Positions 1 through 64,000 of a stretch of DNA of 64,000 bases are shown here, one piece after another. Position 1 is the first letter of the stretch, and each line of letters starts with the position of its first letter. The translations under genes and the position numbers were made by a program. The stretch lies in NCBI GenBank assembly GCA_016648135.1, contig JADDOH010002317.1:1-64000 (forward strand), read 5' to 3'. The notes under the pieces were generated by a model that had not been told where the DNA came from, did not search any database, and worked only from the letters and a program-made list of their open reading frames with translations. The DNA is from Agrypnia vestita (taxonomy: Eukaryota > Arthropoda > Insecta > Trichoptera > Phryganeidae).

Positions 1-1568
1 TTCAAAAATAATACTCCATAAATCTATATTTGAAGAATACAATTTTTCCACAGAATGAACTCTCCGGTTCTTGAGGTCGCCGGAGCGGAAAGCTATAATT
101 TAGAACAACTTTAACTCAACCTGAGAACAGCGCGGTTTTGTGCTCTACTTGATAATTTACTCAGTGTTATGGGCCATTAAAAGATGCAACTGTTTGCAAT
201 GTCGCCATTTCGTGGCCGCTACGAGCTGCAGCGTTGATGTAACGCGATTATGACGTAGATCTTATCTGATCAGTTCCTCCCGTGGAAGGTTACGCAACGT
301 TACGTTAATGAGGACTTCCGCAACTTGGTCATTAATTGGAATGTCCTCGTTTGTACATTGTGAAACGTCGTATGTTGCACCTGAATGAAACTCAAAGGTT
401 CTTAAAATCACATTCGTCTTCTAAATAACCTCATTATCGCACATATGGAAATATCAACAATTGTTTTTTAAGTTCTACCTTTTTAATTTTCTGAGACGTG
501 TTTCGCCATATGTTTTTATTTCCATATGTGTGATTATGGAGTTCTACAAACTTACGTCTAAATTAATAAACCTCATTATATTTATTGGTGCCGATGGGTT
601 TTACTCAATGTCATATAAAACTAATCTTAATAATCCTTTTTCGTTGTAAATAATTCATTTATATACATTTCTGAACATAATACAGACCCGTCCTTACTCA
701 CAGTAAACGAATGTCAATGCGGATACTTTTTCATATGACGACTCGCCATTAATAACTGTTATGGACAAAATGTTGGTGTAATACATATGTACATTTTACA
801 ATGTACGGACAGTCTTTAGTTAGTTAGTCTTTAGTTATGCCATTGTTGCTACGCTGCACTGCGGCAAAGCACGTTTCCCACGTAGCGTTTAAAATGCCAA
901 CGTGGCGGCGAATGAGTAGGACCGATATGGGAGCCATTGCTCTTTGAACCAAATTTACTCATTTTAAATGTATGTTAAGCCCACTTTTATACATGCCCCC
1001 AAATTATTATGGAGAGACAGAAATCACGAATACAGACCTCCGAAATTAATTACATTATGGTAGTACCGGGAATAATTTTATTGGAAAAACGTTGAATAAA
1101 AACAAATTGAGCATGATCTAGAACCAATGCGGCGCAAGACAAAAAAGATAGGAGCATCTTGTCAAATTCTTAGGTTCTCTACTATCCTACGATACGAAGC
1201 CGAAGCGTGACAGCGCGCATTCAATTCAGGGTTTTTCTTGCTACTCTTGATTCGGGCCATCGTCTCTAGAACCGATATTTCGCCAATCAGCCTGGTCAAG
1301 CGCCAGTTGTTCCCAATTACTAGTGCAGAGCCAAGAACTCCCGTAAGCAATTCTTGAAACGATGCTTTTGTTTTTTAGTATTTATAAGTGTGCACATGTG
1401 ATGCACCCGATTGATTTCTTATTAATATTTCGTCCACCCAAAAGATATGAAAAGACGAATGAGAGGCGTCACTCGAAAATAATGGAAAATAAACGTATAT
1501 ATGAGAAAATAGGAAGAGCAGTTTATATAATTGAACGTTTTAAATGAATGAGAGAATAAACAGATAAG
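1..1568. other. No gene recognised
   Basis: AT-rich DNA with only short chance ORFs. Around 893-950 a segment (gccaacgtggcggcgaatgag) resembles segments at about 14464-14530 and 35940-35990, so it is a small interspersed-repeat fragment. Nothing else recognised. Confidence 0.6.
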
Positions 1569-1764
1569 AATAATTATAATTTATGGAAATAAACTTTGTC
1601 TATACCGCTTTTTTGTTGAAAAAATCGACATGTTTCAGAGCCCATACATTTTATTTTATACATTTGTTTTCCTGACGAAGGGGCCATGGGCTTTGGAACA
1701 TGTCGATTTTTTCAACAAAAAAGTAGTGTAAGCAAAATTTATTTCTATAAATTATAATTATAAT
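1569..1764. repeat. Inverted dimer with hammerhead-like core
   Basis: Two arms of about 75 bp (about 1569-1644 and 1685-1764) are inverted copies of each other. The right arm region on + carries CTGACGA (1672-1678), an imperfect stem II, GGAA in place of GAAA, ACATGT and a GTC triplet. The left arm carries the complementary half on the minus strand. It resembles the 38.25 kb copy. Likely tail-to-tail Penelope-type terminal repeats. Confidence 0.55.
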
Positions 1765-2929
1765 GTCACCACAAAATAATTTTGCTGTGTTTAGAGAAGA
1801 AGTTATAATAATAATATTTAGCCCAATAAAATAAATCACGATGGACGCAATATAAATGACATTACATTAAAAAAATTGACATGTACAACAGCACGTAACC
1901 CAGGAATAATATTTCATAAAAAAACATAAAGACTTGGCTAACAGAACAGCTGAACAAACCACTAGCAGCTTCGAGTTTATCCCCTAACAATGAATTAAAG
2001 TATCATCAATTGAATCATTAACGAAACATCAAACAGTATTGCTAAATCAGTGAATTATCATTGTATTTACCCCACCTGCACTCATTACGATTATCATGTT
2101 AAACAGTGCGCTCGTAAATCTGACACAATTCCACTTTAAAAACAATAAAAGCGAGCCTGTCGTCGGTTGTGTTTGATGAGCAGCAGAACAGCATCTACAA
2201 ACTTGGCGTGACAAGTTGTCTTTTTACAACTTCGTTGTTATTAAAATGACGCGACCGCCGCAGCCAGTCACAGTTCGTGCCGATGTCTCCCCAGAGACGA
2301 CACCGGCAGACATGTTTAGCCAAAGTACGCTTAATAAGCTTTATAACACTCACATTTGATAGACAATTAAAACTCCGGCGACAACATCAACTTGAATTTA
2401 CCAAGTTACGAAAATTTTCCGCGTTTTACTGCCTAGACAACTTTCACGAACTATAACTCCTCTTCACAATTCAAACACGACATTATTTGTACTCTCTCAA
2501 TTTGGAAAACTAGTATCAATATTAAAATACGAGGATTTTACAAAGATAATAACGTCAATTATAATCAATGTATAAATACGTTTATAGTTACACAGTTACA
2601 CAGCCTAGCAAAAATGCGTACCTAGGCAATGAATTGGGACAATGCCAGGAAAGAAGAAGAAGAAAAGGTACTTTAAGAATGCGTTTTAAACCGATATATG
2701 TCCAAGTGTGTGTTAGCGATGGTTATGCGAGAAAAAGTTATATAACCGCTTCACGCTAGACAGTAATACAACACATTTGACATCATTGAGGCATATATAG
2801 TATCGCGTGTTGTTGTTTAAAATAAATGTAAAGCACATTTTAAATAACTATTTATCATTAAACAATTTTTTAAATTCTCATATTCCTAAACATTAAAAAA
2901 AATAACTGAACTACATAAAAATAAAAATG
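1765..2929. other. No gene recognised
   Basis: AT-rich sequence with a short GC-richer patch near 2245-2320. The 63-codon ORF at 2568 has no family resemblance. Nothing supported. Confidence 0.5.
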
Positions 2930-3120
2930 TTATTATGTTTTCATGACCATTCAGAATCTCCTGGTTTGTAATATGCAGTGTTTTAGGACCTATTTCCCAT
3001 TGCATCAGGGCTGAACGGTCCATCATCATCCTTGATAATAGACCCTGCAATGAGATTCGAAATATCGGCCAGAAAGGTCGTAAAAGCACGGCATATTTTC
3101 CCATAAAACAAAAACCAGAA
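2930..3120. repeat. Inverted pair of Penelope-like terminal repeats (family 2)
   Basis: The left half reads as the complement of the right half (tcctggtttgtaat... versus ...acaaaaaccagaatc). The right half carries a decayed CTGATGA-like box, a GACCCTGCAATG segment and CGAAAT followed by the CGGCCAGAAAGGTCG block. The block recurs at about 9021-9080, 21571-21655, 22471-22520 and 22640-22710. Hammerhead core largely lost. Confidence 0.45.
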
Positions 3121-3136
3121 TCTTAAAAATCTTAGT

Positions 3137-3182
3137 CGTTTACTTTGCAATATTATTGGGAAAAAATATTGCAAAGTAAACG
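3137..3182. repeat. Perfect 18-bp hairpin
   Basis: The arms at 3137-3154 and 3165-3182 (cgtttactttgcaatatt and its exact complement) flank a 10-nt loop. Sits at the right edge of the family 2 repeat. No poly-T tract or gene context suggests a terminator. Confidence 0.7.
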
Positions 3183-4300
3183 TCATAAATCCATTAAATT
3201 ACATAAAGCCCAGTAGTGGAGCTAATTACATCAGTTTTAAAACATCGTTTGTTTGGTAACTTATTGATTCATGAAATAATTTATGTTGTGTCCTTTTAGA
3301 AGGAAGTGTGTACAATCCTCTTTAAGCTAAATCATACTGTAAAATCTCGTTATATTATCTTGCTGCTGAAAAACGATATGTAAAGTTCTCCAGACAGACC
3401 AGTTTAGTGATGGGTCCATCATTGAAATAATAATAATAATTAATATTAGATAATTTGCCCATTTTAAAAATGTATATATGAATAACTCATTTAGAATGTA
3501 CGATCTCTAAAATGTACATCTTAGAGCAGATTAGCTAAAACGTTTGACATAATCATTTTAGTTTCTATTCAACATGAGGCAGCATTATGATGATAATTAC
3601 GCCGCTAAATTATCTTAAAAAGCTCTTCAATACCTTTTGACACCCTAATTAAAGGGTGTAATTATTACTGAAACACTTAAACAGCGCCGCTCATTCGGGG
3701 ACCCTGCAATTAAAGGGTTCATTTGTAACTTGGGAGAGCTGTCTGCGGAACATTTTGCCGGAGCCATACATATTTTTACAGTTCATTATTGTTATTAAAC
3801 ATCCTAATAATTGCGATGATCCTAACCATTTACGGAGTGATCATTTTTTAAATGTTTATAATATTGTTGTTAAAGGAGCGACAATAATTACGGGTTAAAA
3901 TAAAATGACTCTGTATTACTCTGGTCTGCACAATTATATCCCATTGAAAAATTGATATTTTTTTTAATTAATTTGGATGATTTGGATATAAGACAACGTT
4001 GACATCTATATACACTTTTAAATTGTACGCTTTTGTGAGAAAATACCACCATTATTTTACACAAACAATAAAATCTTACTGCATATAAAAGTTAGTTCGT
4101 TATAGGACTTAACTAACGGTGATCATATATTTATCATATTAATCATTAGTAATTATTACAATTAAATAAAAGCTTATAAAATTTCTAGTTACAAGAGAAG
4201 AAGGGGAAGGAAAGTTACGGTTGATTTTAACTTGAAATAAATTACAGCAGAAGGTATCCGCGCTGCATGCTCGAACAGCGCGCTCTGGTTAAGTGATATG
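3183..4300. other. No gene recognised
   Basis: AT-rich, no long ORF, no recognisable repeat apart from short direct words. Confidence 0.5.
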
Positions 4301-4309
4301 TGCGCAGCT

Positions 4310-4632
4310 TGTTCTGTCTGTATTTTTAATCCCTTTCTGTTAAGTTTGTTGTCTGCCGGAAAACTTGGATCGATTTTTAACCCTTTTCCCGTGATCCAAT
4401 CGAACTGAAACTTTGCATTTAGACTCGTGGCGACGATAAAAATGAACTAACAAATTTTCGTATAAAAAAATGTAATAATTAAAGTATAATTTTGGATTTT
4501 TGAAATTTTAATGGTTTTTTCAAATTGGAATCAATACAAATGAGCAATAACCCCGACGCGCGCAGTAGGCACGAAACCTGCTTCAACGAGAAAGGGAGTA
4601 TAATAAAAACTTGTTTTTTATGGGTTAGTTTC
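4310..4632 (+). repeat. Interspersed repeat family F1, 3' end
   Basis: Related to 48028-49085 (minus), 54447-54760 (minus) and 62845-63393 (+). Shared blocks include cgatttttaacccttttccc, gtgatccaatcga and the 3' end gggagtataataaaaactt followed by a short hairpin ending tatgggtta. Non-coding. The 62.8 kb copy has short complementary ends (ACTCCCTTT / AAAGGGAGT). Confidence 0.6.
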
Positions 4633-5625
4633 TTAGATTACTGCGACTACTTTCAGTTCACAACGTCATTTTCAACATGAGAAATGAAGCTTTGCAAAAA
4701 ACAAATAACTGTAAAAAAAATCTAGTGATTAGTTACACATTTTTCTATTACGCAACAAGAAAAAACGTTTCGAAAAAATTCTGTTTTTAAAGAGTAAACG
4801 AAGAATTTATTATAATATTTTGATACTCGCCTTGAATAAATAATTTGTGATGCCTTTATTTGTTTCGAAAATTTTTCAGCGATTTCATTATGACAATATA
4901 AAATTAATATATACAAAAATCCAAATCATGGGTGAAGCCGCTGGCCAAACCAAGGGTAGCAAAAATAACTGTACTGTAAAATAAAAATAATACTGAAATG
5001 ATAAACAAGGTCACAATTTATAATTATTGATATCAAATATCGATCAATTCGCATTGGTGGGTCAAGAGTAGCATTTTATCCGATCACTGTTGCGGGACTC
5101 CAAAAATGGTCCTCCCATAATTCTGGTTCTTCAGGACACGCAGTCGACCTGCCGTGCGCCATCCAGGCAGCGCGGACACACGTCACCTCGCGCACACAAA
5201 TTGCCTCCGAACTACCTGATTGTAACTTCTCTCAAGCGAGAACTTTCTTGGAATACCTCCAACAAACTGGCGCGGGCGCCCGCACAAAAAAGTTTTTCGC
5301 TTTTTGAAATATATGTTGCAATCAGAGAATAATCAATTTGCATTAGAGAAAATGTTTATAGCGATATTGGTAATGCAGTTATGATATTTTTAAAAGTGTT
5401 TTTTTTAAATATTAACGATTTATACGCAAACTTATGTATGTTGTTTTAGATTTAGATTTAGACTCATTAGATTCGTTGTTTTTCACTCTATTGAATTCGT
5501 ATTATGCTGCCATCGGAAGTGCATCATGACTTGTTACTATTATTTTATTGCTAATTTGACAAAAAAATATTTATTTTATTTCTGGTTTTCATTTTCAAAT
5601 AAGCCCAATTTCCGACGTTACGTAA

Positions 5626-5877
5626 TTGTCTCTCAGAGAATCTATTAAAAATTTAATAAAGATACGTATGAAAATGAGCATTCCCGATTTTTATGATATT
5701 TATATACATAAGTCCTTTGTAAATACACTTAATAAAGAAATAACTCACCAAAATTATGAAGATTTGTTAACGGCATTAATATACAGAATGGGAAAGTCCA
5801 AAGAATCTTACCTGCAACAGAAGAAGAAAAAAATAGCATCAGAATTATATCTCATCTTGCTTTACATGTTTAAATAA
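5626..5877 (+). CDS. Unrecognised ORF, possible 3' exon
   Basis: This open frame of about 80 codons ends in TAA and follows a plausible acceptor (gtctctcag at 5628-5636). It reads as a soluble, Lys-rich helical segment (for example KSFVNTLNKEITHQNYEDLL and RMGKSKESYLQQKKKK). There is no ATG at a good start; in-frame Met codons occur inside. I do not recognise it. It could be a terminal exon of an unknown gene, an old retroelement piece, or chance. Confidence 0.25.
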   Translation: MSLRESIKNLIKIRMKMSIPDFYDIYIHKSFVNTLNKEITHQNYEDLLTALIYRMGKSKESYLQQKKKKIASELYLILLYMFK

Positions 5878-7490
5878 TTTATTGTAGGTTCATAAAATTC
5901 TTCAGAAATAGAACAAGTTGTGTATATTTCATGGGACAAAATTGACAAAATATTATTGCGAGGTTTTTTTGATTTGCACTAGCAAGTCACAACCGCAATA
6001 CTTGAATCACCTTTGCGGTCGTAAACCGAACACTTTATGACGGTCCAAGCGACCGCAAAACTCAGCTCGCTTAGTGCAGCTCTCGGAGCTACACAAAGAT
6101 TTTATTAAAATTTTGGAATTCTTTTGTACTTCCTTATTTATTTTGTAATTAATACGCGTATTATTTCTAGTAAATCTAACATAAATATAGGAGTGTTATG
6201 CGGAAAAGTTGACATGAACATTTCTAGCAACCGATGGTTCCGAGTGTGACTACTATACGGTACTACTACCGGGAGCGAATTCGACTTTTTTTTAAAGAAC
6301 TTATAAAACAACGCATTTGATTAATTCATTTTCATCCTGAGGACTAATTTTTCTGAAAATTTATATTTGTAGACCATAAAACAGTTCAGAATAAACAATA
6401 AATGTATAGCAAAAAATATATATGAAACTTACAACGCCAAAGTTTTTAATGTGCATTTTTAAACGGTGATGTTAGATCGGCACGACATTTATGGAACTCT
6501 CGAGAATATAGTAGTTGAACAAAATGATGATAAATAAAACTCATTCTTCAACGTCGCTTATTTTGAGAAAAACGCCAGAGTTCTTATTTTACGTAGTATC
6601 AGAAACAAATCCAGTATTATATGAAATATCAGGGTGATATCTGAAAAAAAACCGTTTGCATATTTTGCGTAAATCTGTTACGCATTTTACAGAAGATCCT
6701 AGAAATTTCATATGTGGTTGATCTCTTAAGTTGTACCAGTAATAAAATAAATTATTTAAACACAAAATCTTCTCGCACGTACCTAAAGTTACTTATGTCG
6801 ATATGAATAGTAATTTATGGAATTAAAGAGGGGTTCTGAAATTAATATTACAGGATTATTTTGGGAAATAAAAGATCAACTCAAAGCGCGTGTGATAAAA
6901 CAATCTTTTAATAAATCCTATTGAAACGGCTTTTCAGATTGCTCCCCGAATAAATATTTGAATATGATACAAACTCGCAATATGGCAGCACATGAGCCGA
7001 GACAAAAGTGTGCTCGTAAACAAAAGATGAAAGTATGGTTGTTCACGTGTTCATCCCCGCATTCCACCGAAACGTAAAAAACAGCGTGGTGTGGCTTTAC
7101 AAACCAATGAATCTTCGTAATATTCATGTTTATTTGCTTTTTACGTTTTTCTATAGATATTTCAGTAAAAATGATGCTACGCGTGTTGTTTATGTACGCT
7201 TAAATGCCTGTTTATGTCGCAATATGTCGACTTTTCTTCACAAAATGACAAAGAACAATGGTCGGTACAAGCGTATTCTCGTTTTACTGTGGATTGACGA
7301 CGGCTTTCGGATACGAAAACACATAGGTACAGCGGTTGAACCTTAGCTTTATCAACATGAAAATGTTTATTATTTAATTTTAATTATTACAAGTTTTATC
7401 TGTTTCAACGACACCTAAATCAGTACAACATCGATGCGAGTTCTGGCGTGGCGCGTGCAGTCAGTAAATTGAAGCGTGAGTTAAGAATGT
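5878..7490. other. No gene recognised
   Basis: AT-rich; the 103-codon ORF at 7035-7346 and its antisense partner look like chance frames in a GC-richer patch. No domain, splice context or repeat family recognised. Confidence 0.45.
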
Positions 7491-7500
7491 TCTTAGATTT

Positions 7501-7904
7501 TGGAATATTTTGAGTTTGTTCAAATCTTTCAGAACAGTGCTGGATTTATGTCACAGAGACATTATTAATCAATTAGTGTATATTATAGATATCTCACAGA
7601 GACGAAACTGTATTAATTATGGGAAAGTAGGTATAGAAGTCATTTTGGGTGTAATAGGACTTATGACCTGTCTTTTTATGGTTGGCTTAAGTGATCACTT
7701 TACACAATTGTAACATTCGCCATTTCCACGTTCCATTTCCCATGGGTGGAAATGGCGAATGTTACAATTGTGTAAAGTGATCACTTAAGCCAACCATAAA
7801 AAGACAGGTCATAAGTCCTGTTACACCCAAAATGACTTCTATACCTACTTTCCCATAATTAATACAGTTTCGTCTCTGTAAGATATCTATAATATACACT
7901 AATT
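7501..7904. repeat. Palindromic fold-back element F2 (about 158-bp arms)
   Basis: The arms at about 7571-7729 and 7746-7904 are almost perfect inverted copies around a 16-bp centre. Arm landmarks: ctcacagagacgaaactgta, gggaaagtaggtatagaagt and gtgatcacttta. Diverged relatives lie at about 11005-11160, 37800-37870, 38100-38160, 38330-38615, 56940-57228 and 59590-59790. The outer end extends left to about 7501 (ttttgagtttgttcaaatc), as in the 57.2 kb copy. Non-coding MITE or fold-back element. Confidence 0.8.
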
Positions 7905-7973
7905 TCTTAGATTTTCACGATCACTCAGAATCTACTGGTTTTTGTCTTCTGGGGTATTATTCCGTGTTTTTAC

Positions 7974-9020
7974 TAGGGATGGGTCGTCCACGTCCGTCCA
8001 TCGACGAGACGATCAACTAGTTGAAATCGTCAACTAGTTGATCTATTTTCAACTTTATAGATAAAAAAAAAAAATTTATTATAATTTTGTTTACACAACT
8101 TTTTATTGATTTTTTACATGTTTCTGGAACAATGTTCCTTTTCTCAGATTGAGCCTTAAACTAAAGTTGAAAAATAATACAGATATATTTATTTATTAAT
8201 AATGTCACCACAAAGTGAAAGCCTGACTTTGAAAGATTTATTTTTCAATAAATTTCTAGATAACATCTCAAATGTAAAGTATTTTTAAATTATGTATTTA
8301 TTTATAAATTTATAAATAATAAATAAATGTAAAGGTTTTTATCATTTTATTTAACTTGTATTGAAACGAATGAATTTTTCGTAATCGATTTGAGTTAGTA
8401 TAGTGATACTCCAACGTTTTCCAAAAAATAAGTCAGATATATTGAAAAAATTCAAACTTTGATGTCGCATATCTCCATGATATCTTTCGACTCATAATCA
8501 AGGCAGGAATATAGTCCTGCGAGGTTATTAATGTTTTCCATATAACTCTGTACACATGTAATGATATGTACCTAATATATTTTTTTATACACACATTACT
8601 GCTTTGTACTTATTTATATTTTTAATTTTTATACTCATTTTTTGTGCTTATTATACCCAATACTTTCACTGCTTATATATGTAGTTTATATTTATATTTT
8701 ACTGCATACACCTGATATTGTTGTGTATACCTACTTCTTTCTTTATTATATATAGAAAGAAGTATATAAAACAATATGTAAAAGCCTATAATGTGCGTAA
8801 ACAAATAAATAATAAAATATTTATTTTTACATATAAGCACAAGTAGCGGTTTTACTTTCCCCGAAAGTATATATTCCTTCGAACTTCTTTAAATTTTAAA
8901 AATTAACGTAATAAAAATAGCCAACGATAGTCCGCGTAACGAAGTTGATGCGTCAACTAGTTGACGAATTCAACTAGTTGATCGTCTCGTAGATGGACGG
9001 ACGTGGACGACCCATCCCTA
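7974..9020. mobile_element. hAT-type MITE with 8-bp target duplication
   Basis: Ends TAGGGATGGG ... CCCATCCCTA with TIRs of about 65-70 bp that contain repeated CAACTAGTTG palindromes. It is flanked by an exact 8-bp duplication GTTTTTAC (7966-7973 and 9021-9028). The 8-bp duplication and TAGGG-type ends are hAT hallmarks. No transposase ORF, so non-autonomous (1047 bp). It interrupts a family 2 Penelope-like repeat (7905-7973 plus 9021-9170). Confidence 0.88.
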
Positions 9021-9369
9021 GTTTTTACGACCTTTCTGGCCGACGTCTCGGATCCCATTGCAGGGTCCATGGGATGGGATCCATGCAATATGATCCGAAA
9101 CACGAGCATTAACGCCGACGCGTATCCTTGTGGGTTTGTCTCTACCATCTGCGACTCGCAAATAGTGAACTGTCACAAAGTGTTGGTAAAAACGTGTTTC
9201 CCCTTTCTAGAATTAAAACATAATTCCATTAAATGATGGTTCAATATCGATAGGTGCAAAAATATTTTTTAAATTTATTTTAATTCAGAAATATATATTT
9301 TATGAGTACCTACGTGGAATATCTTGATAAAACCAGAATATTACGAAGAAGTGTTTGATGATCTGGTTG

Positions 9370-9740
9370 TAAAGTACTCGTTTACGATAAGAGATTCGGT
9401 CTTCGTCCCAGGAGACAACCAAGTTTATCCCGTCTACGTAAACTAATCACGCCGTTTCGTGTGGTATTAGGTAGGAAGGGTGTAGCACCATACTCTGCTG
9501 TCCTGACATCTCTGTCCTGACACTGCTGTCTGACTCTCGCCTCATCTATATTCATACATCGTCTCATTTATTTTTGAGGCTTCTAATAGGACCATTTACA
9601 GTATCTGGGTTACCTGGTCACGCCAAGCCTTCCGCATCCGTCCTCGGTTTCTGGTACCATTAGTATCTGCGTCCTGTTTCTTTGGTACTAAAATCTCTTT
9701 AAGCAATCGTTCGTCATTACCAGAGCGATTTATCATATTC
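9370..9740 (-). mobile_element. LINE 3' fragment (RT C-terminal region)
   Basis: Minus frames give MRRCMNIDEARVRQQCQDRD and upstream a GRMRKAWRDQV-like piece, both typical of the C-terminus of RTE-like LINE proteins (compare 53631-53993, 60811-61074). Broken by frameshifts and stops. Confidence 0.6.
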
Positions 9741-10446
9741 ATTACGCTAAGATTGATTTTAAATTATTTCCTAACTTATTCATTCTTTGCCAGGTGTATT
9801 TTAAATGAAGCTAATCTTCACACTACAAATTTTAAAATATCTAATAAGTGTCATATACATGCCTATGTATCTCTATTTAAATTTTTTTTATGTATCAATT
9901 ATTTATATTTTATTTGCGTGTACAAACTTATTAATTAATAACGATAAGATGGAGTATGAGACCCAGCATAAAGGCAGCCATATGAATTTTAATTATTCAT
10001 TATGAATATATGAAAATATCAAAATAAAATATTAGCAACATAAAAAAGCGATTTATTTGCGTATATATTCGTAAATATCATAAATAAAGACGAGTATATA
10101 GTTTTATCAAATTCAGGTTGACCATTGTACGACGTGTGTCACGTTGCGATTTCTGAAAAGCAGACATTTTTTGTGTCAAGTATTGATTTAAATAAAGGTA
10201 CAAAAACGCGAATTTGAATTTTAAAAAAGGGGTTCAAGGTTAAGAAATAACATCGTTGCCAATCGGTCACTCGGAGTAGGTACATTGAATTTCAAATATT
10301 TTGTGAAACGCTATACCGTTTATGTAAATTTCCCGCCCAGCGCATGAGTTATTTAGAATTTTGCCCAATCGATAACAAAACACAAAAAAGGAAAATAAAT
10401 ATAGATTGAAATTTCAATATAAAGGTCTTGTTATGAAAACAGAATT

Positions 10447-10620
10447 AAGTGAAATATTAATATTATATAACGTTATACATTGGATATAAAAGCAAAGGCA
10501 GTATAAGTGAAATATTAATATTATATAACGTTATACATTGGATATAAAAGCAAAGGCAGTAAAAGTGAAATATTAATATTATATAACGTTATACATTGGA
10601 TATAAAAGCAAAAACAGTAA
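10447..10620 (+). repeat. Tandem repeat, 3 x 58 bp
   Basis: Three adjacent units starting at 10447, 10505 and 10563, each with ttatataacgttatacattg and ggatataaaagcaaa. A fourth partial unit follows at 10712-10795, where the trailing segment (tatgcagtcatcgagaattt) is also repeated. Confidence 0.85.
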
Positions 10621-11379
10621 TATCCAAAAAACTCTATGCAGTCATCGAGAATTTAATTTACTTTTATTGTAATTACTATTATATAACTTTTATAAGTGTT
10701 ACTGTTATTTATATTATATAACGTTATACATTGGATATAAAAGCAAGGCAGTAATATCCAAAAAATCTATGCAGTCATCGAGAATTTAATTTACTATATT
10801 AGTTTAATTATAATTTACTGAATTCGAAATTTTATATGAAACATAGCCTATAAACTTACAGAAGACATAATTTTGGAAATGATAAAATCTAGAATTCAAT
10901 ACATTTTAAATTAGTAATCCTCGGTGACTGCATACATTTTTTTAATATTTTGAATATTGCTTTTAGACCCCACGTACAATATTATACTTTTATTAAGATA
11001 AAATATATTTCATAGAAACGAAGCTACTTATATGGGAAATATGTACGTAAATCTTTATAGAGTGGCCTAGGGCTTAGGACCTGTATAAGCTGCATTATGC
11101 ACGTTGCATTATGTAGAGATTTGCATGATGCAACGATCGCCAATTCCACCGTTAGAACATCCAAACCTGTCTTTCAAGCTGGAAAGAATATTATAATAAT
11201 AAAAAAAATTGAGAAAAATTACGTTGGCACCTTTATATCTCGTGTCAATACGTCATAGACTGAATACGATTTTTAAACGACTCTTATTTTTCCCTATGTA
11301 TTATTATTATCCAATAACATGTTAATGCTGTGGAAACTAGTAAAATGGTCTCTATACTATTTAATATTCATGTAAAATC

Positions 11380-11822
11380 TGCCGTCTATATGTATCCTTG
11401 GCTTTACCCAACCGAGTTTCTCCAGGGTATGCTTGGCTACAATAGTTTAGAGACTAGAAGGAATGTGTATTTGATTACACATTTTTATCGATTGTCGCGC
11501 GGTATGATCGACAATACTGAAATTATGCAGAGCATTGGTTTGTATGTTCCTGATAATTACCTTAGACATCGTCAGCATAGATTGTTTCACATTCCAATAT
11601 ACAGGACCAACCTGCCGATGGTTATGCCTGTTGGAAAAGCTACAGCTATGCTGAAAAAGATCGCTTTGGTGTATGTATGTGTGTATATGTGTATGTATGT
11701 ATATATATGTGTATATGTATATTTTTAGATATAAATTCATAATATGTATGCATTAAACATAAAGTTTGTAATGTACATATTATGTAATAAATAAAAATTG
11801 AATTGAAAAATTGAATTGAATT
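11380..11822 (+). mobile_element. Jockey-like LINE 3' end (family J1)
   Basis: The + frame reads PWLYPTEFLQGMLGYNSLET then HFYRLSRGMIDN and MVMPVGKATAM, the C-terminal part of a non-LTR RT also present at 19505-20118 and 22725-23835. It ends with a (TATG)n-rich 3'UTR and an aattgaattgaa tail. 5' truncated. Confidence 0.85.
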
Positions 11823-12012
11823 GTTAGTTTCCTATAAATAAATAAAATGAAAAACATAAAATAAATAAAAAAATAACTATTTATCGCGTGAATATAATAT
11901 TTATTTATAACTAAAAATATACGTATTCTATTTTTATTCATGTATGTCCCAAAAAAATTACAATATATTCCAAAATCAAACAACTACCTATTGCATTTTG
12001 AAGTGAGCCTAT

Positions 12013-13318
12013 TGAAAAAGGTTTAGCATAATCCAAGATGATGGTTCTTATAACAGTTCCTTCTGAGGTTAAGTATCCTCTGTATAGTTGACTGTCCTGA
12101 TTTCAAAATAAAGGACAATTGACGCTCAAATAAATATTAAATTAAATAATACAATAAATTGCACAATACGTATTACATATGAGTCGCTTTAAGGACCATA
12201 GAGAAAAGGTATACTAAAGACAAAGCGCCAACCATAAAGAAAGAAAAAATGTGCCATAATAATTTTGTTTTATTCACGGTATAACCAAACATTCATGCAA
12301 ACCGTAGACATTATTAGTGTTATGAATTAGAAATCATAATAGTTATGAATAAATAAATTCCTTGATTTTGTTTAAGGAATGTTTAACAAAAAAACATTCA
12401 TTCATAATAGGAAAAATTCAAAAATTCTTCCGAATCATCGTATTTTTTTTTTGTATTACAGATTGCTCCATTTACAATGTAAGTATATCTGCTGCCTGAT
12501 GCTTTCGATGTTATCATTAAATACATCGGCATGATCGCTCATTTCATTTAGGGGTTGCACACTACGTGTTAGGGTGTACTTATTCATTACGTCCGTTCTG
12601 CATTTTGGGACATGAAATGGCGCGTGACCTTGATTTCGCTTTCGATTTCAATTTCGTATTGTATTAATAAACCTAAGCAACCCAATTTTATCTAACCAAA
12701 ACAATCCTAACCAAACCGTTTCTAATAACTTAACCTAACCAAAACAAACTTTACTTAACCAAACTTAACACCTAATGTAATTTTATCTTATTAAAAAATC
12801 CTAATCAAAACTTACCAAACCAAACCTTAACCTACTAACCTAAAATACACTTTGCAAATTTAAAATACCATAAACTTCACCAATGAAACAATACGAATCA
12901 CAAAATAAACATTTAAAGAAAAATGATATACATACTGATTACAACACACTCATATATGTACAATCATCAAAAATCAATGAATATTAACAAAATACAAAAA
13001 GCTCATACCTTCAGTATTTACCATATTTCTACTGTCTTTGATTCGCGTAAACATTTGGTATTGTTTATAAATAAAATTTTCGTCATGTAAATCTTGTCTA
13101 TGATTTACACATTTTTCCTCAATACTCAATACAATAATTTCCTCAAATGTCAAAATATACAATTTTTGAAACTTCAAACTTTAAAGTGTTATATAATACT
13201 TATTTGAGCGCCAATTCCGTTTAATATTGAAATTACAACGCTCTACCATACCGAGAATACTTACACTGAGAAGGATCTGTTATAAGGATCATCGTTTTAG
13301 ATTTAGCCAAAGTTATTT
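12013..13318. mobile_element. Non-autonomous DNA element with long diverged TIRs
   Basis: Inverted ends of about 115-125 bp: 12020-12140 matches the complement of 13195-13315 (shared blocks: gatgatggttcttataacag / gatgatccttataacag, and gcgctcaaataa). The core has no ORF and holds a degenerate AACCTAACC-like tract at about 12670-12850. Target duplication not evident. Confidence 0.65.
12670..12850 (+). repeat. Degenerate CCTAA (telomere-like) tract
   Basis: Repeated words such as aacctaaccaaaac, ttaacctactaacc and ctaaccaaa, resembling the insect CCTAA/TTAGG telomere unit but heavily diverged. Contained in the long-TIR element. Confidence 0.4.
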
Positions 13319-13639
13319 CTGGCATATCCTCACTGCTATATTGATATAATAATCTATTTCGCGTTGTCCAGATCTCGCATCATTATACTTTTTGACCAGG
13401 ATAAAAATTTTATTTATTTAAATAAAGTTGTATAAATAACAGCTATTACAGCAAAATGCCTCCAAATACAAATAGTAATGTTTGAAAATGATATGTCTTC
13501 AATATTTATATTCTTTAATTTGCATTTTAAAATATAATTTAACAAAATCAACTGTACTTATAAGTCTTATAAATGTGTATCCATTTTTCAAGACACCCTG
13601 TAATTTAGATACATTTCCAATTATTTCTATGTTCATTCA

Positions 13640-14080
13640 TCCTTTCATCTTCATCCCCTTGTCCTGGCAGAGTCGGGGGCCCAAAGACTCGACAAGGGGT
13701 TTTCATGCTCCCCTGTCTCGCAGCTGCTTCTGTATGATTCAACCCATTCTGATTTCGTACACATTTTTCTGTTGCCTTTCCCAGCTTAATCTGGGTCGAC
13801 CCACCAGTCGTCTTCCTTCCGGGGTTTCCAGGAGGATTCTTCTTGGTGTTCGTTTCTCTGACATTCTTAGCACATGTCCAAGCCACCTCAATTGTGATTT
13901 TTCTATGTGTAGGAGTAAGGGTTCCATGCCGAGTGTGTGCCTTATGTTGGCACTTCTCACACTGTCCATCAATGTTTCTTTGGCTGACTCCACTACTGTA
14001 CTCTGAAACAGGCTACATTCACTCTCAGCATCATGTTCTTCGGGTGGCAAATAAGCCTTTCCTGGTCTTTTCATTTTGCA
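13640..14080 (-). mobile_element. LINE RT C-terminal fragment
   Basis: The minus frame 14074-13739 includes EKSQLRWLGHVLRMSEKRTP, then GRPRLSWERQQKN, the C-terminal motif of many RTE/CR1-like non-LTR elements (RWxGHVxRM ... GRPR.W). The opposite-strand ORFs here are shadows. Confidence 0.75.
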
Positions 14081-14705
14081 GTTCCTTCCACTTTATTCTG
14101 ACGACACTATTATCTTTCTGTTTTGTATCATATTTTGTCAATTTTACGTTGTCTCTCCTGATCGGTGTCATACTGGTGGTTTTACCTTTTCTGGCACAAG
14201 TGCTACATGTTTTTATTTTTGTTTTGTCCCTTTCCCTCCAAGGAGGGGTGTTGATTTATTTTTGTCCCGTGCGATGTCTCCTCGGGTGTTCTTATGTTGT
14301 ATTTTTAGATTATAGATGTTCTTTTATTGTAATTTTGTAAAACCTCTTTTAAAAATAAAGACTTTTAGCATGGGACATTGAAGGTTTTGCGCGACCGACT
14401 CGCCTGGTCTTGCTTCTTGTTATGCTGGGACGCAAGGCCGGGCGGAGAGGACGCTTTAGCATAAAATAATGCCAACCAGGCGGCGAATGTGTTGGGCTGA
14501 TATGGACGCTTCGGCGCATAAAACAGCCCAGGGTATGTGGTGGGTCACCTTCAATGACGACACTATTTATCGGACTTCACTTTTTCACAAAATTTTCGCA
14601 GTTTTTGCAAACAAGGAGAAAATGATCGGCGCCTAGCTCGCCTCCTCTCTTCACTCGAACATCAACGACGGATTTCTTTATTACGGGTGCCGCTATACAG
14701 AAGTC

Positions 14706-14895
14706 GATTTGAGACTGTCTCGTTTCCTTACTCCTTCTCTGGAACCATATGAATTTGTGTATTTATTTGTGCTGAAAAGTAGTGTTTATGATTGTTTGTT
14801 TATGATTGATTGAGACTGTCTCGTTTCCTTACTCCTTCTCTGGAACCATATGAATTTGTGTATTTATTTGTGCTGAAATGTAGTGTTTATGATTG
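14706..14895 (+). repeat. Direct duplication of about 100 bp
   Basis: The segment beginning gagactgtctcgtttcctta occurs at 14710 and again at 14812, almost identical through tgtgctgaaa and tagtgtttatgattgtt. Confidence 0.85.
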
Positions 14896-15450
14896 TTAAG
14901 CCATTACTTGCACAGAAATCCAACAGCGTGGTTCTTTGAAGGTTAACTTCCGGTCTCCCGAATTTCCCGATGACTCCTTTCCATGAAATTGCGTCATTCC
15001 CAATATGAGCATTAAAATCGCCGATGTACAAAATATTATCATTTCTCAAGAATCCTCGATGTACATGTGATAGCAGCTCGCAGAACGATCCGTATTCCGA
15101 TGAAGTGTTCGGGGCGTAAATCTGAATAAAGACGATCACTTTCCCACTGACCTGCACTTTTACCATCGCCACTTTGTCGCTAAAAGTCTTCCATTCCAGG
15201 ACTTTCTCCGGGAATTTGGATTTTTAAGAATCAAAACTCCTGATTTTGCGTTTGACGCTTCATCAACTCCGGAATAGTATAGTTGCCAGGTTCAGACTAA
15301 ACGTTTTATTCCGCTCCCTTTTAGTTTCGTCGATGACAACCCACAAATGTCAATCGAGTAACGCTCTAATTCGGCGACCAACTGGAGATCTTTCTCGGTA
15401 AACTCGTAATATTCCATGTGCCGATTTACAGCATATCTTTGGGCATGTTA
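14864..15450 (-). mobile_element. LINE endonuclease-domain fragment
   Basis: The minus frame gives FIQIYAPNTSS, YIGDFNAHIGND and, further upstream, LQLVAELERYSIDICGL and LYYSGVDEASN, with breaks. These are motifs of the APE-type endonuclease of RTE-like LINEs (GDFNAH is the active-site block). Confidence 0.85.
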
Positions 15451-16190
15451 CACTGTGCCTATTCCTCTGGTTTTTAAGATTTGCGGCAAGTAAAACGTTA
15501 AACAACCTCGATTCGCGCGCTTGTCCAGCCGCCGCGGACGTCTGTACGTCACCGCGATTGAAGCGAATTTGAAGAATTATTGCTATGTTTGCACCTGAAA
15601 TTAATTTAAAATTGGTAAGAATTCAAAGACAAACTGTAAAGATAAATTTGACATAACGAAAATGAATTTATAAGAGAAATGTTAAATTATGCTATACACG
15701 TAATATATTACACCGATTTTGCTTCTCTATGATGTCAGAAATGATTTATCTTTGAAAAATATTTCAACAAATATTTCAATAAATATACTATTCTTGACGT
15801 AACATTACATCATAAGACTATATATATATATATAAATATATATATATAGGCATAAGTTTGTGATGGTCGACAAAGCGATAGATTTAATAAATTCAGAAAT
15901 TCTTAAAATAAGAATATTCGAAAAAAGCCAAGTAGGGACATCAAAAATATATTTCTTCTATTTTGAATCGTTTAAAAGTAAAAGCCTGATATATTTCTTC
16001 TCAGGATTCAGTATTACAAGAGGCCGACGAAATATCGAATATTCAGCTATACAAGTAATATTTCTTAGATCTTTATTATACCATAGATATAATTCTGTGT
16101 TAAATTAATATTGTTTATGACAATCCTAGTAGACTCGACCTTGTGAGTAGGTGCGAACGAGCCTTAATTATTTCTGAATCAGAACTGTAA
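15451..16190. other. No gene recognised
   Basis: Contains a (TA)n microsatellite at about 15818-15848 and an 82-codon ORF of no recognised family. Nothing else supported. Confidence 0.5.
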
Positions 16191-16191
16191 A

Positions 16192-16440
16192 TCTCGCGTG
16201 TAGCGGGTGCTTTACATTTATTTTAACGGAACGGACCAATCACAGACGCGCGTTGCCCTCGACGGATTGAGCCAATAGCGACCATCTTGATGACTGAATC
16301 CGGCCAATGGCGGGCGCCGGCGGTGAAGTCATCGCGCATTGGATGACTCACTGCACTTGCGTGGATTTCGGAGGTGTGTTGCAATCGTTATTATAAAAGG
16401 AGCGGGCGCCATATACTCAGCCCTTCAGTTCGAGACCAGC
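16192..16440 (+). promoter_or_regulatory. Polymerase II promoter-like segment (possible LTR)
   Basis: A GC-rich block with CCAAT-type words (gaccaatcac, gagccaatagc, cggccaatgg), a TATA box TATAAAAG at 16392-16399, and initiator-like CTCAG (A at 16419) and TTCAGTT (A at 16427) 27-35 bp downstream. Starts tgtagcgggtgc, LTR-like. No convincing ORF follows. It could be a solo LTR or the promoter of an unseen transcript, possibly even the CNT leader; the sequence does not decide. Confidence 0.35.
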
Positions 16441-16574
16441 ACCTGCGAGCGGAAGCGCTGCCCGAGAGACTACTGCCAGAGACTTCATTTGGAGAACAGC
16501 ATTTGCGGACAGAGTTGCTGCCCGGACGTATGGAGGAATCTACCATTCATCAGTACCAGAGAGGATCATACCGC

Positions 16575-17110
16575 CACTGTGTAACAGCTAAGGAACACAT
16601 TTATATTATCTATTACGGTTAATTATTTTCACTATCGAAATGTATTTATTTTGGGAATATTTGAGATCGGAGTAATTATGTGTAATTAATATCACGATTG
16701 CTTGTGTGATATTGGTTCAAATTGTACGAGAATTTCTTCCAAACGGATGTATCTTTATGCAAAGGGATTTTAATGCTATCTATACTAACAATTGAATACA
16801 CGGATTTCTATATGAAGTGCCTAGTAGCATTATGATAATTATTGTATTGCATAAGTATTGCGCAATCCGGTCTTCAGCTAAGGATCACATTTATATTATC
16901 TATTACGATTAATTATTTTCACTGTCGAAATGTATTATTTTGGGAATATTTGAGATCGGAGTAATGTGTAATTAATATCACTTTTTGGATTACTTGTGGG
17001 ATATTGATTCAAATCGTACGAGAATTTCTTCCAAACGGATCTTTATGCAAAGGGATTTTTATGCTATCTAAGTGCCTAGTAGCATTATGATAATTGTTGT
17101 ATTGCGTAGG
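16575..17110 (+). repeat. Direct duplication, two copies of about 240 bp
   Basis: cagctaaggaacacatttat at about 16586 and cagctaaggatcacatttat at about 16876 each begin a segment with gggaatatttgagatcggag and ccaaacggat; the second copy has small deletions. Confidence 0.8.
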
Positions 17111-17331
17111 TATTGTGCAATCATTACACCCGGTCTGCAACTAACTCTATATGATTTGAGTACCTCGGTAAATTCGGCTTAACAAGTAGCTTCAGAACGA
17201 CGAGTAAAAGACAAAATGGGGAGATCTAACTAAAGATTGGGGATATCTGATTTGTGTTAGCCTAGCTGGCTGAGGGGTGGATGATTGCCGGCACTTGGGC
17301 GTGGAACCCGCACAAGCCCCTGCAGGGTCCC

Positions 17332-17544
17332 TTAAAGGCGAGGCCCTCCTTGTTGCTCGGGGTCGTCAATAAACCGACCACCTAACCTCATCCGGCGCAA
17401 ACTACTTAAACCAACAAAAAGGTTCCCTTTGTCTTCGGAAGGATTTCCATGCTTGAGTGCTGTAAAACCTTGATAGAAAACGTTAACTTCTATTTCGTCC
17501 TCTGTAAGAAAGACAGGGCCAGAATCAGTATAAAAATCATTCAC
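17332..17544 (-). CDS. Unrecognised 70-codon ORF, probably repeat-derived
   Basis: An open minus-strand frame that includes EDEIEVNVFYQGFTALKHG and DDPEQQGG. Composition is protein-like and GC is higher than in the surroundings. It lies in a segment (about 17220-18030) next to LTR- or promoter-like DNA, so a decayed retroelement is plausible. No known domain recognised. Confidence 0.2.
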   Translation of the reverse strand: MNDFYTDSGPVFLTEDEIEVNVFYQGFTALKHGNPSEDKGNLFVGLSSLRRMRLGGRFIDDPEQQGGPRL

Positions 17545-19500
17545 TCATATGGAATAGCTAGGATATTATAAATATGTTACTAATACTCTAACATTTGACC
17601 AAAGTAAATGTTGCAAGATGCAGAATCGTGGGACGCCGCTCTGAAAAGGCATAATGAGATTGCTCAATAATTTTTAACATCGCTGACTATGCCCGCAAAG
17701 GAGGCTGATATCGTCATCAATTCGTACCAAAAGAGTACATGATTCTTCAAACACCGGCCTATAAGAAAGGCGCCTCAAGACAACACTCATCATCAGAAAC
17801 TCGTACCAAAAGAGTACGGCCATCTCAATTATAAGCCTAAAAGAGGGGCATCATAGGATCACATCTCGTAAAGAAGAGATATAGTTCCGGGATGCAGTAA
17901 GTTCCGGAGGAGCAAGGGGGGTCGTTTAGTCACTTAGGAAGTCGGCCACCGGATCTAGGCGGGCGCGGGGCCTAAAGCCTCCTCAGCAGTGATGCTGGGG
18001 GTTTAAAAAACCAAAATTTAGCATTCAAAGAAACTATTATTTCATATAAACTCAGGGGCTCTTGTAGAATCCCTTCGAACAAACCATCCCCGAGACCTTA
18101 TCTACTTATTTATAAAGAAGTTTCGCTTCAAAAATGTCGTATTTCGTAGATAGCAAATATATGTATTATTTCCCCACGGAATTAATATGAACAGGTTCAT
18201 GCACGTCTAAGATGGAACCATTCAAGATAAGAATATGCTAATACAAAGTGTTTATAATTATTAATTTTAGTGTTATTTAATATGTGTGAATTTTTCCCTT
18301 TGCGCTGTTCGAACGATTTTACTGTTTTTTCTCAAAACGGAAATATTTTATTTCTAATACATGAATTCTTTCTGGTGAACGTATTTTATTATAACATAAA
18401 TGTATACATTATTAGACTCGTTAGATATTACGTATTATTATGCAATCGTTTCCACACTGCTCCTATAAAAAAATTTGAAGTTATTATGATACACAACGGG
18501 GTCCTTCATCCATTAGACGAACCATGTGCCATAGTATTTATTGAGGTTTAGTCGCATCTTTTATTTCTAGTAAGAGTTTTAGTATTGGTGCCAGGCTCCA
18601 TTATGAGGCGGAAATAGTTCATATTCATAGCCTGACTGTAATAGGTATTTTTGTCACGTAAGAGGTAGCACTTTTAGAAGTATAACTGTGTTTTATGTTT
18701 CGTCCCTGACTGACAGGATGGTATAGCTGTGGTTATTTGGGTTATACAATTAGTAAATGAAAAGGGCATTAGGTATTATCAATTTCGTACGCGAACCCAA
18801 CATGTTAGTTAATATTTTTAGTTAATATTGCATTCAAAAGCAAAAATACCACAGAATAATTATTTTCAGTTAATAATATATATTTTAGTTAAATGTATAG
18901 TAGCACTGGCAGAGCATTAATATTGTATAGAATATATTATTTCATAAGTAGGATTGAATTTTAGTTCGTAATATTCCATAGAATATAATATTTTATTCGG
19001 CGTTCATTATATAGTTACAGCGTATCTGTCGACCTCAACTGTCACCACCCGCGCCATACAACTATTTCGCTAACATCATATAGCAAATGACTTTATTCAT
19101 TGAAATGAAATTTATATTATTTAATATTATTTACGACGTATTTTTGACGGGTCACCCCACTTCGATTCATCACAAATCAAATTAAATTTCAACTCGCGAC
19201 CATTAAGCAACGATGTTTTATAGTAAATTCTTAATACAGAATTCATCTTTAATACGTTAATAAGACCCCTCTATCTACCGGGACTCATCGCAATGCTTGC
19301 CGTGACCAGGAGGATGATTTATATTAAAACACAATAAAATGCTTTATAATATTAATTTAACATCATTTCGACATTAAATACAGTCTACATGGTTTGATTA
19401 GGATGCCCTATCTACCAGGGTCATCACAAGTTTTATAAAATCTTCAATAAACTATATATATATATAGACTATATACTTTTTATATATATAGAATATAGAC
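17545..19500. other. Unassigned, GC-richer then AT-rich
   Basis: 17700-18030 contains a repeated word (ctcgtaccaaaagagtac at two sites) and a GC-rich patch that may belong to a retroelement. 18030-19500 is AT-rich with a (TA)n run near 19452-19495. No gene recognised. Confidence 0.4.
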
Positions 19501-19504
19501 TATA

Positions 19505-20118
19505 ACTCTTTACAACTCCTTGGTGCGGAGTAGACTCGAGAGTGGCTCGATGATCTGGGGGCCACATGAGAGCAAGTACTCTCTTATGGTGGAGAAAGTC
19601 CAAAAGAAGTTTCTGAGATATCTCTACATGAGAGAGTACGGGCATTATCCTTGGCTTTACCCAACCGAGTTTCTCCAGGGTATGCTTGGCTACAATAGTC
19701 TAGAGACTAGAAGGAATGTGTATTAGATTACACATTTTTATCGATTGTTGCGCGGTATGATCGATAATCCTGAAATTATGCAGAGCATTGGTTTGTATGT
19801 TCCTGATAATTACACTAGACATCGTCAGCATAGATTGTTTCACATTCCAATATACAGGACCAACCTGCCGATGGTTATGCCTGTTGGAAGAGCCACAGCT
19901 ATGCTGAACAAAATTGCTTTGGGTATTGATATATTCCATGTGTCTGAGGGGGTTTTCCGAAGCGGGATTCTCCTACACCTTTGACCAGATTTTATGTTAT
20001 TTTTAATTTATTAAATACTTTCATTTTTGATATATACTTCCTAATATGTATGCCTTAAACATTTTGTTTGTCATGTACATATTATCGTGAAATAAATTGA
20101 AAATTGAAATTGAATTGA
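19505..20118 (+). mobile_element. Jockey-like LINE 3' end (family J1)
   Basis: The + frame has VRSRLESGSMIWGPHESKYS, KVQKKFLRYLYMREYG and PWLYPTEFLQGMLGY, then a premature TAG at 19725 and continuation MLRGMIDNPEIMQSIGLYVP. It ends with an aattgaaattgaattg tail. 5' truncated copy. Confidence 0.9.
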
Positions 20119-21565
20119 AAAACATAATAAGAAGTTTGAACATGCGATATAAAATAAAATTATCATTATAATACATACAAGAAAGCATAATTACTATGAA
20201 AATATAAGTATCAACGAACACAGGGTGTGATCTTTCGTAGGATCGCTGTATAAAATGTGTCGTGAAACTACCTTGAAGATAGAACATTGCTTGGGTTAGA
20301 AAAATAAATATATTTTTACGAGTCTAGTTACCAAAGAGGAAGAAATATGCAGGAAAAACACTTTTTTATATTATATCCAGGGGCGGTATGATTAAATATA
20401 AGTTATATTGAAGAACCTTCCATTGTAGATTTTGAGATTAGTAGTGAGTGACAAAATGAGATACGATGATATAAGCCTCAGCGATTCAATTGAGACAAAT
20501 CTCAGTTGTGAGATAAATGACACTTTCCTGTATCTGGGGGCGCGGGTTCGCTAATCTTTGATAATGTCAAATTATACTAAATGCAATTGCACGGGGCAAA
20601 ATTGGCCACAATGGCTGGGCCGAAACCAAACTCGGCTTGAAATCTTCTGACGGCTGAACATCATAATTCAAATTATCAATGGAGATTTTGTAACAATCAT
20701 AAATACAGTTTCAGCACTCATTACATTTTCTTTGTACACTAAAAGGAGTTTGTGCACTGACGTCATCGAGCAAAAAAGTGTTCTTCGGACGACGGTCAAA
20801 GTACGGGACAGTCGGGCAGATTATTTATAAATGTTAGTTTCGTTATTATATTAATATAAAAAATTAAATTTCGCGCGAGTCTCTTATTACATTTGACTTG
20901 GATCTTAGAGCTCCTTGTAATAAAATAATAATTTTCTCAAAATAAACCAGAACTATTTCACGAATCCTGGATCTCTACTATCAGTTTAATTGTTAAGCTT
21001 TTTTTCCTAATTGGAAGTTGTTTTTATAATTTTCTTTAATTAACTATTTTCGATTTTCGAAGTTACAGTTACTTGTACATTGTCATAAAATAAAGACAAA
21101 ATTGTTTAAATTAAATTGCCTTTTCAAAAATTATTTCTCAATTTCCAAGAATTATTTAGTTTTCTCTTGTTATATTTATCATCTAAGGGAAGTAATTTCA
21201 TATCGACCAACTAGAGACTAATTTACGTATTACGTACCAGAAAAAAATATTCTCTTTGTATTCGTTACAACACTTGGTTTTACATGGCAAAATTGCGATA
21301 AGGTTTTTTGAGTATTTTTTGAACTAGGCGTTGTTTCTCTCATAATATTACGCCAACCGTTAATTTTAATAAAATTTACCTCGCTTGTTAGTATAATTTT
21401 AATAATATAGAAACTACCACTGTCTCATAATCGACTGCATGTTTTAAGTAGTAAAGTTGTAGTGGAATATACCTACAAACACATTGTACTCAATGCCCAG
21501 TCTGTGTAGTCAAGGCAGTGATTGTTGTAAGTGGCAAAGAATGTTCTAAGGTTTTCAAGCCTTTT
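20119..21565. other. No gene recognised
   Basis: AT-rich; a palindromic tgacgtca at about 20758 is the only regulatory-like word. The 20585-20640 patch resembles a segment near 35990-36040. Nothing else supported. Confidence 0.45.
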
Positions 21566-21570
21566 CAAGT

Positions 21571-21658
21571 TCAGAATCTTCTGGTTTGTTTTTCTGGGGT
21601 ATTATGCTGTGTTTTACGACCTATGTTACCGACGTTTCGGATCCCATTGCATACGATG
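21571..21658 (-). repeat. Penelope-like terminal repeat, family 2
   Basis: On the minus strand: CAATGGGATCCGAAACGTC, then GGTCGTAAAACACAG and the ACAAACCAGAAGATTCTGAA end. The GAAAC and the palindromic ACGT stem III are kept, but the CTGATGA part is missing. Confidence 0.5.
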
Positions 21659-21672
21659 TTGCAAGCCAATAC

Positions 21673-22441
21673 TTAAGCCATGTATTCACTAGGGGACAAA
21701 TTGTCCCTCAACAGCATGCGCGGCATAGAGTCTACGTGACGTTGCAACGTCGTGCACTGTTCCGCGACCTCGCGCACAACATAGCGCGGCATTTCTACGT
21801 GCCGTGGCAACGTTGCCATGCGCACGGTACCCGAGCGTACTCACTGCAACATTCCGCGGAGCGTCAGTACCACGTGGTATGTTTACAAGTGAATACGCAT
21901 GCGCTGTATCTGTCAAGATGACAATGCGGGGAAACGAAATCGTTCTCGAACTCATCGAGCTGTATCGATCGAAGATCGCATAGAATGTCCGTCCTTCTTT
22001 CTCTTTGCAGTTAATAATTTCGCATTCTCCTCTTTTTTCTCCTCTTACTTTTCGATAAACTCATTAACATAAACAGATACGCGGCTATCATCATAACCTC
22101 ATAGGGCGATATATTTCCGTGACGTCTGGAAAACAATAATTATTTGCAAAAAGGACCTTGTTTTTAATAATATTCAATTTACTACAGTAAAACCTCGTTA
22201 ATTTGAAATTGCGACCCAAAAAAACATTTCGAATTGCGCGGAACCCCGTTTTCGCCAAATGTGATACCGCAGCTGTCATCCATAACCTCATCGGATGACA
22301 TTTCCGCGACAAGATATGCGAGTCCCGGTGTGTGCACGTCAATTGACCGCGTCATTGTCCCCGAAACATGAGCGTAGATGTTGATGCGACATGTCGAGCG
22401 GAATGTTTCGCGATTTGTCCCCTAGTGAATACATGGCTTTA
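21673..22441 (-). mobile_element. TTAA-flanked MITE (family F3, copy A)
   Basis: Inverted ends gccatgtattcactagggga ... cctagtgaatacatggc. The left flank is TTAA, the right TTTA. TTAA duplication is the hallmark of piggyBac-type elements. No transposase ORF. Inside lies a pogo/Tigger-like end (acagtaaaacctcgttaatt), also present in copy B. Confidence 0.8.
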
Positions 22442-22463
22442 CCCACAACATCAACACTCACAA

Positions 22464-22715
22464 CAACACATCAGCCCTGATGATGTCAACCAGAAAGGTC
22501 GTAAAAACATGGCAGATCCTAGAAAATACAAATTAGAAGTGAAAATGGTAGTTAGTTCGCGTTATGGTTATCGTAATTTTATTTATTGTCATTGTTTTTA
22601 CGAGTATATATAAATATTGGCTTCCGTCAAATATTCTTTCTTGGCCGTGCAGAATCTTCTTATTAGAGATTTCTATTATATGTTGTACCGTGTATGACAT
22701 TTCGGATCCCATCAA
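22464..22715. repeat. Penelope-like terminal repeat fragments, family 2
   Basis: + strand 22471-22520: gccCTGATGAtg followed by ccagaaaggtcgtaaaaaca, stem II deleted. Minus strand 22640-22712: GGGATCCGAAATGTCATA. They lie tail-to-tail next to the F3 element. Confidence 0.45.
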
Positions 22716-22724
22716 CGTTATTGA

Positions 22725-23835
22725 TTTTTTTTTTTTCAATTTCAATTCAATTTATTTCATGATAATATGTACATGACAAACAAAATGTTTAAGGCATACA
22801 TATTAGGAAGTATATATCAAAAATGAAAATATTTAATAAATTAAAAATAACATATACATATACATACATACATACACACACATATACATATTGTGTATTA
22901 AAATACTAATTTATTATTAAACAATTATTAAACAATTAGAAGTGACCTGTATAATCTGGTCAAAGGTGTAGGAGAATCCTGCTTCGGAAAACCCCCTCAG
23001 ACACATGGAATATATCAATACCCAAAGCGATTTTGTTCAGCATAGCTGTGGCTCTTCCAACAGGCATAACCATCGGCAGGTTGGTCCTGTATATTGGAAT
23101 GTGAAACAATCTATGCTGACGATGTCTAGTGTAATTATCAGGAACATACAAACCAATGCTCTGCATAATTTCAGGATTATCGATCATACCGCGCAACAAT
23201 CGATAAAAATGTGTAATCAAATACACATTCCTTCTAGTCTCTAAACTATTGTAGCCAAGCATACCCTGGAGAAACTCGGTTGGGTAAAGCCAAGGATAAT
23301 GCCCGTACTCTCTCATGTAGAGATATCTCAGAAACTTCTTTTGGACTTTCTCCACCATAAGAGAGTACTTGCCCTCATGTGGCCCCCAGATCATCGAGCC
23401 ACTCTCGAGTCTACTCCGCACCAAGGAGTTGTACAGAGTTCTCAGTACGCGGGTATTCTCGAAAACCCTGGCAGTACGCAGAACAAATCCTAACATTCTC
23501 AGAGCATTACCACTGATCGTCTCTATGTGATCATGAAATGTCAGGCTGCTTACAAATTTAACACCTAGATCTTTAACATTCGATGTTCTTGTCAGATTTT
23601 GGTCGTTCATTTTGTAGCGAAAAAATAGAGTTTTTTGGGCCCTAGTGAAGGATGTAACCGAACACTTGGAAACATTAAACAAAAGTTTATTTCGTCTTCC
23701 CCATTCACATATATTTGATATATCTGTTTGGAGAAGATGAAAATCGTCCAAAGTTGACACCTTTAAGAAAAGCTTTAAGTCATCCGCAAATAACAGAAAG
23801 CGCGAGTTTAAAATTACATTTTTTGTACAAACAAT
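22725..23835 (-). mobile_element. Jockey-like LINE with RT active-site motif (family J1)
   Basis: Longest copy. The minus frame from about 23835 reads NSRFLLFADDLKLFLK (FADD catalytic box at about 23792-23781), then STLDDFHLLQTDISNICEWG, LGVKFVSSLTFHDHIETI and RSRLESGSMIWGPHEG, to LLHL at 22960. The 3'UTR has CATA microsatellites and an aattgaaattgaaa tail. 5' truncated; the ORF from the FADD box to the stop is intact. Confidence 0.93.
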
Positions 23836-23859
23836 ACAAAATTACATCTTAATAAACTT

Positions 23860-24165
23860 GACTACGCTGACGTCCTGGTAAAGGTCACAGAGCTCGGTGT
23901 TGTATCTTTTTCGCCATGTTTGACCGTCATTAATATGTCCATACTCGGCGTAAGATGTTTCTTTCAAATGTGTCTAGTCTATTTTCGTCGTGCTTAGTTC
24001 ATGTCCAGGTCTCCGAGGCATATGTTGAGACTGGTCTAAGCAATGTCTTGTAGAGCGTGGCTTTAGTTTTTCTGGACATCAGGCGCGACCTCAATTGTCC
24101 AATGAGACCAAGGTAACTCCGGTTTGCTGCAAAGTAGGTATATGACCACTTCAGACATTTTTAGT
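23860..24165 (-). mobile_element. RTE-like LINE RT fragment
   Basis: The minus frame gives ATLYKTLLRPVSTYASETWT and RLDTFERNILRRVW, matching the typical RT C-terminal segment LYKTL-RPV-x-TY-x-ETW. Confidence 0.75.
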
Positions 24166-24585
24166 CTCCTGGTATCGAGTCCTACCTGTCTCTTCGTCAG
24201 GACAACCAGCATGTAAATAACACTAGACACCGCGCAGTGGGTATATACAAACATAACTTACATTTTGTTAAAAAAATTCTCTAGCATAGTCATTGAGTTG
24301 TGGGTTTGAAAGTTTTATTTTAAAAAAATCAACAGGTGGTTTTGAAATACAAAATATATTTAAATCAAAATTACAGCTTTATGCTTGGTTTGTGGGAGTG
24401 ACTTCGCGAAAGCGACTTCGGAAACGCGTAACAGGAAGTAGGAACGAAATAATGTTCCGATTTCGAATTTATTCATTTTGTTCGGCATATTCAACTTTGA
24501 CATTAGGCGTAGGGAGAAGAGACGTCACTTACTTTTCAAATCTAAGGGTGTTTTATACGATCCATGCGTGGAATAAGCCTAAGAG

Positions 24586-24895
24586 ATGATAAGAAATGAT
24601 GAAATTAGGCGCAGAACTAGAGTGGATATCATGAATCGTGTAGCGAAGCTAAAATGGCAATTGACAGGGCACGTTGAAAGGCAGGATGCTACAAGGTGGA
24701 CTCCTAGAGTTCTGAAGTGGAGATCTTGGGAAAATAAAACAGGCGTCGGAAGACCTCAAAAGAGATGGGCCGACGATATAACCGCTGTGGGAGGAAAGAA
24801 ATGGCTACAATTAGCAAACAACAAGGAAGGATGGAAGAGTATGGAAGAGGCCTATATCCAGCAGTGGAGAAATAAAGGCTGAAGAAGAAGAAGAT
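24586..24895 (+). mobile_element. RTE-like LINE 3' end (family R3)
   Basis: Reads EIRRRTRVDIMNRVAKLKWQ, HVERQDATRWTPRVLKWRSW, GRPQKRWADDI and EEAYIQQW, ending with a (GAA)n tail. A minus-strand 3' end of the same family lies at 24987-25075 and a + copy at 44785-45165. Confidence 0.88.
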
Positions 24896-25075
24896 AGATA
24901 AATATATTCTCATGTATGTTTAATGGTAACTACCTATCTTTTTGGTTTTTAGACAATTTTACCGTTTTCCCTGTGAGTTACAGTTTAATATCTTCTTCTT
25001 CTTCTTCCTCAGCCTCCATCTCTCCACTGCTGGATATAGGCCTCTTCCATCTTTCCTTGTTATTTAAGGATACGC

Positions 25076-26300
25076 CCTTCTCGTGTCCGTAAACTTAACA
25101 CAACGAAACAATGCGCGTATTATGCACTGTACCCACACTAACTCAATTGCAAGGTTATATAAGAAGATCTACAGCACAGACGACATTCTCCCTTTCCCTT
25201 TACCCCACCCTTTCCTCGCGGTACATTCTCTATACAAATCTACACCGAAATTTGACAGATCTTACCCAAATTTTGCATACTAAGGGCCGGTGGGATGATC
25301 GGCAGGAGTAAAAGTTGAGCAAAAAGCATAGATTTTTTGCGGAAACGGGTGTTTTAAATGGCGGAAAACTAAAAAAAATACGTTTTTTTTAAATTCCTGG
25401 GTCTCCATGTCATAGAAAATATTTAATATCTACCTTAGTTACCAAAACTAAAACGTCATATTTTTTGAAATCATCTAATAGACATTTTCACGCCAAAATT
25501 ACTAAATGAAATTGTTATGAATGTGCGTATTTTTAAATTAAAAACGATTTATTCATTCTTCCTTATTTAAGACCAGTGAGTAAAAGAGGTCAGAATATTG
25601 CACGTCGCAGTTTAATCGAGTAAGAAAGCGCACGACAATACCAAGCATTTCATGTAGGACAGAGACGCGGTTGCGTGGGCATCGGTGAAAGAGAAAACAA
25701 TATCGAAAGAGCACGGTAAAATCGCGTAACACGTGTTCGACAAAGACGGACTGCAGTCGGCCGCGTCGTCGAATTCAGTTGGTAATGATGCGACGGCGTG
25801 AGCGCACGTGAATTCGATATGCCATGATTTTCTGATAATTTACTAAAACATTGCAAATATGTATGTTCATATTATATAATTATATAAAGGGACCTTTAAA
25901 AAGACATTTTATCTGTTTTGAAAATATATATTTTTTACCACTTATTGAAAACTATGCCGATTTTTAATCATGTAACGCTGTCTTACACCACCGTTCGTGA
26001 AGGTATTTTTTAACCCAGTCTTTTGAGAGTTAACTGTTACTCTTACTCCTGATCGAACAATCGGCTCTTATTCTTAAGGAACCGATATGTAAAAGTACAT
26101 ATTTTTTGACGAGTTACAGCTAGTAAATAAAACAAAAATATGTGAGCCCTAGAAAAATCTATTTGTTAAACAAATTTTATTTCAGAAACAGTTTATTTAC
26201 CGTTTAGGGCTAAGGTTTTTATGAAGTTCGTTTTCTTCTGAAAACAGAAGCATGCTTTTTATTTCCTTGCGAAGATTTTTATGCTAAACTTCTTTTTCAG
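25076..26300. other. Sequence upstream of CNT exon 1, no gene recognised
   Basis: Ends in the polypyrimidine tract and acceptor of exon 1 (tctttttcag, 26291-26300), so it is probably the intron before it. GC-richer patches at 25640-25810 hold no domain. No TATA/initiator pair found. Confidence 0.5.
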
Positions 26301-26426
26301 ACCACCAAGATGGCGCACTGAATGATCAGGAAGTGGAAGTGGAAGACTCAACCTTCAGAGATACCTTCTGATCCTCACTTCAGTATGGATAACAAGGCGT
26401 ACGTAGCTGACGCGGGCAAGGATGAT
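26301..26426 (+). CDS. CNT coding exon 1 (5'UTR plus start)
   Basis: The exon follows a tctttttcag acceptor, so a non-coding exon must lie upstream. The ATG at 26385 opens [14 protein letters not shown] and ends in phase 0 at the gtgaga donor at 26427. An in-frame ATG at 26322 would add 21 residues. A third ATG at 26310, in a strong context (accaccaagATGG), reads only Met-Ala-His before TGA at 26319-26321, whose last base is the A of the 26322 ATG. It therefore looks like an upstream micro-ORF. I prefer 26385 because the acidic, polar leader matches CNT N-termini, but 26322 cannot be excluded. Confidence 0.8.
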
Positions 26427-29400
26427 GTGAGATAATTGTATACTATTTAATTTAGCATGTTTTAAATTATTTATATTCTTAATAAGTCTTAATTAATGTA
26501 AGTATCTGGAATACATCTGTCTGATGAATGAGAGTGACAGAAGGCATGGAAGAAAGAGAGAGCGAAAGTTGTAAAGCGAGAGGCGCCATTTTGTAGGCTC
26601 TCTCGTTGCATAGCCATGACGTGAACATTACTCCTATTGTACTACAACCGAACTATTGTCACTTGTAAACTAATAAAATAACGGAAGCCGATGGCGAGTT
26701 TCATTGGAAGTTAGTTATGTTAGTATATGATCACTTACAGAGATTTTTAGTTTTTTATATGTTAGTATATAAACACTTACAGAGATTTCATTCCGAGCGT
26801 CAATGTTCTTCTCCACACACGCGAGAAAGAACATTACAATTATTTTTTTAACCAGGTTGTAAATTATGATTGAAATTATATTGCATTTAAAAAAAAGATT
26901 TTTAACTGGGCTGAATTCGTAAAATGAAGTTGTAAACGTGTTGTTGTTGACAATGGGAGAAATCCTGAAAACGTTCTAACAATTCAAAATAAATATAGTG
27001 GAATAAAACAGTGTTGTTTATCCTCATTTTTTTAAATATTAAAAATGAATGTTACAAACAAAAAACTTGAACATTTAAAGATTTTTATGTTTTTTTTTCT
27101 CTCAATATTATTTTTATTATAAGCCGTAACAGCAGTTTTGCGGCAGGGTTGCCCTTTAAATATTTTTACAAATGACTTTTACATATTTTAAGTAAATATT
27201 ATCATACTAGGTATAACCAGTCAAAATAGGACTAACATGCTGGTCTGGAGTGAGGTTCGAACCCGCAACTTTTGGATCACGAGGCAAGAGTCTTAACCAC
27301 GAGACCAACAAGCCCAGAAACATACTCTAGTATATTTTAATTATTATCACGAGACATGGCTTTGGGAGTCAAATGAAAACACTAGAAATTTATTTAGTTT
27401 AATTATTATCAAAGAAAGCTCTGGACACGAGTAAAATTTTAGTACTGTTCTTAATTTTGTGGTCGCCAAAAGTCCTTCAAATATTTCACGCACTTATTAT
27501 TAACCTGTTTCTTAATTCGCACTAATTAACGCTATTTCTAGTCCTTGGATCACTTCTGAAAAACTCTGTTAGATATTCGCCCATAGTAACAATTGGTTTC
27601 CTCTTTAATTCACTTTTTACTTGCGCCGGTTTCACTTACTAATATCGCGTGTTGTAGTATCACCTATTCACTGTTCGCTCGGAGATGTCGCCTTGTTAAT
27701 TTAACTAACTGAATGCTCGAGCCCGCGTCACGTGCCTTATATAGCAAAATTTCTCCGAAAGATTATTTCGGGAGCTAATGAGAAACATTCCGAACATTCG
27801 AGATCTAATGTTTTCTACAGAGTTGACGCGGCACGGTGAGTGACCCGGATTGCGTGCGTAGTCAATTCGTCACGGTTCATTGCATACGCGTGTCGCCGCG
27901 GTCTATTTTTAGCACTCAATAGGCACTCAGTACCTCGTAACATTATTTTATTCTTCTTTCAGGACAACCACGTGGAATTGAGAAGAATCACATTCGATAA
28001 TGGCAATCCGGTGAGCATACCTTTCAACATAGAAAATGTTTAATAGCTGGCATGCGATGTGAGAAAATATTGTAACGAAAACGTGACTGCGAGCAAGTTT
28101 CCTCCCTGGGCTTGTCTCAGTTTTAATTCTTACAGAAGATTTGCGAAATATATTGTACTCATAAAGCATTTATTTTTATTTTTTTTATATTATTTATTGT
28201 TTATTTACATTTACATTAGTTAATACAAGTTACTAATAACTGCCACACTAGTTAAAAACCTGTTCTGTGGCAGTTATTCTCATATGGTATTTATGTATTA
28301 ATAAAAAATGACAATTAAAGAATCTAAATCTAAATGAAAATAAAAAGAAAAGAAAATAAACATACAAAATCAAGATAAGAATTTAAAGTAAACCATAGAA
28401 ATACGTAAATCTAAGAGAAGAAAAAAGAAAAGAAAATACACATACAAAATTAAGATAAGAATTTAAGTAGTTACAAAAATAAATATTATATTATAGTATA
28501 CTTCAAACTATATAAATCAGTTTTTTCCAATTCAGAGGTCAAGGGCGGATCACTTCTTCAGCATACCTTCTACCTGATATTTTTATAAACTTATTAATAT
28601 GATGTTTAAAAGGTTTGTGTAGAGTTATTTCTTTAGTTTCATTAGGTAACTTGTTAGAAACTAGCGGGGCAGTGAAATTAAATTGTCTTTGCCCAAAAGA
28701 CGTTTTCCTTTTAGGTACCTCGAAATTAATTGTATTTGCCAGCCTTGTAACCCGTGTTTGTTGTGTACGATTAAAATTTACCTTGTCCTTGTGGAATTTT
28801 AGAAGTATGGTTTTAAGTCAAATTTCGGGTCAAGAACGTTAAATATTCCAAACAAATCATCTGAAGGAAACATTCTCGATTTCTTGATGATTATACGCAT
28901 GACGCATTTTTGTGATTTTGTCAGCGGGTCCATGACTGATTTGACACGCCCTCCCCATCCAATTATGCCATAGGATAATAGGGATTGAGTGATGGAACAA
29001 TATATATAGTATATATCAATTATTTTAATATTATTTCAGGACAACCACTTGGAATTGAGAAGAAACACATTCGACAATGGCAATACGGTGAGCATACCTT
29101 TTAACATAGAAAATATTCAACGACTGGCACGCGAAAATATTGTAACGGAAACGTGACTGTGAGCAAGTACTCTCTCTGGGCTTGTCTCTGGTAATACGTC
29201 TTTCGTTACAGTGCGGTAATATTGATTTATTTATTTATTTAACGCCCTTATGGGCTTTTACAAATATACAGAATATAAATTTAAAAAATTAACTTAAGAC
29301 AGATAAAATAATAATACTGTTAAAAGGTACAAATAATAATAGTTAAATGGTAAAATACTAATACAGAAAAACGTAATACAGTTAAAGGTACAAATAATAA

Positions 29401-32400
29401 TAGTTAAAAGGTAAAATATTAATACAGAAAAATTTATTATCCATTTCCATTTCGTTGAGATGTAAAGAATTGTGTCAGCTTTGTCCTATACTCAGTTATA
29501 TTATCAGCAAAAATGTCAGCCGCCTCTGCATGTTCATTACCTAATGAGTGTAATCTGGGAATTACAGAGTTTGCTAATGCATAATATGGTCGCTTCTTTG
29601 TCACTTGGCACCTGTTAACTTGGCACTCTAGTTACGCAGCGCGATATCTGCGTATTTATAGAGACGCGTGTTCATGTCGCTTTCGCGATGCTTCAACAAT
29701 CCAGTGGACCACACAAGTCGATCAGACCCAAAATCTGGGGGCAGTCAGTCATATTATTCATGATCCTGTACAGATTATGTATATATTCAAGAACACATTC
29801 ATATTTGTGAAGTTGTGACTTTTAAGAACAAATTTCTGTGAAATTTTTTAAAACCAAATTAATCCATCGCCAATCCGGCGCCCATCTTGCGGTGGCATTG
29901 CGAAGTAATTTGAACTACCGTATCAAAAAAGTAGATAAATAAAAATTAATCAATTAATAAAAACGAGAACTACATATAAGGTCGATATATTCACGGAAAC
30001 ATAGAGGGCTGCTATAGCTTAGTGGTCAGAGCACCGGCCCCGGAAAGGAGGTGACCTGGGTTCGAATCCCAGTAGTGGCCTCATGTTTTTTCGTGAATTA
30101 GATTTTTCTGTATATCTTTCTAATTGATTAATTAATTTGGTTTTAAAAGGTTATGTATATTATTATTATTACAACTATAGTTTCGAGAGGAGCAATCCTT
30201 CACATCATCAATTTATAACTAACCTAAATATAGAAATATTGTCATCTTATTCGAGCGGAGCAGCTGGTCGTCGACCAGTGAAGAGATTTTTTTCGGCTTT
30301 AACGGAAAGATGTCGAGGATCGGAGACATTTGTTGGAATGTGATGTTGTATACGAGTGTTTTCTCTGAATTTAAGTTTTTTTGGATTTTGACGGTTTCCA
30401 AACTGTTAATTAACAATCCTCAAAGAGGTACTGATTGATGTAGTTTCAGTCTATATTATCGAAGGTATGGTTGGTACTAATTATGTGGTTGGAGAATTCT
30501 GGGAAGTTATTGTTCCTTAAACTACGGCGATGTTAATTTATTCTTATATTTAAGTTTCTTGCGATTTTGCCGATGCATTTGCTGTGACAATCTCCACAAG
30601 TCGTTTCATATATTCCACTCTTTTCTAATAAATTAAATTTAGTTTTTGAGTTAAGGAGTATTTTACCTACTTACTTACTTACTTACCATCACGCCATTTC
30701 CCCGTGGGGGTAGGCAGAGAGGATAGAGCGCCACACTCTCCTGACGTACAACTCTCGCCTCATCCACATTCATGCATCTTCGCATGCAAGCTCGCCGGTT
30801 GTGGAGGCTTCTAACGCGTCCGTCTTCCAGTATCTGGTTAGTCTGGTAATGCCACGTCTTTCGCGGTCGCCTTCTCTTTCTGGCGCCATCAACATTATTT
30901 TATTCTTCTTTATATATCTTTATATATTATATATTATATAAAGTATCTGGGAGACATCTGTCTGATGAATGAGAGTGACAGACGGCATGGAAGAAAGAGA
31001 GAGAGAATGCTGTAAAGCGAGAGGCGCCATTTTGTGATCTCTCATTACAGTAATTATATATATATTATATATCTTTCTTCCCATTCTTTCCTCATTCATT
31101 CGCTCAACATGCCCAAACCATCTGAGCGACCTTTTTTTGTAATTGTAATTTTTTATTGTAATTGTGATTACCTATATTATTAATAGTGTAAAGTGCGGGT
31201 TTTGTAGGGGAAATTGTTTAATTTTATTGGAAACTGGGCTGACACATAATATTTTCCATCATTTAGTACAGTTTGATACAGATATTTAAAGCATAGCATT
31301 TTTCGTAGCTCTTTGGACAAATTACCGTAATAAAGATCTACGCCTCGGCTCTGTAAGCAAGTATTATTTGTGGCATTAAGTTTCGTTGGCTGTTTGTGTA
31401 ACATTGGATTTCTTAATTATTACAGACAGGATATTTCCCCAAGAGGGGCGACAGGAAGATGTCGCGAGATGAATCTGAAGAGAAAATCGAGGAAAAAGGA
31501 CCATTCTCCAGGATGCTGTCAAGCATAGGACGGAGCACCTCTGGATTCATGAGCAGGAACAAAAAGATCTTCAGATATCTCGCCCTAGCGCTCCTAAATA
31601 TTGCCGTCTTCGCCTACTTCTTCGTGGCCTTGGCTTACTGGTACAAAAATGGTACGTTGCTTTAAAACTAATGTTTCAATGTAAATATAACCTAGGTACT
31701 CCGTCAAAATCAAAAAGCATTTTGTGACTACCGTATTACAAAAAAGTGGATTGCTTGAAATGGATAATATATGTGTTAATCAATTATTAATAACAGGAGA
31801 CTTGCAGATAAGGTCGATATATATTGACGGAAAGGTACGAGGCTGATGATAACACACCTTCCCGGAAAGATCTGGGTTCGTGTCCCGATAGCAGCTAAAA
31901 TATTTTTTTGTTGATTTGATTTTACTGTATGTCTTTTAAACTGATTAATAAATATGGTTTTAAAATTCACAAAACTTTGTGCTGAAATTGTAACATCACA
32001 ATAAGAATGTATTCTTTAATATAATTAGGGCTTCTTCTGGGTGACGGTGTTCATTTGTATAATTGCGCACTATCAGAGTCTCTTGAGGACAAAAAGACGA
32101 TCGAATTCTCTCGAACATTCCATGTCATTCTAGGATGCATACGGAATACTTTGGAATCGTCTAGAACGCTCCACAAGTCTTTGGTAATCAAATCAACAAG
32201 TTTCTCGAAAAATCTCGAAGTAACCATTATGTGGTCATTAACTCACGTGAAATTAGCAACAGCACTACAAAGTTCAATTTAGTGTAAGTAAAAATATTCA
32301 TTTTGCACCACAAAGTAGACCTCTTTGTAAGAAAGACAATCGAATTAGTATGAACCGTTGTGTTGGTGTTTACGAGTATAAACATCAACACATTGAAACA

Positions 32401-35400
32401 ATGTGCCCCGTACGCACAGCTTAAATATAATAATTCGATTGTCTTTCTTAAATGGAAAAAGGTCTATCTGCTACATAAATTGTGGAATTTATACCACAAT
32501 GCAGAAAACCACCAACATAGGCCACACACATACACACACTGGCAAGGAATGCCACACAAGCAAATCGGGGCACGAGCAAGACACGCGCGGACGGCAGGTC
32601 ATTGCACCATCAGCATTTCGGACGATTTTTTCACACTCCTTTGTTCGTAAATCATATGAAAAGCCCTAGGCGGGCATGTCAGTCCTTCGTAGACCTCCGG
32701 CGGGTGGCCGGAGGCTATGGCCCTTAGAGTATCATACTCATGTTTATTTTGTACTTGTTTTATCGAGATAATAAATCATCAAATATTCTACGCCTTTGGA
32801 GCTTTTCCGTCGTACGACGGTGGTGACCCGAAAAAGCAATTGCTCCTAATCATCTCCAAACACCCAAAAAATCAATAATGTTCACAAATTATTCACCTGT
32901 TGATGAGAGATTATGTTTTTCTCGAAACTCAAGTGGTAAAATATAAAAATGTTATTAAACTCACGTAGATGTAACTAAGTTAATGTTTTTCACCTGATTT
33001 AGTGATCATCATTGTTACTCTTTAAGGCTTGCAAAAAATATAAGCACCCCCTCAACCACCCAATATCCAATATCCATTCAGGTTGTGGATAAATAACCAT
33101 TGAGCTTCTTTTAATTCCAGACGACAAGCACGAGTGGCAGTTCTGCGACGGCTTCGGAATGCTCCTCATTCTGTACTCCATAGTCTACTACTTCGTCATC
33201 TACTTCCTGCTGGTCAAACAGTTCTTCGGCAAGGACATCCACCATGCAGTCCTGAAGCCGGGCTACAGGCTCTACGCTCGGGTCTGGATGATGTGGTGAG
33301 TCCTGCCTTGTTGTTGGACACGCTCTCCACATTGGAAACAAAAAACTGACCAAAAAGAACCTGACCTGAAGGTTAACAGCAAATCTTGAATTAACATCAA
33401 TCATGGTGGTGTAGCCATAATAATTAACATAATAATTAACATTAGTCATGGTGGTGTAGCCCTATAATATTCGCGAATCTGGATTGCATTGGCATTAACG
33501 TCACGACTGCCTCGCTCATTCCTTCACACCTTAGTTTGAACCTGCTGTTCGAGGAGTAAGACCGTTTTCAAAATTATCGATCACCCCTTCAAGCGGTTTT
33601 CGTCTCCATGTCGTTGGAACATGGTCGGCTTCCAAGCATAACTGGATTTGTGGCAAGGTGTTGAAATAATTTTTAAATTTCCATTATCTAAAAGTAAAAC
33701 CTTCTGGAAGTCGGAGCCTCGGAAGAAGCAGAACTTCATAGCTGAAGAACGTGTGAATATAGTCAAAAGTAACCGAGTGTTAGTTAAATTAGTATAAACC
33801 ACTACCAGATTTTAGGTCTACCGGTTTCGAGGTTTAAATTAACATACAAGATATAAAAAATAGTAAATTATGCCAATTGTTAACTTTCCACTTAAAATTG
33901 ATTATTATAGATATTATAACAGATTGTTAGTTAACTTAGCAAAAACCACTACCAGATTTAAGGTTTACCGGTTTCGAAACGTACCCGTCTCTTCGTCAGG
34001 GCCAACACTACACTACTATATTCACAACACTATACATCACAACCATAGTATTGTTAAATTTTCACCAATATTTATCACATGCGTGTTAACACGTGTTAAT
34101 CTTGTCAGAGACAAGCCATAACCAAAATTTGAAAAATACCAGTTTTTTAAAAAAAAAAATTCAAATACATTTTTTTTACAAGATAGAGCTAGTTACATAT
34201 GTTGGATTTTTCTCTACTACGTGAGTGACATAGACTCGTGTGTAGAAGAGGAGTATTTTTACATTTTACATTTACAGATAATAAAATGATAAAATGTACA
34301 TATTCATCATTTTATATGTATAGACAATTTAGTTATAATTAGTAAATAATAGGTACATATATATAATATTAAGTAAGTAATAGGTACATATATAATAAAA
34401 TATAAATTTAATTATTTTTGAAGGTATTTTTTCACGTTTTTTTAAATGCCTCATAATTATCCTACTTTTTTTTACTTTAATCTTTTCAACAACTTTTATT
34501 TATTTTCTTTTATTCACTATCCAATTCACATTTTTTTTTATTTTCTATAACATAGAATTACCAGCATTATTAAATTTGTTAATAATTAATTATTATTACT
34601 ACTTATTTTTTACTGGCACTAAGATTTATTCATATAATAACTATTTTATATAGATAATAAATATTATTGCACATATACTGTACCTACTGGAAAAGCACTG
34701 TCTGCTTTAATACAGTAAAATACTAGCGTAGCAGACAGGGCGTCAAATTAATGTAGTTTTCTTGCTGCCAAGACCCTCAGCAACAATGGGTTATATAATT
34801 GTCACCTATGAATGTGAAATAAATCTATCAATCTATTGTGGCAGATGGTTGTATGAAATTATAGATCAGATCGGTGTCACCAGTGTGGCGAATATGATTT
34901 GACATAATGTGGGTGTATTCGCGAATGAACCAGGTGACTGTGCACCTCTGCCCAAATGCACAATCAGTCTGATGCATGTAGAGTGAACGTTGAAGGCGTG
35001 TGAATGTGCGTGAAGGTGTATGTAAGGCGGAGCGGGATGCGTTACAGGATGAATAGGAAGAATGTACTCACAATTAAAGCCATGTATTCACTAGGTGACA
35101 AATCGCGAAACATTCCGCGCGGCATGTCGCATCAACATCTACGCTCATGTTTCGGGGACAATGGCGCGGTCATTTGACGTGTACACATCGGGACTCGCAT
35201 ATCTTGTCGCGGAAATGTCACCCAAAGAGGTTATGATGACAGCTGCGGTATCTCATTTGGCGAAAAGGGGGTTCCGCGCAATTCGAAATGTTTTTTTGGG
35301 TCGCAATTTCAAATTAACGAGGTTTTACTGTAGTAAATTGAATATTATTAAAAATAAGGTCTTTTTTGCAAGTAATTATTGTTTTCCACACGACGCGGAA

Positions 35401-38400
35401 AAGTCGCCCTATGAGATTATGATGACAGCTGCGTATCTGTTTATGTCAACGAGTTTATCGAAACGTAAGAGGAGAAAAAAGAGGAGAATGCGAAATTATT
35501 TACTGCAAAGAAAAAGAAGGACGGACATTGTATGCGATCTTCGATCGATACAGCTTGATGAGTTCAAGAACAATTTCGTTTCCCCACATTGTCATCTTGA
35601 CAGATACAGCGCATGCGTATTCACTTGTAAACATACCACGTGGTACTGTAGTGGTTGCAGTGAGTACGCTCGGGTACCGTGCGCATGGCAACGTTGCCAC
35701 GGTACGTAGAAATGCCGCGCTATATTGTGCGCGATGTCGCGGAATAGTGCACGACGTTGCAACGTCACGTAGACTCTATGCCGCGCGTGCTGTTGAGGGA
35801 CAATTTGTCCCCTAGTGAGTACATGGCTTAACTCGATGGTTTATAATTACAAAACATTACATGTTAGGCGAATGCGGTTACAATGAGGGCAGACCCACCG
35901 CTTAACCAGGACCGTTTCATAAGCAAAAGCTCCTATATCGCTCCTACTCATTCGCCGCCAGGTTGGCATTTTTTAATGCTAAAGGCAACCGTGCAACCCA
36001 GCACTGCCAAGCAAAATTGGGCCGCATGGCTGACATACAAAATTTTGCCCTCAATCTCCGTCAGTTCACTTCTTTATTATTTAAAAATATATATAAACCA
36101 CCAAAATATTTCAATACAGTAAATAACATTTCAATGCATTGACACGATCTATAAGCATATATAAAACACAAAGTTTATAATAACAATATAAAGGCACAAA
36201 GGATACACAGGATGTAAGGAGAAAACAGGTCGGGACATTTGAGGGTATAGGAAAAGAAAACTCCCTTTTGGGTTAAACAGACAGCCCAAAAATAAGTAAA
36301 TAAAAATATGGACTTACGCACACGCACCACGGCCGGCACATACGAGCAAAACAAGATTAAGAAATCAAGAATATATATTACCACGGTTGAAACGCCGAAG
36401 GATTCCCACCTGGAGACCCACACCCGCAAAAATGCCCTGGACAGTTCTAGGTTCCTAGCGCAGCTTAACAGATCGGAGTTTAATATATTGCTCTTATCTG
36501 CAACTTCCAAATCTTCTATCCTCTCTCGCATCCCTCAACAAAACACAGCTCCAGAGAGCGAATGCGGTTACAACAATATACGGAGCGCGAGTTTGACAAT
36601 ATATTTTTTTGATATACGGACGGCGGGCGGTGAGGAATGGTTGGTACTTTGCCGGCGCTGCGGGCTTCTCGAGGGGCTAGAATCCGGGCAGGTCTGACTC
36701 GCCACACTATCTATCTATTATTAATCTCTTCCAGGTTCGTCAGATGGGGAATCTACGCCGCCTTGCTGGCTGCTCTGGCCACTTTTCTGATAGTCGACAC
36801 TGCCGGCTCCAGGGAGAGGCTGGTCTCCCTCCTCGGCTTCGCGGTCCTCTTGCTCATCGGCTTCGTCTTCTCCAAGAACCCCAGCAAGATCCGGTGGCGG
36901 CCGGTCATCTGGGGGATCATCCTGCAGTTCATCATGGGCATGCTCACAATCCGCTGGGAAACTGGAAGGGTCATCTTCAGCTGCATCGGAGATAAGGTAC
37001 ATATTTATTTATTTATTTATTTATTTAACGCCCTTACGGGCTTTTACAAATATACAGAATACTTTTTTAAAAATAACATAAGACAGTTAAAATAATAATA
37101 CAGTTAAAAGTTACACAATAATAATAGTTAAAAGGTAATAATAATAATAATAATACAGAAAAACATAAGACAGATAAAATAATAATACAGTGAAAGGTAA
37201 AATAATAATAGTTAAAGGTAAAATAGAAAAATTTATTGTCTATTTCCATTTCGTTGAGATGTAAACAATTGTATCAGCTTTGTCCTATAAACAGTTATAC
37301 TATCAGCAAAAATGTCAGCCGCCTCTGCATGTTCATTCCCTAATGAGTGTAATCTGGGAATTACAGAGTTTGCTAATGCATTAGTTCTGACATTTCCACT
37401 ATAATAGAATAATGCACTGTGTCTTGATGACCTCGATGGGGCATATAAGTCGATCAGACTAATAATCTGGGGGCAATCAATCAAACTATTTACGATCCTA
37501 TAAAGAAATATTAGGTCTGTTACAGTACGTCTCACAGACAAGTTTAAAAGTTGTAAATAACTAAGGAGATATTCATAATTGATATCTTCCAAGCGTATAT
37601 TTAATTTGTAATTAATAAATCTTAAAATTTTTTTTGGACTCGTTCAATTGCCGTTGATTGATTAACATAGTGAGGAGACCAAGTGATTGAGTTATATTCA
37701 ACCTGAGGTCTGACAAGAGAAGTGTAGAGGACTTTATAAGGGGGGAGGAATTTATATGAGGGGTATAAAAGCAATGGCAGCAAAAAATAATAAAAATGTT
37801 TCGATCAGGATATATTATACACGTCTCACAGAGACGAAACTGTTTATATGGGAAGGTAGGTATACAAGGTGTTTGTAGGGCTTGTATAAGTACGTACTTT
37901 ATTATTATTCATTTTCCGTATATATTTTTTTAAATATATTGATTGTCTATACTATACTTTCCATCTTCAGGGTGTTATATGTATGTCAAAATATCAAATA
38001 CATATATCACCCTGATGATGGAAAGGTATTTCTTAAACATGTAGGTGAAATACTCATATAAAAGTAGATATATACAAATAAAATAATCAATTTTTTTTTA
38101 AATAAAAATGTTTCGATCAAGATATATTGTACACGTCTCACAGAGACGAAACTGTTTATATATTTTCCATATAATTTTTTTTTAATATTTTGATTGTCTA
38201 TACTTTTTTTGAATTTAATTTTGTAAGTATATAATTGTATCCTGACGAAGGGGCCATGGGCTCTGAAACATGTTGATATTTTTTAATAAAATAGTGGTGA
38301 AAACTAAGCATATTTTTATTCAGAATATTTTGAGCATGTCCAAATTTTTCAGAACATAACTGGATGGTTTGTCACAGGGATATCAATAATCAATTAATGT

Positions 38401-41400
38401 ATATTATAGATGTCTCACACAGACGAAACTGTATTTTTTCAAGGCAGAGTAGGCATAGAAGTCTTTTTTGGGTGGCCATAGGACTTACGACCTATCGTAC
38501 GGTTGGCTTAGGTGATGATGGAAATGGAAGAAAATGGCGAACGTTACATATGTGTAAAGTGATCACCTAAGCCAACCGTACGATAGAACGTAAGTCCTAT
38601 GGCCACCCAAAAAAGTATATAATACTTTAGTATATCAGAATACTCTAGAATGTTCGCTAAGTATCCTATAATTATCACTTGAAAATATCGCTCCTGTTAG
38701 GTATGTCTTTTGCAATTTGTTTTATCTCCTACTTTTTAAACATCTTTTTGTTAAAATTTTTTTTTAATTTAATTTAATTTAATATAAGTACAAATACAAA
38801 TCTTACATATTTAAATATTAAATTGACATTTTTTAAATACTTGGTAGTCATGTAGACCTCATCAGTGAAGAGAAGCTCTTGAGTCTGATGAGGGAGCCTC
38901 AGATATTATTATTATATATAGGTCATTTAATAATACGGTAATAAAGGGTAATTTGATAATAAAATGTTGAAGTATTTTGAAAAAAGCTATAAATTTAAAT
39001 GATTTATGAATTTAAGTTGGATTTTAGGTAAGTTTTATTTTTTTAAATTTGTTCTGAAACTTTATTGATACAGCGTATCTCGATAGGTAGAGTATTGTAG
39101 TAGTTAATGGCTTTATAAATATAGTGCTTCTGCATTTAAGTTGTTTTATATTTAGGAATTATGAATTGATTTCCATTTCCCATAACCTTAAAGAATTCCT
39201 GGTTTTCTGTTAGGTTAGTTTAGGTTAGGTTAGATTAGGTTAGGTTAGGTTAGGTTAGGTTAGGTTAGGTTAGGTTTTTCTTTACATATTTTCAGTATAT
39301 AAACTTGCTGAACGGCCATGAAAAACTGTTTTAAGGTTTTCACGAACGTTCAGAGACTTTTGTGTGCAGCTTTCTGGGATATTCTGCCGTGTGCATCTGA
39401 CCTCTCTGGCTGACGTTTTTTCTTTACATATTTTCAGTATATAAACGTGCTGAACAGCCGTGAAAACCTGTTTTCAGGTTTCGACGATCGTTCAGAGTCT
39501 TTTGTGTGTAGTTTTTTGGGATATTCTGCCGTGTATATCTGACCTCTCTGGCTGATGAACCCATTGCAGTGTGCATCATCAGGGCTGATATTTACGCCGA
39601 TTTATCGGTACTGAAATGAAATTATTACCGTGACAAGATGAACATAATTTAATGAATCTTTTTTTTCAGGTGGCCGCATTTTTGAAGTTTGCCGACTCCG
39701 GGAGCACTTTTGTGTTCGGCGACTTTTTGGTGACGGAGCTGGGAGTCTTCGCTTTTGCGGTAAGAAATCGTATTACGTTTTTGAAACGAATTGTTAGAAG
39801 CGAAACCTGTCCTTTTTTGAAAGGGTTTAACCTACCAGAAGTCCTACAACGACGTTTTTGTCACTTAAAGACCATAACTATGGCACCAGCAACAAGGTTT
39901 ATGGACGCAATTGAGGCGATTTCTCTTCTGACTGCAAAGAGCCAGATTTCTACTCCACAAAGAAATTGTTCTTTGTATTAATTAAACTTGGAGACTTATT
40001 AATTTTAATTAAACAACTTTGTATCGATCGCTTAACTAGTAACTGGCTGGGCAAAAGTTATGGGATAAATCACCAAACAAACTGATAATAAATTCAAGAA
40101 CACATTCATATCTGTGAAGTTGTAATTTTTCAGAACAAAGTTCTGTGAAGTTTTTAAAAACCAAATTAATTAATCAATTAGAAAGACAAACAGAAAAATC
40201 TAATCCACGAAAAATTTTGGCTACTACCGGGATTCAAACCCATAAAATTACAACTTCACAAATATGAATGTGTTCTTGAATTTAAAATCGGTTGTATCAA
40301 ATGCGTCCAAATAAAATGAATTAATTGTTTAATTCTGGCGTCCATCTAGCGGTAGTATTACAAAGTTATTTGAACTACCGTATCAAAAAAGTGGATTGCT
40401 CTATGGACAAAAATAAAAATTAATCAATTAATAAAAATGGGAATTACATATAATTTCGATATATTCACGGAAATCTACAAGGTTCCTATAGCTTAGTGGT
40501 CAGAGCACCGGCCCCGGAAAGGAGGTGACCCGGGTTCGAATCCCGGTGGTAGCCAAAATATTTTTTCGTGGATTAGATTTTTCTGTATGTCTTTCTAACT
40601 GATTAATTAATTTGGTTTTTAAAAACTGATAATAATATTTCGAAATTTTCGTGATTAATTTTTTGAGGAAGTTCATTGTAATTAACTGTGAATAAAACGC
40701 AACGTTGTTGACTTCGCTTTAATTAAGGCGAAGTGATGTCATTCTGATCTCACGTGGTCCGCCATCTCCGAATTAATGTCAAAATTCTTGATCCCTTTAA
40801 GATGTTCATTCTAAGAAAATTAGACATTCCAGAAAATATACAAATTAATATAAATATTGATGATGCATTCACATACAAACACCACCTATAACATCCACCC
40901 TCTTATCCAAACTAGCCCCGCCCAGCAACTACTTTCATTTTTTCCCTACCCCTTCCTCTCCACCGCTCCCGACCATCCCCCATGTAGCAGATAAAATATC
41001 TTCTAGTCTTAAGAGTTATATTACTGAAGATGATGCAGTAAGCATCGAAAACGTTTTAATTTTTTAATTAAAGTGCCATTGTGTGAAGTAAACAACGTTG
41101 TGTTTTATTCATATTTAAAATAAACTGAGACAAACAGACTACAGATGCACTTATTTAGACAATCATACAAAAACCCATAGAATCAGACTGTTACAATAAT
41201 ACCTTATGTTTTTCACTCCAAGTATGCACTCTTTGAAAACACCTTATTCTTTCTGTCCGCTCAACTACAGTTTTAATCGTAAAAATCAATTTTTTTGGAT
41301 GTCAACCAGTGCTTAAGTTCTTAGCAAACAAGTTCTTTTGCCAATAAGATGTTTTTTAAAATAATTTTAATGTGTAGTTCTCTTTTAGTGAGTTCTCACG

Positions 41401-44400
41401 AAAACGGCGCTATATAAAATCCCCAATTATTATTAAGATGCGATACTGCAAATCATGATAATGTATTTGACCCGCTGGTATTGCATCAGAGGAGGTACAT
41501 ACATTTTATTTATTTATTTATTTATACAGTGGATATATAATAATGTATGTTACCTTTTACCTTATCTTTTAAAGACATACTCCCCATAATATGAGCCAAA
41601 GCTCTAGCTTATGGGAGGAGTATTTACAAGCCAAATTATAGTATAAAAGCAGAAACCATTTAGAAGAAGTAATTTTTTTATTACACAGAAACCATTTGAG
41701 ACATGTAGGCAATGTTACAATACATCATACAAGGGGAAACAAGGGGAGAGCTAAAATAGGCACACTTACACAAACACACTAACACAATATAAGCTTTTCT
41801 ATTATATTACTTTAAACACTTTAATATTGTAAACTATGCCTGTCTCAACACAGATATTTCTAGTGAGACAGGCACAGTCCAAACAAAATTTTATACATTA
41901 AATTAAATAGAAATAAATAAATAAATAAAATCATTGTCTAAAATCAAGGATTTGACTCCTATTCTTAAACGTAAACGTATTTTGGAGTGTTTCTTTCTAA
42001 AATTTGTTTTGCGACAACAATGTATTGTACCAATCAACTCCCAAGTATATACAATGATGTTGTAACACGGTGGTTCTTAAATTTGGTATCTTTATTTGTC
42101 CCTTAGTTCTGTGTCAATTACTTACACCGTCTAAGGGATGAGAATTATTTATAAAATAATCTTTGTAAATTTGGCATAGGGAGTATGTTTTGTATATTTT
42201 TGTGAGTGATGGTACATTAAATTCTTGAAATATATTTACAGTAGGACAGTCATAAGGTATTTTGAGAATCGTTTTAATATATATCTTTTTTGTATTATGA
42301 TTAATGGCTGTACGGTGGACTTCTGAGCCCCTCCCCACCCAACAATACCATACTGTAAGAGGGACTGCTCCAACGCGTAATACACCATTTTAGTTTAATA
42401 TATTGCGTTGTTTAATTTGTCGACGTGGCATTCTCATTTCACTGTTGGACTGTGTCTCCCAGGTGCTGCCGGTGATATTCTTCTTCAGCCTGATGATCGA
42501 GGTGCTGTTCTACCTGGGCGCCATGCAGTGGGTGTGCCTGAAGCTCGGCTGGTGGCTGCAGATCTCCATGGCCACGACGGTCTGCGAGAGCGTCATCTGC
42601 GCGGCCAACACCTTCCTTGGCATGGTGACTATTGAATTTCTCCTTTGTCCAATATAATTTTTTCTTCTTATCTCTTCCCCTTTCCTATCCAATTCTGATT
42701 ACACTTTTACCTTTAATTCTTTAACTTTCATATGATGTTAATATTGCTATATGTTTATATATAACATATTAACTCTGTGAAAACTTGTAAGATGGTCTCT
42801 ATACTATGTAATAATCATGTTTCATCTGATTTTTATATGTACTGCTAGTTTCCCATGAATAAAATAAAGAAACTTTCACAAAAGATTTGGTATATCTTGC
42901 CCAACGTAAATTAGCGTGCGGCGACTTTGGAACTAAAACCCGCCCCGCCCGCACCCGGCGGTAACCCCTCGCCCTGTCATTCAGTTTATTCTCGTATTTG
43001 AGCGTGAGCTGTGACATCTTGATTTCCAATATACACTGAATTATTATGTCCAAAACATCCAAAACAGTCCGGGATGGTGCAAGAACAATTGCTAATGAAG
43101 TAATAAAGTTTTACGAAGCTGGAAAAGCAAATAATGGACCGATATTACCGATTGACAGGTTGACAGATAGAGCGGTCGCTATTGCTGGTTCGTTTCTTTA
43201 GTGTTGCCCTACCAAATTTCTATTAAAAGCTCCGACACCGGTCACCGGACATTCTGCACTTTATGTATTGTGTAATAAATTTACACCCTGGAAACTTCTG
43301 TTACGCGACAGGAACGCCCTCCCTCGCACGCCAATTTATACTGGTATGTCTATAACACCCACTTTAGACCCCTGCCCTCTCACTTTCTCTCCTTCGTAGA
43401 TTCTTGATCGTTCTGTAGGCTAGTTAGCGCATGTTTGTCCGCGATTAACACGCATGTGATAAATATTGGTGAAAAGTTAACAATACTATGGTTGTGGTGT
43501 ATAGTGTTGTGAACATAGTAGTGTAGTGTTGGTCCTGACGAAGAGACACTCAGTTACTATTGATTATATTCACACGTTCTTCAGCTATGAAGTTCTGCTT
43601 CTTCTGAGGCTCAGACTTCGAGAATGTTTTACTTTTAGATAATGGAAATTTAAAAACTATTTCAACACCTTGTACACATCCAATTATGCTTGGAAGCCGA
43701 CGATGTTCCAGCGACATGGAGACGAAAACCGCTTTAAGGAGCGATCGATAATTTTGAAAACGGTCTTACTCCCCGAACTGTAGGATTTAACTATGGTGTG
43801 AAGGAATGAGCGAGGTAGTCGTGACGTTAATGCCAATGCAATAAAGGTTCGCGAATATTGTAGGACTACAACGCCATGACCTTTTAAATTTTTGTTTTGT
43901 CTTGTTGCTTGAAATTCTAAGAATATTTTGAGTCACCACTCATTCATAAATTCCAAGAATTAGCCTATTATAGTAATTTGAAGCTAGATTGGTAGGTGAA
44001 TTACATTATTCATATACGTTTTTTTCGTAACTCCCTTTTTGAGACTCTTGGAGATGATATCTTAAAAACTATGAGGCCGATTTTATTCAATACAACTTTG
44101 GGGATTGGTAGTGCTTTGGAAAATTTGATTTTAGGTTACCACCCGTCATGTGACGGGAAAGCTCCAAAGGCGTAGAATGTTTGATGATTTTATTATCTCG
44201 ATAAAACAAGTACAAGTTTTACACGAGTACGATTACAAAGACAATGGTAGATTCTCGAAGGGCGATAGCCTCCGGCCTTACGCCGGGGGTCGATGAAAGA
44301 CTGACATGCCCGTATAGCGTGTGGGCTGTTTTTTATATGATTTGCAAACAAAGAAGTTTCTTGAAGTCAGGCTGTATGGGTGTAGATATGCTGACATCGC

Positions 44401-47400
44401 GGCGGCCTACATCGGGGGCGCGTGTGCCCTGCTCGTGCCTCGTTTGCTTATGCGGCATTCTTGCCACGATGTGTGTATGTGTGGCCTAGATTGGTGTGGT
44501 ATGAAATGCTGCACAACCATGATTGAAATTTGCCGTTCATTATTATTGATATCACCAACTGTCATTTCTTTCCCTCAGTCAGAGTCGCCGCTTCTCATCA
44601 AGCCTTACTTCGCTGACCTGACGAAATCGGAGATCCACGCCATCATGGCTTCTGGTTTTGCTACAGTGTCTGGTAGGTTTTTCAAATTTCAGTATTTCAC
44701 AGCCATTTTTTCAATTGTAAATAATTTTTTGACGTATTCTGAATATTAGTCAATTAGCCAACTCAATTAGTCTAAAAAAAGCCTTTGAATCATGCATACT
44801 GCCAGTGATGGCGTATGGAGTGGAGACGATGGCCCTCACAAAGAAAAGTGTAGAAAAGTTCAAATGCACACAACGATCCATGGAGAGGTCCATACTTGGA
44901 GTTTGCCTAAGAGATAGAATTAGAAATTGATTAATGGGCAGGGCATGTTGCAGGTTTACTACAAGATGAACTCACAGAGTTCTGAAGTGGAGGCCTTGGG
45001 AGAATAAAAGAGGCGTTGGTAGACCTCAAAATAGAAGGGTCGACGATATAGCCGCTGTGAGGGAAATAAATGGCTACAACTAGCAAATAACAAAGAAGGA
45101 TGGAAGGTTATAGAAGAGGCCTACATCCAGCAGTGGAAAGATGAAGGCTGAAGAAGACGAAGAAGGAGATTCTGAATATAAAAATTATTGTTATCGGTGA
45201 TTGTTAACGCAACACTCAAAATTTACGACTATTTGCCTTAATCGATGATACTTATTTGGTATTGGTATTTATTTATTCCCTTTTAATTACTTAATTAATA
45301 TATTTACGACTTTTGCAATTTTTGATGAGACTTTTGGAAAGTAATCGTGAATCTTCATGGTCTAATTAGTGTGACATTTTGATTGAGGAGAATGTGGTAT
45401 ATAAGGGATTATTAAATATTTTTAATTCAAGGCACAAGTCAGGCAGCAAAAAATGCATCTTGTGTTTATTATGTCACATATTCAACACCCAACAGTCATG
45501 CGGTAATGGCATATAAATCATTTAAAATTAAAAAAGGTACATTAATATTTTTTACAGTACATGAATTGTAATGACGGACCTCCACGAAGTCATGGTGTTC
45601 TTAAAAAATACCTGATTGTCTTGACGTCGGAGCCATATTTATAAATTGATTAAATAATTTAGTTTGTGTCATTTTACGAAGGTATACGTATTCAAAATAT
45701 GTGAAACCTGATGAATAAATTTATTTGATGCCTTTATGCTCAAAAATATAACACAAAATGCAAGAGAAGATATGTATGATCCAAAAAAAATGTTTTGAAT
45801 GCAGTCACTTAGGATTACTTATACAAAATGTACTGAATTATAAATTTAATGTGTCTATCTCTTTCAAAATCTTGTTTCTTATAAATTTATAAGCTATGTT
45901 TAATTTTTAATCTCTTATTCAGTAAATATAAATTAGCATTGCGATGACTGCATTATTTTTTTAATATTGCTGCCTTTGATATTATCGTCACATATAAGAA
46001 AGAGCGATGAATTTTACTCAAATTAAGCCATGTATTCACTAGGGGGGGCAAATAGCGCAACATTCCGCGCGGCATGTCGCATCAACATCTACGCTCATGT
46101 TTCGGGGACAATGACGCAATTGACGTGTACACACCGGGACTCACATATCATATATATATGTATACATATATATATGTGTGTATGTATGTGTGTATATGCA
46201 TACTTTTAGATATAACTTCATAATATGTGTGCCTTGAATATAAAATTTGTAATATACATATTATGGAATAAATAAAAATTGAATTGAATTGAATATCACT
46301 TGTCGCGGAAATGTCGCCCGATGAGGTTATGATGATTAGTGCTGCGCATCTATTTATTCTAACGAGTTTATCGAAAGATAAGAGCAGAAAAAGGTGGTGG
46401 GTGCGAAATATTTACTGAAAAGGAAAAGAAGGATGGATATTCTATGCGATCTTCAAATGTTTGACAGATCATTTGTCAATTTCATTCAAATGACAACAAC
46501 TGATTTTGACAATTTATTACAAATGATCGGGTCTTCCATAGCCTAGCAAGACACAATATTGCGGAACGCTGTTTTATATCACATCATATAGCATATGTAA
46601 CTGTAGCGCATGCGTCTTAGCTTGTCAACATACCACGTGGTACTGACGCGTGGTACGATGTCCCCGTGCGCTCGTTCGGGAACCGTGCGCATGGCAACGT
46701 TGCCGCGGCACGTAGACTCTATGCCGCGCGTGATGTTGAGGACAATTTGTACCCTAATGAATACGTGGCTTTCAGAAGACAAGCGCCACCAAGTTTTGTA
46801 GTTTTTTTTTTTTAATATTTCTGATTTCTGAATCGAGGAAACAATTTTGTATTTGCTCTCGATTTTTGTGAAGCAAATTTGAAAATTTATTCACAGTTCT
46901 GACTGAATTTGTTCTACAGGAACCGTGCTGGCCGCGTACATATCCTTCGGGGTCCAGCCGGCCCACCTCATCACGGCCAGCGTCATGTCGGCTCCGGCGG
47001 CCTTGTGCTACTCCAAGCTCTTCTACCCGGAGACGGTCAAGTCCAGGACTGCCGTCAGCACCATCAAGACAGTCACCAGGTACTCACAAATCTTTAGTCT
47101 TCGTCACAACCAGAGCCAATGCAGGCGAGTTGTTTGACGCTTAATCATCCGCCATTTTTTTTCGCGAGTTTATTATTTAAAAAATTATGAAGTTAAACAC
47201 TGAACTTTATTTTTTTCCACTATTATATTTGAGAATTGTCACACTACGTGTTTCGGAAACATCCGTTTCCTTCTTCAGGTGAGTTAAGACTGAGGTATGT
47301 GGGAGTGGTTGTCTGATGTGTGGGTTGTGGATTCAGTTGAAGTGGAGGGGGTATCTAGGTGGTGGGAGATCGGGAACATTGTAAGAAGGGGTGACGTGAA

Positions 47401-50400
47401 GGGTTGATGTTATTTGTTGTGTTTAGGTTTTTATGAATTTCAAGTGTTTCTAAATTATTTCGTTTTAGGCCGTATGTCTGTTTATGTAGGATGTGTATTT
47501 TTGTGTTGTTGAATGTGTGATTATTTTCTATAATATGATTTGCACATTCTGAAAAAGTATTTTATTTATTTATGAATGTAAATGTATGCAAGTTAGCAAC
47601 ATTGAAGCATGATTTTTACGCAAAGAAAAAAAAAGTTTTTTTTTTTAAATAGATCGCTTGAAATATATCTAGAAATTCTAATTTACTGCTTCGTATGCTC
47701 TGATTACGGTGGAACGCTTCTCACACGTCGGTAGGTACTTTATCGCTGGTTTGAATCCACAATGAAATCGTCCGTTAAATTTACCGTCGCTTGGTCACAC
47801 TGAATCGCCGCTTTATATGTGTATTACGTGTTCGCGCTGGCTTCCACGATTCGCATTCTATCACTACAACTCATATAACTAATGTCGCAGAAAGCCGCCG
47901 CCCGCAGACGCGGAGTCCGTTTGCTATGGACGTGGACAGGGTGGACAGCCGTAAAATAAATGAAACCTTAATTAGGCGTCCCCAAAAAAATATTTTTACA
48001 ATGTACAAGAATCTCAATCTTATTCGTTAAAAAACTAACCCATAAAAAACAAGTTTTTATTGTACTCCCTTTTTTTGTAAAATAAAACAACAATTAAAGA
48101 CGAATTAAAACATATACCTAACATATTGCTTGCCCAACGTAACTTGGCGTGCGGCGAATTTTGAACTAAAATCCGCCCCGCCCGCACCCGGCGGTAACCC
48201 CTCGCCCTGTCATTCAGTTCATTCTCGTTTTTGAGCGCGAGCTGTGTCATCTTGATTACCAATATACACTGAATTATTATGTCCAAAACATTCTAAACAG
48301 TCCGGGATGGTGCGAGAACAGTTTTGCGAAGCTGAAGAAGCGAATAATGGACCGATATTACCGTCTGACAATTTGCCAGATAGAACGGCTGCCATTACTG
48401 CATGGTTTCTTTAGTGCTGCCCGACCAAATTTCCGTATTTAATACGACACCGGTCTCCGGACATTCTGTACATTATGTATTGTGTAATAAATTTACACCC
48501 TGACAACTTCTGTTACGCGACAGGAACGCCCTCCCTCGCACGCCAAGTTATAGTGGTACGTCTATAACACTAAACTTACAGGAATTTAATATATTTCTAA
48601 AATGTCAGATGTTTTGAGCTTTGATAAGACACTTCATGCTTTGAAGATTAAATTCTAAAAACATTTGTCAGTCAATTTAATCAAGATTTTGATAGATTTG
48701 TGAATTTTGCTGTCGTCTGTGAACCGATTGTCATAAATTTTCGAAATTCGTAGTGAAGTACCTATTATATATACCGACAGAGTAATTCAAATTTTAAATA
48801 TTCCGTGACGTCGTCAGGCCGCTGTTGGTAGTAATCAAACATTTGTATTGTTTCCAATTTGAAAAAAAAACATTAAAATTTCTAAAAATCCATAATTATA
48901 CTATAATTATTTGTTTTTTAACGAAAATTTGAAAGATCATTTTGATCATCGCAACGAGTCTGCTTGCAAAGTTTCGGCTCGATTGGATCACGGGAAAACG
49001 GTTAAAAATCGATTCAAAGTTTTTCGTCAGTCAAGCAATCAATTAATCAGACGCCACGAGTTAATATAAAGGAAGTAAAAATGATATAATTTTCTCTTCC
49101 AGCGAGCACTCTTCAGTGCTGGATGCTGCGTCTGTCGGAGCTGCTAATGCCATTCCTCTGATCCTCGGCATCGCCGGAAACCTGGTGGCCTTTGTGGCCG
49201 TCGTCGCCTTCCTCAACGGCATCTTGGGCTGGCTGGGGGCCCTGGTCGGCGTAGACTACCTGAGCTTTGAGTGGATATTCGGAAAGGTCTTCATACCGCT
49301 CAGCTGGGTTATGGGTAAGTCTGGCAAATATGTAGATGGGTAGGTTTCATCCATAGATCCAACACGCTGTGAAGGATCTAGGCCTGCCCGGACGCTAGTC
49401 CCTCGGGCGTGCCTATAGACCAATCACGCTCGAGGCGAATCACCAATCCGAAGCCCGATGCGACCGGCGAGCTATCGACAAGCTGGTATGGTGACCTTAC
49501 CAGCTTACTCCCCCAAAGATAATTATACACAATTTTTATTGAGTTTTGTTTTTCTTTTAGGTTATGTCAAAATATATTTATTAATTTATATATTTAAATG
49601 TCCTTTGGGCAATTACACGGAAGAAAAATTATTCTACAAAAATAATGCAATATGGAATATACATTATAACTTAAATATGTTCAAATAAACTATTGTATAA
49701 TGAAAGATATTAATTATTTAAGGAGTGCTAGAAGAAATATCATAATAAAAAAACTAAAAAGAATATATATATAAATAATATAAACAAGGCAAACGAAATA
49801 ATATGATGAACAATATTAAAAGCTACAGGTGCCTAGCTTAACATTTGCATGCCCACTTGTTTTTTAAGAACAGCAATACTATTAATACTAAACAAATCCA
49901 CAGAAATGAATTCATTTCCAGCCTTATGCTATCTATGCAAAGATGAATTGTTCACAAATCAGAGCGAAAAGCATCTATATCAACGGAGCATACGATAATT
50001 AATAATGTTCACCAAACTAGGGCAATCTACAAGCCCCTTTATTAAGCCGGGGCTGCGTAAACCCCAGCCGGGTGCCAAAGTCGCGGCTGAAGGAACTGCG
50101 TCATTCCGTCGCCCGCACCGGTTAAGCGAACAACAATCTTGTGGCTATCGTTAGAATTATGATTGTAATCGTCATTTTGTAAAAGATGAATAATGCTATG
50201 CAAGTGAGGTAAATATAAGTACGAATAGTCTTATTATTCTCATATATCTTTTGATCAACCGAGTCTGCCTGTTTAATCTTTAACTGAGACTTGTTCCGAA
50301 TTGCAATCAACCAAGGAGACGTTTCCCCTTAGTTTCAATGATCTTCCATCTGAAGAGAAGTGTTCCTCTCTTATTGCAACTTATTACACAAAGCACATTT

Positions 50401-53400
50401 GATCCTTTCATATGGATCTGAAGGGGATACTCTCTCAAAATAATTCATAAAACGTTAGAAATGAGAGAGATGCCTCTCCTTCACCCTTTTATTGTATTGT
50501 CAAACCACACCAAAAAATATTAACTAAAAACAAATGCATAACAAAAATGCCACATTTCTTAGTTTTGCATCCACAGATGTCGCCCTCGGGCGCATTCACA
50601 ATTACTGACAATGAAAGCAAATAGGTTTGGCCGTGACCCAAGAGGTCGCTCAAACATTGCCTATATGTATATATACCAAACGGTAAATTTTCTATGTTGC
50701 GATAGCTGATTGAATGAAGTAATTGCATTAATTATTAGCAGCCAAAATGATAAAATGAAATATGTAACGTATAGTTTATGAATCTGTGGTGATGAAATAC
50801 ACACACGCACACGACCAACGGCGAACCCGTCACATGCTGACGCTAGGTACCGTAGGTCGTCAGCCCCCGATTCAGCGGTCACAGGAAAGAAAGCTTACAC
50901 ACGCAATACATTGTATTACACGCTCGAAAGCATGAAAATGTAGCGAGAGCGACGATCGCGAACAAAGAAAGATTCGACAGAGGACACAAAATGCGGCACA
51001 GCATAACCCCTAGCTGACGCAGCCAAGACATTTACGAGCTGCCCAAGTCTAAACATCCCGGTTGCTTTGTTCGAAACGAGTATAAGAAGCCGGGCAAGGA
51101 ATATCGATAATCTCACTCATCCGGGACCACTCGATACAGCGAATGCTATCTCCGACCGACCTCTCAAGTCTCGGAGATCACTAGATCAAGCGGAAGCTCT
51201 CGTTCTCTAACTGTTCATTACTGTGTACTTTTATACACCATACTTGTACTTTTAACTTTATCTGCAATTCGAATAAATTCTGGTAAACCACCACGACTTC
51301 ATCCTCACACACCCACAAATCTAAGAAACTTGTGCTGTATTATTTCGGTTTTGTGTGAATGAATGTCATAGGAAGGTGGCCAAATTGTGGAATTATATTT
51401 TTTTTAAACGGAGGATGATTAAGCATCAACCTTGTTTTTCCAGGAGTGCCCTGGGAAGAGTGCGAGATGGTGGGCAGCCTCATTGGACTGAAGACAGTCG
51501 TCAACGAGTTCGTGGCTTACAAGAGGATGGGAGAATTCAAGGAGCAAGGATTATTGTCTGTAAGTATAATCCTGTCCAACTCTGGCTTTTCTTATATATA
51601 GGGCGATGATTCACGCTGATGATACTCGACCCAATTCTGTGCTGAAAAAGTACCTTGTCAACAAAATAATTCATGTAGGTGGGTCATGCAGTATTGTGTT
51701 GTTGTGATAATATAGCTGAGTCGGGTGAAAAAGTAGGTTAATAGATTAAAGACACGCTACTCTTATATACATACTTGGAAAACATTAATAACCTCGCAGG
51801 ACTATATTTCTGACATGATTCGAAAATGTTCAAGCAGCCATGACCTAATAATAATAGTTATGGAGTTATGCAGTACCAAAGCTAGCATTTTTTTTCAATA
51901 TTCGAATTCGAATTCCAATTGGAATGTTTTTAATGCAGGGTTTTCATCATTTTATTTAACTTGTATTGAATTTTTCGTAATAGATATAAGTTACTATAAT
52001 AATAGTTCTTTGGGGGTTTTCGAAGATGGTTAAGAGCAGTCGCTTTTTCGGGTCACCACCGTCAAGCGACGGAAAAGCTCCAAAGGCGTAGAATACTTTA
52101 AGATTTATTATCTCGAATAAACAAGTACAAAATATACATAAGTATGGTTACAAAGACAATGATAGCTACTCTAAGGACCATAGCCTCCAGCTGCCGCCGG
52201 AGGTAGGTGGTAGACTGACATGTCCACATAGGAGATGGGCTGCTTTTGATTTTATTTCTGAACAAAGGATTCCTGCTTGTGCGGCGACGCGTGGCGCATG
52301 GTGTACTAGTCATGCCCGCTGTGTCATCCGTGCCTCGTGCTCGTGTCTGACGCGTGCCTGTGATCGGTGGTACCTACTGGGGCGCCGACCTCGGATAGAC
52401 CGCTGACGCATTTTGGGCACATGTTGATGGACTGTCCGGGCCCGTGGCTGTGTATAGGGCAACTCCTACAGTTCAACGTTTTGTAAAAATATAACTCAGA
52501 AAAAATGCTAGCTTTGATATTGCATAACTACATAACTATTGTTATTAGCTCTTGGCTGTGTGGACATTTTCGACTCATAATCAAGGCAGGAATATAGTCC
52601 TGCGAGGTTTTCAATGTTTTCCAACTGACATTGCGTCAGGTCTAAATTTACTAATGCTTCGACTATAACATGACCTGACGGTTCCAGAGCCGAGGAGAGG
52701 CCATCGCCACGTACGCGCTGTGCGGCTTCACCAACCCCAGCTCCGTGGGCATCCTGGTGGGCGCGCTCAGCGCCATGGCCCCCACGCGCCGCACGGACAT
52801 AGCCTCCGTGGCGGCGCGCGCCTTCGTGTCCGGCTGCGCAGTCTGCTTCATGACGGCGTGCGTGGCAGGTAACTACCTCTGGTTCACACTGACCCGAAAT
52901 GTGTATACTCGACCCAATTCCGTGCTGCAAAAGTGCCTTGTCGACGAGATAATTCATTTTGGCTGTTGTGATAATATAGCTGAGTCTGGTCAAAAAAAAA
53001 TTTATAGATTAGGGACACGATCCCTCATCTTCGTTCAAAAACTCACTCATACGCAACATCCATTTCCTAAACGATGACCTGAACCTATAGATAACTACCT
53101 CTGGTTCACACTGACCCGAAATGTGTATACTCGACCCAATTCCGTGTTGCAAAAGTGCCTTGTCGACGAGATAATTCATTTTGGCGGGTCGAGCAATGTT
53201 GTGCTGTTGTGGTAATATAGCTGAGTCTGGTCAAAAAAAAGGTTTATAGATTAGGGACACGATACCTTATCTTCGTTCAAAAACTCACTCATACAAACGA
53301 TGACCTGAACCTATAGATCCATTAAATCAATTATTCATTAAATACTAATCGCACTACATTCTAACACTAAATATACAATACACATAAATGTACATGTAAA

Positions 53401-55275
53401 ATACACTTAAATGCAAAAATACATGTTACTAGAGCGTGCCGAAGACACTTGTAATTGGGATAATGGGCATAGTCTTCACTATAATGTTTATTATCTGAGT
53501 GTCATGTACCTATTATCCTGTTTAGTGTCTCTAATAAATAAAAAATAAATAAAAAAGATACTCATATATATCCTTCTGTAAATATATTTCAAGAATTTGA
53601 TGTACCACTAACTAACTAACTAACTAACTATCACGCCTTTTCCCCGTGGGGGTAGGCAGAGAGGATAGAGCGCCATACTCTTCTGTCCTGAGATACAACT
53701 TTCGCTTCATCCACATTCATACATGTTCGCATGCAAGCTCGACGGTTGTTGAGGCTTCTCACAGGACCATCTTCCAGTATCTGGTTAATCTGGTCATGCC
53801 ACGTCTTCCGTGGTCGCCCTCTCTTTCTGGCGCCGCCAACACTTGCATTATATATATTTCTTACCATTCTTCCCTCATTTATTCGCTCAACATGCCCAAA
53901 CCACCTGAGTGACCCTATTTTTATTCTATATATTATGCTATGATCAGCTTTACATTCATTCCTAATATCTTCATTCTTTACCCTATCATACATGGACCAC
54001 CACTCACAAAAATATACAAAATTAACTCCCTATGCCAATTTTTTTTTTATAAATAAATCCCACTCCTTAGACTGTACAAGTTATAGACATAGAACAAAGG
54101 GACAAATGAAGATACCAACTTTAAGAACCACCATGGCACAACATCACTATACATACTCATACTCGGGAGTTAAATGGTACAATACATTGTTGTCGCAAAA
54201 CAAATTTCAAGAAAGAGACATTCCAAAATACGAACATTAAGAAAGAAGTCAAATCCTTGATTTTGGACAAAGTATTGTAACATTGTCCACATGTCTCAAA
54301 TGGTTTCTGTATAATAAAAATTACTACTTCTAAATGGTTTCTGCTTTTGAACTTTTTTTGGCTTAAATCTCCTCCCATAAGCATTAGCAATTGGATCATA
54401 TTATAGGGAGTATAATGACTTGTAATAACATTAATTTAATTTATTATAAAAAAGTAACCCATAAAAACCAAGTTTTTACTATACTCCCTTTCTTTGTAAA
54501 ATATAACAATAATTAAAGACGAATTAAAACGTATAACATAACACTAAACTTACAGGATTTTTTTTTTTTTCACACGAAGCAAACACATTGTGGTGAGACA
54601 TAATATATTAAAATAAAATAACTTTTTGTTTTAACGGTTAATATCTGAACCCTGATGAAGACTCGGTTGTGAGTCGAAACTAGTTGGTTTAAACTTAATA
54701 AAGTGGTGTTAAACAAAAAGTTATTTTATTTAAAGATAATATATTTCTAAAATGTCAGATGTTTTGAGATGTCAAGATGGAATCTCGGGAACTGTTTTGA
54801 TTTATTGTTTCACCTGAATTTTCTATTTCAGTTTGCAAAGTTTCCGTTTTGAACAAGAGCGTCTCTATTCTATGACAAGAGCATGCCAATAATAAGCATG
54901 TGTGTTTGATTGTTAGCTTTGGGCATAATAAATAAATTAAAATAAGCGTGCTAATAAGAGGCAAGTGAGTACAGTTGTTAGAGCGTGCTAGTTTTGAGCA
55001 TACTAATAAGGGGCAAGTGAGTACAGAGTACAATGAGCATGCTCAAAAATAAGCATGTGTATCTGTACCTTCAAACTGTAAAACAACGTGTTTAATATTT
55101 GGATGCTGCATGGTTTATGTTAAAAAACGATAACAAATGTATGCAAAGAAAGCGTATAAAAGCATGTCTTCATTTTTACTTTATTTACTTGTTAATTCGT
55201 TTATTTGTAATTTCAGGTCTTCTGATAGAACCGGGATCTTTCATCTCCCCGCCATTCAACTCGACTTCTATTTAA
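26385..55275 (+). CDS. Concentrative nucleoside transporter (SLC28/CNT), 13 coding exons
   Basis: Sodium- or proton-coupled plasma-membrane nucleoside importer. Coding exons: 26385-26426, 27963-28010 (or its duplicate 29040-29087), 31426-31651, 33121-33295, 36735-36996, 39670-39759, 42463-42624, 44579-44672, 46920-47079, 49103-49314, 51444-51559, 52688-52868, 55217-55275. Every junction is AG/GT and keeps the frame; the sum is 1827 nt, 608 residues plus TAA. Metazoan CNTs are about 600-700 residues, so it looks complete. Seen: charged N-terminus, first membrane segment near residues 78-102, the VLPVIFFFS helix (about 282-290), substrate loop G334-M335-S336-E337, [10 protein letters not shown] helix, N511-E512-F-V-A-Y, and GFTN545PSS548. 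From family knowledge, the loop Glu, the NEFVAY Glu and the Asn/Ser of the last motif line the nucleoside and cation site; all are kept. The tail after the core is short and ends NSTSI. Family certain; orthologue and substrate not. Confidence 0.95.
26495..26660 (+). repeat. Short interspersed repeat, copy 1
   Basis: The segment tctgtctgatgaatgagagt ... gcgagaggcgccattttgt recurs at 30945-31050, where it interrupts an RTE fragment. Non-coding MITE-like unit in CNT intron 1. Confidence 0.7.
27241..27316 (-). repeat. tRNA-like sequence (SINE head or tRNA pseudogene)
   Basis: The minus strand shows a D-arm GTCT...AGAC, a B-box GGTTCGAACC and a plausible spacing, but the acceptor stem does not pair and the anticodon arm is poor. 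Not a functional tRNA. Confidence 0.45.
27540..27806 (-). promoter_or_regulatory. Heat-shock-type promoter-like segment, antisense to CNT
   Basis: Minus strand: TATATAAG (27743-27736), initiator TCAGT with A at 27710, E-box CACGTG (27734-27729), and upstream a GAACATTC dyad (27792-27799) of heat-shock-element form. An A-rich leader follows, with a 20-codon ORF (start ATGGGCGAA). It resembles insect hsp promoters in layout but may be a retroelement promoter. Lies in CNT intron 1. Confidence 0.35.
27963..28010 (+). CDS. CNT coding exon 2 (copy A, 48 bp)
   Basis: Acceptor ctttcag, donor gtgagc, 16 codons in phase 0: [16 protein letters not shown], part of the cytosolic N-terminal tail. A near-identical exon lies 1077 bp downstream. 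Because both are 48 bp and phase 0, either, both or neither can be spliced in without shifting frame. Confidence 0.85.
28170..29030 (-). mobile_element. CR1/jockey-like LINE 3' fragment
   Basis: Minus frame pieces: [32 protein letters not shown], then [21 protein letters not shown] is the RT thumb-region motif of these LINEs. It separates the two copies of CNT exon 2. Confidence 0.7.
29040..29087 (+). CDS. CNT coding exon 2 (copy B, duplicated 48 bp)
   Basis: Acceptor atttcag, donor gtgagc, 16 codons: [16 protein letters not shown]. It differs from copy A at three residues. About 100 bp of flanking intron after the donor is duplicated too, so this is a tandem genomic duplication, later split by a LINE fragment at about 28170-29030. 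Splice sites and frame are intact. It may be mutually exclusive with copy A or a cassette exon. Confidence 0.75.
29228..29800 (-). mobile_element. Jockey/CR1-like LINE 3' end (family J2), broken
   Basis: Starts with a (TTTA)n run and the word aacgccctta shared with 37001-37745 and 56026-56745. The minus-strand C-terminus (ADIFADN-like) is seen, then an insertion at about 29597-29695, then more J2 sequence to about 29775. Confidence 0.7.
29785..30165 (+). mobile_element. tRNA-derived SINE (family S1)
   Basis: Contains a tRNA-like head at 30007-30080 with a 7-bp acceptor stem (two G-T), D-arm GCTT/GAGC and T-arm CTGGG/CCCAG with TTCGAAT, but an anticodon arm that cannot fold. Flanked by aaccaaattaat / attaatttggtttt inverted ends. 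Other copies: 31720-31965 (decayed), 40090-40635 and 58490-58790 (minus). Confidence 0.75.
30660..31130 (-). mobile_element. RTE-like LINE 3' end, interrupted
   Basis: The (TTAC)n tail at 30664-30685 is followed on the minus strand by the protein piece seen intact at 53993-53631 (GRPRKTW region). A short repeat (about 30945-31050, same as 26495-26660) splits it. Confidence 0.75.
31426..31651 (+). CDS. CNT coding exon 3
   Basis: Acceptor attacag, donor gtacgt, ends in phase 1. It encodes a basic/acidic cytosolic stretch ([11 protein letters not shown], then [14 protein letters not shown]), then a Ser-rich linker and the first hydrophobic helix ([20 protein letters not shown]). Confidence 0.9.
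31720..31965 (+). mobile_element. Decayed S1 SINE copy
   Basis: ctaccgtattacaaaaaagt and aaggtcgatatatattgacg match the S1 flanks at 29.9 and 40.4 kb; the tRNA-like head at about 31830-31895 has lost its A-box. Confidence 0.55.
32102..32220 (+). promoter_or_regulatory. Cluster of heat-shock-element-like modules in CNT intron 3
   Basis: Three runs of contiguous 5-bp nGAAn/nTTCn modules. 32102-32121: CGAAT TCTCT CGAAC ATTCC. 32143-32172: GGAAT ACTTT GGAAT CGTCT AGAAC GCTCC (six modules, three with one mismatch). 32201-32220: TTTCT CGAAA AATCT CGAAG. This phasing is the binding pattern of trimeric heat-shock factor. No TATA box or transcript recognised beside it. Confidence 0.45.
32305..32500. 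repeat. Small inverted-repeat element
   Basis: ccacaaagtagacctctttg ... at 32308 pairs with the complement at about 32425-32500 (taattcgattgtctttctta and aaattgtgg). The centre has a hairpin of tgtgttggtgttta with tataaacatcaacaca. Confidence 0.6.
32515..32850 (-). repeat. Interspersed repeat family U
   Basis: Relatives at 44130-44480 (+) and 52040-52330 (+), all in CNT introns. Shared words: gctccaaaggcgtagaat, gacaatg, agactgacatg and a ccgtc...gacgg hairpin before ggaaaagc. Non-coding; class unknown. Confidence 0.7.
33121..33295 (+). CDS. CNT coding exon 4
   Basis: Acceptor attccag, donor gtgagt, ends in phase 2 within a Trp codon. It encodes an acidic loop ([11 protein letters not shown]), a hydrophobic helix ([19 protein letters not shown]) and the basic segment leading to YARVWMMW. 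Confidence 0.9.
33440..34125 (-). repeat. Penelope-like repeat block with hammerhead
   Basis: Minus-strand relative of 43420-43880. Contains the hammerhead motif at 33962-34003 and a non-hammerhead part (33440-33830) with the word ggagacgaaaaccgctt in both copies. No reverse transcriptase or GIY-YIG ORF is present. Confidence 0.5.
33962..34003 (-). ncRNA. Hammerhead ribozyme motif, weak stem I
   Basis: Minus strand: CTGACGA (33999-33993), stem II GAGACG/CGTTTC with loop GGTA (33991-33976), GAAA (33975-33972), stem III ACCGGT (33972-33967), triplet GTA. The first two stem I pairs are mismatched. It lies in a longer repeat (33440-34125) that has a + strand relative at 43420-43880. CNT intron 4. 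Confidence 0.5.
34126..35073. other. Intron 4 DNA, no gene recognised
   Basis: AT-rich, ending in a LINE-tail-like stretch near 34800-34850 (gtgaaataaatctatcaatc). Nothing else supported. Confidence 0.45.
35074..35831 (+). mobile_element. TTAA-flanked MITE (family F3, copy B)
   Basis: TTAA flanks on both sides (35074-35077 and 35828-35831) and inverted ends gccatgtattcactagg / cctagtgagtacatggc. About 750 bp. The long ORF across it has no counterpart in copies A and C, so it is not a gene. CNT intron 4. Confidence 0.85.
35860..36700. other. Unassigned repeat-like DNA upstream of exon 5
   Basis: 35876-36060 matches fragments near 893-950 and 14464. The word gcgaatgcggttacaa occurs at about 35870 and again at about 36558. 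ORFs on both strands at 36175-36531 and 36308-36697 overlap and show no domain. No gene supported. Confidence 0.4.
36735..36996 (+). CDS. CNT coding exon 5
   Basis: Acceptor cttccag, donor gtacat, ends in phase 0. It encodes two membrane helices and the family signature [18 protein letters not shown], which corresponds to the conserved WG-x-x-LQF-x-x-G motif of CNT proteins. Confidence 0.95.
37001..37745 (-). mobile_element. Jockey/CR1-like LINE 3' end (family J2)
   Basis: The minus frame 37592-37233 reads [40 protein letters not shown] and [16 protein letters not shown]; upstream [19 protein letters not shown] and AIERVQKKF. (TTTA)n tail at 37002-37026. 56026-56745 is nearly identical. Confidence 0.9.
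37930..38055. repeat. Tail-to-tail pair of hammerhead-bearing repeats
   Basis: A minus-strand CTGAAGA (37970-37964) and the + strand motif at 38007-38048 face each other across a palindromic centre (gggtgttatatgtatg / catatatcaccc). Confidence 0.55.
38007..38048 (+). ncRNA. Hammerhead ribozyme motif, G12 mutated
   Basis: CTGATGA at 38012-38018, stem II GAAA/TTTC (38021-38024 with 38029-38032, plus one G-T), stem III ACATGT (38037-38042), triplet GTA with H17 at 38043, stem I GGTGA/TCACC (38044-38048 with 38011-38007). The GAAA box reads TAAA: the catalytic G12 (38034) is T, so it is probably inactive. An inverted half-copy precedes it at about 37955-37990. Confidence 0.55.
38237..38279 (+). 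ncRNA. Hammerhead ribozyme motif, imperfect stem II
   Basis: CTGACGA at 38242-38248, GAAA at 38265-38268, stem III ACATGT (38268-38273), triplet GTT with H17 at 38274, and stem I GATAT with GTATC (38275-38279 with 38241-38237). Stem II (38249-38264) pairs as AGGG/CTCT and then mismatches. CNT intron 5. Confidence 0.6.
38330..38615. repeat. Fold-back element F2, truncated copy
   Basis: Left end cagaatattttgagcatgtc, arms with gtctcacacagacgaaactg, ggacttacgacctatcgtac and its complement; the right arm stops at about 38615. Confidence 0.75.
39210..39275 (+). repeat. Interstitial TTAGG telomere-type array
   Basis: About a dozen TTAGG units with a few variants. TTAGG is the ancestral insect telomere repeat. 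It sits in CNT intron 5 beside a decayed family 2 repeat that appears twice (39280-39420 and 39420-39600). Confidence 0.85.
39280..39600. repeat. Two copies of a decayed family 2 repeat
   Basis: tttctttacatattttcagt at 39278 and 39419 each start a segment with ctgaac.gccgtgaaaa, a ggatattctgccgtgt block and tgacctctctggctga. Resembles the Penelope-like family 2 at 21571 and 9021. Confidence 0.5.
39670..39759 (+). CDS. CNT coding exon 6
   Basis: Acceptor tttttcag, donor gtaaga, 30 codons in phase 0. It contains the GSTFVFGD motif that matches the conserved G-S-x-FVFG segment of CNTs and ends in FAFA before the VLP helix of exon 7. Confidence 0.93.
40090..40635 (+). mobile_element. tRNA-derived SINE S1 with inverted partner
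   Basis: tRNA-like head at 40481-40554 (T-arm CCGGG/CCCGG with TTCGAAT), preceded by an inverted partial copy at 40090-40290. Anticodon arm cannot fold. CNT intron 6. Confidence 0.75.
41020..41060 (+). ncRNA. Type I hammerhead ribozyme motif
   Basis: CTGAAGA at 41024-41030, stem II GATGC/GCATC (41032-41036 with 41042-41046), GAAA at 41047-41050, self-complementary stem III AACGTT (41050-41055), triplet TTT with H17 at 41056, and stem I TAAT/ATTA (41057-41060 with 41023-41020). Core intact, stem I short. CNT intron 6. Confidence 0.65.
41500..42400 (-). mobile_element. CR1-like LINE 3' fragment
   Basis: The minus frame includes [32 protein letters not shown] and, after a break, a C-terminal block whose + strand relative is at 53996-54430. 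(TTTA)n tail at 41503-41525. Confidence 0.65.
42463..42624 (+). CDS. CNT coding exon 7 (substrate-loop exon)
   Basis: Acceptor tctcccag, donor gtgact, 54 codons in phase 0. It contains [17 protein letters not shown] and the HP1 segment ending N-T-F-L-G-M. In human CNTs this position reads Ser-Gln (CNT1), Gly-Met (CNT2) or Gly-Gln (CNT3); here it is Gly-Met. Confidence 0.95.
42885..43370 (+). mobile_element. TA-type MITE with transposase N-terminal remnant (copy 1)
   Basis: Ends with complementary blocks taaattagcgtgcg / cgcacgccaattta. Inside, ATG at 43047 opens a 51-codon frame with [20 protein letters not shown] and [15 protein letters not shown], the look of the N-terminal helix-turn-helix of an IS630/Tc1-mariner-like transposase. 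It stops at TAG (43199-43201). Copy 2 is at 48118-48570. Confidence 0.6.
43420..43880 (+). repeat. Penelope-like repeat block
   Basis: Relative of 34125-33440 (minus). Contains CTGACGA at about 43547, but the rest of the hammerhead (stem II second strand and GAAA) is missing. Confidence 0.5.
44130..44480 (+). repeat. Interspersed repeat family U
   Basis: Same words as 32515-32850 (gctccaaaggcgtagaat, agactgacatgcccg). It ends about 100 bp before CNT exon 8. The ORFs here are repeat-derived. Confidence 0.7.
44579..44672 (+). CDS. CNT coding exon 8
   Basis: Acceptor tccctcag, donor gtaggt, ends in phase 1. [20 protein letters not shown] matches the CNT block T-E-A-PLLI-R-PY-x-A-D-x-T-x-SE-x-H and supplies the catalytic-site Glu (E337). 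Confidence 0.95.
44785..45165 (+). mobile_element. RTE-like LINE 3' end (family R3)
   Basis: The + frame gives [20 protein letters not shown] and [16 protein letters not shown], then after a stop the same block as 24659-24890. CNT intron 8. Confidence 0.82.
45170..46020. other. Intron 8 DNA, nothing recognised
   Basis: AT-rich without ORF or recognised repeat. Confidence 0.45.
46023..46773 (+). mobile_element. TTAA-flanked MITE (family F3, copy C), split by a LINE tail
   Basis: Left end TTAAGCCATGTATTCACTAG; right end atacgtggc followed by TTTC. A J1 LINE 3'UTR (about 46145-46295, with (TATG)n and aattgaattgaattg tail) is inserted within it at catatca / atatcac. CNT intron 8. Confidence 0.8.
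46920..47079 (+). CDS. CNT coding exon 9
   Basis: Acceptor tctacag, donor gtactc, ends in phase 2. It contains [26 protein letters not shown] and the cytosolic linker [13 protein letters not shown]. Two positions tied to base selectivity in human CNT1 (Ser-Leu) read His-Leu here. Confidence 0.95.
47240..47285 (-). ncRNA. Hammerhead-like motif, H17 = G
   Basis: Minus strand: CTGAAGA (47278-47272), stem II GGAAAC/GTTTCC with loop GGAT (47270-47255), GAAA (47254-47251), stem III ACAC-GTA-GTGT. The cleavage triplet is GTG rather than NUH and stem I does not pair, so it looks decayed. CNT intron 9. Confidence 0.45.
48028..49085 (-). repeat. F1 repeat split by a TA-type MITE
   Basis: F1 sequence at 48028-48117 and 48571-49085 is continuous when 48118-48570 is removed; compare the uninterrupted copy 62845-63393. 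Flanks read TATA on both sides of the insert. CNT intron 9. Confidence 0.8.
48118..48570 (+). mobile_element. TA-type MITE (copy 2) inserted in F1
   Basis: Same as 42885-43370. Internal ATG at 48280 is followed early by a TAA stop. TIR blocks acttggcgtgcgg and cgcacgccaagtta. Confidence 0.75.
49103..49314 (+). CDS. CNT coding exon 10
   Basis: Acceptor cttccag, donor gtaagt, ends in phase 1. [16 protein letters not shown], then two hydrophobic helices with the GWLG and [20 protein letters not shown] segments, equivalent to the GLSFQ-x-I-x-x-x-x-x-P block of CNTs. Confidence 0.95.
49330..50480. other. Intron 10 DNA, unassigned
   Basis: GC-rich patches at 49360-49510 and 50030-50120 among AT-rich DNA; no ORF or repeat family recognised. 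Confidence 0.4.
50930..51345 (+). promoter_or_regulatory. Possible solo LTR with TATA, initiator and poly(A) signal
   Basis: TATAAGAA at 51081-51088, initiator-like TCACTC with A at 51115, and AATAAA at 51272. TATA, start and AATAAA within 200 bp is the layout of an LTR R region. No coding retroelement sequence flanks it. CNT intron 10. Confidence 0.35.
51444..51559 (+). CDS. CNT coding exon 11
   Basis: Acceptor tttccag, donor gtaagt, ends in phase 0. [16 protein letters not shown] is followed by NEFVAYK. The Glu (E512) is the conserved HP2-region residue of the nucleoside/cation site. Confidence 0.95.
51610..51770 (+). repeat. Repeat family F6, copy in intron 11
   Basis: actcgacccaattctgtgct and ttgtgataatatagctgagt match the two tandem copies in intron 12 (52869-53318). 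Confidence 0.75.
52040..52470 (+). repeat. Interspersed repeat family U
   Basis: cgacggaaaagctccaaagg and agactgacatgtccacatag match copies at 32.5 and 44.1 kb. The following segment to about 52620 shares cataatcaaggcaggaatat with 8490-8540. Confidence 0.7.
52688..52868 (+). CDS. CNT coding exon 12
   Basis: Acceptor ggttccag, donor gtaact, ends in phase 1. [19 protein letters not shown] carries the Asn/Ser of the binding motif (N545, S548), followed by the [15 protein letters not shown] segment and the last helix ending in ACVAG. It is the most GC-rich exon of the gene. Confidence 0.95.
52869..53318 (+). repeat. Tandem duplication of about 222 bp at the exon 12 donor
   Basis: taactacctctggttcacac occurs at 52870 and 53092, and each copy runs through actcgacccaattccgtg to gatgacctgaacctatag. 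In the second copy the donor gtaact reads ataact, so it is not a second splice site. Confidence 0.85.
53330..53560 (+). mobile_element. LINE-type 3'UTR fragment
   Basis: Nearly identical, in inverse orientation, to 62470-62690 (atgggcatagtcttcactat, agagcgtgccgaagacac). Ends in an (AATAAA)-like tail near 53533-53555. Confidence 0.6.
53600..53993 (-). mobile_element. RTE-like LINE 3' end, open C-terminal frame
   Basis: The minus frame 53993-53631 is open: [58 protein letters not shown], ending YPHGEKA, then a (TTAG)n tail. Relatives: 9370-9740, 30660-31130, 60350-60480 (+) and 60800-61074. Confidence 0.9.
53996..54430 (+). mobile_element. CR1-like LINE 3' fragment
   Basis: The + frame gives [20 protein letters not shown] and [13 protein letters not shown]; its complement occurs at 41950-42060. 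Starts directly against the RTE fragment. Confidence 0.65.
54447..54760 (-). repeat. F1 repeat split by a hammerhead-bearing repeat
   Basis: F1 sequence at 54447-54557 and 54743-54775 is separated by a 54558-54742 insert. The insert starts with an inverted tail (gaagcaaacacattgtggtg), holds the hammerhead at 54646-54691, and ends with part of the same tail in direct orientation. Confidence 0.75.
54646..54691 (+). ncRNA. Type I hammerhead ribozyme motif (best copy)
   Basis: CTGATGA at 54652-54658. Stem II GACTC/GAGTC (54660-54664 with 54671-54675), six-base loop. GAAA at 54676-54679. Stem III is the self-complementary ACTAGT at 54679-54684. Cleavage triplet GTT with H17 = T at 54685. Stem I: 54686-54691 pairs with 54651-54646 (GGTTTA with TGAACC, one G-T). 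All three stems and the core are intact. The tail carries AATAAA and a GTGGTG block seen in related copies. It sits inside a repeat that interrupts another repeat in CNT intron 12. Confidence 0.75.
54770..55080 (+). repeat. GCATGC-rich repeat (family F4)
   Basis: Many gcatgc/agcatg words in alternating orientation, starting at ggaatctcgggaactg and ending gtgtatctgtacctt. Closely related to 61560-61825. It lies in CNT intron 12, ending about 140 bp before exon 13. Confidence 0.75.
55217..55275 (+). CDS. CNT terminal coding exon 13
   Basis: Acceptor aatttcag completes the Gly codon of exon 12 and encodes [19 protein letters not shown], then TAA at 55273-55275. Candidate poly(A) signals follow: ATTAAA at 55405 and AATAAA at 55668. 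The tail is much shorter than in human CNTs, but the frame and splice fit are exact. Confidence 0.85.
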
Positions 55276-56025
55276 AAAAATTCAAAAGACAATTTTTAAA
55301 GTGCAAAACGGTGTTTATGAAAAGTGTGATTTCAATTATTAATAATTGAACGAAACAGTATTAAGAGAAGTGACAAGACATTGTAAATATTGTTATATAA
55401 TATTATTAAAGTGAATTTTTATCTAAGATCTTATCACTTGTTTTATTATCTTCCATCCACAAATCAACAGGCTGGACTTTCACTGCGAATGCATATTTCG
55501 GCATTTTTTTTACGAAAATGTGGATTTTTATTATTTATTTATATCAGAATGTGTATTCTACACTGCAAGTGCTATCGCTGCCAACGGCATTTTGTTTTAT
55601 AACGTCATTTATTGACACATTTCATACTTGGGAATTTTTATTTTTAAATAATAATTAAGGTGTTTTTAATAAAACACATAACTTTTAATTAGTGAGTAAA
55701 GCCTCAAAAAAAAGGAATATATAGAATATACTGTTTGAAATTATCTCTTTATATGAATAAAAAGCGTTTTAAAATCAGCAAAAAATATAAAAATTTATTG
55801 CAAATTCTAAACATTATAACTTTATTCATATTTAACATTTCATAATTATCTTTGTACGGATTCAAGATAATGAAGTAAACTTTATACGTATAAGAAAACA
55901 TATTATGCGTACATATAAATATTTATTAAAAGTTTGTCTCGCCTAGGTCACTAAAAACGCGGCCAAAAAATTTTTTGGCCGCGGCATTTTGATTAATGCT
56001 TATATTTTCTTAATTATTGTTAATA
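55276..56025. other. CNT 3'UTR region and flank
   Basis: AT-rich; possible poly(A) signals ATTAAA (55405) and AATAAA (55668). The ORF at 55390-55602 is probably chance. Confidence 0.5.
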
Positions 56026-56745
56026 ATTTATTTATTTATTTATTTAACGCCCTTATGGGCTTTTACAATATACAGAATAATTTTTTTTTTAAATAACATA
56101 AGACAGTTAAAATTAAAATACAGTTAAAAGTTACAATAATAATAGTTAAAAGTTAATAATAATAATAATAATAATAATACAGAAAAACATAAGAAAAACA
56201 TAAAAACATAAGATAAAATAATAATAAAGTTAAAGGTAAAAATAATAATAGGTAAAGGTAAAATAGAAAGATTTATTGTCCATTTCCATTTTGTTGGGAT
56301 GTAAACAATTGTATCAGCTTTGTCCTATAAACAGTTATACTATCAGCAAAAATGTCAGCCGCCTCTGCATGCTCATTCCCTAATGAGTGTAATCTGGGAA
56401 TTACAGAGTTTGCTAATGCATTAGTTCTGACATTTCCACTATAATAGAACAATGCACTGTGTCTTGATGACCTCGATGGGGCATACAAGTCGATCAGACT
56501 AATAATCTGGGGGCAATCAATCAAACTATTTACGATCCTATAAAGAAATATCAGGTCTGTTACAGTACGTCTCACAGACAAGTTTAAAAGTTGTAAATAA
56601 CTAAGGAGATATTCATAATTGATATCTTCCAAGCGTATATTTAATTTGTAATTAATAAATCTTAAAATTTTTTTTGGACTCGTTCAATTGCCGTTGAATG
56701 ATTAACATAGTGAGGAGACCAAATGATCGAGTTATATTCAATGTT
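56026..56745 (-). mobile_element. Jockey/CR1-like LINE 3' end (family J2)
   Basis: Nearly identical to 37001-37745, including the open frame 56632-56273 and the (TTTA)n tail, so both are recent copies. Confidence 0.9.
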
Positions 56746-56939
56746 CAGTTTATTACTTTTATGTAAGAACAAAGGTTCTATCTAAGATATTGCTCTGAAA
56801 AAAATTCATTCTAGAATATAAATATTAGAACTAATGAAGAAATGAATAATAAAAACTCACATTTTCGTAAACAAAAAAACGCTGAAATATGCATTAGCAG
56901 TGAATGTCCAGCCTTAACGAATTATTTAAAAGAAATTTA

Positions 56940-57228
56940 TCTAATAATGTATATTACAGATATCTCACAAAGACGAAACTGTATTTCTTATGGGAAAGTA
57001 GGTATAGAAGTCATTTGGGTGTACATAGGACTTATGACCTATCTTATGGTTGGTTGGCTTAAGTGATCACTTTACACAATGTAGCATTCGCCTGACTTCT
57101 ATACCTACTTTCCCATACAGTTTCGTCTCTGTGAGATGTCTATAATATACATTAATTGATTAATAATGTCTCTGTGACATAAATCCAGCACTGTTCTGAA
57201 AGATTTGAACAAACTCAAAAATATTCTG
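56940..57228. repeat. Fold-back element F2 (copy 3)
   Basis: Arms with tctcacaaagacgaaactgt and its complement; the right arm extends to ctgaaagatttgaacaaactc, matching the left flank of the 7.5 kb copy. Confidence 0.75.
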
Positions 57229-57735
57229 AAATTTATCTGTATTGAACAAGACTAGCATAGTCTAGCAAGTAAGATGGACAATGTATGTAAGGGAAGTGAC
57301 CTTATTATAAATGTTAACAAGAGAAAAATGGTGGTATTCGAGAAGAAGGAAACTAAGTATTATTTATTTATTTATAAAATCCTTGTTATACCTACAATGT
57401 ATTTTATACATAAACATGAGGATCATTATAATATATATCATTTTATTCACAATATTATTTATTTAAATACGCATATTTTAATTATATTTTGTGGTTTGTT
57501 ACTACTCAACTAGGCGTAGCCTGTGCTAGAGTAGCTAATTGTATATCTTTTATTTGTGATGGTATGTCAATACTAGAACAAGTTTGTAGAAGTTCAATAA
57601 TGAATATATCTGTAGGGGGAAGAAAAAATATATAATGTTCGTGAAACAAAGTGTGTAGAAAGAATATAAATCTAGTAAAACAAACAAAGTATGAAGTAGT
57701 ATAAATCTAGTAAAACAAAATATAAATTAACTGGT
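57229..57735. other. No gene recognised
   Basis: AT-rich; the 79-codon ORF at 57274 is low-complexity and unrecognised. Confidence 0.45.
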
Positions 57736-57739
57736 AACT

Positions 57740-58215
57740 TAGGGTTGTTTGATGTAGAAAAAATTTACATAATAAGTTTTTTATCATCAGTTAAGAAATC
57801 TTATTTAAAGTAATATTAACAAATATCTAAACAATTTTTTTTCTGCCTTTTAATTGTAGCCAGTTTCTGATTTTTAATAAAATTTTTGATTTCGGATAGG
57901 TTTTTTATTATTGAGATTTCTTTATTTATATTATTATATAATTTAGGTGCTAAGTAAGCGTACTTGTTTTGTCTGTGTGTTGTCTTTGGTCTCGATATTT
58001 CGCCTAGGTCGAGTGTTCTGTGTCTAGTATTATTATGATATTTTTGGTTGAGGGTAGATGTGAGAACATCGTCTTTAATATACAAGTAGATGAGTTTGTG
58101 TATTTTGGAAGTATGTTGGAGAGGGACGGTTGAGAAAGATATAGAGAGGAGGTTGATTGCAGGGTACAAAGTGAATGGTGCTTTAAATGCAATAACTTCT
58201 AATGGAAACTTGTCA
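57740..58215 (-). mobile_element. CR1-like LINE C-terminal fragment
   Basis: The minus frame includes LIYLYIKDDVLTSTLNQKYH, then LGEISRPKTTHRQNKYAYLA and PKLYNNINKEI, the C-terminal tail pattern of CR1/jockey RTs. Confidence 0.65.
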
Positions 58216-58489
58216 GAATAGCGGTACACTGGGACATACTGACACCAACGATGAAGTGTGGAAGTGTGGCATGGAGCTAGAAGAAGGAGTACGAAAGTGG
58301 AATGAATGCAGTGGAAACGAGATCACTTTGGCGCATGCGTGATAAATCCATTCGTGATAGAGTAAAGAAAAAATGTAAACCTAATGTTATAGGTCGACCA
58401 CAATCATAAGTCATTTGTCCGGTAAGAAGAAAGTGGGGGAAAGTTGCCTGGCAAGCCCGTATTATAAGGCTCAATATGATATTCCAAAT

Positions 58490-58790
58490 AAATATATATT
58501 TTTTAAAACCAAATTAATTAATCAATTAGAAAGACATACAGAAAAATCTAGTTCACGAAAAAATATTAGGTTACTACTGGGATTCGAACCCAGGTCACAT
58601 CCTTTCCGGGGCCGGTGCTCTGGCCGCTAAGCTATAGCAACCCTAATATTTTTTTAGTATTAGTAACCTATTATTTTTTGGTGAACTAGATTTTTCTGTA
58701 TGTCTTTCTAATTGATTAATTAATTTGGTTTTTATAAAATTTCACAGAACTTTGTTCTGAAAAATTACATCACAAATGTGAATGTGTTCT
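58490..58790 (-). mobile_element. tRNA-derived SINE S1 (minus copy)
   Basis: tRNA-like head at 58569-58642 on the minus strand (B-box GGGTTCGAATCCC), flanked by inverted ends aaaaccaaattaattaatca / attaattaatttggtttt. Confidence 0.75.
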
Positions 58791-58894
58791 TGATTATATA
58801 TATATTTTTTTTAGTTTAAAAAAGGTTACTTACTTACTATAAAAACTTATTTTGTGTTCATTTTTTGCATCGTAACAACACACGTATTTTTTGC

Positions 58895-59175
58895 GCACAT
58901 TCTTTTGAATGCGGTCTAGCTACAGCGTAGTGAAAATAATTAAAAAGCAACTTCAGGGTGGTTTGAATGAGAAGAGAATAGTAAGAACGATATAGAGTGT
59001 GGACGCGAAAGCCTTGGCAGGATCAGGTATACCAGATGGTCCAGCTAGGCTCCTCCGAAATCGACGCGCTTGCGTTCTCGTATGTATGGATTTGAATAAG
59101 GGGATGATTTCGTGTCAGGACGTGTCGCTACATCCCCTCTGCATACCCCTGCGGTGAAATGACGCGATGGTAAGT
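58895..59175 (+). mobile_element. RTE-like LINE 3' remnant
   Basis: ccctctgcatacccctgcgg at about 59136 resembles the end of the RTE copies at 60420 and 53640, followed by a degenerate ttag-type tail. Confidence 0.4.
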
Positions 59176-59589
59176 CAATTAGTTTGTAACTTGCGGCGCA
59201 CCGATTAAGAAAACTAAGAAGAAATGAAAGAGAAAACTAAAATATATATTAAATAAAATAAAAATGACGTCATACCTTTTTATTTTCAATTTTTTTTTAA
59301 CACTTGTGATTGATTCCAGTGATGAATTATAAAGTTTTATTTTTGAAGCGTCAATACTTAGCAATATTACTTTTCTAAAATGAGTTTTTAAAAACGTCCA
59401 TATAATAAGCTCAGAATCAATAGATTATATTTAATTTTAAATCCTATTTCAAAGGAAATTCTCCCTATTATCAGGATAACAAGGTTTTGAAAATTTGTGA
59501 TTTTCTTAGAGTGCAGTCCTTTCAAATATTTGATAGAATACTGATTTAGAACATGTATACTACTTTCAAAAATATGAAAATGTGTGATG

Positions 59590-60180
59590 TTCTTGCGTTG
59601 GAATTGGTGAACGTTACATTCTGTAGAAAGACCACTTAAGCCCACTCACACAGGTCCTAAGCCTTGGGCCACACAATAAAGACTTATAAATATAAATAGT
59701 TTCATCTCTGTAAGACTTCTATAATTTATTTTAATTTTTAAATTATCCCTTTTGGACAGAATCCAGTAATTGTGTTCTCTGAACATACATACAGAGTTTC
59801 TCATAGCTAGTAGCAAAACCTTTACAGGTGTATTCTGCCGCGATAATGAGTCAAAAATTTTCAAGCATCCATGACCTATCAATAGAAAAATGCAACATCA
59901 AAGTTTCCATTTTTTTCAATATTTCTGACATATTTTTTGCCAAAAGTTAAAATATCATTACAGTAACTTATAACAATTATGAAACATTCATTCGCTTCAA
60001 TACAACTTATATAAAAAAATAAACCTTGTAAAAAATTCTATTTTAAATTTTTAGAGGTTTTTATCCGTTAAAGCGAATGAATTTTTAGAATATAAGTTAC
60101 TGTAATGATAGTTAAACTTTTTGAAAAAAAAGTAAAAAATTGGCTACCTGTGATATTGCATATCCCCATAACTATTGATA
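59590..60180. repeat. Diverged F2 copy and nearby inverted repeat
   Basis: 59590-59790 contains decayed F2 words (gaccacttaagcccac, agtttcatctctgtaagact). Farther on, tatcattacagtaacttata (about 59951) and ataagttactgtaatgata (about 60093) are complementary arms. Confidence 0.5.
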
Positions 60181-60271
60181 TTAGATTTTCAAAGGAAGCA
60201 AACACTTGGTGGTGATACATTATAATTAAATAAATAATAATAACTCTGTTATACACCACTTATATTTATTA

Positions 60272-60318
60272 AAAATCTAACCAGGTTTCGCTACTACCGT
60301 AGCTTCTTCAGGGATCTT
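60272..60318 (-). ncRNA. Hammerhead ribozyme motif
   Basis: Minus strand: CTGAAGA (60311-60305), stem II GCTAC/GTAGC with loop GGTA (60303-60290), GAAA (60289-60286), stem III ACCTGGT (60286-60280), triplet GTT with H17 at 60279. Stem I pairs at 60277-60272 with 60313-60318, but the first pair is mismatched. The AATAAA and GTGGTG tail resembles the 54.65 kb copy. Confidence 0.55.
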
Positions 60319-60349
60319 AACTGTTAATAGTTAACTGTTAACAACCGTA

Positions 60350-60482
60350 GAACTTGTATGAGAAGATGTATGAATGAAGCCGAAGCAAAATTGGTGTTCC
60401 AAGATATAAGAATATGGCGTTCTATCCTCTCTGCCTACCCCTGCGGGGGAACGGCGTGATGGTTAGTTAGTTAGTTAGTCAG
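60350..60482 (+). mobile_element. RTE-like LINE 3' end
   Basis: The + frame reads MNEAEAKLVFQDIRIWRSIL then SAYPCGGTA, followed by ttagttagttagttag. Confidence 0.75.
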
Positions 60483-60575
60483 TAGTGTTCAAGATATGAT
60501 CGTTATGATAATGACCCTTTGCGAATAGACGCGAATTCATGAAGTTCTCAAATAAAAAATGCAAATAAAATATTT

Positions 60576-60648
60576 GGCCCATGAGGGGATCGATCCCGCG
60601 ACCTTCGCGTTATTAGCACGACGCTCTAACCAACTGAGCTAATGGGCC
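60576..60648 (-). tRNA. tRNA-Ile(AAU)-like gene, possibly a pseudogene
   Basis: The minus strand folds as a 73-nt cloverleaf: acceptor GGCCCAT/ATGGGCC (7 bp), D-arm GCTC/GAGC, anticodon stem TCGTG/CGCGA with loop CTAATAA (anticodon AAT), T-arm GCGGG/CCCTC. Two oddities: T54 of the T-loop is A (ATCGATC), which weakens the B-box, and one T-stem pair is C-T. No CCA is encoded. T-rich tracts follow. Either a weak gene or a recent pseudogene. Confidence 0.7.
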
Positions 60649-60799
60649 AGATGACGTGTCGCGCCTTGCAGGCTATGTATACTAAAACAAAACTAATACA
60701 CAGACGGGAATTTTTATTCCAAAGATAAATCATCCTACACTTATTTATTTTTTCAACAAACTACTTTTATTTATCTATGCCCTAGTGCGATTTTACATA

Positions 60800-61075
60800 T
60801 ACATAACTAACTAACTAACCAACCAACGATCACGCCTTTCCCCACAGGGCCAGGCAGAGAGGATAGAAGGCCATATTTTTCTATCTTGGCACACCACTTT
60901 TGCTTCGGCTACATTCAAACATCTTTTCATGCACGCTCTACGTTTGTTGAGGCTTTTAACGCGGCCATCATCCAATATTTGTGTTATCTGATGGTGCCAG
61001 GTCTTTTGCGGACGCCCTCTACTCCTGCTGCCTTCAAGACTCGCCTCACATATTGTAAGGCGTCTGATACACATG
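60800..61075 (-). mobile_element. RTE-like LINE 3' end
   Basis: The minus frame reads GRPQKTWHHQITQILDDGRV, RACMKRCLNVAEAKVVCQDR, ILSAWPCGE, with a (TTAG)n tail at 60807-60828. Confidence 0.85.
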
Positions 61076-61270
61076 CTTATTTAGTGGCACGTGAGCATGC
61101 GCAGTATCGACCTTGACAGTGGCATGCTTATTAGTGGCATGTGTGTACGCACATTGCTAGAAATGAGCATGCCACCTAGTGGCATGCTCAAAAATCAACC
61201 GCCGGTTGATTTATAAGCATGCCACTGTCATTCACCATAGAGAAGGGGTATCTTTGGAGCATGTGTGAAC
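61076..61270. repeat. GCATGC-rich repeat (family F4), first block
   Basis: Alternating agtggcatgc / gcatgccact words and a 19-bp palindrome aatcaaccgccggttgatt (about 61193). Related to 61560-61825 and 54770-55080. Confidence 0.7.
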
Positions 61271-61554
61271 AGACTTGCTTATTATGAGCATGCCTTATTT
61301 CATTCGTCGGGGATTCAGCGGCTAGTATTATCAATGCGATCTTCTCAGTCCGCGACAGATGAAACAAATATGGCGCGTTGGGGAGATGATAAAACATTAC
61401 TTTTCGTGACTTATTATAGGAATCACGAATGTCTGTGGAATACTCGGTCACCGTTGTGTAAAAATAATATAGTGAGAAATAATGTTTACGAAACTTTATT
61501 AATAGGCATGAATGATTCAAATCTTACAATAAAAATTATATAAACTAAAATCAA

Positions 61555-61830
61555 AAATGTGCGGATGGAAACTCGGGAACTTTTTTGATTTATTGGTTCA
61601 CTTGAATTTTCTATTTCAGTTTGCAAAGTTTCCATTTTGAACAAGAGCGTCTCTATTCTACGACAGGAGCATGCCACTAATAAGCATGTGTGTTTGATTG
61701 TTAGCTTTGGGCATGCTTATTTATGAGCATGCCACTAATAAGCATGCCAGTAATGAGCAAGTGTGTACAGTTGTTAGGGCATGCTTATTAGTGGCATGCT
61801 CATTAGCACGTGTATCTGTACCTTAATGGA
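61555..61830 (+). repeat. GCATGC-rich repeat (family F4), second block
   Basis: ggaaactcgggaactttttt, gaacaagagcgtctctattc and repeated gagcatgccactaataagca, ending gtgtatctgtacctt, as in 54770-55080. Confidence 0.75.
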
Positions 61831-61839
61831 TCTGCGGAA

Positions 61840-62310
61840 CGTATGTCGCGACGTGCGAAAGGGACAGAGCATGACAGAGAGGGTAAATGGATATAAGGGC
61901 GAGCAGCGCGAGTGAAAGGGCTTTTTTGCATTATATCGAGACCGGTCGCTACGCTTCATAGTTATCACCGTACTCTGTGGAACGTATTGATACCGCCAAT
62001 AAATTACGAGTGTACAACAAGATCTTTTATTGGAAGAAACCCAGCACAGAGAAGAACAAGACAAGAATATCTCACATATTTTCTTTACCACACTTTGATC
62101 GCTCATACATACCACATGACCAAACCATCTCAGCGATCCTTTCTTTATTCTCGCTACAGTCAGCACTACATTCACTTCTAATTTGTTCATTCCTCATTCT
62201 ATCGACAGAATATTTTCCACACAAGCGTCTTAGTGAAAGCATTTCCGCCGCATTCAGTCTACTTTCATTCCTTTTTTGCCAATTCCAGGCTTCACTTCCA
62301 TACATCAGAC
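61840..62310 (-). mobile_element. RTE-like LINE RT fragment
   Basis: The minus frame 62305-62072 reads MYGSEAWNWQKRNESRLNAA and MLSLRRLCGKYSVDRMRNEQ, then a frameshift. The GSEAW...R.......LR segment is typical of RTE-like RTs. Confidence 0.8.
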
Positions 62311-62469
62311 AAACGTCACCTTTTATGTACGTGTATAAATAAATATATAATTTTTAAATAAGAATATCTCTGTGTTTACTGCCAAATAGTGAAAATTGCT
62401 GCTTTTGGTTTATACACAATTGGATATTTTGTTTTATGTTTATTAGCGACACTAACAGGATAATAGGTT

Positions 62470-62700
62470 TATGATACGCTAATAATAAAACATTATAAAT
62501 GAAGACTATGCCCATTATCCCAATTACAAGTGTCTTCGGCACGCTCTAGTAACATGTATTTTTGCATTTAAGTATATTTTACATGTGCATTGTATATTTA
62601 GTGATTGAATGTAGTGCGATTAGTATTTAATAAATAATTGATTTAATGGATCTATAGGTTCAGGTCATCGTTTAGAAAATGGATGTTGTGTATGAGTGAG
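62470..62700 (-). mobile_element. LINE-type 3'UTR fragment
   Basis: Inverse match of 53330-53560 (gtgtcttcggcacgctctag). Confidence 0.6.
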
Positions 62701-62844
62701 TTTTTGAACGATGATAAGGTGTCTGCAAGAATATCAGCATCAATGTTAGGGTCAGCACAATACATATTATATGTGCGACACAACCTTGTGATGGGAGAAA
62801 AGTAACCAGCATTATTAGTGTGATATTGCTGTCTTTGCTATGAT

Positions 62845-63393
62845 TTTTACTCCCTTTATATTAATTCGTGGCGTCTGCTTGCTTGCTTGCCGGCTTGTCG
62901 TCAAAAAAAACTTTGGATCGATTTTTGACCCTTTTCCCGTGATCCAATCGAGCTGAAACTTGGCAAGTAGACTCGCGGCGACGATTAAGAAGATCTTTCA
63001 AATTTTCGTTAAAAAAATTAATAATTATAGTATAATTTCGGATTTTCAGAAATTATATTGGTTTTTTCAAATTGGAATCATTAGAAAAGTTTGATTAGCA
63101 ACAGCGGCCCGATAACGTCGCGAAATGTTTTCTAAATTTGAATTACTCCGTCGGTATACATAATAGGTACTTCACTACGAATGTCGAAAATCTAAATTGA
63201 CTGACAAATGTTTTTAGAATTTAATCTTCAAAGCATGAAGTGTCTTATCAAAGCTCAAAACATCTGACATTTTAGAAATATATTAAATTACTGTTAGTTT
63301 AGTGTTGTGTTATATGTTTTAATTCGTCTTTAATTGTTGTTATATTTTACAAAGAAAGGGAGTATAATAAAAACTTGGTTTTTATGGGTTACT
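62845..63393 (+). repeat. F1 repeat, most complete copy
   Basis: Starts tttactccctttatattaat and ends aaagggagtataataaaaac plus a hairpin. Shows what F1 looks like without insertions, which confirms the nested inserts at 48 and 54 kb. Confidence 0.75.
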
Positions 63394-63689
63394 TTTTTCT
63401 ATCTAAAATCTACATCAAATCTCACTTTAGTATGAAGCGGCCATTTTATCACGTGACGCATCCTTAGGGGTTGATTTGTTGGCGTGTATATTGCTTTTAA
63501 TAGTGATTTGTAAATATGTTTTTTTAAGGGAAAGCTATATTTGCTATAAAATATCGAATTTAGTATATTCTAAATTAGTTATCCTATATGACTGCATTCA
63601 AAACATTTTTTTTTATATTGCTGCCTTTCCTTTATACTCCTCCCATACAGTCCTGTATATTATATATAAAAATCAATCCTACCCCCGTT

Positions 63690-63903
63690 ATTCAGCCCGG
63701 AGAGACAGTTGCCCATTTCCCCCGCCAGGCGGACTTCCGCTTATAAAAGGCGCTCGCGAAACAACCTGTTGCTACATTTGAATTCGAACGACAGATTCCT
63801 GCGGTTCCATTTTCAAAATATTTATTCCATTTTCAAATAAAAATTTTATACAAATCTATAGTTTTTCGTGTTGGACCGCGGTGTGAACGAGAGAGAAAAT
63901 AAG
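63690..63903 (+). promoter_or_regulatory. TATA-box promoter-like segment with splice-donor-like end
   Basis: TATAAAAG at 63742-63749 in a GC-rich block, AATAAA at 63836, and aag|gtgaga at 63901-63909. It could be an LTR (TATA plus AATAAA) or the first exon of a gene that continues beyond the window. The window ends before this can be decided. Confidence 0.35.
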
Positions 63904-64000
63904 GTGAGATTTTTTTTGCATTTTATAAATTTATTTATTTCAAATTATCCGCGCCCCTGTGGGACTATACATAATGAAAATTTTAATTTTGGAAATTTAC

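Follow-up and report, generated by a model that had tools for sequence, protein, structure and literature searches.

The 64,000-nucleotide stretch of insect DNA analyzed here (the window) is scattered with short hammerhead-like motifs in and around a nucleoside-transporter gene, which raises the question of what they are and how they came to be there. Our answer is that they are very probably minimal type I hammerheads of several endonuclease-bearing families of Penelope-like elements (PLEs), predicted to be capable of cleavage. This kind of element is already known; the members found here are new and carry an unusual extra letter in the core.

We searched with a relaxed descriptor (CTGANGA, no or one extra nucleotide, stem II, GAA with at most one change, and an A...T stem III), naming each locus after the window position of the first C of CTGANGA and its strand. 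Eight window loci were found, compared with a mean of 0.39 and a maximum of 3 in 150 dinucleotide shuffles; an earlier descriptor that forbade the extra nucleotide had found one. A stricter rule, which additionally demanded a perfect stem II, an unchanged GAA, an H17 other than G and at least three of five stem I pairs, retained four loci (38242+, 41024+, 54652+ and 47278-) against one match in 1799 shuffles. These numbers bear on the simplest alternative, that the motifs are chance matches in an AT-rich genome picked out by an eager reader. A single short motif is indeed weak, and the Rfam results below are blank. Chance is nevertheless refuted by the shuffles, and contradicted by the covariation described below and by 18,620 genome-wide matches against none in the reversed control; we consider its probability negligible, and the original prediction was right to place the motifs beyond it.

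Covariance models built in this analysis fit nine window loci. Model R2, whose training set was five of them, recovers the remaining four at E 1.7e-7 to 1.2e-5, and R3, trained on the same nine, finds all nine at E <= 3.5e-7. At least seven loci had been predicted, and all seven are present (1672+, 33999-, 38242+, 41024+, 47278-, 54652+ and 60311-); 38012+ and the decayed 24200- are further loci, seemingly absent from the earlier list. A weak extra R2 match at 26941-26982 (E 0.033) was left out of the count and is absent from the R3 list. The complete type I feature set (CUGANGA...GAA(A)...UH, three stems, stem I open) is present at four of the nine loci, and five copies (33999, 60311, 1672, 38012 and 24200) are damaged. 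The nine are as follows.

1666..1710, forward strand: type C ribozyme with a damaged core, GGA for GAA (locus 1672; R2).
24161..24206, reverse strand: type B ribozyme with GAT for GAA and a broken stem III (locus 24200; R2).
33960..34005, reverse strand: type B ribozyme with a decayed stem I, GGCC/AACC (locus 33999; R2).
38006..38049, forward strand: type J ribozyme with a damaged core, TAA for GAA (locus 38012; R2).
38236..38280, forward strand: type C ribozyme, seemingly intact, stem I GTATC/GATAT, stem III ACATGT (covariance models, stricter rule).
41018..41062, forward strand: type E ribozyme, seemingly intact, extra T, stem I TATTA/TAATT, stem III AACGTT (R2, stricter rule).
47239..47284, reverse strand: type A ribozyme, comprising stem I CTCAC/GTGTG, CTGAAGA, an extra A, stem II GGAAAC/GTTTCC, GAA, stem III ACACGT and H17 = A (covariance models, stricter rule; register from intact copies).
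54646..54691, forward strand: type D ribozyme, seemingly intact, stem III ACTAGT (covariance models, stricter rule).
60273..60317, reverse strand: type K ribozyme with a one-base insertion in stem III and a mismatch at 1.1 (locus 60311; R2).

The original prediction proposed a scan with Rfam hammerhead models, and held that scores below threshold would count against it. Across the whole window, Rfam reported no hammerhead family at gathering score or at E <= 10, and 12 related loci gave no hammerhead match at gathering score. Literally, then, the adverse outcome was observed with the Rfam models, but not with models of this ribozyme family. We also took the pattern to IMG/VR, where it occurs in 38 contigs (best R3 score 30.5 bits, with 7 of the 38 records reaching E <= 0.1). 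With such scores, and with no PLE protein found in those contigs by tblastn, they look like chance matches; a search of IMG/VR for PLE relatives likewise returned none. Two untrained R2 window matches score 28.2 and 29.2 bits, on another model than R3, and so do not exceed the best IMG/VR score.

In the standard hammerhead consensus, no nucleotide separates A9 from stem II. All nine window loci have one there, directly after CTGANGA (an A at seven loci, a T at two), a feature that the original prediction did not mention. The genome-wide count given above is for the strict pattern with an extra A; without an extra nucleotide there are 244 matches, and in a 200-kb sample 2 of 15 descriptor matches, two type J copies that form a pair in L036, also allow a reading that lacks it. 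There is a precedent: in the hammerhead of chrysanthemum chlorotic mottle viroid, an extra A follows A9. An extra A was reportedly the subject of a 2001 paper by de la Pena and Flores, to judge from the title. PMC3705267 places an extra A in the core of the plus-strand hammerhead of that viroid. Given this precedent, the additional nucleotide does not deny the window loci membership of the type I class.

Stem III is very short and loopless in these copies. It is palindromic in 22 of 29 aligned copies (non-palindromic in seven) and in 77 of 86 distinct genome matches among those listed, and H17 is never G among the 29. For the 47278 copy, stem III had been read as ACACGTAGTGT; intact relatives, which read ACATGT, A, GTGAA, correct this to the assignment of stem III, H17 and stem I listed above. 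The prediction that pairing is kept across copies was borne out by a model-made alignment of 29 distinct copies from the window and from 28 of 45 loci in the same genome. Of 340 stem cells, 89.1% are paired, compared with 60.1% after shuffling, and the covariation score is 0.742 against 0.207 for shuffled alignments and at most 0.141 for slid controls. Pairs changed on both sides, 10 against 8.8 in the shuffled alignment, are not above chance.

What carries these ribozymes is clearest in the L021 array, elsewhere in the same genome, in which three type A ribozymes are spaced 2641 and 2639 bp apart. One intact copy lies at L021:2551-2596. An 865-codon RT/GIY-YIG frame fills the span between the first two; in the second unit the frame is interrupted. 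The frame's stop codon lies immediately next to the 5' strand of stem I, whereas the predicted cut lies 70 nt upstream of the next start codon. A Pfam scan of this PLE-A protein (P0001) at full length reported no families, a sub-range matched RVT_1 (E 6.7e-12), and GIY-YIG had no Pfam match in either the whole protein or the sub-range. By reading, we recognized QKDGLAMG, YVDD and GIYKLECGDCEMSYIGRTG. P0001 has 424 homologues; among the 120 listed, most carry RVT_1 and PF26215 and some GIY-YIG, and in an alignment of 14 G734, Y736, C740, C743, Y747, G749, R758 and H762 are invariant. The frame at L032 matches RVT_1 (E 2e-9) and, with 21.1 bits against a cut-off of 22.6, GIY-YIG (E 3.8e-4). P0001 has the single ORF with RT and GIY-YIG of an endonuclease-bearing PLE, its GIY-YIG assigned by motif and aligned relatives.

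With this protein in hand, the statement that the window has no Penelope protein proved wrong.

30300..30760, reverse strand: second PLE coding remnant, GIY-YIG region, P0001 residues 685-838 in two pieces (tblastn E 8e-17).
47179..47556, reverse strand: 5'-truncated PLE-A insertion that carries the 47278 ribozyme (86% identity to the L021 unit).
47287..47555, reverse strand: remnant of the PLE-A protein C-terminus, P0001 residues 771-865 in two pieces (tblastn E 8e-30).

The insertion corresponds to L021 unit positions 2373-2761 and stops just short of the element's ORF start. Its remnant peptide, which recurs at 150 scored places in the genome, gave nothing useful alone against Pfam, PDB and protein databases, and only the own-genome search revealed the protein behind it. 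Around the second remnant, R2 and R3 found no adjoining ribozyme.

The proposal of several divergent Penelope-type families is supported in part, for types A (L021), F (L029 and L007) and G (L029), in which the ribozyme lies directly 3' of PLE coding sequence and has the very short helix III beside an ORF that marks PLE-associated minimal hammerheads. Of these, A is found at a window locus, 47278, after the PLE C-terminus. Loci 38242 and 1672 are tied to type F through DNA similarity extending past the ribozyme, and 33999 and 24200 to type G through L004 and L043, partly by shared core; an intact relative of the 33999 ribozyme lies at L043:4601-4646. The link of 60311 (type K) is weak, 29 bases of core only, and at 54652, 41024 and 38012 (types D, E and J) we found nothing that ties the ribozyme to a PLE protein. 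Type L is doubtful: its ribozyme in L032, recognized by reading, is also directly 3' of PLE coding sequence but falls short of significance in the models (E 0.16 and 0.47). A peptide upstream of 41024, considered as a PLE C-terminus, was unsupported (9 matches, all with short open frames).

Repeats and fragments around the ribozymes indicate how they spread.

33770..33830, reverse strand: second, partial tandem copy (61-bp direct repeat, 88.5%), its start falling within the 3' half of the type B ribozyme (CGAAACCGGTAGACC, 33815-33829).
39535..39582, reverse strand: possible type L ribozyme remnant (CTGATGATGCACACTGCAATGGGTTC...), its 3' part lost (by-eye likeness to L006, L013 and L032; missed by the covariance models).
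43529..43547, forward strand: type B ribozyme reduced to its 5' half, the remainder missing relative to 33999 (repeat comparison).
54567..54743, forward strand: short repeated element of ~177 bp with inverted arms, enclosing the type D ribozyme (own-genome search).

In addition, an inverted partial copy of the 3' side of the 1672 ribozyme lies at ~1570-1645, and an inverted copy of the 5' half of the 38012 ribozyme at 37957-38025. The PLE copies show tandem or partial-tandem arrangement, 5' truncation, inverted partners and an optional tail. Ends of type A copies fall near unit position 125 or 172, those of type E near C3+94 and those of type D at C3+91; the repeat around 41024 ends at ~41118, where most of 40 scored copies have their right ends. 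Overall, the ends fall about 65-100 nt beyond the ribozyme core on its 3' side, or about 145 nt beyond it when the optional tail is present, in agreement with the optional tail that Penelope is described as having (PMC11167929). 5'-truncated copies therefore keep the ribozyme, which explains the solo motifs: the puzzle reduces to a rule, a 3'-end ribozyme spread by truncated copies.

The same repeats could be read as retrozymes of the metazoan kind: short tandem repeats, non-autonomous, that contain type I hammerheads and spread via circular RNAs. The type D elements are short and high-copy (2046 candidates in the genome, 40 of them scored), inverted or tandem partial copies are present, and 54652, 41024 and 38012 are without a PLE protein link. 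Described retrozymes, however, are tandem repeats of ~300 bp, and in invertebrates most of them have a helix III that is stable (PMC7229834 and PMC7761336). Here stem III is loopless, none of the nine window ribozyme loci has a tandem array or the ~300-bp unit, and for types A, F and G the neighbouring DNA is PLE coding sequence. There is a 2 x 142 bp array at 39275-39555, but the one ribozyme next to it is the doubtful type L remnant. The short D element, for its part, could represent two 5'-truncated 3' ends in inverted arrangement. We therefore regard retrozymes as improbable.

Some hammerheads of amniotes have been proposed to process host pre-mRNA. If the host had likewise retained ribozymes in its nucleoside-transporter gene to process the pre-mRNA of that gene, this would account for 38012, 38242 and 41024, which lie in sense orientation between its coding segments, and for a density about twice that of the sample (9 in 64 kb against 12 in 200 kb). 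The window was, however, singled out for its many motifs; orientation across it is mixed, 38012 is damaged and the same types are scattered genome-wide. This explanation is very improbable, although not as remote as chance.

Under the PLE interpretation, a ribozyme at each ORF-to-ORF junction would cut a multimeric transcript into unit-length RNAs. Because the palindromic stem III has no stable hairpin of its own, two ribozymes would probably come together through it and cut in dimeric form, a mode of action that the sequences make plausible. New copies, mostly 5'-truncated and often with an inverted partner, would normally carry the ribozyme, which mutation then erodes. What the sequences show directly is the motif, its covariation, its position within the element, the unit structure, and where copies end and how many there are; cleavage, dimerization and a role in the element's life cycle are what we infer. 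More speculatively, and with the balance against it, the extra nucleotide and loopless palindromic stem III could form an obligate-dimer design whose cutting depends on the meeting of two copies. Live tandem PLE transcripts would then be processed while dead solo copies (tens of thousands, some in host introns) would be harmless, and the genome would amount to a natural mutational scan of the design. This one insect genome contains at least 18,620 copies, of many types, in which the core is unbroken; at the places where standard RNA annotation was applied, it detected none of them. Their covarying stems offer a resource for testing why PLEs keep hammerheads, whether these act as dimers and what the extra nucleotide does.

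How do these ribozymes compare with known systems? PLE minimal hammerheads (Cervera and de la Pena, 2014; Lunse et al., 2017), as represented in PMC7761336 and PMC6155905, are likewise type I, with helix III nearly absent, lie in pseudo-LTRs and dispersed in non-coding DNA, and are thought to act as dimers, as predicted here; Lunse et al. are cited there with the words "cleave RNA as dimers." Compared with that portrayal in citing papers, our set has at least 10 types in one insect genome (told apart by reading stems, with no formal clustering), nearly all with an extra nucleotide after A9. PAc, the Poseidon element of Anolis carolinensis, shares the RT and GIY-YIG ORF, tandem copies, a ribozyme at the ORF junction, and copies that end near the ORF start with an optional tail; its start codon lies inside the ribozyme, with the cut 26 bp after it, whereas the type A start codon lies 70 nt after the cut (PMC11167929). 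The description of PAc would be compatible with an extra U located between A9 and G10.1. The anole ribozyme cut only when PLE protein was added, and its mutants left insertion in vitro unchanged (PMC11167929), so a role in transposition is hypothetical. Metazoan non-LTR retrozymes (PMC7229834) also have type I hammerheads in high copy (up to 120,000 in axolotl) but, unlike the elements here, lack a protein of their own and form short tandem units. Finally, the extra core A is common to our ribozymes and to chrysanthemum chlorotic mottle viroid; there it belongs to one viroid ribozyme, and here to a whole retrotransposon set.

Nine loci in the window share one order of elements: stem I, CTGANGA, one extra nucleotide, stem II, a loop, GAA, a short stem III, H and stem I again. 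We name them by the position of the first C (C3) of CTGANGA and its strand: 1672+, 24200-, 33999-, 38012+, 38242+, 41024+, 47278-, 54652+ and 60311-. Seven loci match the descriptions in the original prediction, whose core and stems are borne out; the extra nucleotide separating A9 from stem II (A at 7/9 loci, T at 2/9) was absent from it. Stem II starts with G at all nine, GAA is altered at three, and stem III has six bases of the form A....T, except that it is seven bases long at 60311 and ends in G at 24200. The window also holds:

33815-33829: second half-ribozyme

A relaxed descriptor found eight window loci, against a mean of 0.39 and a maximum of 3 in 150 dinucleotide shuffles. A strict rule (CTGANGA, perfect stem II, GAA, at least 2/3 stem III pairs, at least 3/5 stem I pairs, and H17, the nucleotide before the predicted cut, other than G) retained 38242+, 41024+, 54652+ and 47278-, with one match in total across 1799 shuffles. 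When trained on five window loci, our covariance model R2 recovered the four untrained ones at E 1.7e-7, 8.9e-7, 5.9e-6 and 1.2e-5; the next-ranked match stood at E 0.033. The Rfam scan suggested with the original prediction listed no hammerhead within the window, even at E <= 10, and Rfam models at gathering score gave none across 12 related loci.

Aligning genomic copies for covariation upheld the claim that the stems vary while pairing is kept. Our alignment, A5, drew on the window and 28 of 45 loci from the same genome (the 17 omitted being mostly additional type A copies), and its search gave 36 matches, 29 of them distinct. Because A5 was fitted to the structure, its values are biased in the structure's favor: pairing was 89.1% of 340 cells versus 60.1% shuffled, and the covariation score 0.742 versus 0.207 shuffled (s.d. 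0.023), with slid partners reaching at most 0.141. Changes on both sides occurred in 10/12 pairs, which is not above shuffles (mean 8.8; 120/500 reach 10). Of the 29 distinct copies, 22 had a perfectly palindromic stem III, and none had G at H17.

The motif is abundant genome-wide. In a 200-kb sample (the first 10 kb of 20 contigs taken at fixed steps), R2 gave 12 matches at E < 1e-3, a proportional estimate of ~79,000 matches per genome (Poisson ~41,000-138,000), although repeats may be enriched at contig ends. The descriptor gave 15 matches versus 1.87 in shuffles; 11 had one extra nucleotide, two had none and two had two, and shuffles were evenly spread. The exact pattern CTGANGAAG-N12-16-GAAACNNGT-N9-22-AGTGG occurred 9457 + 9163 = 18,620 times (reversed control, 0) and the pattern minus the extra base 121 + 123 = 244 times; both require G10.1 and the first also the extra A, so T-type families lie outside these counts. 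Several of 37 printed examples lacking the extra base by pattern are A-to-G changes that retain it. Among 100 exact-pattern matches listed, 86 were distinct; 77 of these had a palindromic stem III (chance expectation, 4/16 middle pairs), stem II paired in 388/430 cells versus 292 re-dealt (max 312 in 1000), and H was G in one.

The type A ribozyme at 47278 connects the motif to Penelope-like elements (PLEs), of which the window contains:

47179-47556, minus strand: PLE-A copy, 86% identical to the L021 unit
30300-30760, minus strand: second PLE coding remnant (E 8e-17)

Covariance models found no ribozyme at the second remnant. The peptide encoded just 5' of the 47278 ribozyme was scored at 150 of 13,162 candidate places in the Agrypnia genome (1.32 Gb, 19,947 contigs), some within open frames of >800 codons. 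At locus L021 (contig C19388), ribozymes at 2557, 5198 and 7837 are spaced 2641 and 2639 bp, and a further one at 876 is inverted. The first two flank an 865-codon frame; the second unit's frame is interrupted. From its motifs (ADKGNSIVI, QKDGLAMG, YVDD, GIYKLECGDCEMSYIGRTG), the protein, P0001, reads as a Penelope-like polyprotein. A sub-range matches RVT_1 (E 6.7e-12); the whole protein matched no Pfam family, and Pfam GIY-YIG gave no match either. Among 5.8 billion proteins it has 424 relatives; the 120 listed are mostly annotated RVT_1 + PF26215, some GIY-YIG, and those named come from Phthorimaea, Euphydryas, Diabrotica, Cacopsylla, Schistocerca, Anthonomus, Cyamophila and Bemisia. G734, Y736, C740, C743, Y747, G749, R758 and H762 are invariant across 14 aligned proteins. 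Many listed relatives lie on contigs of ~2.5-2.8 kb, near the 2.64-kb unit, as expected of collapsed tandem arrays or circles.

In the L021 unit, the stop codon TAA immediately precedes stem I (TTCAC), the predicted cut follows ACATGTA, and the next ATG is 70 nt further on. Type A copies end at unit position ~125, just before that ATG, or ~172, ~43 nt inside the ORF; one (L015) extends past both. Most are 5'-truncated, often head-to-head with an inverted copy.

We separated and lettered the other types by eye. In L029 and L007, type F lies ~110 nt downstream of PLE coding sequence; in L029, type G lies ~20-30 nt downstream of a stop-containing PLE remnant. Locus 38242 matches type F at 79.5% (E 8e-9, -3 to 66 from C3, extending past the ribozyme), and the 38242 type has another copy at 1672 (79.6%). 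Loci 33999 and 43535 group with L043 and L004, a group that 24200 resembles across the ribozyme only; L004 matches type G at 68.6% across 169 columns (E 1e-7), and 60311 does so weakly, over only 29 core bases (E 6e-4). L004 (3.2 kb) holds three more hammerheads of two types, two of them head to head. The relative of 38012 in L036 has the same inverted arrangement, a pair also readable without the extra nucleotide. The genome contains 2046 candidate copies of 54652 and 2337 of 41024 (40 of each scored), with most right ends near C3+91 and C3+94, respectively, resembling tail-less type A (C3+99). Neither could be linked to a PLE protein; the peptide upstream of 41024 gave nine matches, each with a short open frame.

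We are highly confident that these are minimal type I hammerheads of several PLE families, with cleavage predicted. Alternatively, they would belong to retrozymes, non-autonomous tandem repeats with type I hammerheads, which we consider very improbable. Type L bears on both readings: it lies 63 nt after a frame (L032) matching RVT_1 at E 2e-9 and, slightly under the cut-off, GIY-YIG at E 3.8e-4, but as a ribozyme it was read by eye and is nonsignificant with R2 or R3, a second model (E 0.16, 0.47). This weak standing slightly lowers our confidence in the PLE reading and slightly raises that in retrozymes.

The surrounding sequence includes a host gene and further repeats:

36634-37092 and 42400-42600, plus strand: host gene segments (Nucleos_tra2_N, E 1.1e-18; Gate, E 2.6e-5, under the cut-off)
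30008-30080, 40482-40554 and 58569-58641: tRNA-like matches repeated inside longer repeats
22960-23841, minus strand: remnant of a different retrotransposon's coding sequence (weak RVT_1 match, E 0.0089)

Judged by sequence, the host gene encodes an SLC28-type concentrative nucleoside transporter. Ribozymes 38012, 38242 and 41024 lie between its two segments in sense orientation. Inside it, an interstitial tract (39209-39276) repeats GTTAG ~13.6 times, equivalent to the TTAGG that usually makes up insect telomeres; a pair of 142-bp tandem units (39275-39555) comes right after it. Contig C2303 (~3833-10100) matches both the 41024 region, at 98%, and the PLE copy at 47278, at 92% on the protein level; it probably represents the second haplotype or a duplication. 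The tRNA-like repeats are probably a tRNA-derived SINE family; DNA similar to the retrotransposon remnant recurs at 19504-20014 and 11393-11674.

Judging from ribozyme position, a tandem PLE array would give a multimeric transcript whose junctions would each be cut, releasing unit RNAs. A cis hairpin is unlikely for the palindromic stem III, which lacks a loop, and the natural reading is that two ribozymes would pair through it. Dimer cleavage by PLE hammerheads was reportedly described by Lunse in 2017, as stated in PMC7761336. The ribozyme of the anole PLE PAc cut only with PLE protein, and its loss left in vitro insertion unchanged (PMC11167929).

PLE hammerheads are already known, and these are new members, in large number, in an insect genome. 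The near-uniform extra nucleotide in the core may be new or may have been described before; the literature surveyed, outside the two key PLE-hammerhead papers, made no mention of it for PLEs. A precedent exists in the chrysanthemum chlorotic mottle viroid, whose ribozyme carries an extra A (PMC3705267). Finally, Penelope and PAc have two reverse-transcription start sites and an optional 30-40 bp tail, and the two ends of type A copies match this arrangement (PMC11167929).
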